From Spirochaetota bacterium (GTDB lineage Bacteria; Spirochaetota; Brevinematia; DTOW01): a DNA stretch of 44,214 bases. The first letter of the stretch is position 1. Every line of letters begins with the position of its first letter. The DNA lies in NCBI GenBank assembly GCA_025061835.1, contig JANXAC010000012.1:1-44214 (forward strand), in the 5' to 3' direction. This document shows, one piece after another, positions 1 through 44,214 of the stretch. The notes under the pieces are model-generated. The model was not told the DNA's origin. It saw only the letters and a program-made list of their open reading frames with translations, and made no database searches. The position numbers were made by a program, and so were the translations under genes.

Positions 1-95
1 CACTAAAAGCATTAACTATACCCAAATAACTCTCAAATTTTGGAATTTATTAGATGTAGTTCAATAAAGTCAAGACTCCTCTGAGAGTTTCACAC

Positions 96-112
96 TATCA
101 GGAAGACTGATA
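96..112. other. Small inverted repeat downstream of ftsL
   Basis: TATCAG (96-101), loop GAAGA, CTGATA (107-112) form a perfect 6-bp stem about 85 nt beyond the ftsL stop on the minus strand. A second weak stem (ACTC at 75-78 with GAGT at 85-88) lies beside it. There is no T-run, so I do not call a terminator. The rest of 1-196 shows no gene that I can support; the next minus-strand gene would lie outside the window. Confidence 0.3.
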
Positions 113-196
113 AACGAAGCATAGATTTACTTTCTCCGATTTTAGATTTTACCGAAAACAGCGAAAGACTATAAAAACACAAAAAACCTGCATTAA

Positions 197-457
197 TTAC
201 TCATCATCTATTACGATAACTCTATTCATTGATACTCTATACTTTGAAGGCTCCTTTCCTATTAGTCTTTCAAGAGTCGTTATTCTTTCAATCTCCCAGA
301 CTAGTTTATTATGTTCATTCTTAAGGTAGATAAGTTTCTTTTTAAGGTTCTCTTCCTCTTTACAGAGAGACTTGTAATATTCTCTCTGGACCACAGAAGC
401 CACCAAAAGCCCAAAAATCAGCAACAACATAATGCTAAAATAAAACCATTTATTCAT
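197..457 (-). CDS. ftsL: FtsL-like cell division protein
   Basis: Small bitopic membrane protein of about 86 residues in the usual position of FtsL, directly after rsmH. What is seen: a short cytoplasmic N-terminus (MNKW), one hydrophobic segment at about residues 3-22 (FYFSIMLLLIFGLLVASVV), then a charged stretch rich in E, K and L (about 26-58) typical of the FtsL/DivIC coiled coil. FtsL bridges FtsB and FtsQ in the divisome that activates septal peptidoglycan synthesis. I chose the ATG at 457 because AAGGTG lies 5 nt upstream; a GTG at 463 overlaps the rsmH stop and is part of that ribosome-binding site. Sequence conservation in FtsL is low, so the call rests on size, topology and gene order. 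No ftsI is visible before the window edge. Confidence 0.6.
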   Translation of the reverse strand: MNKWFYFSIMLLLIFGLLVASVVQREYYKSLCKEEENLKKKLIYLKNEHNKLVWEIERITTLERLIGKEPSKYRVSMNRVIVIDDE

Positions 458-459
458 AC

Positions 460-1359
460 TCACACCTTTTCATAAACCCTTAACTTAGCAGACCTTGACG
501 AAGGATTTGACCTAACCTCTTCCATCGTTGGAATTATCGGTTTCGCAGTAAGTATTCTAAACTCACCAGCATTTGATAGTTCCTTCATCTTGGTTTTAAC
601 TATCTTATCCTCCCCAGAATGAAAAGTTATTATACATAACCTACCACCACTCTTGATAAAGTTAGAAACTCTTGACAAAAATCTCTCAATAACCTCAAAC
701 TCCTCATTAACGAATATTCTCAAAGCCATAAATGTCTTGGTAGCAGGATGAATTTTGGTTTTATAATACCTTTTGATACCATTTTTTATCAAGTCGGCAA
801 GTTCTTTCGGCGTCTCTATTCTCTTCTTATCTCTGTATCTCACTATTATTTCTGCTATTTTTCTAGCCATCGGCTCCTGACCGTATCTGAATATGATCTC
901 CGAAAGTTCATCCTTTCTGAATTTATTTACAACCTCATACGCAGTAAACTTAACCTTGTCTGCTTTAGCATAAGTCATAGTTAGTGGATACTCGGAGTCA
1001 AAACTAAAACCCTTTCTCTTGTTAGCATAATGATACATTGAGACACCTAGATCTAAAAGAACTCCATCAAACTTATAAATCCCACTCTCAACTGCTATTC
1101 TATCTATATTTTCAAAACCATCGTTTATAAAATAGACATTCTTAAATTGACTAAGCCTACGTTTTGCTACTTCAAGTATATCTCTATCCTTATCAACACA
1201 GATCAAAATACCTTTACCATCAATTGCTTTCACTATCTCATAAGAATGACCCCCTTCACCACAAGTGCAATCAATATAACTCCCTGAAGGATCAGTGATA
1301 AGGTTTTCAAGGACCTCTCTAACCATTATAGGCCTGTGATAATACACCTGATCCTCCAT
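460..1359 (-). CDS. rsmH: 16S rRNA (cytosine1402-N4)-methyltransferase RsmH
   Basis: SAM-dependent methyltransferase (MraW family) that N4-methylates C1402 in the 16S decoding centre. Its 299 residues are close to the usual length. Visible family features: HRP at residues 8-10, the SAM-binding CTCGEGGHS at 31-39, LLDLGVS at 101-107, HPATKTFMALRI at 204-215, ITFHSGED at 244-251, and the C-terminal NPSSRSAKLR. The stretch after GFSF (about 117-120) reads PLTMTYA, where most homologues have PLDMRMD, and LGVS is followed by MYHYANKRK instead of the usual SSxQLD-type sequence. A strong ribosome-binding site (GAGGTGA) precedes the ATG. The gene follows dnaE with a 53-nt gap and overlaps or abuts ftsL, so the three may be cotranscribed. 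Confidence 0.95.
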   Translation of the reverse strand: MEDQVYYHRPIMVREVLENLITDPSGSYIDCTCGEGGHSYEIVKAIDGKGILICVDKDRDILEVAKRRLSQFKNVYFINDGFENIDRIAVESGIYKFDGVLLDLGVSMYHYANKRKGFSFDSEYPLTMTYAKADKVKFTAYEVVNKFRKDELSEIIFRYGQEPMARKIAEIIVRYRDKKRIETPKELADLIKNGIKRYYKTKIHPATKTFMALRIFVNEEFEVIERFLSRVSNFIKSGGRLCIITFHSGEDKIVKTKMKELSNAGEFRILTAKPIIPTMEEVRSNPSSRSAKLRVYEKV

Positions 1360-1412
1360 AATCTATCACCTCAAACTTTGATGATGGATGAAATAAGAAA
1401 TCGCTACACCTT

Positions 1413-4400
1413 TCAGAAATACCAGAAAGACTTTACACCAGGGATGTTCCTCAACTTGGATGTGATGTCGTAAGAAGGTTTAACAGAATAAATAGGGGAC
1501 AACCTATAGTATTCTATACTCCCATTTAAGATAACACCAATGTAAGGTAAGCATTTACCGTTATTACTCACTAGTATTTTCCTTAATTCATACAGATGAT
1601 CCTCTTGAATATCCTCCGAAACTACTATATGCAGTTCGGTTATCCTATCACTCTTGTAGCTAGATATATCAAACAATTTCAAAACTTTCGGGAATGTTTT
1701 GCCTAAAGTATTTCTAGATACTACACCTTTGAATATGAGTATTCTACCATCTGCTAGAATATTTTCATACTCTTTTGTTGCCTCAACAGAAAGGTAGAGT
1801 GTGGCTTTCTTACCGAAATAATCGGTAATTCTAACATTAGCTATTTTACCTTTTATAGTATCTCTTTTTTCAATTTCAGAAACCATTCCCATAACTGTGA
1901 ATGGACAACCCTCAGGTAGTATTTCAAGGTAGTCTATCTCAAAAGAGGCATAGTTTCTAATTTCCTTCCAATACTCTTTCATAGGATTGTATGAGAAGAA
2001 AACACCTATCGTTTCCTTCTCGTAAGACGCTAGAGTATCCTTTTCAATTTTTTGAACATCTTGTAAAAGTGAAGATATACTGTATCCACCATTGCTATTC
2101 TGAGGTGAAACGAATAGATTATTCTGTCCCATTTCTTTTTCTTTAGAAAGAGACGAAAAGAAGTTGATAACCTTGTCAAGTCCTGACAGCAATCTCATTC
2201 TATCTTTGTATAAGACATCCATAGCACCTGCCTTGATGAGAGGTTCATAAGAATTTCTTTTCATAAAAGAAATAGTTCTTTCAAAAAACTCTTCTATCGT
2301 TTTGTATTCACCATACTTTTCTCTATCACTTATTATCTCATCAGCAGAAGCCTCACCAAAACCCTTTATTCCCATAAAACCATATCTTATAGCGAAACCA
2401 TCTTTCGTCTTCTCTGGATAGAAGAGTTTTTTACTCTTGTTGACATCTGGTGGTAGAACCTTAATGCCCATTTTCATAGACTCCTCAACATAACTAACCA
2501 TCTTTTCAAACTTACCAATTTCAGAGTTAATCAATGCAGTCATATATTCAAGAGGATAATGCGCTTTAAGGTATGCAGTTTGATAAGTTATGATTGCATA
2601 AGCAGCGCTATGAGACTTATTAAAACCATACTCCGCAAACTTCTCTATCGTATCAAAAAGATCCCGCGCAAACTTCTCGTCATAACCATTCCTAACAGCA
2701 CCGCTTACAAAATCATTCTTCATTTGATCCATTATTTCTTTCTTTTTCTTCCCTATTGCCCTTCTTAGATTGTCTGCCTGCCCAAGTGTAAAACCACATA
2801 TCTTTTGCGCAATTTTCATTATCTGTTCTTGGTAGAGTATAACTCCGTATGTTTCCTTGAGTATATCTTCAAGGCTTGGATGCGGATATTCTACACTCTC
2901 TCTTCCATGCTTTCTATTTATATACTGTCTATCCATTCCTGAACCTAGAGGTCCCGGTCGGTATAACGCTAGTGCAGCGATTATATCCTCAATCACCGAA
3001 GGCTTCATATTTTTAAGCATCTCCTTCATTCCATCAGACTCAACCTGGAATACACCGGCAGTCTCCCCAGAAGAAAGCAAGTCATAGGTTTTCTTGTCAT
3101 CCAAAGGAATATTATCAATATCAATCTCTTTTCCTTCTATCTCCCTCACCAATTGTATAGTATCCTGTATAACTGAGAGGTTTGCAAGACCTAGTATATC
3201 CATCTTTAGAAAACCAAGCTCCTCAAGAAACTGCGCAGATACTTGAGTTGAAACTGTTCCCTCCCTCGGATCTCTATAAAGTGCTATATACTCGTCTATT
3301 GGAACTGAAGATATAACGATCCCGGAAGCATGAACTGATGCGTGTCTAACCATTCCTTCAAGTTTCTCGGCAGTGTTTATCCATTCCTTCTCCAAGTCGC
3401 TACCTTTTGTCATTATTTCTCTCACCTCAGAAACCAAACTCTTCGCTTCCTCTATGCTATCAACGTTAGATATTGATTTAGCGATCTCATCTACTCTATG
3501 TAGTGGTATCCCTAAAACTCTACCGACATCCCTTATTACCGCCTTTGCCTGTAATGTTCCAAATGTTATGATGTTTGCAGTGTTCTCCTTACCATACTTA
3601 TTGGATAGATACTCAATAACTCTATCTCTATCTCTATCAGCAACATCAACATCAATATCAGGCATAGTCACTCTTTCAGGGTTTAGAAATCGCTCAAAAA
3701 GCAAGTTATACCTTATCGGGTCTATGTTTGTAATTCCTGTTGCGTAAGTAATAAGTGCTCCCGCTGCAGAACCTCTACCAGGACCTACCGGTATGTTACT
3801 ACTTTTAGCCCAGTTAACAAAATCTTGAACCACCAAAAAGTAGTTGCTAAACCCCATATTCTTCACAACCTCTAACTCATAATTTGCCCTCTCTACATAC
3901 TCTTCTGGAATTTTTCCGTTGAACTTTCTGTTCAAGTTTTCAAATACAATCTCTCTTAATTTCTCATCAGCATCAACCCCATCCATATACTTTGGCATAA
4001 GTTCCTTGTTATTAAATGGTATATCAAGATTACACTTCTCAGATATCTCAACAGTATTTATTAAAGATTCTGGTAATTCGTCAAAATCCTTCCATACCTC
4101 ATCTGGAGACTTGAAGTAGAAACTATCATTTGAAAATTTAAGTCTATCAGTGTCTGATTTTTTGTTTCCTGTCTGGATACATAGAAGTGTATCATGAGAT
4201 TCGGCATCCTCTTTTGAAAGATAATGAGAGTCACAGGTTGCTACAAGTTTTAACCCCATCTCTTTTGAAAGTTTCACGAGAGCAGGGTTTAGTTGTTTTT
4301 CTTCTTCAAGGTCGTGCTTTTGTATCTCAATGTAGAAATTATCCTTCCCAAAAACTGAAACATACCAATCAGCAACTTCCATAGCCCTTTTATAGTTACC

Positions 4401-4865
4401 TTTGAGTATCAGTTGAGGGATTTCACCCGCTATACAACCACTCAACACTATAATTCCATCCTTGTGTTTCTCAAGTAGCTTCTTGTCTACCCTAGGTTTA
4501 TAGTAGAAACCATCAAGGTAGGACCTTGTAACCAGTTTCACCAAGTTTTTGTATCCTACTATATCCTTCGCTAAAAGAAGAAGATGTGAATATTGCTTAT
4601 CAAAAACATCAGGAGTAGTTCTAACCATTTTCTCCTTAATTGTCATATCCTCGCATAAATAAGCCTCAACGCCGATTATTGGTTTAATACCCAGATCCTT
4701 ACACGTCTTGTAAAAATGGATACTACCAAAGAGATTTCCATGGTCCGTTATAGCAACACTCTTCATTCCATAATCTCTCGCTCTTGAAACTAAATCCTCA
4801 ATCCTAGACGCTCCATCAAGAAGACTATACTCCGTATGAGTATGTAAATGAACAAAATCTCTCAT
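1413..4865 (-). CDS. dnaE: DNA polymerase III alpha subunit (DnaE)
   Basis: Catalytic subunit of the replicative DNA polymerase (C-family), about 1,150 residues. Domains in order: PHP domain beginning HLHTHTEYSLLDGAS (residues 6-20); palm with GPGRGSAAG at about 356-364; the catalytic PDIDVDV at about 400-406 (two Asp ligands); the third acidic site in KMDILGL near 552; fingers with RRAIGKKK; the FNKSHSAAYA region; and a C-terminal OB-fold-like segment (FTVMGMVSEIEKRDTIKGK). No 3'-5' exonuclease insertion of the PolC type is seen. The open frame extends ten codons upstream to a GTG at 4895, but family alignments start just before HLHTH, so the ATG at 4865 is preferred. Neither start has a convincing Shine-Dalgarno sequence. 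It is the first gene of a minus-strand run with rsmH and ftsL. Confidence 0.96.
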   Translation of the reverse strand: MRDFVHLHTHTEYSLLDGASRIEDLVSRARDYGMKSVAITDHGNLFGSIHFYKTCKDLGIKPIIGVEAYLCEDMTIKEKMVRTTPDVFDKQYSHLLLLAKDIVGYKNLVKLVTRSYLDGFYYKPRVDKKLLEKHKDGIIVLSGCIAGEIPQLILKGNYKRAMEVADWYVSVFGKDNFYIEIQKHDLEEEKQLNPALVKLSKEMGLKLVATCDSHYLSKEDAESHDTLLCIQTGNKKSDTDRLKFSNDSFYFKSPDEVWKDFDELPESLINTVEISEKCNLDIPFNNKELMPKYMDGVDADEKLREIVFENLNRKFNGKIPEEYVERANYELEVVKNMGFSNYFLVVQDFVNWAKSSNIPVGPGRGSAAGALITYATGITNIDPIRYNLLFERFLNPERVTMPDIDVDVADRDRDRVIEYLSNKYGKENTANIITFGTLQAKAVIRDVGRVLGIPLHRVDEIAKSISNVDSIEEAKSLVSEVREIMTKGSDLEKEWINTAEKLEGMVRHASVHASGIVISSVPIDEYIALYRDPREGTVSTQVSAQFLEELGFLKMDILGLANLSVIQDTIQLVREIEGKEIDIDNIPLDDKKTYDLLSSGETAGVFQVESDGMKEMLKNMKPSVIEDIIAALALYRPGPLGSGMDRQYINRKHGRESVEYPHPSLEDILKETYGVILYQEQIMKIAQKICGFTLGQADNLRRAIGKKKKEIMDQMKNDFVSGAVRNGYDEKFARDLFDTIEKFAEYGFNKSHSAAYAIITYQTAYLKAHYPLEYMTALINSEIGKFEKMVSYVEESMKMGIKVLPPDVNKSKKLFYPEKTKDGFAIRYGFMGIKGFGEASADEIISDREKYGEYKTIEEFFERTISFMKRNSYEPLIKAGAMDVLYKDRMRLLSGLDKVINFFSSLSKEKEMGQNNLFVSPQNSNGGYSISSLLQDVQKIEKDTLASYEKETIGVFFSYNPMKEYWKEIRNYASFEIDYLEILPEGCPFTVMGMVSEIEKRDTIKGKIANVRITDYFGKKATLYLSVEATKEYENILADGRILIFKGVVSRNTLGKTFPKVLKLFDISSYKSDRITELHIVVSEDIQEDHLYELRKILVSNNGKCLPYIGVILNGSIEYYRLSPIYSVKPSYDITSKLRNIPGVKSFWYF

Positions 4866-5009
4866 ACTATCTTGAATTTTAAAAAACTCCCGCACTAAAA
4901 ATAAATATCGTTAGGATGGAAATTAATAGAGATGACCTGATGACAAAAATTTGAAAAATGAAAAAACTAGTATTAAATTATTAGTAGAGACTTAGTAATT
5001 AAGATACAC

Positions 5010-5040
5010 CCCCAATCACAGTCCCCAGTCACACTGGGGG
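5010..5040. terminator. GC-rich hairpin between FlhB-like gene and dnaE
   Basis: CCCCAGT (5023-5029), loop CAC, ACTGGGG (5033-5039): a perfect 7-bp G/C-rich stem in otherwise AT-rich DNA. On the minus strand it begins a few nt after the stop of the FlhB-like gene, so a terminator for that operon is the simplest reading. The T-rich tail (GCTTTCTTTAT) is on the plus-strand side, however. The left part (CCCCCAATCACAGT) nearly repeats CCCCAGTCACACT, giving an imperfect 13-nt tandem repeat. Confidence 0.5.
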
Positions 5041-5046
5041 CTTTCT

Positions 5047-5301
5047 TTATCTCTTACTATCCTTTACCAACTTATACACATAAGCGATAATCTCCGCTAT
5101 TGCAGAGTAAAGTTCAGGTGGTATCTCCGAACGGAGTTTTAACGATATAAGAGGATCAACAACTTCAGACTTGACAATGGGAATGTTATGTTCTTCTGCA
5201 ATCTCAATTATTTTCTGTGCTAGCAATCCAACACCCTTTGAGACAATTTGTGGTGCGTTCATCTCAGAAGGCTCATACTTCAACGCTACTGCTTTTTTCA
5301 T
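5047..5301 (-). CDS. FlhB C-terminal-domain protein (FlhB2-like)
   Basis: Protein of about 84 residues consisting only of the cytoplasmic C-terminal domain of the flagellar/type III export-gate protein FlhB: KAVALKYEPSEMNAPQIV, then the helix-strand pattern GVGLLAQKIIEIAEEHNIPIV, and LRSEIPPELYSAIAEIIAYVYKL. The membrane domain and the N-P-T-H autocleavage loop are absent. Free-standing versions of this domain, often beside a FliK-like gene, occur in many flagellated bacteria and may substitute for the cleaved FlhB tail in the substrate-specificity switch (family knowledge). The ATG at 5301 has GGAGG 5 nt upstream; another ATG at 5313 also has an AGGAG upstream. It overlaps the 3' end of the upstream gene, indicating translational coupling. 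Confidence 0.8.
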   Translation of the reverse strand: MKKAVALKYEPSEMNAPQIVSKGVGLLAQKIIEIAEEHNIPIVKSEVVDPLISLKLRSEIPPELYSAIAEIIAYVYKLVKDSKR

Positions 5302-6046
5302 CACTTCCTCCATAAATATTCACTCCTATATTAATCGGCCTAAAACCTATATCCTCAAGTTTTGACCTAAGCTGAGTAACATCAATTGATGAAACATTTA
5401 CTTCACCAAATAAGTTTATTGAAACAGAATAACCAACTCTAACCCTCTCAAAAACCACTAAAACATCAACACTATCTAAACTTGCAGACAAAACAAGCTT
5501 CCTTATCCCCTCATCTTCAAACTCAAAATACGCAAACCATCTACTACCACTTTCATCCAGATCATCAAACACTCTGACAAAGCGCTTCTCATCCAAGAAG
5601 ATGGAATTGAAGAAAAATTCAAATTCTTCTCTATCAAACTTCTTCATTACCTCACCATACACAACATCAACCAAAAACAGATGCTTTTTTGCATCAATAC
5701 CTTTGGATTTTAAAACCAAAGCTGAAAGAAGTAGTGGTAATTCAAAATTCTTAAGCAAATCATACTTCCACCTGTCAATCGGAATATCAAGTGACATAAG
5801 TATCTTGGTAATAAGATAATTCTTGAGATTCCTAGGAATGTCAATACTTGATAGTATCCTAGTTATATCCTTCGCAACTAGACTATCTTTTACTCTCACT
5901 ATTAACTTATCACCTTCCTTTAAAACCTCACCAAGGAAAACATTGGAAGGAATGCTACCCTCAACTTTTGCTTTAATCTTATTACCATCAATGCTAATCC
6001 AAGCGAAATTGCCTAACACACTCAAAACTTTTACAATCTTATCCAT
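5273..6046 (-). CDS. Hypothetical protein in FliK position
   Basis: Protein of about 257 residues without a signal peptide or membrane segment. The middle is predicted mostly helical and leucine-rich; the last ~90 residues are strand-rich with a pattern of hydrophobic strands (WFAYFEFEDEGIRKLVLSAS, VDVLVVFERVRVGYSVSINLFG) reminiscent of the FliK C-terminal domain, which measures hook length and switches export specificity through FlhB. It overlaps the FlhB-like gene by 29 nt, the expected partner. I do not recognise a diagnostic motif, so the function is inferred from context. The open frame runs back to 6148, but a TTGATT-N17-TAGAAT promoter lies in that extension, so the ATG at 6046 (MDKIVKV) is preferred. 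Confidence 0.5.
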   Translation of the reverse strand: MDKIVKVLSVLGNFAWISIDGNKIKAKVEGSIPSNVFLGEVLKEGDKLIVRVKDSLVAKDITRILSSIDIPRNLKNYLITKILMSLDIPIDRWKYDLLKNFELPLLLSALVLKSKGIDAKKHLFLVDVVYGEVMKKFDREEFEFFFNSIFLDEKRFVRVFDDLDESGSRWFAYFEFEDEGIRKLVLSASLDSVDVLVVFERVRVGYSVSINLFGEVNVSSIDVTQLRSKLEDIGFRPINIGVNIYGGSDEKSSSVEV

Positions 6047-6056
6047 ACATTTATAA

Positions 6057-6085
6057 ATTCTATAGACCAAAAACAAACTAATCAA
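6057..6085 (-). promoter_or_regulatory. Promoter of the FliK-like/FlhB-like operon
   Basis: On the minus strand, TTGATT (6085-6080), a 17-nt spacer and TAGAAT (6062-6057), with the -10 ending 10 nt before the ATG at 6046. Predicted transcript leader: about 3-4 nt. There is no Shine-Dalgarno sequence between the -10 and the ATG. Confidence 0.55.
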
Positions 6086-6161
6086 ATCTAAATACAACCA
6101 GATAGTAAAATTGAAGAACCTACAAAACTTCCTAACCCCAAAAATCAAAAAATACTCTATT

Positions 6162-7331
6162 TTATACTGGTCTTGGATTAGGATGGTATCCGTAGATCAT
6201 ATTTATTAGTCTCTCAAGTCCCACAAGGATATTCTCTAGCCTGTTTGTTAGTGATATTCTGACAAACTTATTAGTCATATTCTGACCAAAATCTATACCT
6301 GGTGTTATTGCTACAGAGTATTCTTCCAGAAATCTTTTGGAAAATTCGTATGAGTCATTTGTGTATTTTGACATATCAAGGTAGATATAGAATGCACCTT
6401 CTACCTCATAGCCTATTGAGAAACCGAACCTCTCAAGGTATTGTTTCGCTGAAATAAACCTTTGGTGATATGTACTAGTGTATTCGTCAAGAATATCTAT
6501 ACATTCACTAATACATATACTAGCAAGAACTTGTGAAGGCGTTGGAGTTGATATAACGATGTTTTGAAGTAGTTTTTGCATGTTTGGTATATACCTGTCT
6601 GGAAGCACTAACCACCCCACTCTCCATCCAGGCATACTAAAGTATTTTGAGAAACCATTTGAGATTATCAAGTTTCCATCACGAGTGAAATACCTAGCAA
6701 CGCTACTCTCACTTTTTGGTTTTGTGAATACTATACCCTGATATATCTCATCAACAATTATTGGTAATCCTGTCTCTAGAAGCACTTCTAGAATATCATC
6801 TTTTAGCAATGTTCCAGTAGGATTTGAAGGAGAGGATGTTATAAGCCCTTTGGTTCTAGAGTTTATAACCTTCTTTAAATCACTTATATCTGGATTAAAA
6901 TTATTCTCTTTGAAAACATTTACTCTCACTACCTCCCCACCCGAGTGTAATATGAAGTTTGGATAACACGGATACGATGGGTCAAAAACTATAAACTCGC
7001 CACCACCGTCAAGAAGGAGTGATACCATAAGATACATCCCCGTGGAACTACTTGGAGTTATAACAATATTAGAAGGCGGTATCTCAACTTTATACTCTCT
7101 GAAATAGTAATTTGAAATACTCTCCCTAAGTTGTTGAATTCCTAGACTTGGTGTGTATCCCATCTTGTACTTTGATAAGTATTCAGGCAACTTCTCTAGT
7201 GCTTTTTGAGGTGTTGGAAGGTCAGGTTCTCCTATCTCCAGGTGTATAATATCAACACCATACCTCTCCATCTCAAGTGCTTTCTCTAATATATCCATTA
7301 CTATAAATGACTTTACCTTGTCAATGTTCAT
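6162..7331 (-). CDS. Class I/II pyridoxal-phosphate aminotransferase
   Basis: Fold-type I PLP enzyme of 389 residues, of the AspC/AlaT-like subgroup that transfers amino groups between amino acids and 2-oxo acids. Seen: the substrate-side GEPDLPTP near the N-terminus, the phosphate-binding ITPSSSTGMYL region, SSPSNPTG (a common motif with the PLP-contacting Asn), DEIY, and SNGFSKYFSMPGWRVGW, whose Lys (near residue 226) should form the Schiff base. The C-terminal Arg that binds the carboxylate is in FVRISLTNR. The substrate cannot be read from sequence. An upstream extension to 7394 exists, but a promoter sits inside it, so the start is taken at 7331. It runs as a single gene, about 115 nt upstream of the FliK-like gene on the same strand. 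Confidence 0.85.
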   Translation of the reverse strand: MNIDKVKSFIVMDILEKALEMERYGVDIIHLEIGEPDLPTPQKALEKLPEYLSKYKMGYTPSLGIQQLRESISNYYFREYKVEIPPSNIVITPSSSTGMYLMVSLLLDGGGEFIVFDPSYPCYPNFILHSGGEVVRVNVFKENNFNPDISDLKKVINSRTKGLITSSPSNPTGTLLKDDILEVLLETGLPIIVDEIYQGIVFTKPKSESSVARYFTRDGNLIISNGFSKYFSMPGWRVGWLVLPDRYIPNMQKLLQNIVISTPTPSQVLASICISECIDILDEYTSTYHQRFISAKQYLERFGFSIGYEVEGAFYIYLDMSKYTNDSYEFSKRFLEEYSVAITPGIDFGQNMTNKFVRISLTNRLENILVGLERLINMIYGYHPNPRPV

Positions 7332-7341
7332 AACAACAAAA

Positions 7342-7371
7342 ATTGTATTTTTGTTTAAGGAATATTTGCAA
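7342..7371 (-). promoter_or_regulatory. Promoter of aminotransferase gene
   Basis: TTGCAA (7371-7366), an 18-nt spacer and TACAAT (7347-7342) on the minus strand, ending 10 nt before the ATG at 7331. The predicted leader is about 3-4 nt, with no ribosome-binding site. Confidence 0.5.
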
Positions 7372-7471
7372 TCATAGATGAAAGTATCCTTCAAAATTCC
7401 GCTTAATAAACTGAAAATTTTCTAGACCTTACCACAAACCCTACTTCGCTTTAAATTCCCCTAAAAATTAA

Positions 7472-7501
7472 TTGGATTAACCTGAAGCAAGTTTTTATAA
7501 T
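7472..7501 (+). promoter_or_regulatory. Promoter of thiH, apparently leaderless
   Basis: TTGGAT (7472-7477), an 18-nt spacer and a perfect TATAAT (7496-7501). Only six bases (TTAATT) separate the -10 from the thiH ATG at 7508. Transcription normally starts about 7 nt after the -10, which puts +1 at or next to the A of the ATG. No Shine-Dalgarno sequence is possible. Confidence 0.65.
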
Positions 7502-7507
7502 TTAATT

Positions 7508-8641
7508 ATGATTGTTTTAGAGAAGAAGTCATTCAAAGATGTTCTTGATAGATATTACGATTGGGACTTTGACACTCTATTTGATAATGTAACTTATGAC
7601 GATGTAGAGAGAGCATTGTCAAAAGAATATCTCAATGACCACGACCTAATATCCCTTATATCACCAAAAGCACAAAAATACATAGAGTATCTCGCTAGGA
7701 AGTCATTCAGAATAACTAGGCAATTCTTTGGAAATGTGATGTTTATATACGCCCCCTTATATGTTTCAGACCATTGCGTAAATGCTTGTCTATACTGTGG
7801 CTTCAGTGTGTTTGAAAAGTTTAAAAGGAAGACACTTAATCTTGATGAAGTTAGGAAGGAAGCGGAAATATTGAGAAGTAAAGGAATAAGACATGTATTA
7901 CTACTCACAGGTGAGTCAAAGTTTGTAGGAATAGATTACATAACAAGTGTTGTTAAGATACTGAAGGAATACTTTGATGAAGTCTCAATAGAGATATACC
8001 CTATGGATGAAGATGACTACAGGAAGGTCATAGAAAGCGGAGCAGAAGGCTTAACAGTATATCAAGAGACATACGATAAGGATATCTATGACAAACTACA
8101 TGTCTTTGGACCGAAGAAGAACTATCTGTATAGACTAGAGACACCAGACAGAGGTGGAAGAGCAGGATTTAGAGAGATAAACATAGGAGCACTTCTTGGG
8201 CTTGCACCTGTGAGAAAGGAGATATTCCTGACGCTCAAGCATGCAGAGTATCTTTTTGAAACATACCCTGATGTAGAGATTGGTATCTCATTCCCTAGAA
8301 TGAGACCTATTCACAACAGTAGTAGCTTCAAGTTTGATATATACGAAGTTAGTGATACCGACATGGTTCAATTCATATCAGTTGCTAGAATATTCTTAAA
8401 CAGGATTGCGATAAACATATCAACTAGAGAATCCAGTGAATTCAGAGACAATATAGCGCTTCTAGGACCTACTAGAATGTCAGCAGAATCCTCAACCGCC
8501 GTCGGTGGATACTCACAAAACATCAAATCATCGCAGTTTGATGTATCTGATGAAAGAACAATAGAAGAGTTTGTAAAAATGCTTGAAAGTAAAGGACTGT
8601 GCCCTACTTTTGTCAATTGGATAAGAGAGTTTAATGGATAA
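7508..8641 (+). CDS. thiH: 2-iminoacetate synthase ThiH (radical SAM)
   Basis: Radical SAM tyrosine lyase that cleaves tyrosine to dehydroglycine (2-iminoacetate) and p-cresol; dehydroglycine supplies the C2-N3 unit of the thiamine thiazole ring. The 377 residues match the length of classical ThiH. The iron-sulfur motif CxxxCxxC is C90, C94, C97 in DHCVNACLYCGF. Family-like segments include the N-terminal FGNVMFIYAPLYVSDHC, VYQETYD, the DRGGRAGFREINIGALLGL region and the C-terminal SSxxxVGGY-type stretch (SAESSTAVGGYS). HydG, the hydrogenase maturase, is related but longer, and its extra C-terminal cysteine motif is absent. No thiG, thiS or thiF lies nearby. The stop overlaps the start of the HD-GYP gene by 8 nt. 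Confidence 0.9.
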   Translation: MIVLEKKSFKDVLDRYYDWDFDTLFDNVTYDDVERALSKEYLNDHDLISLISPKAQKYIEYLARKSFRITRQFFGNVMFIYAPLYVSDHCVNACLYCGFSVFEKFKRKTLNLDEVRKEAEILRSKGIRHVLLLTGESKFVGIDYITSVVKILKEYFDEVSIEIYPMDEDDYRKVIESGAEGLTVYQETYDKDIYDKLHVFGPKKNYLYRLETPDRGGRAGFREINIGALLGLAPVRKEIFLTLKHAEYLFETYPDVEIGISFPRMRPIHNSSSFKFDIYEVSDTDMVQFISVARIFLNRIAINISTRESSEFRDNIALLGPTRMSAESSTAVGGYSQNIKSSQFDVSDERTIEEFVKMLESKGLCPTFVNWIREFNG

Positions 8642-9929
8642 TTTATACACAATATACGAATACATACTTTCAGTGAATACTGGGATCTCGTTCGTATTAT
8701 GGTTCGCATACTTATCAATAATACTTGCATCTATATCAAGTTTCAAAACACTACATATACCCGATTTTGAAACACAAAACTTACAGAAGAAAGGAATACT
8801 ATCAAGTTTTATAATAGTTTCGCTAATAACACTATATTTGGCTAATGTAATCTTTGAAAGAGTTTTTTCGGATAAAGTCCTCTATCTACTTAAAAACATA
8901 ATACTATCCTTAAGTATAATACTTTCACCGTTGGCTACAAGAATGTTATGGATCAAAACAACAAAGTTAGAAACAACTATGACAATATACGGAACATTGT
9001 TCGTCACAGCATTAATAATGGTAATAATAAACTCAACTTGGAACATCGTATTTGCAAAACTGGTTATACTAGTAATCTCTACAGTTGTTTTCGTAACAGA
9101 AAGTATATTATTCATAACTATCAACTCTAAAAAATTAAACATTGAAGACAAATTGAAAGGAACTCTATTCGCATTAATTCCTAGCATATTGTCCTTGTCT
9201 ACGATAGGAGAATTTTCAGGTTCAATACTACCTGAAGGTTTGATAACTATCCTAATACTTTCACTCAATATAACAATCTCGGTAATCACAATAAGGAACA
9301 TGTTAGAAGTATATAGAGAATATAAACATACAATGGATGAATTCTCCACAAAGGTGAAGAATGAAGAGAAGTTGTTTAGATGGTTCACCGCTATGTTGGT
9401 ATCAATACTAGAAGCGAGAGACCCTTACACTAAAGGGCATTCTGAAAGAGTAGCAAGGTATGCGTATAACTTATCAAAACTCGTTTATAACAATACATAC
9501 ATCCCAAACTTCCTAGAAATAGGAGCACTGCTACACGACATAGGCAAAGTAGGGGTTAGAGACGAGATTTTGTTCGCCACTTCAAAGTTAGGATATGAGG
9601 CTATGGAAGAGATGAAAAACCATGTAGTCATAGGTAAAGAACTACTGTCATCAGTAAGTATATTCAGAGATGTAAGTGATATAGCATACTTACACCACGA
9701 GAGAGTAGATGGTCTTGGATATGTTTTAGGCTTAAAAGATAAAGACATACCAATTCCTGTTAAAATAACAACACTCGCAGATGCTTTTGACGCTATGAAT
9801 ACAGCAAGAGTTTATAGAAAGAAACTAGACATAGAAGTAATAGCCAATGAAATAAAGAAAAATCTACGATCACATTTTGATGCTCAAATAGGTTTATTAT
9901 TTCTGAAGAATATAAACAGAATTGTCTAA
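8634..9929 (+). CDS. 7-TM HD-GYP-type phosphodiesterase
   Basis: Membrane-bound HD-GYP domain protein, 431 residues. The first ~230 residues contain about seven hydrophobic helices (first ISFVLWFAYLSIILASISSF, last GLITILILSLNITISVITI), then a short charged linker and the catalytic domain from about 245. Metal-binding motifs seen: HSERVARYA, LLHDIGK (about 299-305), H and IGKELL, and HHERVDGLGY (about 354), with ADAFDAM following. HD-GYP enzymes hydrolyse cyclic di-GMP or related dinucleotides. The family motif HHExxDGxGYP reads GYV here, so the proline of the GYP triad is missing. The membrane part looks like a sensory input module. Translation overlaps thiH by 8 nt, so the two share a message. 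Confidence 0.85.
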   Translation: MDNLYTIYEYILSVNTGISFVLWFAYLSIILASISSFKTLHIPDFETQNLQKKGILSSFIIVSLITLYLANVIFERVFSDKVLYLLKNIILSLSIILSPLATRMLWIKTTKLETTMTIYGTLFVTALIMVIINSTWNIVFAKLVILVISTVVFVTESILFITINSKKLNIEDKLKGTLFALIPSILSLSTIGEFSGSILPEGLITILILSLNITISVITIRNMLEVYREYKHTMDEFSTKVKNEEKLFRWFTAMLVSILEARDPYTKGHSERVARYAYNLSKLVYNNTYIPNFLEIGALLHDIGKVGVRDEILFATSKLGYEAMEEMKNHVVIGKELLSSVSIFRDVSDIAYLHHERVDGLGYVLGLKDKDIPIPVKITTLADAFDAMNTARVYRKKLDIEVIANEIKKNLRSHFDAQIGLLFLKNINRIV

Positions 9930-9969
9930 AACCAAAACTCTTCACAACTGCTAAAAACATTCTTCTAGA

Positions 9970-10770
9970 CTATACTTGGAAAACGAATATATAAAACAGA
10001 AGACTCAAGGTAAGACTTGAGAACAGGGCAAGAGATAATGCCGCCATAATACTTTTGTTTGCGGATACAGGGACTAGGTTTCTAGTTGGAGTTTTGAACC
10101 CGTAATACGATGCCACACTAGGCATAAAAAACCCTGCCACGACAACTTTCAATAAAACTAATAGTTGGTCAAATATTGAAACCTTACTGAATATGAGGTT
10201 CGTGATCTCATTAAAATCAATTTCGTAAAACAATATCAAAGTTATAGGTCCTAGAACGAGAATTATAAAACTTGCGAATATCGTGAGTATGATCAATGAG
10301 ATTGTCATACCTAAAACTCTAGGTAGAGTTAGGTAGAAAAGAGGGTCAATACCTAACGAAACCAAAATATCAAACTCCTTATTGACTGTCATATTACCTA
10401 TTTCAACCGCTATCGCAGAAACAGACCTTGCTATGACTATTATCATCACAAATAAAGGCATAATTTCTCTAAATATCACCATCACAAATACATCCGCAAT
10501 AATCTCTTTGGGGACTACCTCTGGAAACTGAAAGAAAAGTATTGAAATGGTAGCAATACTCAAAACCAGAGACACTACAAAAACTGCTCTTAATGATTGA
10601 ACTGCTGTGAAGAATATTTGTCTTATGGTATTCTGATAAAACAGTAATCTCTGATTATACGGATGTCTCTTGAATAATTCAATTAAACTGTAAAAACTCA
10701 ATGAGACAACACCTGAAAAGTAGTCAATTTTGTGTATTATAAACCTACCTATTCTACCAAATATGTTCAT
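9970..10770 (-). CDS. MlaE-family ABC transporter permease
   Basis: Integral membrane permease of the MlaE/YrbE family (266 residues), which moves phospholipids or other lipids between inner and outer membrane with an MlaF-type ATPase and an MCE-domain protein. Seen: an N-terminal amphipathic stretch, a helix near VFVVSLVLSIATISILFFQ, the family region REIMPLFVMIIVIARSVSAIAVEIGNMTVNKEFD (Arg, Ser, Ala, Glu and Gly positions as in MlaE), GIDPLFYLTLPRVLGM, and three further helices. No mlaF or MCE-domain gene is adjacent; the only partner is the small gene upstream, which overlaps by 4 nt (ATGA). The specific substrate cannot be told from sequence. Confidence 0.82.
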   Translation of the reverse strand: MNIFGRIGRFIIHKIDYFSGVVSLSFYSLIELFKRHPYNQRLLFYQNTIRQIFFTAVQSLRAVFVVSLVLSIATISILFFQFPEVVPKEIIADVFVMVIFREIMPLFVMIIVIARSVSAIAVEIGNMTVNKEFDILVSLGIDPLFYLTLPRVLGMTISLIILTIFASFIILVLGPITLILFYEIDFNEITNLIFSKVSIFDQLLVLLKVVVAGFFMPSVASYYGFKTPTRNLVPVSANKSIMAALSLALFSSLTLSLLFYIFVFQV

Positions 10771-11096
10771 ATCCTACCACTCGTCAGTAGTTCAACTAAT
10801 GCTCTGATTATACTATCCTCACCTTTATCATAGTTATTCCTAACTGCGTTGTTTATACCTATAACAAGTCTCTGTAGTTTTGGCACCGTTATACTCAAAA
10901 CTCTTGACATATTCTTATCGTCTAGGTTTTTCGCAACATCCACTACACTACTAACCTTATAGTCAATCAATGGTAGCCATAAATGTATTTTGTCTTCTCC
11001 TATCTGCAATAATAACTTATCGTCAAGAACTAATCTTATCATGTAAGATCTCAACTCTTCCTTATCCACAGTGTAAATTATAAGAAAGATACACAT
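10767..11096 (-). CDS. Small protein coupled to MlaE permease
   Basis: Unrecognised protein of up to 109 residues, overlapping mlaE by 4 nt (ATGA), so almost certainly co-translated. The body alternates short strands (LVLDDKLLLQIGEDKIHLWL) with helices (VVDVAKNLDDKNMSRVL, RLVIGINNAVRNN). Its size and place resemble MlaB, the STAS-domain partner of MlaE-MlaF, but I see no convincing STAS signature. The start is uncertain: ATG 11096, GTG 11069 (7 nt after a TATAAT at 11082-11077) and ATG 11042 are all possible. If the TATAAT is the real -10, the GTG start gives a 100-residue protein on a leaderless message. Confidence 0.6.
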   Translation of the reverse strand: MCIFLIIYTVDKEELRSYMIRLVLDDKLLLQIGEDKIHLWLPLIDYKVSSVVDVAKNLDDKNMSRVLSITVPKLQRLVIGINNAVRNNYDKGEDSIIRALVELLTSGRI

Positions 11097-11107
11097 AAAA
11101 CTCTACA

Positions 11108-11131
11108 TACTAACTAAAGTTAGTATTTTTT
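11108..11131 (+). terminator. Hairpin with T-run between der and MlaE operon
   Basis: TACTAAC (11108-11114), loop TAAA, GTTAGTA (11119-11125), followed by six T (11126-11131): the shape of an intrinsic terminator reading in the plus direction. No plus-strand gene ends nearby, so it may stop antisense transcription. Alternatively, it may be an operator for the minus-strand gene, because it sits just upstream of the TATAAT at 11082-11077. The remainder of 11132-11300 shows nothing clear. Confidence 0.4.
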
Positions 11132-11300
11132 ACAGAAAACTATCCTGAATATCCCGCAACCACATTTCAACCAAGAAATTTCCAGATATTTTTTCTAACT
11201 CTACAATCTTCCTAACCTCTTAAACATTACTCTTTTAACTTGTTCATATTCCCAGATATACCTACAAACCTGATCTTAATAAATCAACTTCCAAGAATAA

Positions 11301-12683
11301 TTAGTCTCCCTTCTTCCTCTTCCTTTCTCTCTCCTTAACTATAATCCTTATTCCAATACCTGTAAATCCGAATAGTTCTGCTATTTTATTCTTTAGAAAT
11401 ATCTCAAAGTTCTTCTTGAAGTTTTCAACCTTATTCACAAATACAGCAAAGGTAGGAGGATTGACATCAACTTGGGTAATGTAGTAAATCCTTAACTTCG
11501 TAGATAACTCCCCACTGAAAAGATGTGGAACTAACTCCCTTATCTTCCTATTAAGGACACCAGTAGATATTCTCTTTCTGGAAGATTCATACAGAACTTT
11601 AACAGTCTCAAAAATTTTATCAAGATTATAACCATACTTTGCCGATAGAGGAATAACAGGAATATTGCAAGTACCTTCAAAGTTTCTAGATAAGAAATCC
11701 TTGAAAGCATTCTCATAAACCTTCTCTTCCTTCTTATCACCAAGCTTATCAATCCCAATTACTAGGTCTATCTTATTAACAACTATTATGAAAGGTTTAT
11801 AACTCTCCATAACATATCTCAAAACCTTCTTATCTTGACTTGTAATTCCTTCGCTGCCATCAATTACCACTACAACAACATCTGAATTCTGTATTGATGT
11901 TTTGGTTCTCTCAATTCCGAACTTTTCAATCAACCCAGCCTTGAAAATACTCCTTCTGAAACCTGCAGTATCGGTTATCCTAAAAGAAACTCCCCCACCC
12001 TCAACGAAATCATCCACACTATCTCTGGTAGTTCCTGGTTCTTCATCAACCAACGACCTATTACTTTTAAGTATTGCATTCATTATTGAAGACTTACCAA
12101 CATTCACCCTACCTACTATTGAGACCTTGATTGGCTCTGACTCTCGTTCCTCTTCCTTCACCTTACTTCTCTCTAGAATAAACATCTTGATACCTTCAAG
12201 CAGATCATCAAATCCATACTTCGTTTTTGATGATACAAAAAACATACTCTTGAAACCCAATCTATAGACATCATCTGACACCTGAATACGCTGGTTGAAA
12301 GTATCAACCTTTGTTACAACTAACTTTACCTTATCCTGATATTTACGAAGCAGTTTAGCAAGTTCAAAATCAAGAAAATCAACCACCTTATATTCAACTG
12401 TAAAGAGTATTAAAGTTGATGCCTCCAGTGCCTCTAAAAGAAGTTCCTTTACTCTACCAACGAGTTTAGCAGGAATATCAGTGCCATAACTATCAAGAGT
12501 GTATCCACCTGTGTCTTGTAGAATAAACTCAACTCCATCCAAATTCACAATCTCTTTGTTGATATCAATAGTAGTCCCAGCCTTATCAAAAACGATTGCC
12601 TTACCTCTACCAACTATCGCGTTGAAAAGAGAAGACTTACCCGTATTAGGTCTTCCCACTATTGAGACTACACCCAACCTCAT
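11301..12683 (-). CDS. der: Ribosome-assembly GTPase Der (EngA)
   Basis: Tandem-domain GTPase needed for 50S subunit maturation; 460 residues, normal for Der. First G domain: P-loop GRPNTGKS (residues 10-17), DTGG, TKVD. Second G domain near 190: GRVNVGKSS, GTTRDSV (G2), DTAGFR (G3), NKID (G4) and SAK (G5). The C-terminal ~85 residues form the KH-like domain, ending in a very basic tail (KERERKRKKGD). It starts 4 nt inside the 3' end of the upstream barrel gene, an unusual pairing that makes its expression depend on an envelope-protein message. The first-domain switch region GTTIDINKE replaces the more common GxTRD. Confidence 0.96.
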   Translation of the reverse strand: MRLGVVSIVGRPNTGKSSLFNAIVGRGKAIVFDKAGTTIDINKEIVNLDGVEFILQDTGGYTLDSYGTDIPAKLVGRVKELLLEALEASTLILFTVEYKVVDFLDFELAKLLRKYQDKVKLVVTKVDTFNQRIQVSDDVYRLGFKSMFFVSSKTKYGFDDLLEGIKMFILERSKVKEEERESEPIKVSIVGRVNVGKSSIMNAILKSNRSLVDEEPGTTRDSVDDFVEGGGVSFRITDTAGFRRSIFKAGLIEKFGIERTKTSIQNSDVVVVVIDGSEGITSQDKKVLRYVMESYKPFIIVVNKIDLVIGIDKLGDKKEEKVYENAFKDFLSRNFEGTCNIPVIPLSAKYGYNLDKIFETVKVLYESSRKRISTGVLNRKIRELVPHLFSGELSTKLRIYYITQVDVNPPTFAVFVNKVENFKKNFEIFLKNKIAELFGFTGIGIRIIVKERERKRKKGD

Positions 12684-14278
12684 AGTTTGATTTTAACACC
12701 ACCTTGGAAGTAAAACGGTTCCAAGACTACACTATCCTTTCTTATCTCCACAAGGTTGTTCAAAACATTTTGAAACTTAAGAAGTATTGAAAAGTTCTTA
12801 ATTACCTCCCACTCTATCTCAAAGGAGAGACCTAGATATGGATGTAGTTCAGACCCATTAAACTCAATAAGTCTAGCAGTTTCACCAAAAACACCAACCA
12901 AAAAATTAAAACTACCCAAGATAACTTTAGCATTCAACTCAACGGAATGTTGAGAGATGTGAGGAATACTTGGAAAGAAGAAAAGCAGCCTATACACACC
13001 ACCGAAATTGAGCCAATCAAGTGATATAATATCCAAGTTCAACTTTGAATACAGAGCAGTTGCGTTTGTATAATCTATAACATAAGAGTCGGCTTGGAGT
13101 CTGTCGTAATACTTATTTAGATAGTAAGACAAACCTACAAAAAGACTCAAGGAGTTATTACCTAGGAAGAATACTCTAGGACTTAGCTCAACGCCGATAT
13201 ATGAGTCACCTCTAGGAACAGAAGTCAGTATGTTTAACCCCTTTGATAAACTAGAAGATGTGAAACGATCGTAATCTTTGAAAACGGATAGTTTTATTGA
13301 GAATATGTCAGAAAACTTGTGTATAACACCAAGTCTGGAATACCACTCCATAGGGAAGAAAGTATCTGGAACAGCCCCAGCGTATAAACCTACAAACCAT
13401 CTGTTTTCGTAAATAGGTATAGAAAAAGATATTGACAAATCCCCATAGACACCACTTTTTAGTTCATTTTCGTAAGTGAGTTTGAATACACCAGCACCAA
13501 CTCCCAAATCAATCCCGAAGAAATTATAGTCCTCAACTCCAAACTTGTACCCCAAACCAAAGAAAAAGTCATTCAACGATGTGTGTAGCGAATTGAAACC
13601 TCTATCCCTTAAGTTAGCGTAGTAATGTTTCAGACCCAGTGAGAGATCTAAAGTAGACTCTTTATCAATCCTGTATCTTAGTTTTGAGTTAAGTAAGACA
13701 TCTCTATCCTTTTCATCCAAGTAAGACTGGTTATCCCAGAGTCCTTTAAACTCTTCAGAAAACTCAAAAATAGTATTCCAGAAGACAGAAGAAGATGATA
13801 ACCCAACAGAAACACTTGCAAGATCAGATTCCTTTAATGTATTTCTCAAGGTTCTCTGCTCCTGACCGTAGAACACCATATCAGGTCTTTTAAACCTATC
13901 ATACTTTATCACAGTGCTAACACTCAAGGTATCAACAGGTATCTGACTCAGACCTATGATTGAGAAGTTCAGAATATCGTTAAGTCCATATGAGAAGAGA
14001 GATATTAGTTTTGACCTGACATCTTGAGATATCTCTTTCTTTGCTTCTCTTTCAAGAATATCAACACTTTTGATAGATGGAGTATCATAAAGATCCTTCT
14101 TGTCTTCCCTTGAAGGTAGATAAATACTCCTCTCTTCTATAACGGGTGAAACCGCACCTTCAGCGAAAAACTCCGTTTGAGGTAAAATAACTTCATTAGT
14201 GTTAGTAGAAGCAAAGGATAAACTAGGAGTTAGACAAAAAACAACTAGAAACAATGAGAATATTATTCTTACTTTCAT
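12680..14278 (-). CDS. Signal-peptide outer-membrane beta-barrel protein
   Basis: Protein of 532 residues not assigned to a named family. A Sec signal peptide is clear (MKVRIIFSLFLVVFCLTPSLSFA, about 23 residues). A polar, partly helical N-terminal region (to about residue 105) follows. After that come many alternating amphipathic strands with aromatic ends (YRIDKESTLDLSLGLKHYY, FFGLGYKFGVEDYNFFGIDL, YIGVELSPRVFF). The last residues (FYFQGGVKIKL) resemble a barrel C-terminal strand, although the final residue is Leu, not Phe. This is the pattern of an outer-membrane barrel of roughly 16 or more strands. The ATG lies 6 nt after a TATAAT. The stop overlaps the der start by 4 nt. The cargo or function cannot be inferred. 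Confidence 0.75.
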   Translation of the reverse strand: MKVRIIFSLFLVVFCLTPSLSFASTNTNEVILPQTEFFAEGAVSPVIEERSIYLPSREDKKDLYDTPSIKSVDILEREAKKEISQDVRSKLISLFSYGLNDILNFSIIGLSQIPVDTLSVSTVIKYDRFKRPDMVFYGQEQRTLRNTLKESDLASVSVGLSSSSVFWNTIFEFSEEFKGLWDNQSYLDEKDRDVLLNSKLRYRIDKESTLDLSLGLKHYYANLRDRGFNSLHTSLNDFFFGLGYKFGVEDYNFFGIDLGVGAGVFKLTYENELKSGVYGDLSISFSIPIYENRWFVGLYAGAVPDTFFPMEWYSRLGVIHKFSDIFSIKLSVFKDYDRFTSSSLSKGLNILTSVPRGDSYIGVELSPRVFFLGNNSLSLFVGLSYYLNKYYDRLQADSYVIDYTNATALYSKLNLDIISLDWLNFGGVYRLLFFFPSIPHISQHSVELNAKVILGSFNFLVGVFGETARLIEFNGSELHPYLGLSFEIEWEVIKNFSILLKFQNVLNNLVEIRKDSVVLEPFYFQGGVKIKL

Positions 14279-14284
14279 AACAGT

Positions 14285-14290
14285 ATTATA
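14285..14290 (-). promoter_or_regulatory. -10 box six bases before barrel-gene start
   Basis: A perfect TATAAT (14290-14285 on the minus strand) followed by ACTGTT and the ATG at 14278. The expected +1 falls on the start codon. The -35 region at 17-18 nt spacing (AGAAGT/TAGAAG) is poor. Confidence 0.5.
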
Positions 14291-14380
14291 ATCATTTTAA
14301 CCCCAAAACTTCTAATACCAATACCAAACTTAACTCTTGAAAGACTCCATCTGATAAATCCGATACTTTACCAAATTTAC

Positions 14381-14407
14381 TACTAGCCAACAACTTCTCG
14401 GCTAGTA
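14381..14407. other. Inverted repeat in divergent intergenic region
   Basis: TACTAGCC (14381-14388), an 11-nt loop, GGCTAGTA (14400-14407): a perfect 8-bp stem inside the 452-nt gap between two divergent genes. It is followed by two similar short segments, TGATAGTAAACCATCA and TGATATTATAAACCATCA, about 40 nt apart. It could be a regulator-binding region or a transcript structure. No gene, tRNA or other RNA is visible in 14279-14730. Confidence 0.4.
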
Positions 14408-14671
14408 TGATAGTAAACCATCAACTAACAGAACAAGCCCGCTAACCATGATATTATAAACCATCAGACCAGTACAGATTTTACTACCATCCTAACTGAA
14501 CAATATGAAAACTTATATACTAACAGTTTCTTAGAAGATCTGGAAAATTTTTATAAATTCAAGCAAACTTGATCTTTGACTAATTTGTATAACTTGAATA
14601 CAAGATAGACCAATCTGATAGTATCCAAAATAAACACTTACTGAATAAAAATTAATTTTGAATTAATACAC

Positions 14672-14705
14672 AAATACATTAATAATACAAATACATTAAT
14701 AATAC
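14672..14705. repeat. Two perfect 17-bp tandem copies
   Basis: The unit AAATACATTAATAATAC occurs at 14672-14688 and again at 14689-14705, just upstream of the glycosyltransferase gene. It is AT-rich and without internal symmetry; it is probably a slippage duplication in the promoter region, with a possible effect on spacing of upstream elements. Confidence 0.8.
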
Positions 14706-14730
14706 AAAAAGACACATAGGTAGAATTACT

Positions 14731-15666
14731 ATGAAAGTATCGGTAGTTATTCCCTGTTATAATGAAGAACCTGTGATAATGAAAACATACGAAGAAGTTA
14801 GGAAGGTGATGCTAGAGAACAACTATGACTATGAGATAGTATTTGTTGATGATGGTAGTAAAGACAGGACACTAGAAATACTCAAGGATATAGCAAGCAA
14901 GGATGATAACGTAGTAGTAGTTTCGTTTTCTAGGAATTTTGGACATCAGCCTGCAGTATCCGCTGGAATAAAGCACTCAACTGGCGATGTTGCAGTAATA
15001 ATTGATGCAGACCTCCAAGACCCACCAAATGTAATACCAGAGATGATAAAAATTCATCTAGAGCAAGGTGCGAATGTAGTCTATGGAGTAAGAAGAGAAA
15101 GAAAAGGTGAAAGCTTTTTTAAAAAATTCACGGCAAAAGCCTTTTACAGACTTCTCAACTTACTCTCCGATGTTAAGTTTCCACTTGACACCGGAGACTT
15201 TAGACTGATTGACAAAAAAGTCATAGAAGAGTTCAAGAAACTCAAAGAGAGAGATAAATACATAAGAGGACTGATAAGCTGGATGGGCTTTAAGCAAGTT
15301 CCAATCTACTACGACAGAAACCCTAGGTTTGCAGGTGAAACAAAGTATCCCCTTAAAAAAATGCTACGCTTCGCACTTACTGGAATATTCTACTTCTCCG
15401 ATAAACCACTGAAACTCGCAACAACTCTAGGTTTCATAACTACCTTCATAGGGCTTGCGTTAGCCGTCTATGTCATATTAGTCAGATTAATCAATCCATC
15501 TCAAGCAATACCGGGTTGGGCATCTACTATGATAACTATCATATTCATGGGAGGAATACAACTGATAACAATTGGTATAATAGGTAAATATATAGGCAAC
15601 ATCTTTGATGAGATAAAAGGAAGACCAGAGTTCATAGTTAAAGAGTTAATAAAAAAGAAGGATTAA
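14731..15666 (+). CDS. GT2 polyprenyl-phosphate glycosyltransferase (GtrB/ArnC type)
   Basis: Membrane-anchored family 2 glycosyltransferase, 311 residues, of the DPM1/GtrB/ArnC group that transfers a sugar from a nucleotide donor to undecaprenyl or dolichyl phosphate. Seen: the N-terminal SVVIPCYNEEP, VDDGSKD (Asp39-Asp41 region), SFSRNFGHQPAVSAGI, and the DADLQDPP donor/metal site (92-99). Two C-terminal membrane helices follow (about 225-250 and 265-290), as in GtrB. The lipid-linked sugar would feed glycan or lipid modification on the outer side of the inner membrane. The sugar cannot be told. It is a single gene followed by two hairpins. No obvious ribosome-binding site beyond a weak AGG. 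Confidence 0.87.
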   Translation: MKVSVVIPCYNEEPVIMKTYEEVRKVMLENNYDYEIVFVDDGSKDRTLEILKDIASKDDNVVVVSFSRNFGHQPAVSAGIKHSTGDVAVIIDADLQDPPNVIPEMIKIHLEQGANVVYGVRRERKGESFFKKFTAKAFYRLLNLLSDVKFPLDTGDFRLIDKKVIEEFKKLKERDKYIRGLISWMGFKQVPIYYDRNPRFAGETKYPLKKMLRFALTGIFYFSDKPLKLATTLGFITTFIGLALAVYVILVRLINPSQAIPGWASTMITIIFMGGIQLITIGIIGKYIGNIFDEIKGRPEFIVKELIKKKD

Positions 15667-15691
15667 AAGGAATCAAACGCTATAAATTCCT

Positions 15692-15709
15692 ATAGTCCTA
15701 ATGGACTAT
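15692..15709 (+). terminator. Hairpin after glycosyltransferase gene
   Basis: ATAGTCC (15692-15698), loop TAAT, GGACTAT (15703-15709), then CTTT. A perfect 7-bp stem 26 nt after the stop codon. The T-tract is weak, so a terminator is likely but not certain. Confidence 0.45.
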
Positions 15710-15763
15710 CTTTACAACAAACTAAAAGAGTTCAAAATTCACAATCAGGAGTAGTTTCTTCTT

Positions 15764-15784
15764 AACCTTGGTGTTTCCAAGGTT
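15764..15784. other. Second inverted repeat before purB
   Basis: AACCTTGG (15764-15771), loop TGTTT, CCAAGGTT (15777-15784): a perfect 8-bp stem about 28 nt upstream of the purB -35 box. It may be a second termination hairpin for the upstream gene or an operator-like site for purB. Confidence 0.4.
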
Positions 15785-15812
15785 GTAATTTGTTGATAGT
15801 AAACTCCATTCT

Positions 15813-15842
15813 TTGAATCCAAGAAATTACATTGATTAGACT
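15813..15842 (+). promoter_or_regulatory. Promoter of purB, apparently leaderless
   Basis: TTGAAT (15813-15818), an 18-nt spacer and TAGACT (15837-15842), then six bases (TTTCTT) to the ATG at 15849. The same geometry as thiH; no Shine-Dalgarno sequence is present. Confidence 0.5.
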
Positions 15843-15848
15843 TTTCTT

Positions 15849-17255
15849 ATGGCATTTAAACATCCCCTTGTAGATAGGTATGGCTCAAAAGAGATGGTAG
15901 AACTCTTTTCGGAAGAGACGAAGTTTTCAACTTGGCGTAAGTTCTGGATAGTACTTGCAGAAACTCAAAAGGAACTAGGACTACCCATAACAGAAGAACA
16001 GATAGAAGAGATGAAAAGATTTGAAAAACAACTAAACCTTGATACTGCTAAAGAACTTGAGAAAGAACTCAACCATGATGTGATGTCACACATTGAAGCT
16101 TTCGGGCTACAGGCAACAAAAGCAAAACCTATCATACATCTCGGTGCGACGAGTTCAGAGGTAACTGACAACTCGGAAATGTATATAATCTTGGAAGCGC
16201 TTAAGTTAGTCAGAAAAAGAATTATTGATGTAATTACCAAACTTATTGAGTTTGGTAGAAAGTATAAATCACTACCCTGTCTTTCATACACTCACCTACA
16301 ACCTGCGCAACCTACTACCGTCGGTAGAAGAGCGATTCTGTGGGCGTATGATATATTCCTTGACCTTGAGGAACTTGATACATTTCTGAAAAATATCAAA
16401 ACAAGAGGAGTCAAAGGAACTACTGGAACACAAGCAAGCTACCTTGAACTGTTTGAAGGAGATGGGGAGAAGGTAAAAAAACTTGATGAAATAGTATCAA
16501 GGAAGTTAGGTTTCAAGGAAAGTTTTTGGATAACTGGACAGACATACTCCAGAAAATATGACTACATCATCCTTTCAAAACTTGCACAGATTGGTGCTTC
16601 AGCCTCAAAGTTTGCTAATGATGTTAGATACCTTCAGAGTGTAGGTGAGATGGAAGAACCTTTCGGGGAAAAACAAGTCGGTTCATCAGCAATGCCATAC
16701 AAGAGAAATCCTATCCTTTGCGAAAGGATAAACTCACTAGCAAGATATTTAACTACTCTACCCAACATCGCCATCCAAAATCACTTAACACAATTTCTTG
16801 AAAGGACTCTTGATGACTCCGCAAACAGAAGGATAATAATACCAGAAGCATTTATATGCACTGACGCTATACTACTCACCTACAAAAGAGTTGTTGATGG
16901 ACTAAAAGTCAATGAAGAGGTAATAAAACAGAGAATGAAAGAAAAACTACCCTTCTACGCAGTTGAAAACATCCTAATGAGAGCAGTCAAAAAAGGAGGA
17001 GATAGACAAGAACTACACAAATTCATAAGAGACAAATCTATGAAAGTCGTTGAAGAAAACAAACTAGGTAAAGGTATCAACCTACTTGATGAACTTCAGG
17101 TAGATGAAGCACCAGATGTTATCAAGAAAAGCGTAAGCAACATAAATGACTTCAAAGAATTCGTTGGTATGTCAATCAAACAGGTTGATGAGGTATCAAG
17201 CAGGATAGAAGAATATATAAAACGAACCTCAAATATACCTACCAATCAAGATTAA
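15849..17255 (+). CDS. purB: Adenylosuccinate lyase
   Basis: Fumarase/aspartase-superfamily enzyme acting twice in purine synthesis: it removes fumarate from SAICAR and from adenylosuccinate. Its 468 residues are close to the usual length. Seen: the opening residues HPLVDRYGSKEM, the conserved HLGATSSEVTDN (catalytic-region His and the T/S cluster), THLQPAQPTT with the general-acid/base His, and the superfamily signature GSSAMPYKRNP (about 278-288) on the flexible catalytic loop, followed by the ERTLDDSANRR region. The enzyme is a cytosolic tetramer. It stands alone with its own promoter and no other pur genes next to it. It converges on rlmH with a 155-nt gap that shows no clear feature. Confidence 0.95.
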   Translation: MAFKHPLVDRYGSKEMVELFSEETKFSTWRKFWIVLAETQKELGLPITEEQIEEMKRFEKQLNLDTAKELEKELNHDVMSHIEAFGLQATKAKPIIHLGATSSEVTDNSEMYIILEALKLVRKRIIDVITKLIEFGRKYKSLPCLSYTHLQPAQPTTVGRRAILWAYDIFLDLEELDTFLKNIKTRGVKGTTGTQASYLELFEGDGEKVKKLDEIVSRKLGFKESFWITGQTYSRKYDYIILSKLAQIGASASKFANDVRYLQSVGEMEEPFGEKQVGSSAMPYKRNPILCERINSLARYLTTLPNIAIQNHLTQFLERTLDDSANRRIIIPEAFICTDAILLTYKRVVDGLKVNEEVIKQRMKEKLPFYAVENILMRAVKKGGDRQELHKFIRDKSMKVVEENKLGKGINLLDELQVDEAPDVIKKSVSNINDFKEFVGMSIKQVDEVSSRIEEYIKRTSNIPTNQD

Positions 17256-17410
17256 CCCTACCTTGTTATCATTTCAATAAACCTAAAACCTACAAAATAC
17301 TCTCTCAAACCAACACTTACGTATCTATCAATGTTTCCACTAAAGTTATCCTTTTAGCCTAAATGAAATACTGCTTTTGGTAAATCCGAAGCAATGTAAT
17401 TTTCTAATAC

Positions 17411-17869
17411 CTACTTGTGGTACTCCGTCTCAAATATGATAGAAAATGCTCTGTATATCTGTTCAAGTAGCATAACCCTGAAGATATTATGACCAAAAGT
17501 CATCTTTGAAAAGGATAAAACAACCTCTCCCTTTCTCTTAACTTCTTCAGAAAGTCCTTGATGTCCCCCTATTACAAAGGATATATTCCTACCGATATCA
17601 AGATTCTTCTTCACTATATTCAAAGCGAACTCTTCCGAAGACATCTCAACACCATTCCTGTCTGTTATCACAACAAACTCATTTTTCAGACTCTGGATTA
17701 TTCTCATACCTTCATCCTTGAGATTATAAGGAAAAGACTTTCTAGACTCTGGTATCTCAACTATCTCCATCTTTGCAAACCTTGACACCATTCTGACAAA
17801 CCTATCTATCGTTTCTTCAAGTTCCTTATAGTGTAGCTTACCTACTGCTATTACTTTTATCTTTATCAT
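17411..17869 (-). CDS. rlmH: 23S rRNA (pseudouridine1915-N3)-methyltransferase RlmH
   Basis: SPOUT-family methyltransferase that modifies pseudouridine 1915 in helix 69 of 23S rRNA on assembled ribosomes. Its 152 residues match RlmH. Seen: the N-terminal IKVIAVGKL, the knot region FVIGGHQGLSEEV (glycine loop binding SAM), LSFSKMTFGHNIFRVMLLEQ, and the C-terminal YRAF with terminal YHK that completes the active site. The start codon follows directly after the stop of the upstream lipoprotein gene (no gap), so the two are co-translated. Confidence 0.95.
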   Translation of the reverse strand: MIKIKVIAVGKLHYKELEETIDRFVRMVSRFAKMEIVEIPESRKSFPYNLKDEGMRIIQSLKNEFVVITDRNGVEMSSEEFALNIVKKNLDIGRNISFVIGGHQGLSEEVKRKGEVVLSFSKMTFGHNIFRVMLLEQIYRAFSIIFETEYHK

Positions 17870-18550
17870 CTAATTGGTCCAACTCTTTAATTTTCTTATC
17901 GCTTGGTAGTTTGATGTTATCAAACGGATAAACTTTTCGGTTATGTTTAGATTGACTGACTTATCCCAGCATATCCCTTCCCAAACAGATATGATATTCC
18001 TTTCCAGTTCTTCATCTCCTGTTGTGTAAATTGATAAGGTCTTAAACATTTCATTACCATCAAATCCTACTCTCGCTATATAACTTTTGTCTAACCTAAA
18101 GTCATCTTTGAAAATATATGCTAAAGGATCAGAAGAACTGACAATACTTACATTTGAATCCTTACCATCGTCGTAGAACACGAAGTTGCTAACGATAAAC
18201 GCAGAAATATCTTTTTTCTGTATAACCTCGTTAGTTGCTTCATCAAAAGAGTTGTAGTAATGCGACACTAATATCATTACATTCGTCTTGGTAAAACTCA
18301 ATACTCCTCTTTTTACTTTCTTTAACTCCTCTGGTGCTTTACTAACAGCCCTTAAACCGTTCTTGTCATAGACAAACACTCCAAGTATCTTAATGTCGTA
18401 TGATGAACTAAACTCAGAAGTAGTAATCTGACTTTTAGACTTATCCTCTTTGGTATTTGAATCCTTTGATGGTTTCATACCATTACTAGCACAAGATATG
18501 AATAGGAAAAATACCGTCATAACTATCTGAAACTTCAAAACTTTCTCCAT
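17870..18550 (-). CDS. Putative lipoprotein of unknown function
   Basis: Protein of 226 residues with a lipoprotein signal: a basic start, a hydrophobic core (FQIVMTVFFLF) and a lipobox ending ISC, with the acylated Cys at residue 20. A Ser/Lys/Thr-rich linker follows (about 21-48). The rest is a mixed alpha/beta domain I do not recognise; it contains VFVYDKNGLRAV and YIARVGFDG strands. The likely location is the periplasmic face of a membrane after Lgt/LspA/Lnt processing; lspA and lnt are both in this window. The ATG at 18550 is preferred because AAGGAG lies 7 nt upstream; the TTG two codons earlier is inside the leader. It is directly upstream of rlmH, which may simply be read-through coupling. 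Confidence 0.7.
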   Translation of the reverse strand: MEKVLKFQIVMTVFFLFISCASNGMKPSKDSNTKEDKSKSQITTSEFSSSYDIKILGVFVYDKNGLRAVSKAPEELKKVKRGVLSFTKTNVMILVSHYYNSFDEATNEVIQKKDISAFIVSNFVFYDDGKDSNVSIVSSSDPLAYIFKDDFRLDKSYIARVGFDGNEMFKTLSIYTTGDEELERNIISVWEGICWDKSVNLNITEKFIRLITSNYQAIRKLKSWTN

Positions 18551-18901
18551 AGCCAAACTCCTTTGTAGAAGGTATCGGAATAGAATGGTATTTCTGAAAA
18601 TTAAACTTACCTAACATTCTGCATAACAGAAACCGAAAGTTTGAATAGCACAGACTAAAATAAAGTTTATACTCAATTCTTTTCTCAAACCTATAAAACT
18701 CAGGTTTATAAAAACGGCAACTAACTCAAACCTACTTCCAACATTTAACAAGTTTGAATACACTTCTTATCTAACATCTGATAGATCAGTGTAGTAAAGT
18801 CTAAAGCTCGCAAAATAGGTAGTATCTCCAATCCTAGATTCGTGTTCTTTCTAACTTATCATCTCTTCTCCTAATCGTAAAGTCCAAAACCAAAGATACA
18901 A
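18551..18901. other. Non-coding gap, little structure
   Basis: About 350 AT-rich bases between the lipoprotein gene and the TPR gene, both on the minus strand. It contains the ribosome-binding site AAGGAG next to 18550 and a weak inverted pair (AAACCT/AGGTTT around 18683-18707). I see no tRNA, no clear terminator and no ORF with coding character. Confidence 0.4.
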
Positions 18902-19603
18902 CTACTTTACTTTCTCAAGGAGATCTTTTAAGACTTTCGTTTCATATTCATCAATCACAGGTTCATCTAGTGTCAAACTCAATCCCTTTTGTATCATTTC
19001 CCTTGCTTTTGCTTTTTCACCTCTGTTTATTAGGAATTCTGCATAATACCTGTATGCAACTTTGTTGTTGTATTTTATAGCATTTTCAAAATCGCTTATT
19101 GCTTTATTCACATCACCTACACTTACAGGCCATCCTGGCGCTTTGGAATAAACGTTTGCTCTGACAATATAAGCAGCACCATCTCTGTAAGATGGATCTT
19201 TCTTTATAGCCTTCGTCATATTTTCTACGATAGGTCCTGCAAGAAACAGACTATTCATAACTCCTCTTTCTTGTGCCAAAGATCCATATGCAACACCTAA
19301 AAAGTAATTTCCCTCAACACCGTTAGGGTTCAACTTGACAGCAGTTTCACCGGCATTCTTCGCTTCCTCAAAGAGAGACTCTCTAGTTCCCTTATCCTTT
19401 ACGAAGTAAAAACCATAAAACCTAGCATAAGCACACAACTTCCAAGCATTCTCATAATTGTTCTTATCCTTTGAAAACTGCTCCTTGTAGTATTCATACA
19501 TCTTTTTAGCATCAGACTCATTTTTTATGTCCTTGAATACATTGGAATAACCAACAATGCTAAACATTAAAAGTAATAATATCAACAGCGTTAAAACTCT
19601 CAT
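18902..19603 (-). CDS. Exported TPR protein (TatT-like)
   Basis: Protein of 233 residues with an N-terminal signal peptide (MRVLTLLILLLLMFSIVGYS). The mature part is all-helical, with TPR-like helix pairs: NAWKLCAYARFYGFYF, AGETAVKLNPNGVEGNYFLGVAYGS, AISDFENAIKYNNKVAYRYYAEFLINRG and KAREMIQKGLSL. The sequence APGWPVSVGDVNKAI resembles the family of periplasmic TPR proteins that includes the T component of TRAP-type transporters (TatT of Treponema), but no TRAP transporter genes are adjacent. No lipobox Cys is seen, unlike TatT lipoproteins. A strong GGAGGG ribosome-binding site precedes the ATG. It appears monocistronic; the 224 nt on the upstream side hold no gene. Confidence 0.7.
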   Translation of the reverse strand: MRVLTLLILLLLMFSIVGYSNVFKDIKNESDAKKMYEYYKEQFSKDKNNYENAWKLCAYARFYGFYFVKDKGTRESLFEEAKNAGETAVKLNPNGVEGNYFLGVAYGSLAQERGVMNSLFLAGPIVENMTKAIKKDPSYRDGAAYIVRANVYSKAPGWPVSVGDVNKAISDFENAIKYNNKVAYRYYAEFLINRGEKAKAREMIQKGLSLTLDEPVIDEYETKVLKDLLEKVK

Positions 19604-19827
19604 ATTCCCTCCATAAGGATAATTTTAAGAAACCCTAATTTAACATTCAACAGTCGTTTTCAAAATATTATCAACGGTATCAAAACTCCAAATACTAGGG
19701 ATACAGAAACGTATAAAAACTTCTACATTCAAAGTCATCCAAAATCATTCATTGAAATCGTTAAGAAAGTTTCCTATACAAATATTCACAAAAAACTTCC
19801 AAGAACCTTGCCTAAAAAGCGATAATT

Positions 19828-20991
19828 TTATCTACGATATTTCAACCAAAGACTCCGTATTGTTTCAACTACATACTCTAGTTCTCTATTTGAAAGCGAA
19901 GGATAGATTGGAAGCGAAACTATCTCACTGAATACTTTCTCAGACACAGGAAAGTCAGAAGGAGACAGATTTAGCACTTCACTATACTTTGAGAACCTAT
20001 ATACTGGTGTAAAATGAATACTTGTTCCAACCCCTCTCTCAGAAAGCAGAGATATAAATCTGTTCCTATCAATACTCCACATCTCTAGGTTTAGGCGTAT
20101 AACGAAAAGATGATAAGAATGCTTTGTGTTTGGACGGACTTTTGGTAATCTTATTCCCTCTATATCCTTAAGTGAAGACTGGTAAAAGTTCCAAACTCTT
20201 TCTCTTTCCTTCTGTGCTTTCTCAAAGTTTTTGAGTTGTGCTATACCTATTGCGGCAAGAATATCTGGAAAGTTATACTTGAAACCAATTTCTGTTATAT
20301 CGTAGATAGAAATATTATCTTGATACCTCTTCCAAGCGTCCTTATCCATACCGTGAAGATATGTTTTTGATACTTTATCCATCACCTCATAATTGTGAGT
20401 TGATATAAGCCCTCCCTCACCAGTCTGTAATGTTTTAGTTGCGTAGAAACTAAATACGCTAGCATCAACACCTAACCTTTCAGTATCACCAACCTTCACA
20501 CCGTTATATTCTACCCCGAAGGCATGAGCAGAGTCTTCTATAACCACCAGATTGTAGTCTCTAGACACTAGCTTTATCCCTTCAACATCGTAAGTGTTGC
20601 CCGCATAATGAACTGGAACTATCGCTTTCGTGTTTTTACTTATCCTCCTTGACACATCCTCAAGTGATATTGTAATGTATTCATCCTCAACATCTACAAT
20701 CACTGGCTTTATACCAGTGTGAATGGCCATCTCAACGGCAGATACGAATGTTATGCTAGGTATTATTACTTCATAACCTTTTAAGTTAAAAGCATCGTAA
20801 AGCAGGTGTAATCCTGCAGTGCAAGATGATACTAACTTTAGTCTATCTTCCCGAATGCCAAGAAACCTAGAGAGTAGATTTACAAACTCTCTATTTCTCT
20901 TTCCAGTCGTGAGCCAGCCAGTTCTGATCGTCTTGAAAACTTCAAGATAGTCGTAGATAGTGATAGGTGGTTTGTAAAAAGGAATCTTCAT
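19828..20991 (-). CDS. DegT/DnrJ/EryC1/StrS-family aminotransferase
   Basis: PLP-dependent sugar aminotransferase, 387 residues, of the family that installs amino groups on nucleotide-linked 4-keto or 3-keto sugars for LPS, capsule or glycoprotein glycans. Seen: IPFYKPP start, TGWLTTGK, SCTAGLHLL (PLP phosphate site), PVHYAGN, IEDSAHAFG, and SFYATKTLQTGEGGL with the Schiff-base Lys near residue 188. The C-terminal HLFVIRL and SIHFTPVYRF segments are also family-typical. The ATG at 20991 follows the exbD stop by one base; a TTG at 21009 inside exbD is less likely. No sugar dehydratase or transferase gene adjoins it, so the product sugar is unknown. Confidence 0.87.
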   Translation of the reverse strand: MKIPFYKPPITIYDYLEVFKTIRTGWLTTGKRNREFVNLLSRFLGIREDRLKLVSSCTAGLHLLYDAFNLKGYEVIIPSITFVSAVEMAIHTGIKPVIVDVEDEYITISLEDVSRRISKNTKAIVPVHYAGNTYDVEGIKLVSRDYNLVVIEDSAHAFGVEYNGVKVGDTERLGVDASVFSFYATKTLQTGEGGLISTHNYEVMDKVSKTYLHGMDKDAWKRYQDNISIYDITEIGFKYNFPDILAAIGIAQLKNFEKAQKERERVWNFYQSSLKDIEGIRLPKVRPNTKHSYHLFVIRLNLEMWSIDRNRFISLLSERGVGTSIHFTPVYRFSKYSEVLNLSPSDFPVSEKVFSEIVSLPIYPSLSNRELEYVVETIRSLWLKYRR

Positions 20992-20992
20992 A

Positions 20993-21400
20993 TCATCTTT
21001 TCTGTTCAACCGACAGACTTACTTCTACCGCTCCTCCTATCCTAACCCTATCCATAACCTCAATAACCATCTGGTAAGGAATATCCTTATCCCCCCTTAT
21101 GATAACAGGGACATTCGGATCTCTTACCGTTATTCTCTTTATCGCTGAAGATAAATCTTGAAGTGAGATCGGATAGTCATTCAAGAACAATTTGTTATCT
21201 CTCGTTATCGTAACTATTATTTGAGTTCTTGGTTGAGAGTCGGAGATTATGGATTTTGGAAGATTGACATTTATTGAGGATGTCTTTATTATCGTTGAGG
21301 TAAGCATAAAGAATATTGTAAGTAGAAACATCACATCTATGAGTGGCGTAGGCTCAATACCAACCCTGATAGTATTTCTTCTAGATCTAGAGTTGTTCAT
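20993..21400 (-). CDS. ExbD/TolR-family protein
   Basis: Proton-channel-coupled energy transducer subunit, 135 residues: a short basic cytoplasmic N-terminus, one membrane helix (PLIDVMFLLTIFFMLTSTII) carrying the essential Asp (D22), and a periplasmic domain (IVTITRDNKLFLNDYPIS, VPVIIRGDKDIPYQMVIEVMDRVR). With an ExbB/TolQ pentamer such proteins use the proton gradient to power TonB-type or Tol-type envelope machines. No ExbB/TolQ gene is beside it. It is first in a message with the sugar aminotransferase, one base apart. It has a good promoter but almost no leader. Confidence 0.88.
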   Translation of the reverse strand: MNNSRSRRNTIRVGIEPTPLIDVMFLLTIFFMLTSTIIKTSSINVNLPKSIISDSQPRTQIIVTITRDNKLFLNDYPISLQDLSSAIKRITVRDPNVPVIIRGDKDIPYQMVIEVMDRVRIGGAVEVSLSVEQKR

Positions 21401-21408
21401 ACAACAGA

Positions 21409-21438
21409 ATTATACTCAACTAGTAGTAGGTTATTCAA
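21409..21438 (-). promoter_or_regulatory. Promoter of exbD-aminotransferase unit
   Basis: On the minus strand, TTGAAT (21438-21433), an 18-nt spacer and TATAAT (21414-21409), 8 nt before the ATG at 21400. The predicted leader is 1-2 nt. Confidence 0.6.
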
Positions 21439-21693
21439 ATAGCACACCAAAGTTGTAATATAGATTTATGTGTTAAGGTAATTTGTGTTTTAATTGAATA
21501 CCCTAAGATGAAATCTAAAATTCATACCAACTCGTAGAATAAAAACCTAAACTTTGTTGAGACAATAAAATACATCCTACCAATAGTCTCTCGCAAAATT
21601 GATTATTGTATTGTTATGAGATTCATTCAAAAACTACAATACCATAAAACGAGACTTTTTCACAAAACCTTCTTTATAACCTACATCATATTT

Positions 21694-21723
21694 TTTTGAA
21701 ATCAGCAATTTTGAAATCAGCAA
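21694..21723. repeat. Two perfect 15-bp tandem copies
   Basis: TTTTGAAATCAGCAA at 21694-21708 is repeated at 21709-21723, about 30 nt upstream of the 6-TM protein start, within the 353-nt divergent gap (21401-21753). Each copy holds a TTGAAA, so the duplication may create alternative -35 elements. Apart from the exbD promoter, the rest of this gap shows no gene or RNA. Confidence 0.75.
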
Positions 21724-21753
21724 TATAGTTCTAAATAATTCTTACTGTCATTT

Positions 21754-23625
21754 ATGAGTCTTGATAGCATACAACTTTCCAGTATTCCATCAGAGGATAG
21801 AGATTACATAAGAAAAGTATCTCTGAAAACATTGATAAACTTTTTTTCATCTGAAATCATAGGTTTTGGGTTTGGAGTTCCAGTAGCTGTTATTATTGCG
21901 ATAGGATATGGTAATATCGCAGATATCTTTATGGATGTCTACTTTCTACCGGTCGCCGTCATGACAGTAGTTATCGTCACTTTTGTAGCGTTCCCAACCA
22001 ATGTTTTTCTCGTAAGACATCTTATCAAGTTTATATTGAAAAACGACATTGAAAGTTTCAAGGAGTTTTTGTTTTCTACATCCAAGATACCGCTCTACGC
22101 ATCTATAAATCTATTCTTCAGAATAACAATAGGAGGTTTGATAGCAGACATATGGGGTTTTGTAAGGCACGGAGATGTTTCAATACAAACATTTATAGCA
22201 CTCTTCATATCTCCTACCTTTGGAGCATGGACTGCTAGTATCGTGTATTTCTTCGTTCTTCAAAACATATTAGGAGACTACAATGTAAAGATGAGTAAAT
22301 ACATATCTATAAAGAGTAAAAGTGAAATCATCAAACACGGAAGGTTATCTATAAGATTTTTGTATCCTACATTCATAACTCTAACAATACTTATGAGTTC
22401 TCTAATAATATCTTCTGGAAGCACTCTAGGTGCAGCAGCTTGGGGTCAGGTTCTGATAGCAATAGCGACTATTACAGTCTTATCGTTGCTATTTATGACC
22501 TCTCATATAACTTTAAGAAAGCTTTTCAACAGTGTTAATTACGTGCTTGAGAACTGGAGTGAGGTTAAGCAGAGTTCCCCAAGTTTCGGAATGTATGACA
22601 TAGAGGACATCATAAGAAACCTTCACCAACTCAACCAGTTATCAAAATATGCAGACGAAACACTCAAAGAGATTGTCAAATCAACTCAAAATATTCCTGA
22701 CAAAATACTCTCTTCTCTGAAGATTATTGAGAATGCGATCAACACTATAAGAACAAAGCAGGACATCAGAATAGGACTGACATCTTACCAAGATGTAAAA
22801 AAGGAATTATCTAGAACAAATACTCTTGTGATTGAATTTAGTGAGAGATCATCAGATATATTATCATATCTCAACTCACTCAAAAAGAGAACATCGGGAG
22901 ACATTCAGGGATTTCTGAGTGAGATAAAGTCATTTCCACAGGTTGTTGGAGAGTTGAAAAAGATAGGTTCTCTGATTTCCGATATGTCAAGGTTTTTGTC
23001 TGTTATAGAGCAGAATGTATCTTACATGTCAGGGGTGTCCAGGGATGTTGTAATGTCAAATTTTGTGAAGGTGGAGAAGTATGCAAAGGATATGGAGATG
23101 ATATTCATAAACTTTCAGTTGGAGATGGCAAAGGTAGGATATCCGGAAGAGTTTAGGTTTATATCGTTAGGTCTTAGTAAACTTTTGAATAGGATGTCCG
23201 AGATAGCAAGGGATGTGAGGAATGTTTCACACGAGTTTGAAACCAGAATCAAGGAGCTGTACGATAATATTAAGACGGTTTTTGTGATGTATGATGCGGA
23301 GGGGTTGGTTATCTCAGGGTTGAACGAGAAAACAGATGTAGTATGGAACCACTTGAAGAATTTTAGCGAACAGACTGAGAAATTTAGTGAAGACCTTGAG
23401 GGGGTTAAGTTGCTTGACAAACCTCTAGTTCAGAGATTGGTTGATGGAAGCAATAGTTTGAATGTAACTTTGAACAAGATATCCTTGGACAGAAAGCGGG
23501 TAGAAGAAGTACTAGATGTTTGTAAAAGTGAGACCATTGAAGTTCAAAAGATACTAGCATCTAACATAGAAACTGTCAAAACTATTAAAAAACTTATACA
23601 ATCCGCAAAAGTCTATGAAAAATGA
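21754..23625 (+). CDS. 6-TM membrane protein with long coiled-coil tail
   Basis: Protein of 623 residues of unknown function. About six hydrophobic helices lie in the first ~250 residues (first EIIGFGFGVPVAVIIAIGYG, last QVLIAIATITVLSLLFM). A HAMP-like step follows near LRKLFNSVNYVLENW. The remaining ~360 residues are almost entirely helical with heptad character. The architecture recalls 6-TM chemoreceptors and cyclases of spirochaetes, but the conserved methyl-accepting hairpin-tip motif and any cyclase motif are absent, so it has no recognised output domain. A short strand-like insert (FVMYDAEGLVISG) near residue 510 breaks the coil. The stop lies 11 nt inside lnt, so translation is probably coupled. 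Codon third positions become richer in G and T over about 22,920-23,460. Confidence 0.6.
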   Translation: MSLDSIQLSSIPSEDRDYIRKVSLKTLINFFSSEIIGFGFGVPVAVIIAIGYGNIADIFMDVYFLPVAVMTVVIVTFVAFPTNVFLVRHLIKFILKNDIESFKEFLFSTSKIPLYASINLFFRITIGGLIADIWGFVRHGDVSIQTFIALFISPTFGAWTASIVYFFVLQNILGDYNVKMSKYISIKSKSEIIKHGRLSIRFLYPTFITLTILMSSLIISSGSTLGAAAWGQVLIAIATITVLSLLFMTSHITLRKLFNSVNYVLENWSEVKQSSPSFGMYDIEDIIRNLHQLNQLSKYADETLKEIVKSTQNIPDKILSSLKIIENAINTIRTKQDIRIGLTSYQDVKKELSRTNTLVIEFSERSSDILSYLNSLKKRTSGDIQGFLSEIKSFPQVVGELKKIGSLISDMSRFLSVIEQNVSYMSGVSRDVVMSNFVKVEKYAKDMEMIFINFQLEMAKVGYPEEFRFISLGLSKLLNRMSEIARDVRNVSHEFETRIKELYDNIKTVFVMYDAEGLVISGLNEKTDVVWNHLKNFSEQTEKFSEDLEGVKLLDKPLVQRLVDGSNSLNVTLNKISLDRKRVEEVLDVCKSETIEVQKILASNIETVKTIKKLIQSAKVYEK

Positions 23626-25462
23626 AAACCAAAAATTTGCTATTAATAGTTCATTATTGAAGATTTTTCATTCACCATTTTCTAGATATATCTGGTGGAT
23701 AGCATCCGCAGTATTACTCTCTTTCTCATTTCCAAACATAGGAATACCTTTTCTAGGCTTTTTTGCTTTAGTCCCCGCTATATACCGAAGCTATAAGGAT
23801 GGATATATATCTGTAATTTTAGGTTCATTTATCTTCTCATTGATATTTTGGGTTTGGACAACAGATTGGTTCTCATCGTTTCATCCATTAGCACCACTCG
23901 GTATTCTAATACCATTATACCTATACACGATGATACCATTTGTTTTGTTTTCTGCAGTCTCAAAAGGAAGAAGTGAAAACATTATTCTTGCCTTTCCGTT
24001 CCTATGGTCCTCTATGGAATTACTGAAGGGTAATGGCTTTTGGTCCTTACCTTTGATTTACCTATCTCACTCACAATACCACTTCTCATTCACAGACAAC
24101 TACATCTTCTACACTCTGAATGGTGCAATACCGTCACTAGCGAGACTATTCGGAGTCTTCGGTGTCAGTTTTTTCGTCGCTCTAATAAATTCACTCATCT
24201 TGATAGTAATCCTAAAGTTCAAAAACTACAAAGATACCGAGTATCTCAAAGGAACACCATACTTAGGGTTATACACTACTCTACTTCCTCTCTTTGTATT
24301 CTTCCTAACTGAAACCATTGTAGAATTTTCCTTCACTTATACTACCCTAGTCGTATTAATCCTAATATTCCTTTCAACACCTGTGGTGTTGCGAGAGACT
24401 AGAGAAAAACTACTTCTATCACTCAAAACTTACTATCCAATCACTCTGACAGTAGCGATAATTATCCTAGGGGGCATAATTGCAATTGATAGCAAGCAAA
24501 AATACGATAGTGCTAAAGGTGAGATCATAAAGTTTGGACTTCTACAACCTAACTTCTCACCGTGGGACAAACTACTAGCAAGAGACTTTGAGAAACTTGA
24601 CGAGGTTATCAAACTCTATAAAGATGCAGGTCAGTATGCTGATATAGTTGTAGGTTGTGAAAGCATACTACGAGACCCTGTGAATTATTACTACAGGTTT
24701 GGAGATGCTTTCGGTGTAAGGGCTATGAATATAGGTAAGGAAGTAAAAAAACCAATTATTTTAACATACCCACACAGAGAGAGTTTTCTAACTAATTCAT
24801 TCATATTACGAGATGGAAGAATAGTCCAGATAGTAAGTGAATATCATGAATACTATAACAGTGCGTTATTTTTTGATAGATTTGGAAACGTAATAACTAG
24901 GTATGACAAGGTTCACACCGTGCCGTTTGGAGAATGGACACCATTTTCGGAATATATACCTCCCTTGAGACAGGCTATAAACGCAATAGTAGGTGGAGAC
25001 TTAACACCGGGAAGAGAGTTCAAAGTAGTTAGTGTAGAAGTAAAGCCTAGTATAGTCATAAACCTAGCAGGTATAATATGCTTTGAGGACCTATATCCTT
25101 ACATAACGAAAAGACTTTCACTTATGGGTTCAGATGTAATTGTGAATATGACAAACGATGGATGGGCTAACAGTGTGAAAAGTCAATGGCAACATCTGGT
25201 TGGAGCAATATACAGAGCAATTGAAACTGGACTACCACTCTTGAGAGCAACAAACACTGGAAGAAGCGCTGTAATCCTTCCCTACGGACTAGTAATATCT
25301 AACCTAGAAGACTTCACAAAAGGATACATAGTAGAAGGAGTGAAAATCGCAAAGATAAAAACTTTCTACACCATACTGGGAGACCAACTATTCACAGCAT
25401 TTCTATTGCTAGGCAGTGCTTTCATAATACTTTCATCAATCTTAAGGACTACTAGAAGTTAA
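23615..25462 (+). CDS. lnt: Apolipoprotein N-acyltransferase Lnt
   Basis: Integral membrane enzyme that adds the third acyl chain to the N-terminal Cys of lipoproteins, using phospholipid as donor. With 615 residues it is longer than E. coli Lnt (512). The N-terminal ~300 residues hold about eight hydrophobic segments. The periplasmic nitrilase-fold domain carries the Glu-Lys-Cys triad: Glu in VVGCESILRDP (about 348), Lys in YDKVHTVPFGEW (about 432) and Cys in GIICFEDLYP (about 489). FVNMTNDGW-type sequence (VNMTNDGWANS) and RATNTGRSAVI are also family-typical. A final membrane helix ends the protein. The window also has lspA and several lipoproteins. Presence of Lnt supports a diderm cell with lipoprotein triacylation. 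Confidence 0.94.
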   Translation: MKNENQKFAINSSLLKIFHSPFSRYIWWIASAVLLSFSFPNIGIPFLGFFALVPAIYRSYKDGYISVILGSFIFSLIFWVWTTDWFSSFHPLAPLGILIPLYLYTMIPFVLFSAVSKGRSENIILAFPFLWSSMELLKGNGFWSLPLIYLSHSQYHFSFTDNYIFYTLNGAIPSLARLFGVFGVSFFVALINSLILIVILKFKNYKDTEYLKGTPYLGLYTTLLPLFVFFLTETIVEFSFTYTTLVVLILIFLSTPVVLRETREKLLLSLKTYYPITLTVAIIILGGIIAIDSKQKYDSAKGEIIKFGLLQPNFSPWDKLLARDFEKLDEVIKLYKDAGQYADIVVGCESILRDPVNYYYRFGDAFGVRAMNIGKEVKKPIILTYPHRESFLTNSFILRDGRIVQIVSEYHEYYNSALFFDRFGNVITRYDKVHTVPFGEWTPFSEYIPPLRQAINAIVGGDLTPGREFKVVSVEVKPSIVINLAGIICFEDLYPYITKRLSLMGSDVIVNMTNDGWANSVKSQWQHLVGAIYRAIETGLPLLRATNTGRSAVILPYGLVISNLEDFTKGYIVEGVKIAKIKTFYTILGDQLFTAFLLLGSAFIILSSILRTTRS

Positions 25463-25589
25463 ATCAATCCTCCTTTTTAGAAAAAAGTTGTTAAAACATC
25501 TCCGCACAGAAACTAAATCTGTAAGAACCTTCGCAATTAGAATACCGAGTTGCTGATCAAAACTTCAACAACAACCAGCCGAACATTTT

Positions 25590-25618
25590 TTGAAAACTGG
25601 CTTTTTAGCAATTATAAT
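25590..25618 (+). promoter_or_regulatory. Promoter of the TPR-bactofilin-LptA-like operon
   Basis: TTGAAA (25590-25595), a 17-nt spacer and TATAAT (25613-25618). The -10 ends 15 nt before the ATG at 25634, so the leader would be about 9 nt. It lies inside a TTG-initiated extension of the next gene, arguing against that earlier start. Confidence 0.65.
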
Positions 25619-25633
25619 AATCTTGTCAAAGCT

Positions 25634-25861
25634 ATGGAACTATCAAAAGAGAACATGGTTAAACTTTTGTCGTATTATAAGCAGGGACTAAATTACTATA
25701 AACAGAGAAACTTCTCACAGGCACTTGAGTATTTTGAGGAGTGTTTGAAAATAAATCCTGAAGACGGTCCCTCAAAAGAGTATGTTGATAGGTGTAAGGA
25801 ATACATTAAAAATCCACCTCCTGACGACTGGGATGGGGTTTTTGAGATGAAGACAAAGTAG
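25634..25861 (+). CDS. Single-TPR protein resembling cyclase C-terminal tail
   Basis: About 75 residues. A TPR-like helix pair (LSYYKQGLNYYKQRNFSQALEYFEECLKINPEDGPS) is followed by YVDRCKEYIKNPPPDDWDGVFEMKTK. The C-terminal pattern RCxxYxxxPPPxxWDGV is one I know from the ends of many class III adenylate/guanylate cyclases, where it follows a TPR-like repeat; here it is free-standing, with no cyclase domain. There is no signal peptide, so it is presumably cytosolic. Its role is unknown; it may be a protein-interaction module. It opens a tight operon with bactofilin (9-nt gap) and the LptA-like gene. A frame extending to a TTG at 25550 is rejected because the promoter lies within it. Confidence 0.65.
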   Translation: MELSKENMVKLLSYYKQGLNYYKQRNFSQALEYFEECLKINPEDGPSKEYVDRCKEYIKNPPPDDWDGVFEMKTK

Positions 25862-25870
25862 GAAGCAACT

Positions 25871-26257
25871 ATGATACTAAAAATTCCCTACAGCATTGAT
25901 GACTTCATAGTGAAAACAGTTATGAAGAAAGACATCGTTGCAGAGGGTGAGATCTCATTTTCAACTTCTTTGAGAATTGACTGTAATTTCAAAGGTAAAA
26001 TAAAATCTGAGAACGGATTTCTTATAATTTCTCACACATCAACAATTACTGGTGATATATCCGCAGGAACGATAATGATAGCAGGAAAAGTTATAGGAAA
26101 CATAAATGCTACCAAGAAAGTTGAACTTTTCAGTGGTTCTGAAGTCATAGGTAACATAAAATCTCCAAGATTTAGGATGGAGGATGATGTTAAGTTTGAA
26201 GGAGAATGTGACATATTCTATGATGATGAGGAACAAAAGGAGGCTCAAAATGCGTAA
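25871..26257 (+). CDS. Bactofilin
   Basis: Cytoskeletal protein of the bactofilin family (formerly DUF583), 128 residues. The core is a right-handed beta-helix seen as short repeating strands: VAEGEISFSTSLRIDCNFKG, then KIKSENGFLIISHTSTITGD, ISAGTIMIAGKVIGNI, NATKKVELFSGSEVIGNI and KSPRFRMEDDVKFEGEC. The C-terminal tail is acidic. Bactofilins polymerise without nucleotide and guide local cell-wall work; in spirochaetes a role in cell shape has been described. An AGGAAG ribosome-binding site lies before the ATG. The last 8 nt overlap the LptA-like start. Confidence 0.9.
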   Translation: MILKIPYSIDDFIVKTVMKKDIVAEGEISFSTSLRIDCNFKGKIKSENGFLIISHTSTITGDISAGTIMIAGKVIGNINATKKVELFSGSEVIGNIKSPRFRMEDDVKFEGECDIFYDDEEQKEAQNA

Positions 26258-27233
26258 AATAATTTACATACTTTTACCTTTGTTTGCTATGGCTTTACTT
26301 ATGAATATTGATACATTCGCTCAAAAGAAGCAACAACAGAAACCTACTAGGGAGAAGATAGTTGTAACAGGTCCAAAAGTCAAGATACAGAAGGATTTCA
26401 CACTGTTTGAAAGCACACCAAATAGAAGACCTATTGCTACCAAAGGATCAAATTACATTGAAGCAGATGTCATAAAGTTCTACTCAGCAAAAAACTACAC
26501 TATTTCAGAAGGTAATGTAGTATTCAAAAACTACGAGAAAAACATTGAGATAACATCAGGATACTCTGAGTTCTACGGCGACACAGGTGATGTAACTTTT
26601 GCACAATCACCTAGAATGTATATATCAAACGAAAACCTATACACTGGTGGTGATAGAGTGTTTATGAATGTCAACGAAGATAAGGTTAATATTGAAGAAA
26701 ATGGTTTTATCACAAACCAAGAATTCAGAGCATTCGCTAAAAAGATTGAGTATATATCAAAAAACAACCTAGCAAGGATGTTCGGTGATGTTAGAGTTAT
26801 GGCTACAAACCTTAACATTAGAAGCGACATTGCCTTCGCTAGTATATACAGCAACACCATATCAAACTACATAGGATACGGTAATGTAGTAGTAGAAACA
26901 AAGAATATAAATTCAAGGTCAGAACATCTGATAGCAAATTTCAGGAGCAGAAATGAGATTGATAGATATGTTCTAACTACAAATGTGATTGTTGATGGTA
27001 AGGACATTTATGTAGAAGCATTCAAGATGGTTGGAGTAGTTTCAAATATCGTAGAAAATAATACCACTAACGAACTCAAATACTACACCTTCACAGGTGG
27101 AGGCAAACAAGTCTATTACCAAAATAAGAAAGAAAACACTACTCTTGAGTGCGACTTACTTGAGGTTGTGATGGATAAAGATAATGAACTAGTCTCTTCC
27201 ACAGCCAGAGGAAGAGTTAGAGTAATAAAGTAA
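26250..27233 (+). CDS. LptA/OstA-like periplasmic protein
   Basis: Exported protein of 327 residues. Signal peptide MRKIIYILLPLFAMALLMNIDTFA, then a basic Gln/Lys linker (KKQQQKPTREK), then a long run of regularly spaced beta strands typical of the OstA/LptA beta-jellyroll: NYIEADVIKFYSAKNYTISEGN, VVFKNYEKNIEITSGYSEFY, VFMNVNEDKVNIEENG, and so on to the end. LptA forms the periplasmic bridge that carries LPS/LOS from LptBFG to the outer membrane; lptB lies 9 kb away. The ATG at 26250 has a strong AAGGAGG 7-8 nt upstream; the frame extending to 26184 lies within bactofilin and is not used. LptC or LptD N-domain relatives cannot be excluded. Confidence 0.78.
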   Translation: MRKIIYILLPLFAMALLMNIDTFAQKKQQQKPTREKIVVTGPKVKIQKDFTLFESTPNRRPIATKGSNYIEADVIKFYSAKNYTISEGNVVFKNYEKNIEITSGYSEFYGDTGDVTFAQSPRMYISNENLYTGGDRVFMNVNEDKVNIEENGFITNQEFRAFAKKIEYISKNNLARMFGDVRVMATNLNIRSDIAFASIYSNTISNYIGYGNVVVETKNINSRSEHLIANFRSRNEIDRYVLTTNVIVDGKDIYVEAFKMVGVVSNIVENNTTNELKYYTFTGGGKQVYYQNKKENTTLECDLLEVVMDKDNELVSSTARGRVRVIK

Positions 27234-27286
27234 TTCTATTCAACTTCATCAGTCAGCCAGTGTTTGAATATTCTAAACAATATCCT

Positions 27287-27308
27287 AACTCCATTGGGAA
27301 ACGGAGTT
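27287..27308. terminator. Hairpin downstream of LptA-like gene
   Basis: AACTCC (27287-27292), a 10-nt loop, GGAGTT (27303-27308), 54 nt after the LptA-like stop. It lies in the gap between two convergent genes. There is no strong T-run, so it is a weak terminator candidate. Confidence 0.35.
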
Positions 27309-27379
27309 TGTCTTATCAACATTTGCATCATTTAGGTTTTCTAGTAGTGAGTTAAACTAACATACACCACTTTACTTTT

Positions 27380-27421
27380 AGTTTTATAAGATTTTGATAT
27401 AAAACTCCAAAACAGTTTTAT
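27380..27421. terminator. Three-part inverted-repeat structure between convergent genes
   Basis: AGTTTTAT (27380-27387), ATAAAACT (27399-27406) and AGTTTTAT (27414-27421). The middle arm can pair perfectly with either flanking copy, giving two mutually exclusive 8-bp hairpins. It lies 52 nt beyond the stop of the SprA-like gene on the minus strand and between convergent transcripts, so a bidirectional terminator is most likely. Confidence 0.4.
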
Positions 27422-27472
27422 CTAAACCACATAAAGACCCAAGTTAATACTTCCTGAACTCTATAAGAAATA

Positions 27473-30400
27473 TCAAAACACTATTCTTACATTAAGACCA
27501 AACTCAACGCCAGGTATTACATCAAAAAACTTCTCCATTACATCATTGTTTTGAACATATATCTCGGATAACTGTCCTACCAACAATTTTCCATACATAC
27601 TAAACCTGACAAAGTCCGAAAAATTCAGACTTGTCTCGTGAAGAAAATTAACTTCAAAAACCTTCCTCCTAAAACTCGCGAATTTATTGTTATTATACCA
27701 AGGTCTTTCTGTGTAGAAATTGACTTCTTCCCTATTCTCTATTACTGATGCTGTTCTTACCTTGATGAACACTAGATCAACATCACTCTCAGATGGTACC
27801 TTAAAAGAATATGTAAGCCTCACACTGTGCGATAGAAGATTGAAAAGCGATTGAGGATAGGAAAGCCCTATACCAAAATTAGAATAAAAACTAGGAATGT
27901 TTGTCATAATATCCTGGTAGGAGTAGGATAGTGTGTATGATACTGCAAGGTTTTGTTGGTCAAAAACACCAGAAAAGGATGATGAGAAATTCAAAGTATT
28001 TTTCATAGTTAGTGTGTTGAAATCCTCATCACGAGTATAGGATAGATTAGCGATAATATCATTAACAGAGATGTTTGTTGTCCTTCTGAATATAAACCAA
28101 TCAAGTTTGTATATAGGAATATATGAAACAGCTGAAAAGACAATCCTATTCAGTTGCCTAAAACTACTTAACTCCCTAACAGTCGTAGTTGAGTAGTCAA
28201 AATTGTAATTACGAGGGATAATACCAAGAATTAAATCATCAAAAGGTATAAGAGATAGAGATATACCAGCAGAACTGAACTGGTTAAGAATACTCCTTAC
28301 CTGATACAGATTTGAAACAAAAACAAGAGCATTACTTAAGTTGTTATACCCGAAAAGCCCAATATACTCATAGAAAGGTATCGCAACTATTCCACGGTAG
28401 ATGTTGTTTGTGTAAAAGTCATACCACTTCAGGTTATAGTCTATAGCATTTGCAGAAAAGGTAGTGTTATGAGATGAATTAAGAGAAAAAGTGCTGAATA
28501 TGAGTCTATTGATATTCACATCAATCTTATATGTTATTCTTCCAGTCATCTGAAGGTCTCTCGTTATGTTCGTTGTGTAGCTGAAGTTAAAGTCTTTGAA
28601 CTCATACAAGGGTGTTATGTAGATATTGAATGTGTTAAGGATGTTTGCGAATGAGAGTGAAAGAGTATCCGACTCAAAAACTTCCCTTCTAAAGCCTCTC
28701 TCTTTGAAACCTTCTAGTAGTAGCGTTAATGAGTACTGATTTCTTATTGGTATCGTCGCACTTGACAGTTCTTGAACGAATGGAATGGTATTTGATTCAC
28801 TTGATGAGAAGGTCTCTGAATGTTTAAAGACGTTATTAATGCCAACGAAGAAATAGTTTATTCCTGTTGAAAGACCTAAAGAATAACTCCAAGTCTGGAA
28901 GGACGGCGAAGAAAATATAAATACATTATTAGTCCTTGTATCCACATTCCTTGCGTTATAGACTGAAGATAAGTCAACTGAATTCCTTATGCTTACAACA
29001 TTACCAAAAAGAGAGATTGGGTAGGATACATTTAAGGCAGAACTCAATCCTATTTCTTCTGTCGTTGTGTTCTTTAGAAAGACACTCGTTCCTAAACTCA
29101 AAAGTCCATTTTGGTATGACCTATCATGTCTATCAGAGTACGAATAAGACAGGTTCGGTAGAAAACTTATGTTATGTTTTGAATAAATTGAATACCTGAA
29201 ACTTCTTGCAAAATTGTTGTAAAGCAGATACTCTGGCAATGTCGGATCTTGATATGTATCTTCGGTCTGAATTGAGTATGAGTAATTCAATCCTGAATAC
29301 TTCAGCATGTCAGATGAATAGTAATGAGTGAATGAAAAGATATTTACATTATCCTTACCACCAGTACCTCTGAAGTTCGGGAATATATTCTCTACAAAGA
29401 AAGTTGTGTATGGGTTTGAAATTAAAGGTAAATCAAAAGCCTTAATTTCACTACCATACGAGAGTGAAAGCGAAGAATTCACAGCACTGCTAACTAACCA
29501 ATTCACATCTGTCAAGAAAATCTCATTAAACCAAACCTCACCTATATTGAGTGGTTCTGAAGAATTTTCATCAACACGCACTCCTAACTCAACGGAATTT
29601 ACATCTCTAAAGGAAGGGAAACCGACTATATTCGGATAGATCGTATCATAAACATTATTGTTTATTATCATTCTATAATCTTCTCTTATCCTGACCTCAA
29701 GTCTATTCCATTTATCTTTATCAAGTCTTCCAGTCGGTATCACAAATTCAAAGTAATCCCTCTCCTTTGAAAGAAACCTGACTACAATACTCTCATCATT
29801 CAAAGTATCACCTGAAGGTTTTATACTCTGGTTAAGTTCATTCACAGTAGGGATGAATACATAAAACACTATCTTTGAGTAATAAGAAAAGTTTTGAGAT
29901 GAATTGAAACCTATGTTTAAAACACCTTCCCTACCTCCTTGATACGGAGTGAAATTTGTGTTTACCGACGAGTTTGAAAGGTTATACATAACTCTTACTG
30001 ATGCTTCATCTATTGACTTTGCTTCGGAAACGGATATACCACCTGTCCCGTGAATGTATGAGTATTCCTGTAATCTTTCCTTCTCCTCTGGTGTTTTTGC
30101 GTCAATGTTGAAAAACCTATGTTTTAGGTATAACGGTGAGTCATAAACTGATATACTGGTAGATTTTATCTGATACGGATCTTTCAGTATAATACCATCA
30201 ACCTTGTATGTTCTAGTAGTCCTGAACTTGAGTTGTATCTCGTCTATCAACAATCTCCCCTTGATACCTTGAAATTTCTTGAGGATTATTCTAACCATAA
30301 ATGTTCTTTTCAGGATCTCAACCTGTGAGGGTGAAAGAGATGCTAAAGGTATAAATAACTGTTTCCAACCGCTACCTTCAACAATGTTTGAAAACGAAAC

Positions 30401-33121
30401 GAAACTCTCATTAGTATCCAACCTTCCATTCCTATCAAGATCCTCCGTATCAATCCTACCATTACCGCCCCCCTTCCTACCACTACCTATTCTAGTTATC
30501 ACACTGTTATTCTGAATATCGTTGAATTCAAAACCGTTCTGTGAGGTTGTGAATTCCTGATCAAGGACACCATCACCATCCATATCCTCTGAAAACCTAC
30601 CAAACTGTAGAAGCATCACGACTTGGTTTGTATTGTTATCTTCATAGTTTCCATCGCCATCGTTATCCATCTGAAGCCTGTATGAAACCATAACTTCACT
30701 CAAGTCTGATATATCAACTCCAGATGGATTTAACATCATCATCGCACCAACCCAACTACCACTTGAGAAATCGTAATCAAACACTAAAGATACTTGCGAT
30801 ACATTAGGAAAGTCATTAGGAGACAGCCTACCCCCACTTGCTATATAAGGACCAGGCTTCTGAGAATAAGGAAGTATTTGAGAAGATGGAATATTCCAAG
30901 TGTAAGACATAAGAGTAAATGACTCATTCGCATAATACTGTCTGTAATCTCTGTAATATAATTTGCCTCTATTGGTATAGTAGCATCCATCACTTGATGA
31001 TTGAGATGAGAGATACCAAGAGTCCTCATCCTTGCTTATTAAGAGAGATCTCTTGTTTGACTCAAAATCATCAACTATCGCTGCACCAAACGAGTTTGGA
31101 TTAACTACAGAAATAGCATACTCTGTATCAAGATAGCCTGAAAACTTGTTATCTCCTATACCAAAGATTCTCTTAATATCAATCCTGTTTATAACTGAGG
31201 TAACCATACCAGTTTCAGGTGGAGCAGTTGTCATTCTAGGTGCCGTTCCTCCTGTCTGTGAAACCCAGATACCTGTTGATAACTTCGTATTCATAAAGTC
31301 AAACACCTGATAGTCAGCAATAGCACCTAGAGATATTTTCTGACTACCTCCAAAAAACGGTCTGTATTCATAGGAAATTTCTACCTTATCACCTTCGTTT
31401 ATAAGCGTTGAATCTCTAAATACTATCCTACCTATTGGGTATATTATCGTGTATTTATCTTTTGGTATTAAGACACCATTCACTCTAACTTCTTCACTAT
31501 TTTCTACAATATCAAAGTCAAGCTGGTATGTGCTTATCGTCTCAAAGTACCTCACTTTAAAAGTGTATGTAGACTCATAATCAAAGGGGTCTCTTGATAG
31601 TGTGTAGATGTTATAGTTTGCGTTTGATAGAAACGGCGTTGGGTTGTTAAATCTTATTATTCCCTTTACCACATCTATGTAGTAATCGGATTGTGAGAAC
31701 TGGATGCCTGCTAGTATGTTTAGGTCAGATGTTAGGTAATTTCTAATCTCAAACGTTTGAGACAAGTCAAGATTTCCTACTCCCAGAGAATAGATATTCT
31801 TAAGTTCGTAGGGTGAGTATCCTAAAGAAGATTTGAAAAGGTAGAGGTATTCCTTAGTATCGCTACCATTTCCCTTGTATATGTTAGTTGAAAACGTTAT
31901 AGGCAGTCCTGAGTTATGAGTGTAGAAAACAACAAGAGATTTACTCCTATCAAGAGAATACCTTAACTCAACTTCGCTGCTAAATCTGTCAAATATGTAC
32001 TCATTACCTTGGGCCAATTTTCTAAAAGGTATCCCATCAATGTAAACATCTGATGGTTCAAATGATGAAACCGACACCAAAAGAACCAAAGAAGATACAT
32101 CCACATTACTATCTGGAAGTTTGAAGAACTTCCTCTTTACAAAATCAATATCTCTAACATTTCTTTCCGATACTCTCCTCGTTCCTGTAAATGACTTTTT
32201 TGAAGGTATCGTAGTTGATAGTGTTCCTATAGATTCAATTGAGAAATTACCTCTCTTACCGACAAACTTTATACCTTGCGCAGACCTTGATATAGCGGTG
32301 TATGAAATATACTTACTACTAGGCTTTGAAAAACTGACATCACCAAAGGTAAGTTCCCTTACAAAGGGTTTATCATCAGAAGTAGGAATAGGCATAGGTT
32401 GAGGAGTAGTTGGTTGCTTTGCTGGGGGATTATCAGGTTCTTTGTATGACACATTAAATCTATTTATGGCACTCTTTTGGTCAAACTCAATATCAACACT
32501 AACCTTATTACCTATCTTACTTGTTGATGAAACCCTCATATCCTGATTTACATTGAAGTTTTCCTTTATGTATGAAGAAATAGGTGTTAGGAGTTCTGGA
32601 GTTTTCCTAACAACTCCGTAAGACAAACCAAACAGTATATTACCTCTTGCAAAAACTCTACTGTCAAGTTGCTCTATGTCAACCGCAACAACAGGTCTCT
32701 CTAGTCTATAGTATTCTCTTCTAATCCGTTCATCTTCTAGAAGAATATCCTTTATGATCCAATCTTCATCCAATAAAGACTCTACATTTCTCATAACCTG
32801 TTCTATTTCCTGCTCCTTACTTAAATCTGGTGAATACCTTTGGATTCTTTCATTAATGATATAGTCAAAATTAGTAGGTAATTCTGGTTCATATTCCCTT
32901 ATCCTCAAAGACAGAAGATTATCTATTTCTTTAGGTTCTAACAAGTTTGTTAAACTTTGATGAGACTGGTCAGATTGACTGTTAGTATTGTCTCCATTTG
33001 TAGATTGATCAGCAGCTTGCGAAGTTAAGGAAGTGCTATCAACATTCTCACTTGCGAAAACTACAAGCATAATGAGAAGTGAAAAAGATATCAAGAGTGG
33101 AGTAAGAAGTGATCCTCTCAT
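27473..33121 (-). CDS. Giant SprA-like outer-membrane protein
   Basis: Exported protein of about 1,882 residues. A signal peptide (LLTPLLISFSLLIMLVVFA) is followed by a Ser/Thr/Gln-rich linker and then beta strands with aromatic ends to the C-terminus (GVEFGLNVRIVF). Segments resemble SprA/Sov, the 36-strand translocation pore of the Bacteroidota type IX secretion system: VDDFESNKRSL followed by WYLSS, RVNGVLIPKDKYTI with RIVFRDS, FFGGSQKISLG, and RRLSP-type (GGRLSPNDFPNV). Mid-protein Asp-rich loops (DNDGDGNYEDNN, DMDGDGVLDQEF, DLDRNGRLDTNE) look like calcium-binding EF-hand/dockerin-type loops. It is shorter than typical SprA (over 2,000). Function in this organism is unknown; protein export or assembly of surface structures is an inference. 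The ATG at 33121 is favoured; the ATG at 33157 lies inside the promoter. Confidence 0.7.
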   Translation of the reverse strand: MRGSLLTPLLISFSLLIMLVVFASENVDSTSLTSQAADQSTNGDNTNSQSDQSHQSLTNLLEPKEIDNLLSLRIREYEPELPTNFDYIINERIQRYSPDLSKEQEIEQVMRNVESLLDEDWIIKDILLEDERIRREYYRLERPVVAVDIEQLDSRVFARGNILFGLSYGVVRKTPELLTPISSYIKENFNVNQDMRVSSTSKIGNKVSVDIEFDQKSAINRFNVSYKEPDNPPAKQPTTPQPMPIPTSDDKPFVRELTFGDVSFSKPSSKYISYTAISRSAQGIKFVGKRGNFSIESIGTLSTTIPSKKSFTGTRRVSERNVRDIDFVKRKFFKLPDSNVDVSSLVLLVSVSSFEPSDVYIDGIPFRKLAQGNEYIFDRFSSEVELRYSLDRSKSLVVFYTHNSGLPITFSTNIYKGNGSDTKEYLYLFKSSLGYSPYELKNIYSLGVGNLDLSQTFEIRNYLTSDLNILAGIQFSQSDYYIDVVKGIIRFNNPTPFLSNANYNIYTLSRDPFDYESTYTFKVRYFETISTYQLDFDIVENSEEVRVNGVLIPKDKYTIIYPIGRIVFRDSTLINEGDKVEISYEYRPFFGGSQKISLGAIADYQVFDFMNTKLSTGIWVSQTGGTAPRMTTAPPETGMVTSVINRIDIKRIFGIGDNKFSGYLDTEYAISVVNPNSFGAAIVDDFESNKRSLLISKDEDSWYLSSQSSSDGCYYTNRGKLYYRDYRQYYANESFTLMSYTWNIPSSQILPYSQKPGPYIASGGRLSPNDFPNVSQVSLVFDYDFSSGSWVGAMMMLNPSGVDISDLSEVMVSYRLQMDNDGDGNYEDNNTNQVVMLLQFGRFSEDMDGDGVLDQEFTTSQNGFEFNDIQNNSVITRIGSGRKGGGNGRIDTEDLDRNGRLDTNESFVSFSNIVEGSGWKQLFIPLASLSPSQVEILKRTFMVRIILKKFQGIKGRLLIDEIQLKFRTTRTYKVDGIILKDPYQIKSTSISVYDSPLYLKHRFFNIDAKTPEEKERLQEYSYIHGTGGISVSEAKSIDEASVRVMYNLSNSSVNTNFTPYQGGREGVLNIGFNSSQNFSYYSKIVFYVFIPTVNELNQSIKPSGDTLNDESIVVRFLSKERDYFEFVIPTGRLDKDKWNRLEVRIREDYRMIINNNVYDTIYPNIVGFPSFRDVNSVELGVRVDENSSEPLNIGEVWFNEIFLTDVNWLVSSAVNSSLSLSYGSEIKAFDLPLISNPYTTFFVENIFPNFRGTGGKDNVNIFSFTHYYSSDMLKYSGLNYSYSIQTEDTYQDPTLPEYLLYNNFARSFRYSIYSKHNISFLPNLSYSYSDRHDRSYQNGLLSLGTSVFLKNTTTEEIGLSSALNVSYPISLFGNVVSIRNSVDLSSVYNARNVDTRTNNVFIFSSPSFQTWSYSLGLSTGINYFFVGINNVFKHSETFSSSESNTIPFVQELSSATIPIRNQYSLTLLLEGFKERGFRREVFESDTLSLSFANILNTFNIYITPLYEFKDFNFSYTTNITRDLQMTGRITYKIDVNINRLIFSTFSLNSSHNTTFSANAIDYNLKWYDFYTNNIYRGIVAIPFYEYIGLFGYNNLSNALVFVSNLYQVRSILNQFSSAGISLSLIPFDDLILGIIPRNYNFDYSTTTVRELSSFRQLNRIVFSAVSYIPIYKLDWFIFRRTTNISVNDIIANLSYTRDEDFNTLTMKNTLNFSSSFSGVFDQQNLAVSYTLSYSYQDIMTNIPSFYSNFGIGLSYPQSLFNLLSHSVRLTYSFKVPSESDVDLVFIKVRTASVIENREEVNFYTERPWYNNNKFASFRRKVFEVNFLHETSLNFSDFVRFSMYGKLLVGQLSEIYVQNNDVMEKFFDVIPGVEFGLNVRIVF

Positions 33122-33135
33122 AACATTAATAGAAT

Positions 33136-33165
33136 ATTCTATAATTCCAAACCACATAAATTCAA
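33136..33165 (-). promoter_or_regulatory. Promoter of SprA-like gene
   Basis: TTGAAT (33165-33160), an 18-nt spacer and TAGAAT (33141-33136) on the minus strand, ending 14 nt before the ATG at 33121. The predicted leader is about 8 nt. It lies back-to-back with the helicase promoter, whose -35 begins at 33168. Confidence 0.5.
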
Positions 33166-33167
33166 AG

Positions 33168-33196
33168 TTGATTTTTACTCATTAATCAATTATAAT
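33168..33196 (+). promoter_or_regulatory. Promoter of SNF2-family helicase gene
   Basis: TTGATT (33168-33173), a 17-nt spacer and a perfect TATAAT (33191-33196). Unlike most promoters here, it leaves a leader of about 26 nt with an AGGTGA ribosome-binding site before the ATG at 33229. Confidence 0.65.
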
Positions 33197-33228
33197 CTCT
33201 TTTGATTTAAATTCGGTTAGGTGACACT

Positions 33229-36200
33229 ATGATTACTAGGTCTATGATCCTTAATGAGTTCGGTGAAAAGACATATAACAAAGCACTGAAATCTATAGAT
33301 AATATTGAGATACTTGACATAGATATCATATCAATTGACCACACAATAAAAGTTTATGGTAAGATCAGAAGTGATGAAGAAGAGACAATAGCAACAAAGA
33401 TTGAAATTGACTCCGAATCTGAAGATATAATATCCTCTGAATGTTCCTGTGGCTCCAGAAACTGCGAACACGTAGTTATTCTATTATTAAGTCTAAACAA
33501 TCAGGATAAAGATGAAATCCTTACCAAAAGTAAGAAAGTTTTAAGCGACAGAAAACTACTACCCTTGGAAATAATCCTTGACTTCTCCCAATTAAGATCC
33601 TTATCCGTTATAAGAGTGAGATTTGACCTAGCAGATAAAAAGTTAGCAAGAAGCCCTAAAAACTACATATACGAATACATAATTGACGATGTTAAATCAA
33701 TAAAAGTTACTCCGGAGGATGATAGGTTTTTGAGAACTCTAATATCTGAAAACAACATCTATACATATCCTGACGAAGGTATAAGCCTTTCAATGAGCCA
33801 ATTTATCAGAATGATAGACCTACTCAAAGAGCATCCAAGAGTTTATATACATCCAAATCACGAAGAGTTGGTTATAACAGATAATGTATTCATACCCAAA
33901 CTTAGTATAGTTTATGAGGAGGATAATAACAATAAAAAACTTAGAATAATCACCGAAGAAGATTACTCAAATACATACATCATCGCAAATGGTAACACCA
34001 AAAGAGTATTGAGAGGGAATTATCTATACACTTTTGACAACCCTATACCGATTGAAACATGGCTTACAATACTTGAAAACAAGTTCAAGATAGGCGAGAA
34101 AGAGTTTCCGAAGTTCTTCGGAAAATTCTACGAATTACTATCAAAGACCTCAAGAATAAACTTAAGTAGCGATATAAGCATAAATAAACCTGTTATAGTA
34201 AATGTATCAGATGTTGATATAAAAATTTACCTTGACTACAACGAGAGTATTGGTAAAGTGTATTGGGAACCTGCAGTTATATATAAAGGCAAGGAAACAA
34301 AAATAAAAGATCTCTTTGATGTTCTAGTCAATCACGTTGAGATAGACACAAACCACTTTATAAGTGATTTGAAAACATTGAGGCAGGTAATACTCAATAA
34401 ACTATACGATATAGGGATGAAAGAATACATAGTTTCAGTAAATAACTTAAGCCATTATATAAATATATCCAAGGATGAATTTATCAAAAAGGTCTTACAA
34501 GGATACAAGAGATGGGGTAGCGGGTTTGAGGTTTCAAACAGGACGAGGGCATTGGTCCCAATAGAAGTTAAGGTAATATTTGATATTGATATCCAATCTG
34601 AAGGCAAGAGAAACTTCAAATTTAACTTCAGAGTAGTCCTAGTAGAACCTGATACAAATACGATAGTTAAGGAAACAAGTATAGATAACTTCTTGAAAAG
34701 CATTCAAGAGATATCAGGCAATGATATTATTGACCTCTCTGGAAAGTATTACACTATAATCAACTTAGATGAGATAAACAAGATTATTGAAAAAATCAGA
34801 GAGATGGACCTAGAAAACAGTAATGAAGGTAGTATAATAAGATTGATGAGAATTATATCTCTTGAAGATGAGATAATTGAGAGTAAATTATTCCAGTCAT
34901 TGAGGGTTAGAAAAGATGAGATCGTTGAGAAACTTAAAAGCGAGATAAAATCTCTTGGTAATGATTTTAGTTTGGAATTACCCAAAGATGTAGAAAAGGT
35001 GATAAGAGAATATCAGAAGGTTGGATATTACTGGCTTCATTTTCTATATAAGAACGGGTTTGGCGGTATTCTTGCAGATGATATGGGGCTTGGTAAGACA
35101 CTCCAAGCCTTGACATTCATAAAGAAGATAAGCGAAACTTCAAAGACATCCCCATCGCTTGTGATATGCCCAACTTCACTCACACACAATTGGGCTAGAG
35201 AGATAGAAAAGTTCTTCCCATCACTTAAATACACAGTCATATCTGGGAAACCAAAAGACAGAGAAGAACTACTCAATAACTTTTCAGACTATGATGTAAT
35301 TATAACATCTTACGCACTACTGAGGAATGACATAGACCTATACTTATCAAAGAACTTTGAAGTTGTTGTAGTTGACGAAGCACAGTATATAAAGAACAAA
35401 GAAGCAAAGATAACGAGATATGTTAAACTTCTTAAATCACAGATAAAGGTTGCTCTCACAGGAACACCAATTGAGAACTCCGTATCCGACTTATGGTCCA
35501 TATTTGACTTCATAATGCCAGGAGTTTTAGGGAACTATCAGTCCTTTATAGAAAGATATTCTAAACCTGAAAACCATAGCGAACTCGCCAAGAGAATATC
35601 ATACTTCATACTAAGAAGGAAAAAGGAGGATGTCCTCAAAGAACTACCAAAGAAAATAGAGCAAAATATCTTCGTTCCGCTATCACCGGCGCAGAGCGAG
35701 ATATACGAGAATGTAGCCAAGGAGGTTAGATTAAGCATACTTAAGCAGGTTGGAGAAGCAGGTTTTGAAAAATCCAAAATTCATATACTCTCTGGCTTAA
35801 CAAAACTAAGACAGATATGTAATCACCCATACCTAGTATCAGAAGAATATAAGGATGTCAAATCTGGTAAAATGGAACTTCTCATGGACCTACTTGATGA
35901 TGCCATACAAGGAGGACATAAAGTGCTAGTGTTCTCTCAATTCGTTGAGATGCTTAAGATCATAAAAGAAGAGTTTAGAAAACTAGGTATAAGATACTCA
36001 TATCTAGATGGTTCTACAAAAAATAGACAATCTGTGATAGATGAATTCAACCAAAATGATGATATAAAGGTATTCCTGATAAGTTTAAAAGCAGGTGGTT
36101 TTGGTATAAACCTAACATCAGCAGACATAGTCATCCTATACGACCCGTGGTGGAACCCAATGATTGAAAAACAAGCTATGGATAGAGCACATAGAATAGG

Positions 36201-36372
36201 TCAAACCAAAACTGTCAATGTTTATAAACTACTTACTGAAAATACAATTGAAGAGAAAATTCTTGCTTTACAAGAAAACAAGAGACTAATATTCTCCAAT
36301 ATTGTAGAAACAAGTTCTTCCACACTATCTTCAATGACTTGGGATGAAGTGAAATCACTTCTTGAAATATAA
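33229..36372 (+). CDS. SNF2-family ATPase with SWIM zinc finger
   Basis: Bacterial Swi2/Snf2 DNA-translocating ATPase, 1,047 residues. The N-terminal SWIM zinc finger is CxCx4CxH at C72, C74, C79, H81. A long middle region (about 90-580) follows, matching the helicase-associated N-terminal part of such proteins. The ATPase core begins near 590: REYQKVGYYWLHFL, Walker A DDMGLGKT (about 617-624), CPTSLTHNW, DEAQYIKN (motif II, about 716), LTGTPIENS, then the second lobe with KVLVFSQF, YLDGSTKNRQ, LISLKAGGFGINLTSAD, DPWWNP and DRAHRIGQ (motif VI). Likely a nucleic-acid remodeller linked to transcription or repair (family inference). It is monocistronic, convergent with lptB only 13 nt away. Confidence 0.92.
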   Translation: MITRSMILNEFGEKTYNKALKSIDNIEILDIDIISIDHTIKVYGKIRSDEEETIATKIEIDSESEDIISSECSCGSRNCEHVVILLLSLNNQDKDEILTKSKKVLSDRKLLPLEIILDFSQLRSLSVIRVRFDLADKKLARSPKNYIYEYIIDDVKSIKVTPEDDRFLRTLISENNIYTYPDEGISLSMSQFIRMIDLLKEHPRVYIHPNHEELVITDNVFIPKLSIVYEEDNNNKKLRIITEEDYSNTYIIANGNTKRVLRGNYLYTFDNPIPIETWLTILENKFKIGEKEFPKFFGKFYELLSKTSRINLSSDISINKPVIVNVSDVDIKIYLDYNESIGKVYWEPAVIYKGKETKIKDLFDVLVNHVEIDTNHFISDLKTLRQVILNKLYDIGMKEYIVSVNNLSHYINISKDEFIKKVLQGYKRWGSGFEVSNRTRALVPIEVKVIFDIDIQSEGKRNFKFNFRVVLVEPDTNTIVKETSIDNFLKSIQEISGNDIIDLSGKYYTIINLDEINKIIEKIREMDLENSNEGSIIRLMRIISLEDEIIESKLFQSLRVRKDEIVEKLKSEIKSLGNDFSLELPKDVEKVIREYQKVGYYWLHFLYKNGFGGILADDMGLGKTLQALTFIKKISETSKTSPSLVICPTSLTHNWAREIEKFFPSLKYTVISGKPKDREELLNNFSDYDVIITSYALLRNDIDLYLSKNFEVVVVDEAQYIKNKEAKITRYVKLLKSQIKVALTGTPIENSVSDLWSIFDFIMPGVLGNYQSFIERYSKPENHSELAKRISYFILRRKKEDVLKELPKKIEQNIFVPLSPAQSEIYENVAKEVRLSILKQVGEAGFEKSKIHILSGLTKLRQICNHPYLVSEEYKDVKSGKMELLMDLLDDAIQGGHKVLVFSQFVEMLKIIKEEFRKLGIRYSYLDGSTKNRQSVIDEFNQNDDIKVFLISLKAGGFGINLTSADIVILYDPWWNPMIEKQAMDRAHRIGQTKTVNVYKLLTENTIEEKILALQENKRLIFSNIVETSSSTLSSMTWDEVKSLLEI

Positions 36373-36384
36373 CTTGAAATATAA
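36361..36384. repeat. Tandem 12-bp duplication across helicase stop codon
   Basis: CTTGAAATATAA occurs at 36361-36372 and again at 36373-36384. The first copy is the final Leu-Glu-Ile-stop of the helicase; the second repeats the same codons and the stop in frame, right up to the lptB stop codon. A recent slippage duplication is the simple explanation. Confidence 0.85.
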
Positions 36385-36385
36385 A

Positions 36386-37111
36386 CTAAATATCAAACGA
36401 TTGTCCAAGGTATATCTCTCTCGCTTTCGGATCGTTTATAAGTGTTCCAGCATCTCCTTCTATCATAATCTCACCGTTGTGAATTATATACGCTCTATCA
36501 ACAATTTTGAGTGTTTCCCTTACATTATGATCCGTTATCAAAACACCTATGTTTTTATCCTCTCTTAACATCCTGACAATATTCTGAATATCATTGATAG
36601 CTATTGGGTCAATTCCTGTAAAAGGTTCATCAAGCAGCAAAAACGATGGCTCAAGTGCAATCATTCTAGCAACCTCAAGCCTTCTCTTCTCACCACCAGA
36701 TAAAGCAGATGCTATCGTTTTTCTAACCTTCGTAAGACCCATATAGTCTAGAACTTCATCAGTTCTCTTATTTAGTTCCTTACCAATGTAGCCTTTGAGT
36801 TCCAATATACACTTGACATTATCTTCAACTGACATAGACCTAAAAACAGAATGTTCTTGAGGTAAGTAGCCTATACCAAGTTGTGCTCTCTTGTAGATAG
36901 GTAAATTCGTTATGTTCTTATCATCAAAAAATACATTACCACCATCTGGCGAAACTATACCAACTATTATATAGAATGTCGTTGTCTTGCCTGAACCATT
37001 AGGTCCTAGAAAACCAACAATCTCACCCCTACTTATTTCAATAGAAATACCATTAACAACGAAACGCCTATTGTATTGCTTATAAACCTTCTCAACCCTC
37101 AATTTGCTCAT
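36386..37111 (-). CDS. lptB: LPS export ABC transporter ATPase LptB
   Basis: Cytoplasmic ABC ATPase powering LPS/LOS extraction with LptF/LptG. Its 241 residues match LptB. Seen: Walker A GPNGSGKTT (36-44), Q-loop GYLPQEHSVFRSMSVEDN (LptB-typical), signature LSGGEKRRLEVARM, Walker B FLLLDEPFTGIDPIA, and H-loop TDHNVRETL. The sequence ends ILINDPKAREIYLG-like (LINDPKAREIYLGQSF), characteristic of LptB over other ABC proteins. The adjacent genes do not encode LptF, LptG or LptC; the LptA-like gene is about 9 kb away. The start codon lies 6 nt after a TATAAT. Confidence 0.93.
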   Translation of the reverse strand: MSKLRVEKVYKQYNRRFVVNGISIEISRGEIVGFLGPNGSGKTTTFYIIVGIVSPDGGNVFFDDKNITNLPIYKRAQLGIGYLPQEHSVFRSMSVEDNVKCILELKGYIGKELNKRTDEVLDYMGLTKVRKTIASALSGGEKRRLEVARMIALEPSFLLLDEPFTGIDPIAINDIQNIVRMLREDKNIGVLITDHNVRETLKIVDRAYIIHNGEIMIEGDAGTLINDPKAREIYLGQSFDI

Positions 37112-37117
37112 CGTTGA

Positions 37118-37159
37118 ATTATAATAACCAATTATACAAAAAGATTTCTAGTTAAGCAA
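37118..37159 (-). promoter_or_regulatory. lptB promoter region
   Basis: On the minus strand, TTGCTT (37159-37154), a 17-nt spacer and TATAAT (37136-37131), giving a leader of about 12 nt. A second perfect TATAAT (37123-37118) lies exactly 6 nt before the ATG at 37111 but has a poor -35. Either way the message starts on, or just before, the start codon, with no Shine-Dalgarno sequence. Confidence 0.55.
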
Positions 37160-37210
37160 GTAAAGCAACAATGTAAGTCCTAGACTTCACTACAATCCTA
37201 TAAAATAAAC

Positions 37211-37239
37211 TTACTGTTGCAACGAAAATTTATTATAAT
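37211..37239 (+). promoter_or_regulatory. Promoter of beta-helix lipoprotein
   Basis: TTACTG (37211-37216), a 17-nt spacer and TATAAT (37234-37239). A leader of about 19 nt follows, containing a GAGG ribosome-binding site 6 nt before the ATG at 37265. Confidence 0.5.
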
Positions 37240-37264
37240 ATTTTAAGGATGTAACGAGGCTGTT

Positions 37265-38581
37265 ATGATTTACAAGTTCATCTGCATAGTAATATTATCT
37301 AGTCTGATCTTACATCTAATATCGTGTAGTACCACTGTAAATCCCGGTGCTACCAATACTAATACTAACACTATTGTTAAGTTCAAGCTGTACGTTTCAA
37401 AAACGGGCAACGATAGTAACAACGGAAGTTCAACATCTCCCTACTTCTCAATCCACAAAGCGATATCCAAAGCCTATGAGATATTATCAAGCACGAATGG
37501 GCATGTTGAGATAATGATAGAAGAGGGATTATACAAGATTGATGATGGATTAAGCACAGCCGCAACTGTATATATAACTAACAGGATGATCTCATTAGCT
37601 GGTGGATATAACTCAGACTTCAGTGAAGTAGTAGGGTATTCTATCATAGATGTTTCAAACTCAATTAAACAGGCTATTGTTGTTGAAAATGCTACTAACA
37701 TCACAATAAGTGGTATCATTCTCAGAAACGGTAAGACCTATTCCTCCTCTGGTGGAGGTATGTATATCAGAAATTCAATAGGTATCACCATCACAAATGT
37801 AGAAGTTTCTTCAAATTCTGCTATAAACGCTGGTGGAATGTATGTTGAGAATGTCAAAAATAGTAAATTCTTCATAAAGGTCATTACTAACAACTCTCTA
37901 AATGTAGGTGGAGGAATCGTAATAACTAACTCTTCTGGTCTTGAACTTCAAGTTGAGATGTTTAACAATGTATCAGTTACTTATGGGGGTGCTATCGTCA
38001 TAGCAAATTCCTCAAACATAACTCTTAAAGGAACGATAACCAATAACAGTTCTGCTTACGGTGGTGGAGTAGCTATTTTAGGAACTAATAGTCGTGGCAA
38101 TACCATAAATGGAGATATAACTTTAAACACAGGAACTACCGGTGGTGGAGGTATCTTTATATCAAATGCTAACACAAACACTATATCCGCTAACCTTCAG
38201 GGAAACAGATCACCTAGAGGTGGTGGTGTGTACATCGCCAATCCAGTAGGACAAATAGTAATATCAGAGAGTATAATAACAAACATAGACTCAACAGGAT
38301 CCCAAAGAAGTTGTATATTCATTCATAGTATTACTCCAAACATATCTCTCATAATCGACAAGTGTTTAATAGGTGGGACAACGAGTTCCACAGTATATGG
38401 GATATATGAGGATGGATCTGATATAACAGGACATATTATTACATTCAATACATTTTACGCTTCTACTATATATAGGTTTTACCGAGATCAATCTGGAACC
38501 GAAATAAACAACATCAACACACTAAACAATTCACTCAATTCAGACCATGATGCTATAACAGTAGGTAATTCATCCATCTAG
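37265..38581 (+). CDS. Surface beta-helix lipoprotein (DUF1565-like start)
   Basis: Lipoprotein of 438 residues. A hydrophobic signal ends in the lipobox LISC with the acyl-accepting Cys at 21, then an Asn/Thr linker. The segment YVSKTGNDSNNGSSTSPYFSI followed by KAISKA is typical of the start of right-handed parallel beta-helix proteins (DUF1565 / pectate-lyase-like fold). The body has about seven coils each marked by a G-G turn: SSGGGMYI, NAGGMYV, NVGGGIVI, TYGGAIVI, AYGGGVAI, TGGGGIFI, PRGGGVYI, reminiscent of polymorphic outer-membrane-protein repeats. No catalytic residues for a known lyase are evident, so a structural or adhesive surface role is only a guess. It is a single gene, convergent with infC. 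Confidence 0.75.
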   Translation: MIYKFICIVILSSLILHLISCSTTVNPGATNTNTNTIVKFKLYVSKTGNDSNNGSSTSPYFSIHKAISKAYEILSSTNGHVEIMIEEGLYKIDDGLSTAATVYITNRMISLAGGYNSDFSEVVGYSIIDVSNSIKQAIVVENATNITISGIILRNGKTYSSSGGGMYIRNSIGITITNVEVSSNSAINAGGMYVENVKNSKFFIKVITNNSLNVGGGIVITNSSGLELQVEMFNNVSVTYGGAIVIANSSNITLKGTITNNSSAYGGGVAILGTNSRGNTINGDITLNTGTTGGGGIFISNANTNTISANLQGNRSPRGGGVYIANPVGQIVISESIITNIDSTGSQRSCIFIHSITPNISLIIDKCLIGGTTSSTVYGIYEDGSDITGHIITFNTFYASTIYRFYRDQSGTEINNINTLNNSLNSDHDAITVGNSSI

Positions 38582-38603
38582 CCAGAAGACTATTATTAAG
38601 ATA

Positions 38604-39122
38604 CTACTTCCTTTTGGGTGCAAAGACTGCGAACAAGATTCTACCCTCAAGTTTTGGTTCCTTTTCCACAACAGCCCAATCATTCAGATCGTTTCTTATT
38701 CTCTCAAGGAGTTCGTATCCCTTGTCTTTAAAAGCAATTTGTCTCCCTTTAAAAACAATCGTTACCTTGACCTTATTACCTTCCTTCAGTATTTCTATCA
38801 TATGCTCTTTTCTATACGAGTAGTCATAATCACTTATATTAAAACCTAGTTTAAACTCTTTTACTTCAATCTCCTTTTGTTTTTTCTTGGCTTCCTTCTC
38901 TTTTTTCTCAAGTTGATATTTGTATTTACCGAAATCCATTATTCTACAAACTGGTGGTTTAGCATCAGGGCTAACCTCAACTAAATCAAGCCCCTTTTCA
39001 TTAGCAATCCTCAAAGCCTCACTCGTAGGGACTATCCCTATCTGACTACCATCAACATCAATGAGCCTAACCTCAGGAATCTTTATCCTATCATTCACTC
39101 TTATACTTCTTATATCCCTCAT
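38604..39122 (-). CDS. infC: Translation initiation factor IF-3
   Basis: IF-3 binds the 30S subunit, checks the initiator codon-anticodon pair and blocks premature 50S joining; 172 residues, as usual. N-terminal domain: RVNDRIKIPEVRLIDVDGSQIGIVPTSEAL; the linker helix is rich in Lys/Glu (KYKYQLEKKEKEAKKKQKEIEVKE); the C-terminal domain has the KVTIVFKGRQ motif and ends in FAVFAPKRK. The start is a plain ATG at 39122, not the rare AUU-type codon used for autoregulation in some bacteria. It is the last gene of an aroA-lspA-unknown-infC series. The usual downstream partners rpmI and rplT (L35, L20) are absent; the next gene is convergent. Confidence 0.95.
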   Translation of the reverse strand: MRDIRSIRVNDRIKIPEVRLIDVDGSQIGIVPTSEALRIANEKGLDLVEVSPDAKPPVCRIMDFGKYKYQLEKKEKEAKKKQKEIEVKEFKLGFNISDYDYSYRKEHMIEILKEGNKVKVTIVFKGRQIAFKDKGYELLERIRNDLNDWAVVEKEPKLEGRILFAVFAPKRK

Positions 39123-39131
39123 ACGACATAC

Positions 39132-39575
39132 CTAATTTAAAAATATTTTTCTCTTTTTAGCACTTAGTTTAGTCTCCATATTTTCCTTTATTTTATTCAT
39201 AAATTCCGTTATATCTATCCTCTGCAAAAGATTATATTGAGACGGTAAAGGGAAATACGGATCGGAAAAAATTTCACTGACAAAAGCATATTTCTTCCTT
39301 ATATCGTTGAATATAACAAGATAGAAAATCTTTCCTGATTTCAAAGTATTCTGTATTATTGACTTGCCTTGAGGCAACGGAAGATAATCATAGTATTCAT
39401 TCATAAATTCATCAAATTCTACCTTGAACTTATTAAGTTTTCTAGTAATATCTCTCTCAGTGGTTTTTATCACAATCCTCCTATTTATTTCCTTGATAAG
39501 ATCCGAAATCATAGAGATTAGAAATTTGAAAGGTTTTAAAACAATCTCAAATATCTTTCTCACCACCATAACCAT
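39132..39575 (-). CDS. Hypothetical protein between lspA and infC
   Basis: About 147 residues; no family recognised. The N-terminal third is amphipathic-hydrophobic (VVRKIFEIVLKPFKFLISMISDLIKEI) and may associate with the membrane; there is no cleavable signal. The middle contains a charged helix and the segment NTLKSGKIFYLVIFNDIRKKYAFVSEIF, followed by a loop PYFPLPSQYN and a basic C-terminal end. It overlaps lspA by 29 nt and is followed by infC after 9 nt, so it is co-translated. ATG 39575 is chosen; a TTG at 39584 opens the frame three codons earlier. Confidence 0.6.
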   Translation of the reverse strand: MVMVVRKIFEIVLKPFKFLISMISDLIKEINRRIVIKTTERDITRKLNKFKVEFDEFMNEYYDYLPLPQGKSIIQNTLKSGKIFYLVIFNDIRKKYAFVSEIFSDPYFPLPSQYNLLQRIDITEFMNKIKENMETKLSAKKRKIFLN

Positions 39576-40143
39576 CACTTTCAACTTTTCTGTTCTTAAG
39601 TATGTCTGAGTATATCATTGTAAATATGATAATTAAAGTTCCTATTGTTATGCAACTATCTGCGACATTGAATATGTAAAACCTCCAAACATTGCCAATT
39701 CCAAAATCCACAAAGTCAGTTACATAAGAAAATATAATTCTATCAATCAAATTCCCAAAAGCACCACCCCATATAAGCCCAAAACTCACTTTAGCAAGTG
39801 GCATTAAAGATATTTCTAACTCCTTTGATATGGAGACATAAATATAAATTAGAAAGAGTATTATGACGATTACAACAAACGGCAATATAGCATGTATCAC
39901 ATTAGCCTCTGAAGCATCAAACAACCCAAAACTTACACCTCTGTTATATACAAGCGTAAATCTCAACAAGTCCCCTATAATATTAACAGGCTTACCATAC
40001 TCCAGAAAGGTTCTAGCTAGGTATTTCGTTATCTGGTCTACAACAACTACAACAACAATGATTGATGCTGTTATCCTGTTTGCGATAGCAAATTCAAGAA
40101 CACTCTTTAGACTTAATCTTAATCTTGCTATGAGTTCTTTCAT
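39547..40143 (-). CDS. lspA: Lipoprotein signal peptidase II
   Basis: Aspartic membrane protease that removes the signal peptide from diacylglyceryl-prolipoproteins. With the ATG at 40143 the protein has 198 residues. Four hydrophobic segments are visible (IIVVVVVVDQIT, ILPFVVIVIILFLIYIYV, LAKVSFGLIWGGAFGNLI, ITIGTLIIIFTMIY). Family motifs: VDQITKYLA, YNRGVSFGLF, GGAFGNLIDRI, VTDFVDF and FNVADSCITIG; the catalytic pair should be D143 and D162. The earlier TTG start at 40182 lies inside aroA and is not needed. It follows aroA with a 7-nt gap. It supplies maturation for the lipoproteins in this window, with Lnt acting later. Confidence 0.94.
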   Translation of the reverse strand: MKELIARLRLSLKSVLEFAIANRITASIIVVVVVVDQITKYLARTFLEYGKPVNIIGDLLRFTLVYNRGVSFGLFDASEANVIHAILPFVVIVIILFLIYIYVSISKELEISLMPLAKVSFGLIWGGAFGNLIDRIIFSYVTDFVDFGIGNVWRFYIFNVADSCITIGTLIIIFTMIYSDILKNRKVESDGYGGEKDI

Positions 40144-40150
40144 TACTTCA

Positions 40151-41521
40151 CTAATATAAATGTTTAGTGTAAATAAATTCAAAATAATCCCAGAAAGAAG
40201 GAAATGTTTTTGAAGTGCATCTATAGTTCTCTATCACAAGTCCATCAATTCTCAAACCTGCTAGAGCAAAACTCATAGCCATCCTATGGTCGTTATATGT
40301 TGATATAGAGACTGGAGAGTATGAAGTCCTTGGTATCACTTTAATTCCATCCTCGTATTCTTCAACTCCAGCACCGAGTTTTCTTATCTCATTACACAGA
40401 GCAGATATTCTATCCGTCTCTTTAACTCGCAAGTTAGCAACATTCCTTATACTGGTAGGTCTGTTAGCAAACAGTGATATAACAGCAAGCGTCTGAACAA
40501 GGTCAGGAATATCATTCATATCAACATCAATACCCCTCGGATTACCACTTCCTTCAACAGTTATGAACCTATCACTAATTACAACTTCACAACCGATCTC
40601 TTTTAGTATGTCAAGAAATTTTATATCACCTTGAATTGTATTTCTACCAATACCAAATATCGTTATCCTAGAAGGAATGATAGCGGGAATTGACAGAAAG
40701 TAAAACGCATTCGTAAGGTCAGGTTCAACGAAAAAATCCGCACTCCTACTATACTCACCTCTAGGTATAGATATGAGTCTGTATTCCTGATTGCTAACCT
40801 TAACACCGAATTGACTCATAAGGCTAGATGTCATATCTACAAATGGCTTTGAAACGAGTTCATCCACTATATTGATTTTAACTCCTTGACGGTAATAAGG
40901 AGCAGACATCATGATTGAGGATATATACTGACTACTTATCCTACCCGAAATATTCACTTCCCCACCATAAACTATACCATTGCTTAATATTCTGACAGGA
41001 GGAAAACCATTATTATCCTCAATTTGGATTCCTAATTGTCTTAACGCCTTGGTCAAGTCCGATATAGGTCTCTCCCTCATCCTAGCATCACCATCCAATA
41101 CAAACTCTCCCTTCAACAGGGGCAAAAAACTACATAAAAACCTCATAGTTGTTCCAGAATTACCTGTGAAAAGACTCTTGACATCACCTGTCTCAAATTC
41201 AGCACCTCCCCCAATCTCAACGACTAGGCTATCCACACACCTTGACTGTATAAAGTCAATAAAATCTCTTATCTCTGGATAATCCATATTTTTTGAATAA
41301 ACTTCCTTAATTACTTTAAATCCCAATAACTGCAAAGAGTTAAGCATATGTGTAGTATCATCTGAAATCAAAACGTTTTTGAGTTTAACCCTATTACTAT
41401 TCAAAGCAGACACTAGTAAAACTCTATTCGTTATACTTTTTGAGCCTGGAACCGTTAGAGACTTATCTATATAATGATCTACCGATGATATTCTTACATC
41501 ATTCCCCTTAAACGACAACAT
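40151..41521 (-). CDS. aroA: 3-phosphoshikimate 1-carboxyvinyltransferase (EPSP synthase)
   Basis: Sixth step of the shikimate pathway: it joins phosphoenolpyruvate to shikimate-3-phosphate. Its 456 residues form the normal two-domain inverse-barrel enzyme. Seen: PGSKSITNR (K28, PEP and S3P binding), LFTGNSGTTMRF (PEP-binding loop), DGDARMRERPISDL, SSQYISSIMM, the catalytic-Asp region NDIPDLVQTLA, VKETDRISAL and the C-terminal YNDHRMAMSFALAGL with RCTSKTFPSFW. The GNSGTTMRF loop is near-canonical (GNAGTxMRP in class I enzymes has Pro where Phe is found here). It is first gene of the aroA-lspA-unknown-infC series. The promoter could not be identified with confidence. Confidence 0.95.
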   Translation of the reverse strand: MLSFKGNDVRISSVDHYIDKSLTVPGSKSITNRVLLVSALNSNRVKLKNVLISDDTTHMLNSLQLLGFKVIKEVYSKNMDYPEIRDFIDFIQSRCVDSLVVEIGGGAEFETGDVKSLFTGNSGTTMRFLCSFLPLLKGEFVLDGDARMRERPISDLTKALRQLGIQIEDNNGFPPVRILSNGIVYGGEVNISGRISSQYISSIMMSAPYYRQGVKINIVDELVSKPFVDMTSSLMSQFGVKVSNQEYRLISIPRGEYSRSADFFVEPDLTNAFYFLSIPAIIPSRITIFGIGRNTIQGDIKFLDILKEIGCEVVISDRFITVEGSGNPRGIDVDMNDIPDLVQTLAVISLFANRPTSIRNVANLRVKETDRISALCNEIRKLGAGVEEYEDGIKVIPRTSYSPVSISTYNDHRMAMSFALAGLRIDGLVIENYRCTSKTFPSFWDYFEFIYTKHLY

Positions 41522-41598
41522 AAAAAACGACCACCAAGACTCATAAGAAAAAGAACGCTAGATTTTATTAATCTTTCTAGATTCAACTTTCAACTTAT

Positions 41599-41642
41599 TA
41601 TACATTTTGTTTAGAATTACTGAAATCTTTTTGGAGGTCTGT
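41599..41642 (+). promoter_or_regulatory. rpmA leader with strong ribosome-binding site
   Basis: A TATACA (41599-41604) with TTCTAG 18 nt upstream is a possible promoter. The leader carries GGAGG close to the ATG at 41643, the strongest Shine-Dalgarno sequence among the translation-factor genes here. It decides the L27 start in favour of MAKDPN rather than an upstream ATG at 41607. Confidence 0.5.
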
Positions 41643-41891
41643 ATGGCAAAAGACCCGAATGTGAAAGACAGAAGTAGAGGTAAAGGATTAGGCGTAAAAT
41701 TGTACGATGGACAATTTGCTAGAGCAGGGAATATCATCGTAAGACAAATAGGCAACAAAATATATCCCGGCGACAATGTTGGTCAGGGCAGAGATTTCAC
41801 ACTCTTTGCTCTAAAAAACGGCATAGTTAAATTCTTTACACGAAGAGGCAAAAAGTATGTCTCCGTTATAGAACCAAAAGAAGGAGTATAG
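41643..41891 (+). CDS. rpmA: 50S ribosomal protein L27, divergent N-terminus
   Basis: L27, 82 residues; its N-terminal tail reaches the peptidyl-transferase centre. The globular part is clearly L27: [49 protein letters not shown]. The N-terminus is not typical: most bacteria have MAHKKAGGSSRNGRDS before the xRLGVK segment, whereas here it reads [19 protein letters not shown], some five residues shorter and without the Gly-Gly. The gene is not next to rplU (L21), its usual partner. It starts an operon with the DksA-like gene (1-nt gap) and gatA. The start rests on the GGAGG just upstream. Confidence 0.92.
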
Positions 41892-41892
41892 T

Positions 41893-42243
41893 ATGATACC
41901 ACAAGAAAAACTAAACGAATTAAAGAATAGATTGCTAAAAGAAAAACTCCAGATACTTTCAGACATCTTCGGCGAAGAGATGGCTATAAAACACTTTGCA
42001 AATAACTCTGAAGGAGATATCGTTGATAGAGCAAGCGACTTTTATGAGTCACAACTCCTCGCTAGTATATCAGGTATCCAGAGAGAGATAATAGACAAAA
42101 TTAACGATGCCTTAAAAAGAATAGAAGACGGAACCTATGGAAAGTGTAGAAGTTGCGGAGTAGACATTGAACTAGAACGGCTTGAAGCGATACCGTATAC
42201 TGATATATGCTCTGCCTGTGCTAAAAAATACGCAAGAAGATAG
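41893..42243 (+). CDS. DksA/TraR-family zinc-finger protein
   Basis: Transcription-regulator family protein, 116 residues, that enters the RNA polymerase secondary channel together with ppGpp. Seen: an N-terminal helix, a coiled-coil tip with acidic residues (EGDIVDRASDF, D42, D45 and D49), a second helix (IQREIIDKINDALKRIEDGTYG) and a four-Cys zinc finger with CRSC (C85, C88) and CSAC (C106, C109), then a short basic end. Shorter than E. coli DksA (151), closer to the YteA/TraR-like group, so regulation of rRNA and stringent-response genes is inferred. AAGGAG lies 7 nt before the ATG. It follows rpmA after one base and precedes gatA by 9 nt. Confidence 0.87.
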   Translation: MIPQEKLNELKNRLLKEKLQILSDIFGEEMAIKHFANNSEGDIVDRASDFYESQLLASISGIQREIIDKINDALKRIEDGTYGKCRSCGVDIELERLEAIPYTDICSACAKKYARR

Positions 42244-42252
42244 TGTAAAGAT

Positions 42253-43686
42253 ATGAACCTCACGATCACTTCTACTATCAAGGGGCTCAAAGAGAAAAAG
42301 TTTTCTTGCCAAGAGATAGTAAATTACTACCTTAACAAAATAAAACAGGACAACTCTTCAGACAAGCCTATAAATGGGTTTATATCTCTTAACGAAGAGG
42401 AAGCATTAAAAACAGCAAAATACATTGACGAAAATATTGACAAGATTGATGGGAAACTACTAGGTGTTCCTCTTGGAATAAAGGACAATATAAACATAAA
42501 AGGTCTTCCTACAACTTGTGCTTCAAAGATACTTGAAGGATACATAGCAGTTGAGGATGCTACTGTGATTGATAAAATCCGAAAAGAAGGAGGAATATTC
42601 ATCGGAAAAACAAACCTAGATGAGTTCGCTATGGGGTCATCAACAGAAACATCCTATTATGGAATAGTTAGAAATCCTCATGACAGAGAGAGAGTTCCAG
42701 GAGGCTCATCTGGAGGCTCCGCTGCTGCTGTCGCCAGTGATATGGTCGTTGCTTCTCTCGGTTCTGACACAGGTGGCTCAATTAGGCAACCCTCTGCATT
42801 CTGTGGAACTGTCGGTCTTAAACCAACCTATGGGCTCGTATCGCGGTATGGACTCGTTGCATTCGGCTCTTCACTTGATCAAATAGGACCTATAACTAAG
42901 AATGTTGAAGATTGTGCTATCTTACTTGAAGTCATATCAGGCTACGACCCAAAAGACTCAACTTCAGTTAAGGTAAATAACACAAGTTTCTCAAACTACA
43001 TTCACAAAACACTTGATCCATCATCAATAACGATAGGGCTTCCTCAAGAATACTTCACAAGTGATGTCCAGAAAGAAATATCTGAAAGTATTCAAGAAGT
43101 CGTTAATTCACTCTCAAAAAAGGGCGTAAAAGTAAAAAATATTTCCCTACCAAGAACCAAGTATGCCATTCCAACCTACTATATAGTCGCACCTGCAGAG
43201 GCAAGTTCAAACCTAGCAAGGTTTGATGGTATTAGGTATGGATTTAGAAAGGCATCTAATTCTTTGAGAGAAACTTATTTTGAGACAAGAGCAGAAGGAT
43301 TTGGAAAAGAAGTAAAGAGAAGAATAATGCTAGGTAATTATGTGCTATCAGCAGGATACTACGACGCCTACTACCTGAAAGCACTTAAAGTTAGAACATT
43401 ACTAAAGCAAGATTTTGATAATGCTTTCAAAGATGTTGATTTTATCATCACACCAACCACACCTACAACAGCATTCAAAATAGGAGAGAAGACATCCAAC
43501 CCCATAGAGATGTATTTATCAGACATATTCACCGTAACTATAAATCTCGTTGGAACTTGTGCGATTGTCCTACCAGTCGGCAAGGACAATAAAAACTTAC
43601 CAATCGGTATGCAGATAATAGGCAAACCTTTTGAGGATGGAGAACTACTAAGGTTTGCTTACTTTGTTGAAAGTCTATTAAAGTAA
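42253..43686 (+). CDS. gatA: Glutamyl/aspartyl-tRNA amidotransferase subunit A
   Basis: Amidase-signature subunit of GatCAB, which converts misacylated Glu-tRNA(Gln) or Asp-tRNA(Asn) into the correct amide forms; GatA releases ammonia from glutamine. Its 477 residues are normal. The catalytic triad Ser-cisSer-Lys is visible: K77 in GVPLGIKDNI, S152 in PGGSSGGSAAA and S176 in SDTGGSIRQP. Other family segments: KTNLDEFAMGSSTE, GLVSRYGLVAFGSSLDQIGP and the GTCAIVLPVG end region. gatB and gatC are not adjacent. It is last in the rpmA-dksA-like-gatA unit and is followed by a strong hairpin. Confidence 0.95.
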   Translation: MNLTITSTIKGLKEKKFSCQEIVNYYLNKIKQDNSSDKPINGFISLNEEEALKTAKYIDENIDKIDGKLLGVPLGIKDNINIKGLPTTCASKILEGYIAVEDATVIDKIRKEGGIFIGKTNLDEFAMGSSTETSYYGIVRNPHDRERVPGGSSGGSAAAVASDMVVASLGSDTGGSIRQPSAFCGTVGLKPTYGLVSRYGLVAFGSSLDQIGPITKNVEDCAILLEVISGYDPKDSTSVKVNNTSFSNYIHKTLDPSSITIGLPQEYFTSDVQKEISESIQEVVNSLSKKGVKVKNISLPRTKYAIPTYYIVAPAEASSNLARFDGIRYGFRKASNSLRETYFETRAEGFGKEVKRRIMLGNYVLSAGYYDAYYLKALKVRTLLKQDFDNAFKDVDFIITPTTPTTAFKIGEKTSNPIEMYLSDIFTVTINLVGTCAIVLPVGKDNKNLPIGMQIIGKPFEDGELLRFAYFVESLLK

Positions 43687-43690
43687 GTAA

Positions 43691-43725
43691 AAATAAACCT
43701 TCCTACTAGGTAGGCTTGTTTATTT
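43691..43725 (+). terminator. Terminator after gatA
   Basis: A long imperfect stem: AAATAAAC (43691-43698) pairs with GTTTATTT (43718-43725), a CTT/CTT internal mismatch follows, and CCTAC (43702-43706) pairs with GTAGG (43710-43714) around a TAG loop. It starts 5 nt after the stop codon. The symmetric T/A arms would allow termination in either direction. Confidence 0.7.
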
Positions 43726-43839
43726 ATCCTCTACAACTCTTTACTCAAGCACCACTCTTTTTGACTTCTAAAATCCTCAAGAATAGAGTAATTTACTAGA
43801 GTTCATTGTTCCTAACAAACACTCTAATTAATCTCAAGC

Positions 43840-43859
43840 CATTTCTAAAAGTAGAAATG
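43840..43859. terminator. Hairpin downstream of amylase-family gene
   Basis: CATTTCTA (43840-43847), loop AAAG, TAGAAATG (43852-43859): a perfect 8-bp stem lying 39 nt beyond the stop of the minus-strand amylase-family gene, the likely terminator of that gene. Little else is seen in 43726-43897. Confidence 0.5.
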
Positions 43860-43897
43860 TTATTCTACAAAACCTTCCCAAAAACTCAATCTTCAAC

Positions 43898-44214
43898 TTA
43901 TTGTTTTTTGTATATCAAAACACCATACTCAGGTATTTTTATATTCGCATTTCCACCAGAATAGTTTACAGTTCCTGTCAAATGAGCATCAGCCCAACTA
44001 TCTCCATAAGCACCACTAGGTGATGCATAGATTAAATTCCAAGTTCCAGAACTTGGGAATGGAATACCATAATTAGTATAGTTTTGTTTGTCATAGTTGA
44101 TTATCACGTAAATATCATCACTGCCACCAGGTGTTCTAGAGAAACCTATTACTTTGTCGTTAAGGTTATTATGATGTATTGTTATAGGGACATACCAAGG
44201 TTTATTTACGCGTT
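43898..44214 (-). CDS. Alpha-amylase-family glycosidase, C-terminal end (partial)
   Basis: The open frame runs off the right window edge, leaving 105 C-terminal residues. The end looks like the all-beta C-domain of GH13 alpha-amylase-family enzymes: NDKVIGFSRTPGGSDDIYVIINYDK, GTWNLIYAS and IKIPEYGVLIYKK (strand-turn-strand with the common IPxYGxxI ending). The catalytic barrel would lie beyond the window, so the specificity (amylase, branching enzyme, other) is unknown. A GTG at 44107 is internal and not the start. Confidence 0.65.
   Translation of the reverse strand, partial: RVNKPWYVPITIHHNNLNDKVIGFSRTPGGSDDIYVIINYDKQNYTNYGIPFPSSGTWNLIYASPSGAYGDSWADAHLTGTVNYSGGNANIKIPEYGVLIYKKQ

Follow-up and report, generated by a model that had tools for sequence, protein, structure and literature searches.

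The leaderless mode of translation initiation and its signal, a TANNNT box close to the ATG, are already established in bacteria. The survey by Zheng et al. (2011; PMC3160421) describes TA-led leaderless genes, with TANNNT at about −12, across 953 bacteria, and records them in six of 18 Spirochaetes genomes, where they represent 1.8–6.9% of the genes. In Deinococcus-Thermus, a −10 box lying directly before the ORF has been shown experimentally to drive leaderless expression, and ∼30% of the ORFs are concerned (PMC12340547). dRNA-seq of Leptospira interrogans detected ∼440 mRNAs with a 5′UTR of <10 nt, and for 170–184 genes the mRNA has the start codon at its very 5′ end (PMC5243855).

The DNA studied here, a window of 44,214 nt, is contig 12 of the 1.80 Mb draft genome (35% GC) of an uncultured spirochaete belonging to the class containing Brevinematales, a group assigned to Spirochaetota by NCBI. 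This host genome (G000) was compared with the other members of its own family f1 (G001–G004), of which G003 is a species of the same genus, and with four outgroup genomes, three of them at 29–35% GC, that represent three further families of the class. The first-pass annotation of the window had proposed widespread leaderless initiation and knew of no such report for the lineage. This holds for the class, for which no report of a leaderless mode was found in the open-access literature and which the accessible part of the survey by Zheng et al. does not mention; it does not hold for Spirochaetes at large, where leaderless genes are documented (PMC3160421, PMC5243855). In that survey, the signal, its position and the inference drawn from it are the same as in the host, and the frequency in the host, where start-abutting promoters precede ∼11–15% of all genes called, is above the figures given there for Spirochaetes, which were obtained by a different method (PMC3160421). 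L. interrogans belongs to the same phylum, and its leaderless genes coexist with leadered ones, as appears to be the case in the host; it is a member of another class, and no general promoter consensus was recovered from it, whereas the predicted sites of the host bear a clear TTGAAA-N18-TATAAT (PMC5243855). The two motif classes of Deinococcus-Thermus (TANNNT or RBS) resemble those of the host, which differs in having a strong −35 box at 18 bp as part of the element (PMC12340547).

Sigma-70 promoters usually start transcription ∼7 nt past the −10 box. When the −10 box ends 6 nt before the ATG, the A of the AUG is therefore the predicted transcript start. The nine promoter strings claimed earlier for the window were all found there with the spacings given, and five of them (thiH, purB, a barrel gene, lptB, and exbD) have the exact leaderless geometry, N6–N8. 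Sites were also scored with a held-out sigma-70 promoter model, for which G003 was the sole training genome and the host the test genome; d denotes the number of nucleotides between the end of the −10 box and the start codon. The thiH promoter, TTGGAT-N18-TATAAT-N6-ATG (7472..7510, plus strand, ATG at 7508), belongs to a gene identified by TIGR02351 above the cut-off (NCBIfam); its orthologues carry −10-N6-ATG in G002, G003, and G004 and N8-GTG in G001. For purB, TTGAAT-N18-TAGACT-N6-ATG was located at 15813..15851 on the plus strand (ATG at 15849), the protein being identified by TIGR00928 (NCBIfam) and its start fixed by a conserved N-terminus. All five family members have a TA-box 6–9 nt before the purB ATG without a Shine-Dalgarno (SD) sequence, and the outgroups have mostly SD-like sites. 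Recoding in G020, where the PurB frame contains four TGA codons, was ruled out, as the frame is disrupted locally, outside the conserved part. The exbD promoter, TTGAAT-N18-TATAAT-N8-ATG (21398..21438, minus strand, ATG at 21400), had a held-out score of 8.9, and ExbD was identified by a Pfam match. The form TTGAA[TC]-N18-TATAAT-N6/7/8-ATG is present in all five members, with N6/7 in G001–G004, and an SD is present in several outgroups. The gene named a barrel protein in the first-pass annotation has TATAAT-N6-ATG at 14276..14290 (minus strand, start at 14278; held-out score 5.6, d = 6); its −35 box is weak, there being no TTG and only the −10 good, and its protein gave no Pfam or NCBIfam match. 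At lptB (TIGR04406, NCBIfam), the proximal TATAAT-N6-ATG (37109..37123, minus strand, ATG at 37111) was recovered by string match, and two promoter-like elements are present within 37109–37171, TTGCTT-N17-TATAAT lying upstream of the proximal box. Its orthologues have TATCAT-N6-ATG in G001 and an SD instead in G004. A further TATAAT-N6-ATG, at 33182, was set aside as a chance occurrence since it precedes a frame of only six codons.

The remaining four sites lie further from the start codon, all but the last of them on the minus strand. With N10, the FliK-like gene and the aminotransferase would have leaders of ∼4 nt. The promoter of the former, TTGATT-N17-TAGAAT-N10-ATG (6044..6085, ATG at 6046), was found by string match and by the held-out model, and the G003 orthologue also falls in the 6–10 class (d = 6); the protein gave no Pfam or NCBIfam match. 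That of the latter, TTGCAA-N18-TACAAT-N10-ATG (7329..7371, ATG at 7331; held-out score 7.7), corresponds to TTGAAG-N18-TAGAAT-N8-ATG in G002. For the N14 and N15 sites, of the SprA-like gene and the TPR mini-protein, the implied leader is ∼8–9 nt. The proposed SprA-like promoter, TTGAAT-N18-TAGAAT-N14-ATG (33119..33165, ATG at 33121; string match), is uncertain because it overlaps the start of the longest ORF at 33157: it needs the internal ATG 33121, the coding-based start is likewise 33157, and the site is not the top promoter match for that start. The 1894-aa protein encoded at 27473–33157 showed a weak match to SprA/Sov of type IX secretion (TIGR04189, E 3.8e-11), with a score far below the curated cut-off and without any Pfam match; such a protein is unexpected in a spirochaete. 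The TPR mini-protein, which shows TPR matches, is preceded by TTGAAA-N17-TATAAT-N15-ATG (25590..25636, plus strand, ATG at 25634; held-out score 8.5, d = 15) and would thus have a short leader rather than none.

Genome-wide analysis covered 1.186 Mb of the host genome, with 663 probable first-of-unit genes and 312 operon-internal genes, the gene starts having been called from coding potential, with upstream signals ignored by the finder. The scan for TANNNT alone suggested earlier was weakly positive, with 83 of 385 genes at 5–8 nt against 64.7 ± 6.8 in shuffles (z = 2.7); the test is weak because the DNA is AT-rich, and two-box scans and an EM mixture model were used in its place. TTG-N17/18-TANNNT occurred at 6–10 nt before 59 first-of-unit genes against 5.6 ± 2.3 in dinucleotide-preserving shuffles, and the same scan in G003 gave 25 against 2.4. 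Upstream of the 277 TANNNT boxes at d = 6–10, TTG was found 29 times at 17 bp, 64 times at 18 bp, and ∼4–19 times at each other spacing; since the distances peak at 17–18 bp, the boxes at 6–10 nt are promoters. The held-out model placed a promoter at d = 6–10 before 111 of the 663 first-of-unit genes, compared with ∼4.8 per shuffle and with only 5 of the 312 operon-internal genes. The distribution of d has a cliff, from four genes at d = 5 to 35 at d = 6, with d = 0–5 near background, the exact leaderless geometry d = 6 as the top class, and a second hump at 19–33 nt. Such a drop below 6 nt is expected if the transcript has to include the AUG.

The EM mixture, seeded with a generic sigma-70 consensus under a flat position prior, settled on TTGAAA-N18-TATAAT in the family. 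For the host, it expected 107 genes at 6–8 nt and 47 at 9–10 nt of 663, with few at 0–5 nt; the rest of the family, analyzed independently, had the same shape (77 and 30 of 330), and the outgroups gave 5 of 368. Run on operon-internal genes, the mixture found no promoter motif; the motif is thus not a product of the model. Promoters adjoining the start codon are thus borne out genome-wide and in relatives, with a sharp onset at 6 nt. Their description as widespread is to be read moderately, as they concern from ∼17% (threshold count) to 23% (mixture model) of the candidate first-of-unit genes. The candidates in the 6–10 class include alaS, lepA, a riboflavin-synthase-type lumazine-binding protein, acetate kinase, a TrpG/TrpD-type fusion, and a PtsI-type enzyme; hence, the mode extends beyond accessory genes.

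An SD core was present in 1% of the genes with the promoter at 6–8 nt, 0% at 9–10 nt, 37% at 11–18 nt, and 73% at 19–33 nt. Geometry accounts for part of the absence at d = 6–10, where the −10 box takes up the space of an SD; for the mRNA, the outcome does not differ. The claim of two initiation modes in one genome was thereby upheld, SD-led genes occurring alongside start-abutting promoters genome-wide and in the relatives. Two candidate causes were ruled out: a degenerate anti-SD, as the 16S rRNA ends in GGATCACCTCCTT with the anti-SD CCTCC intact, and a lost or truncated ribosomal protein S1, as the protein is full length in the host and in G003. We favor, with a probability of about 0.9, the coexistence in the host of a leaderless or near-leaderless mode, with the −10 box ending 6–10 nt from the start, and an SD-led mode. 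In the former, a housekeeping sigma-70 promoter, TTGAAA-N18-TATAAT, would end 6–10 nt upstream of the start codon, and the 5′ end of the transcript, carrying no SD, would lie at the A of the AUG (d = 6–8) or 1–4 nt before it. By analogy, the ribosome would start on the 5′-terminal AUG as a 70S particle or as an IF2-assisted 30S subunit. In the latter, a promoter 19–33 nt upstream would give a leader of 13–27 nt, with the SD pairing with the intact anti-SD. The base at −1 of the start codon was T in 70% of first and 63% of internal genes, compared with 39–46% in G006 and intermediate values in others; extended pairing with A37 of the initiator tRNA is possible, and the feature is not specific to leaderless genes.

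It is improbable that the abutting promoters, though real, are secondary, and that a main promoter upstream yields a leadered mRNA translated without an SD in an A/U-rich, S1-dependent manner. The second TATAAT further up at lptB and the full-length S1 would fit such an arrangement, but for these genes no promoter within the 100 nt upstream outscores the proximal site, which stays in one distance class from species to species. Leadered transcripts of the same genes could also arise from further promoters upstream, as at lptB, and lptB is possibly a gene caught between the two initiation modes. Still less likely is a misassignment of start codons, by which normal promoters would serve true starts 15–30 nt downstream, behind internal SDs. 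A few cases do fit, namely, the seven of the 111 candidates at d = 6–10 in which an in-frame start with an SD before it follows closely downstream, and a YebC-like gene. However, misassignment would not make the distribution rise abruptly at exactly 6 nt before the called ATG, and SD-preceded alternatives were not clearly commoner in this class than in the other distance classes (5 of 152 and 8 of 52). Moreover, the N-termini of PurB, ThiH, LptB, and ExbD align within the family at the ATG or within a few residues of it, and in the AlaS, LepA, AckA, and GATase-type candidates, the Pfam domain starts no more than a few residues from the called start. The YebC-like gene (contig C2, 19583–20353) reads MEVS-MSGHSKW, with the promoter 8 nt before the first ATG and the usual YebC start at the second; its start is probably misassigned, the second ATG being the likely one, or it has a dual start. 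The proposal that TANNNT near the ATG merely reflects AT-rich upstream DNA, to which the commonness of TANNNT alone and its excess of only z = 2.7 lend some color, is already refuted by the matched shuffles, in which requiring the −35 box gives 59/5.6 observed/expected, by the equally or more AT-rich G010, G015, and G011, which are almost without such promoters, and by the retention of the box position between orthologues.

Among orthologue pairs of the family with agreeing starts, the promoter of the relative lay at d = 6–10 in 14 of 21 pairs whose host promoter did so and in 9 of 86 of the others (Fisher p = 4e-7, indicative only, since the genomes compared are related and purB enters twice). 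The 45-nt upstream regions of these family pairs were only 43% identical. The four outgroup genomes had almost no promoters at 6–10 nt (∼1%), although the samples from G010 (29.5% GC), G015 (31%), and G011 (35%) were small, with 33–54 first genes each. As outgroups at 29–35% GC are without the mode, AT-richness is not its cause. Where G006 was sampled, 10 of 14 orthologues of the putative leaderless genes of the host had an SD; the division was more even in the outgroups of low GC content (5 of 9, 3 of 4, and 3 of 7).

The promoters of the family also differ in their spacer. In f1, with TTGAAA as the −35 box, the −35/−10 spacer is 18 bp in 65% and 17 bp in 26%, while in the other families of the class it is 17 bp in 77–80%; spacers of 17 and 18 bp were counted 122 and 166 times, respectively, within the family and 55 and 14 times outside it. 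An altered sigma factor or polymerase may underlie the shift; among the sequences analyzed, RpoD was found only in the host genome. It seems fairly likely that one family rewired its gene starts, shortening leaders genome-wide and turning about one-fifth of its transcription units, including alaS, lepA, and purB, leaderless, with the spacer moving concurrently from 17 to 18 bp. What is new here is the lineage, the restriction of the mode to a single family of the class, and the concurrent spacer shift.

A spirochaete family for which no leaderless initiation was found reported is thereby added to the lineages predicted to use it substantially. Many gene starts in the family need promoter-aware annotation because tools that expect an SD may misplace them. 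Families of one class, similar in GC content, with and without the mode provide a natural comparison, and the orthologues of purB, exbD, and thiH can therefore show the change between SD-led and leaderless expression. If the rewiring is true, close relatives with and without the mode would be at hand, and the switch from SD-led to leaderless initiation would be traceable gene by gene.
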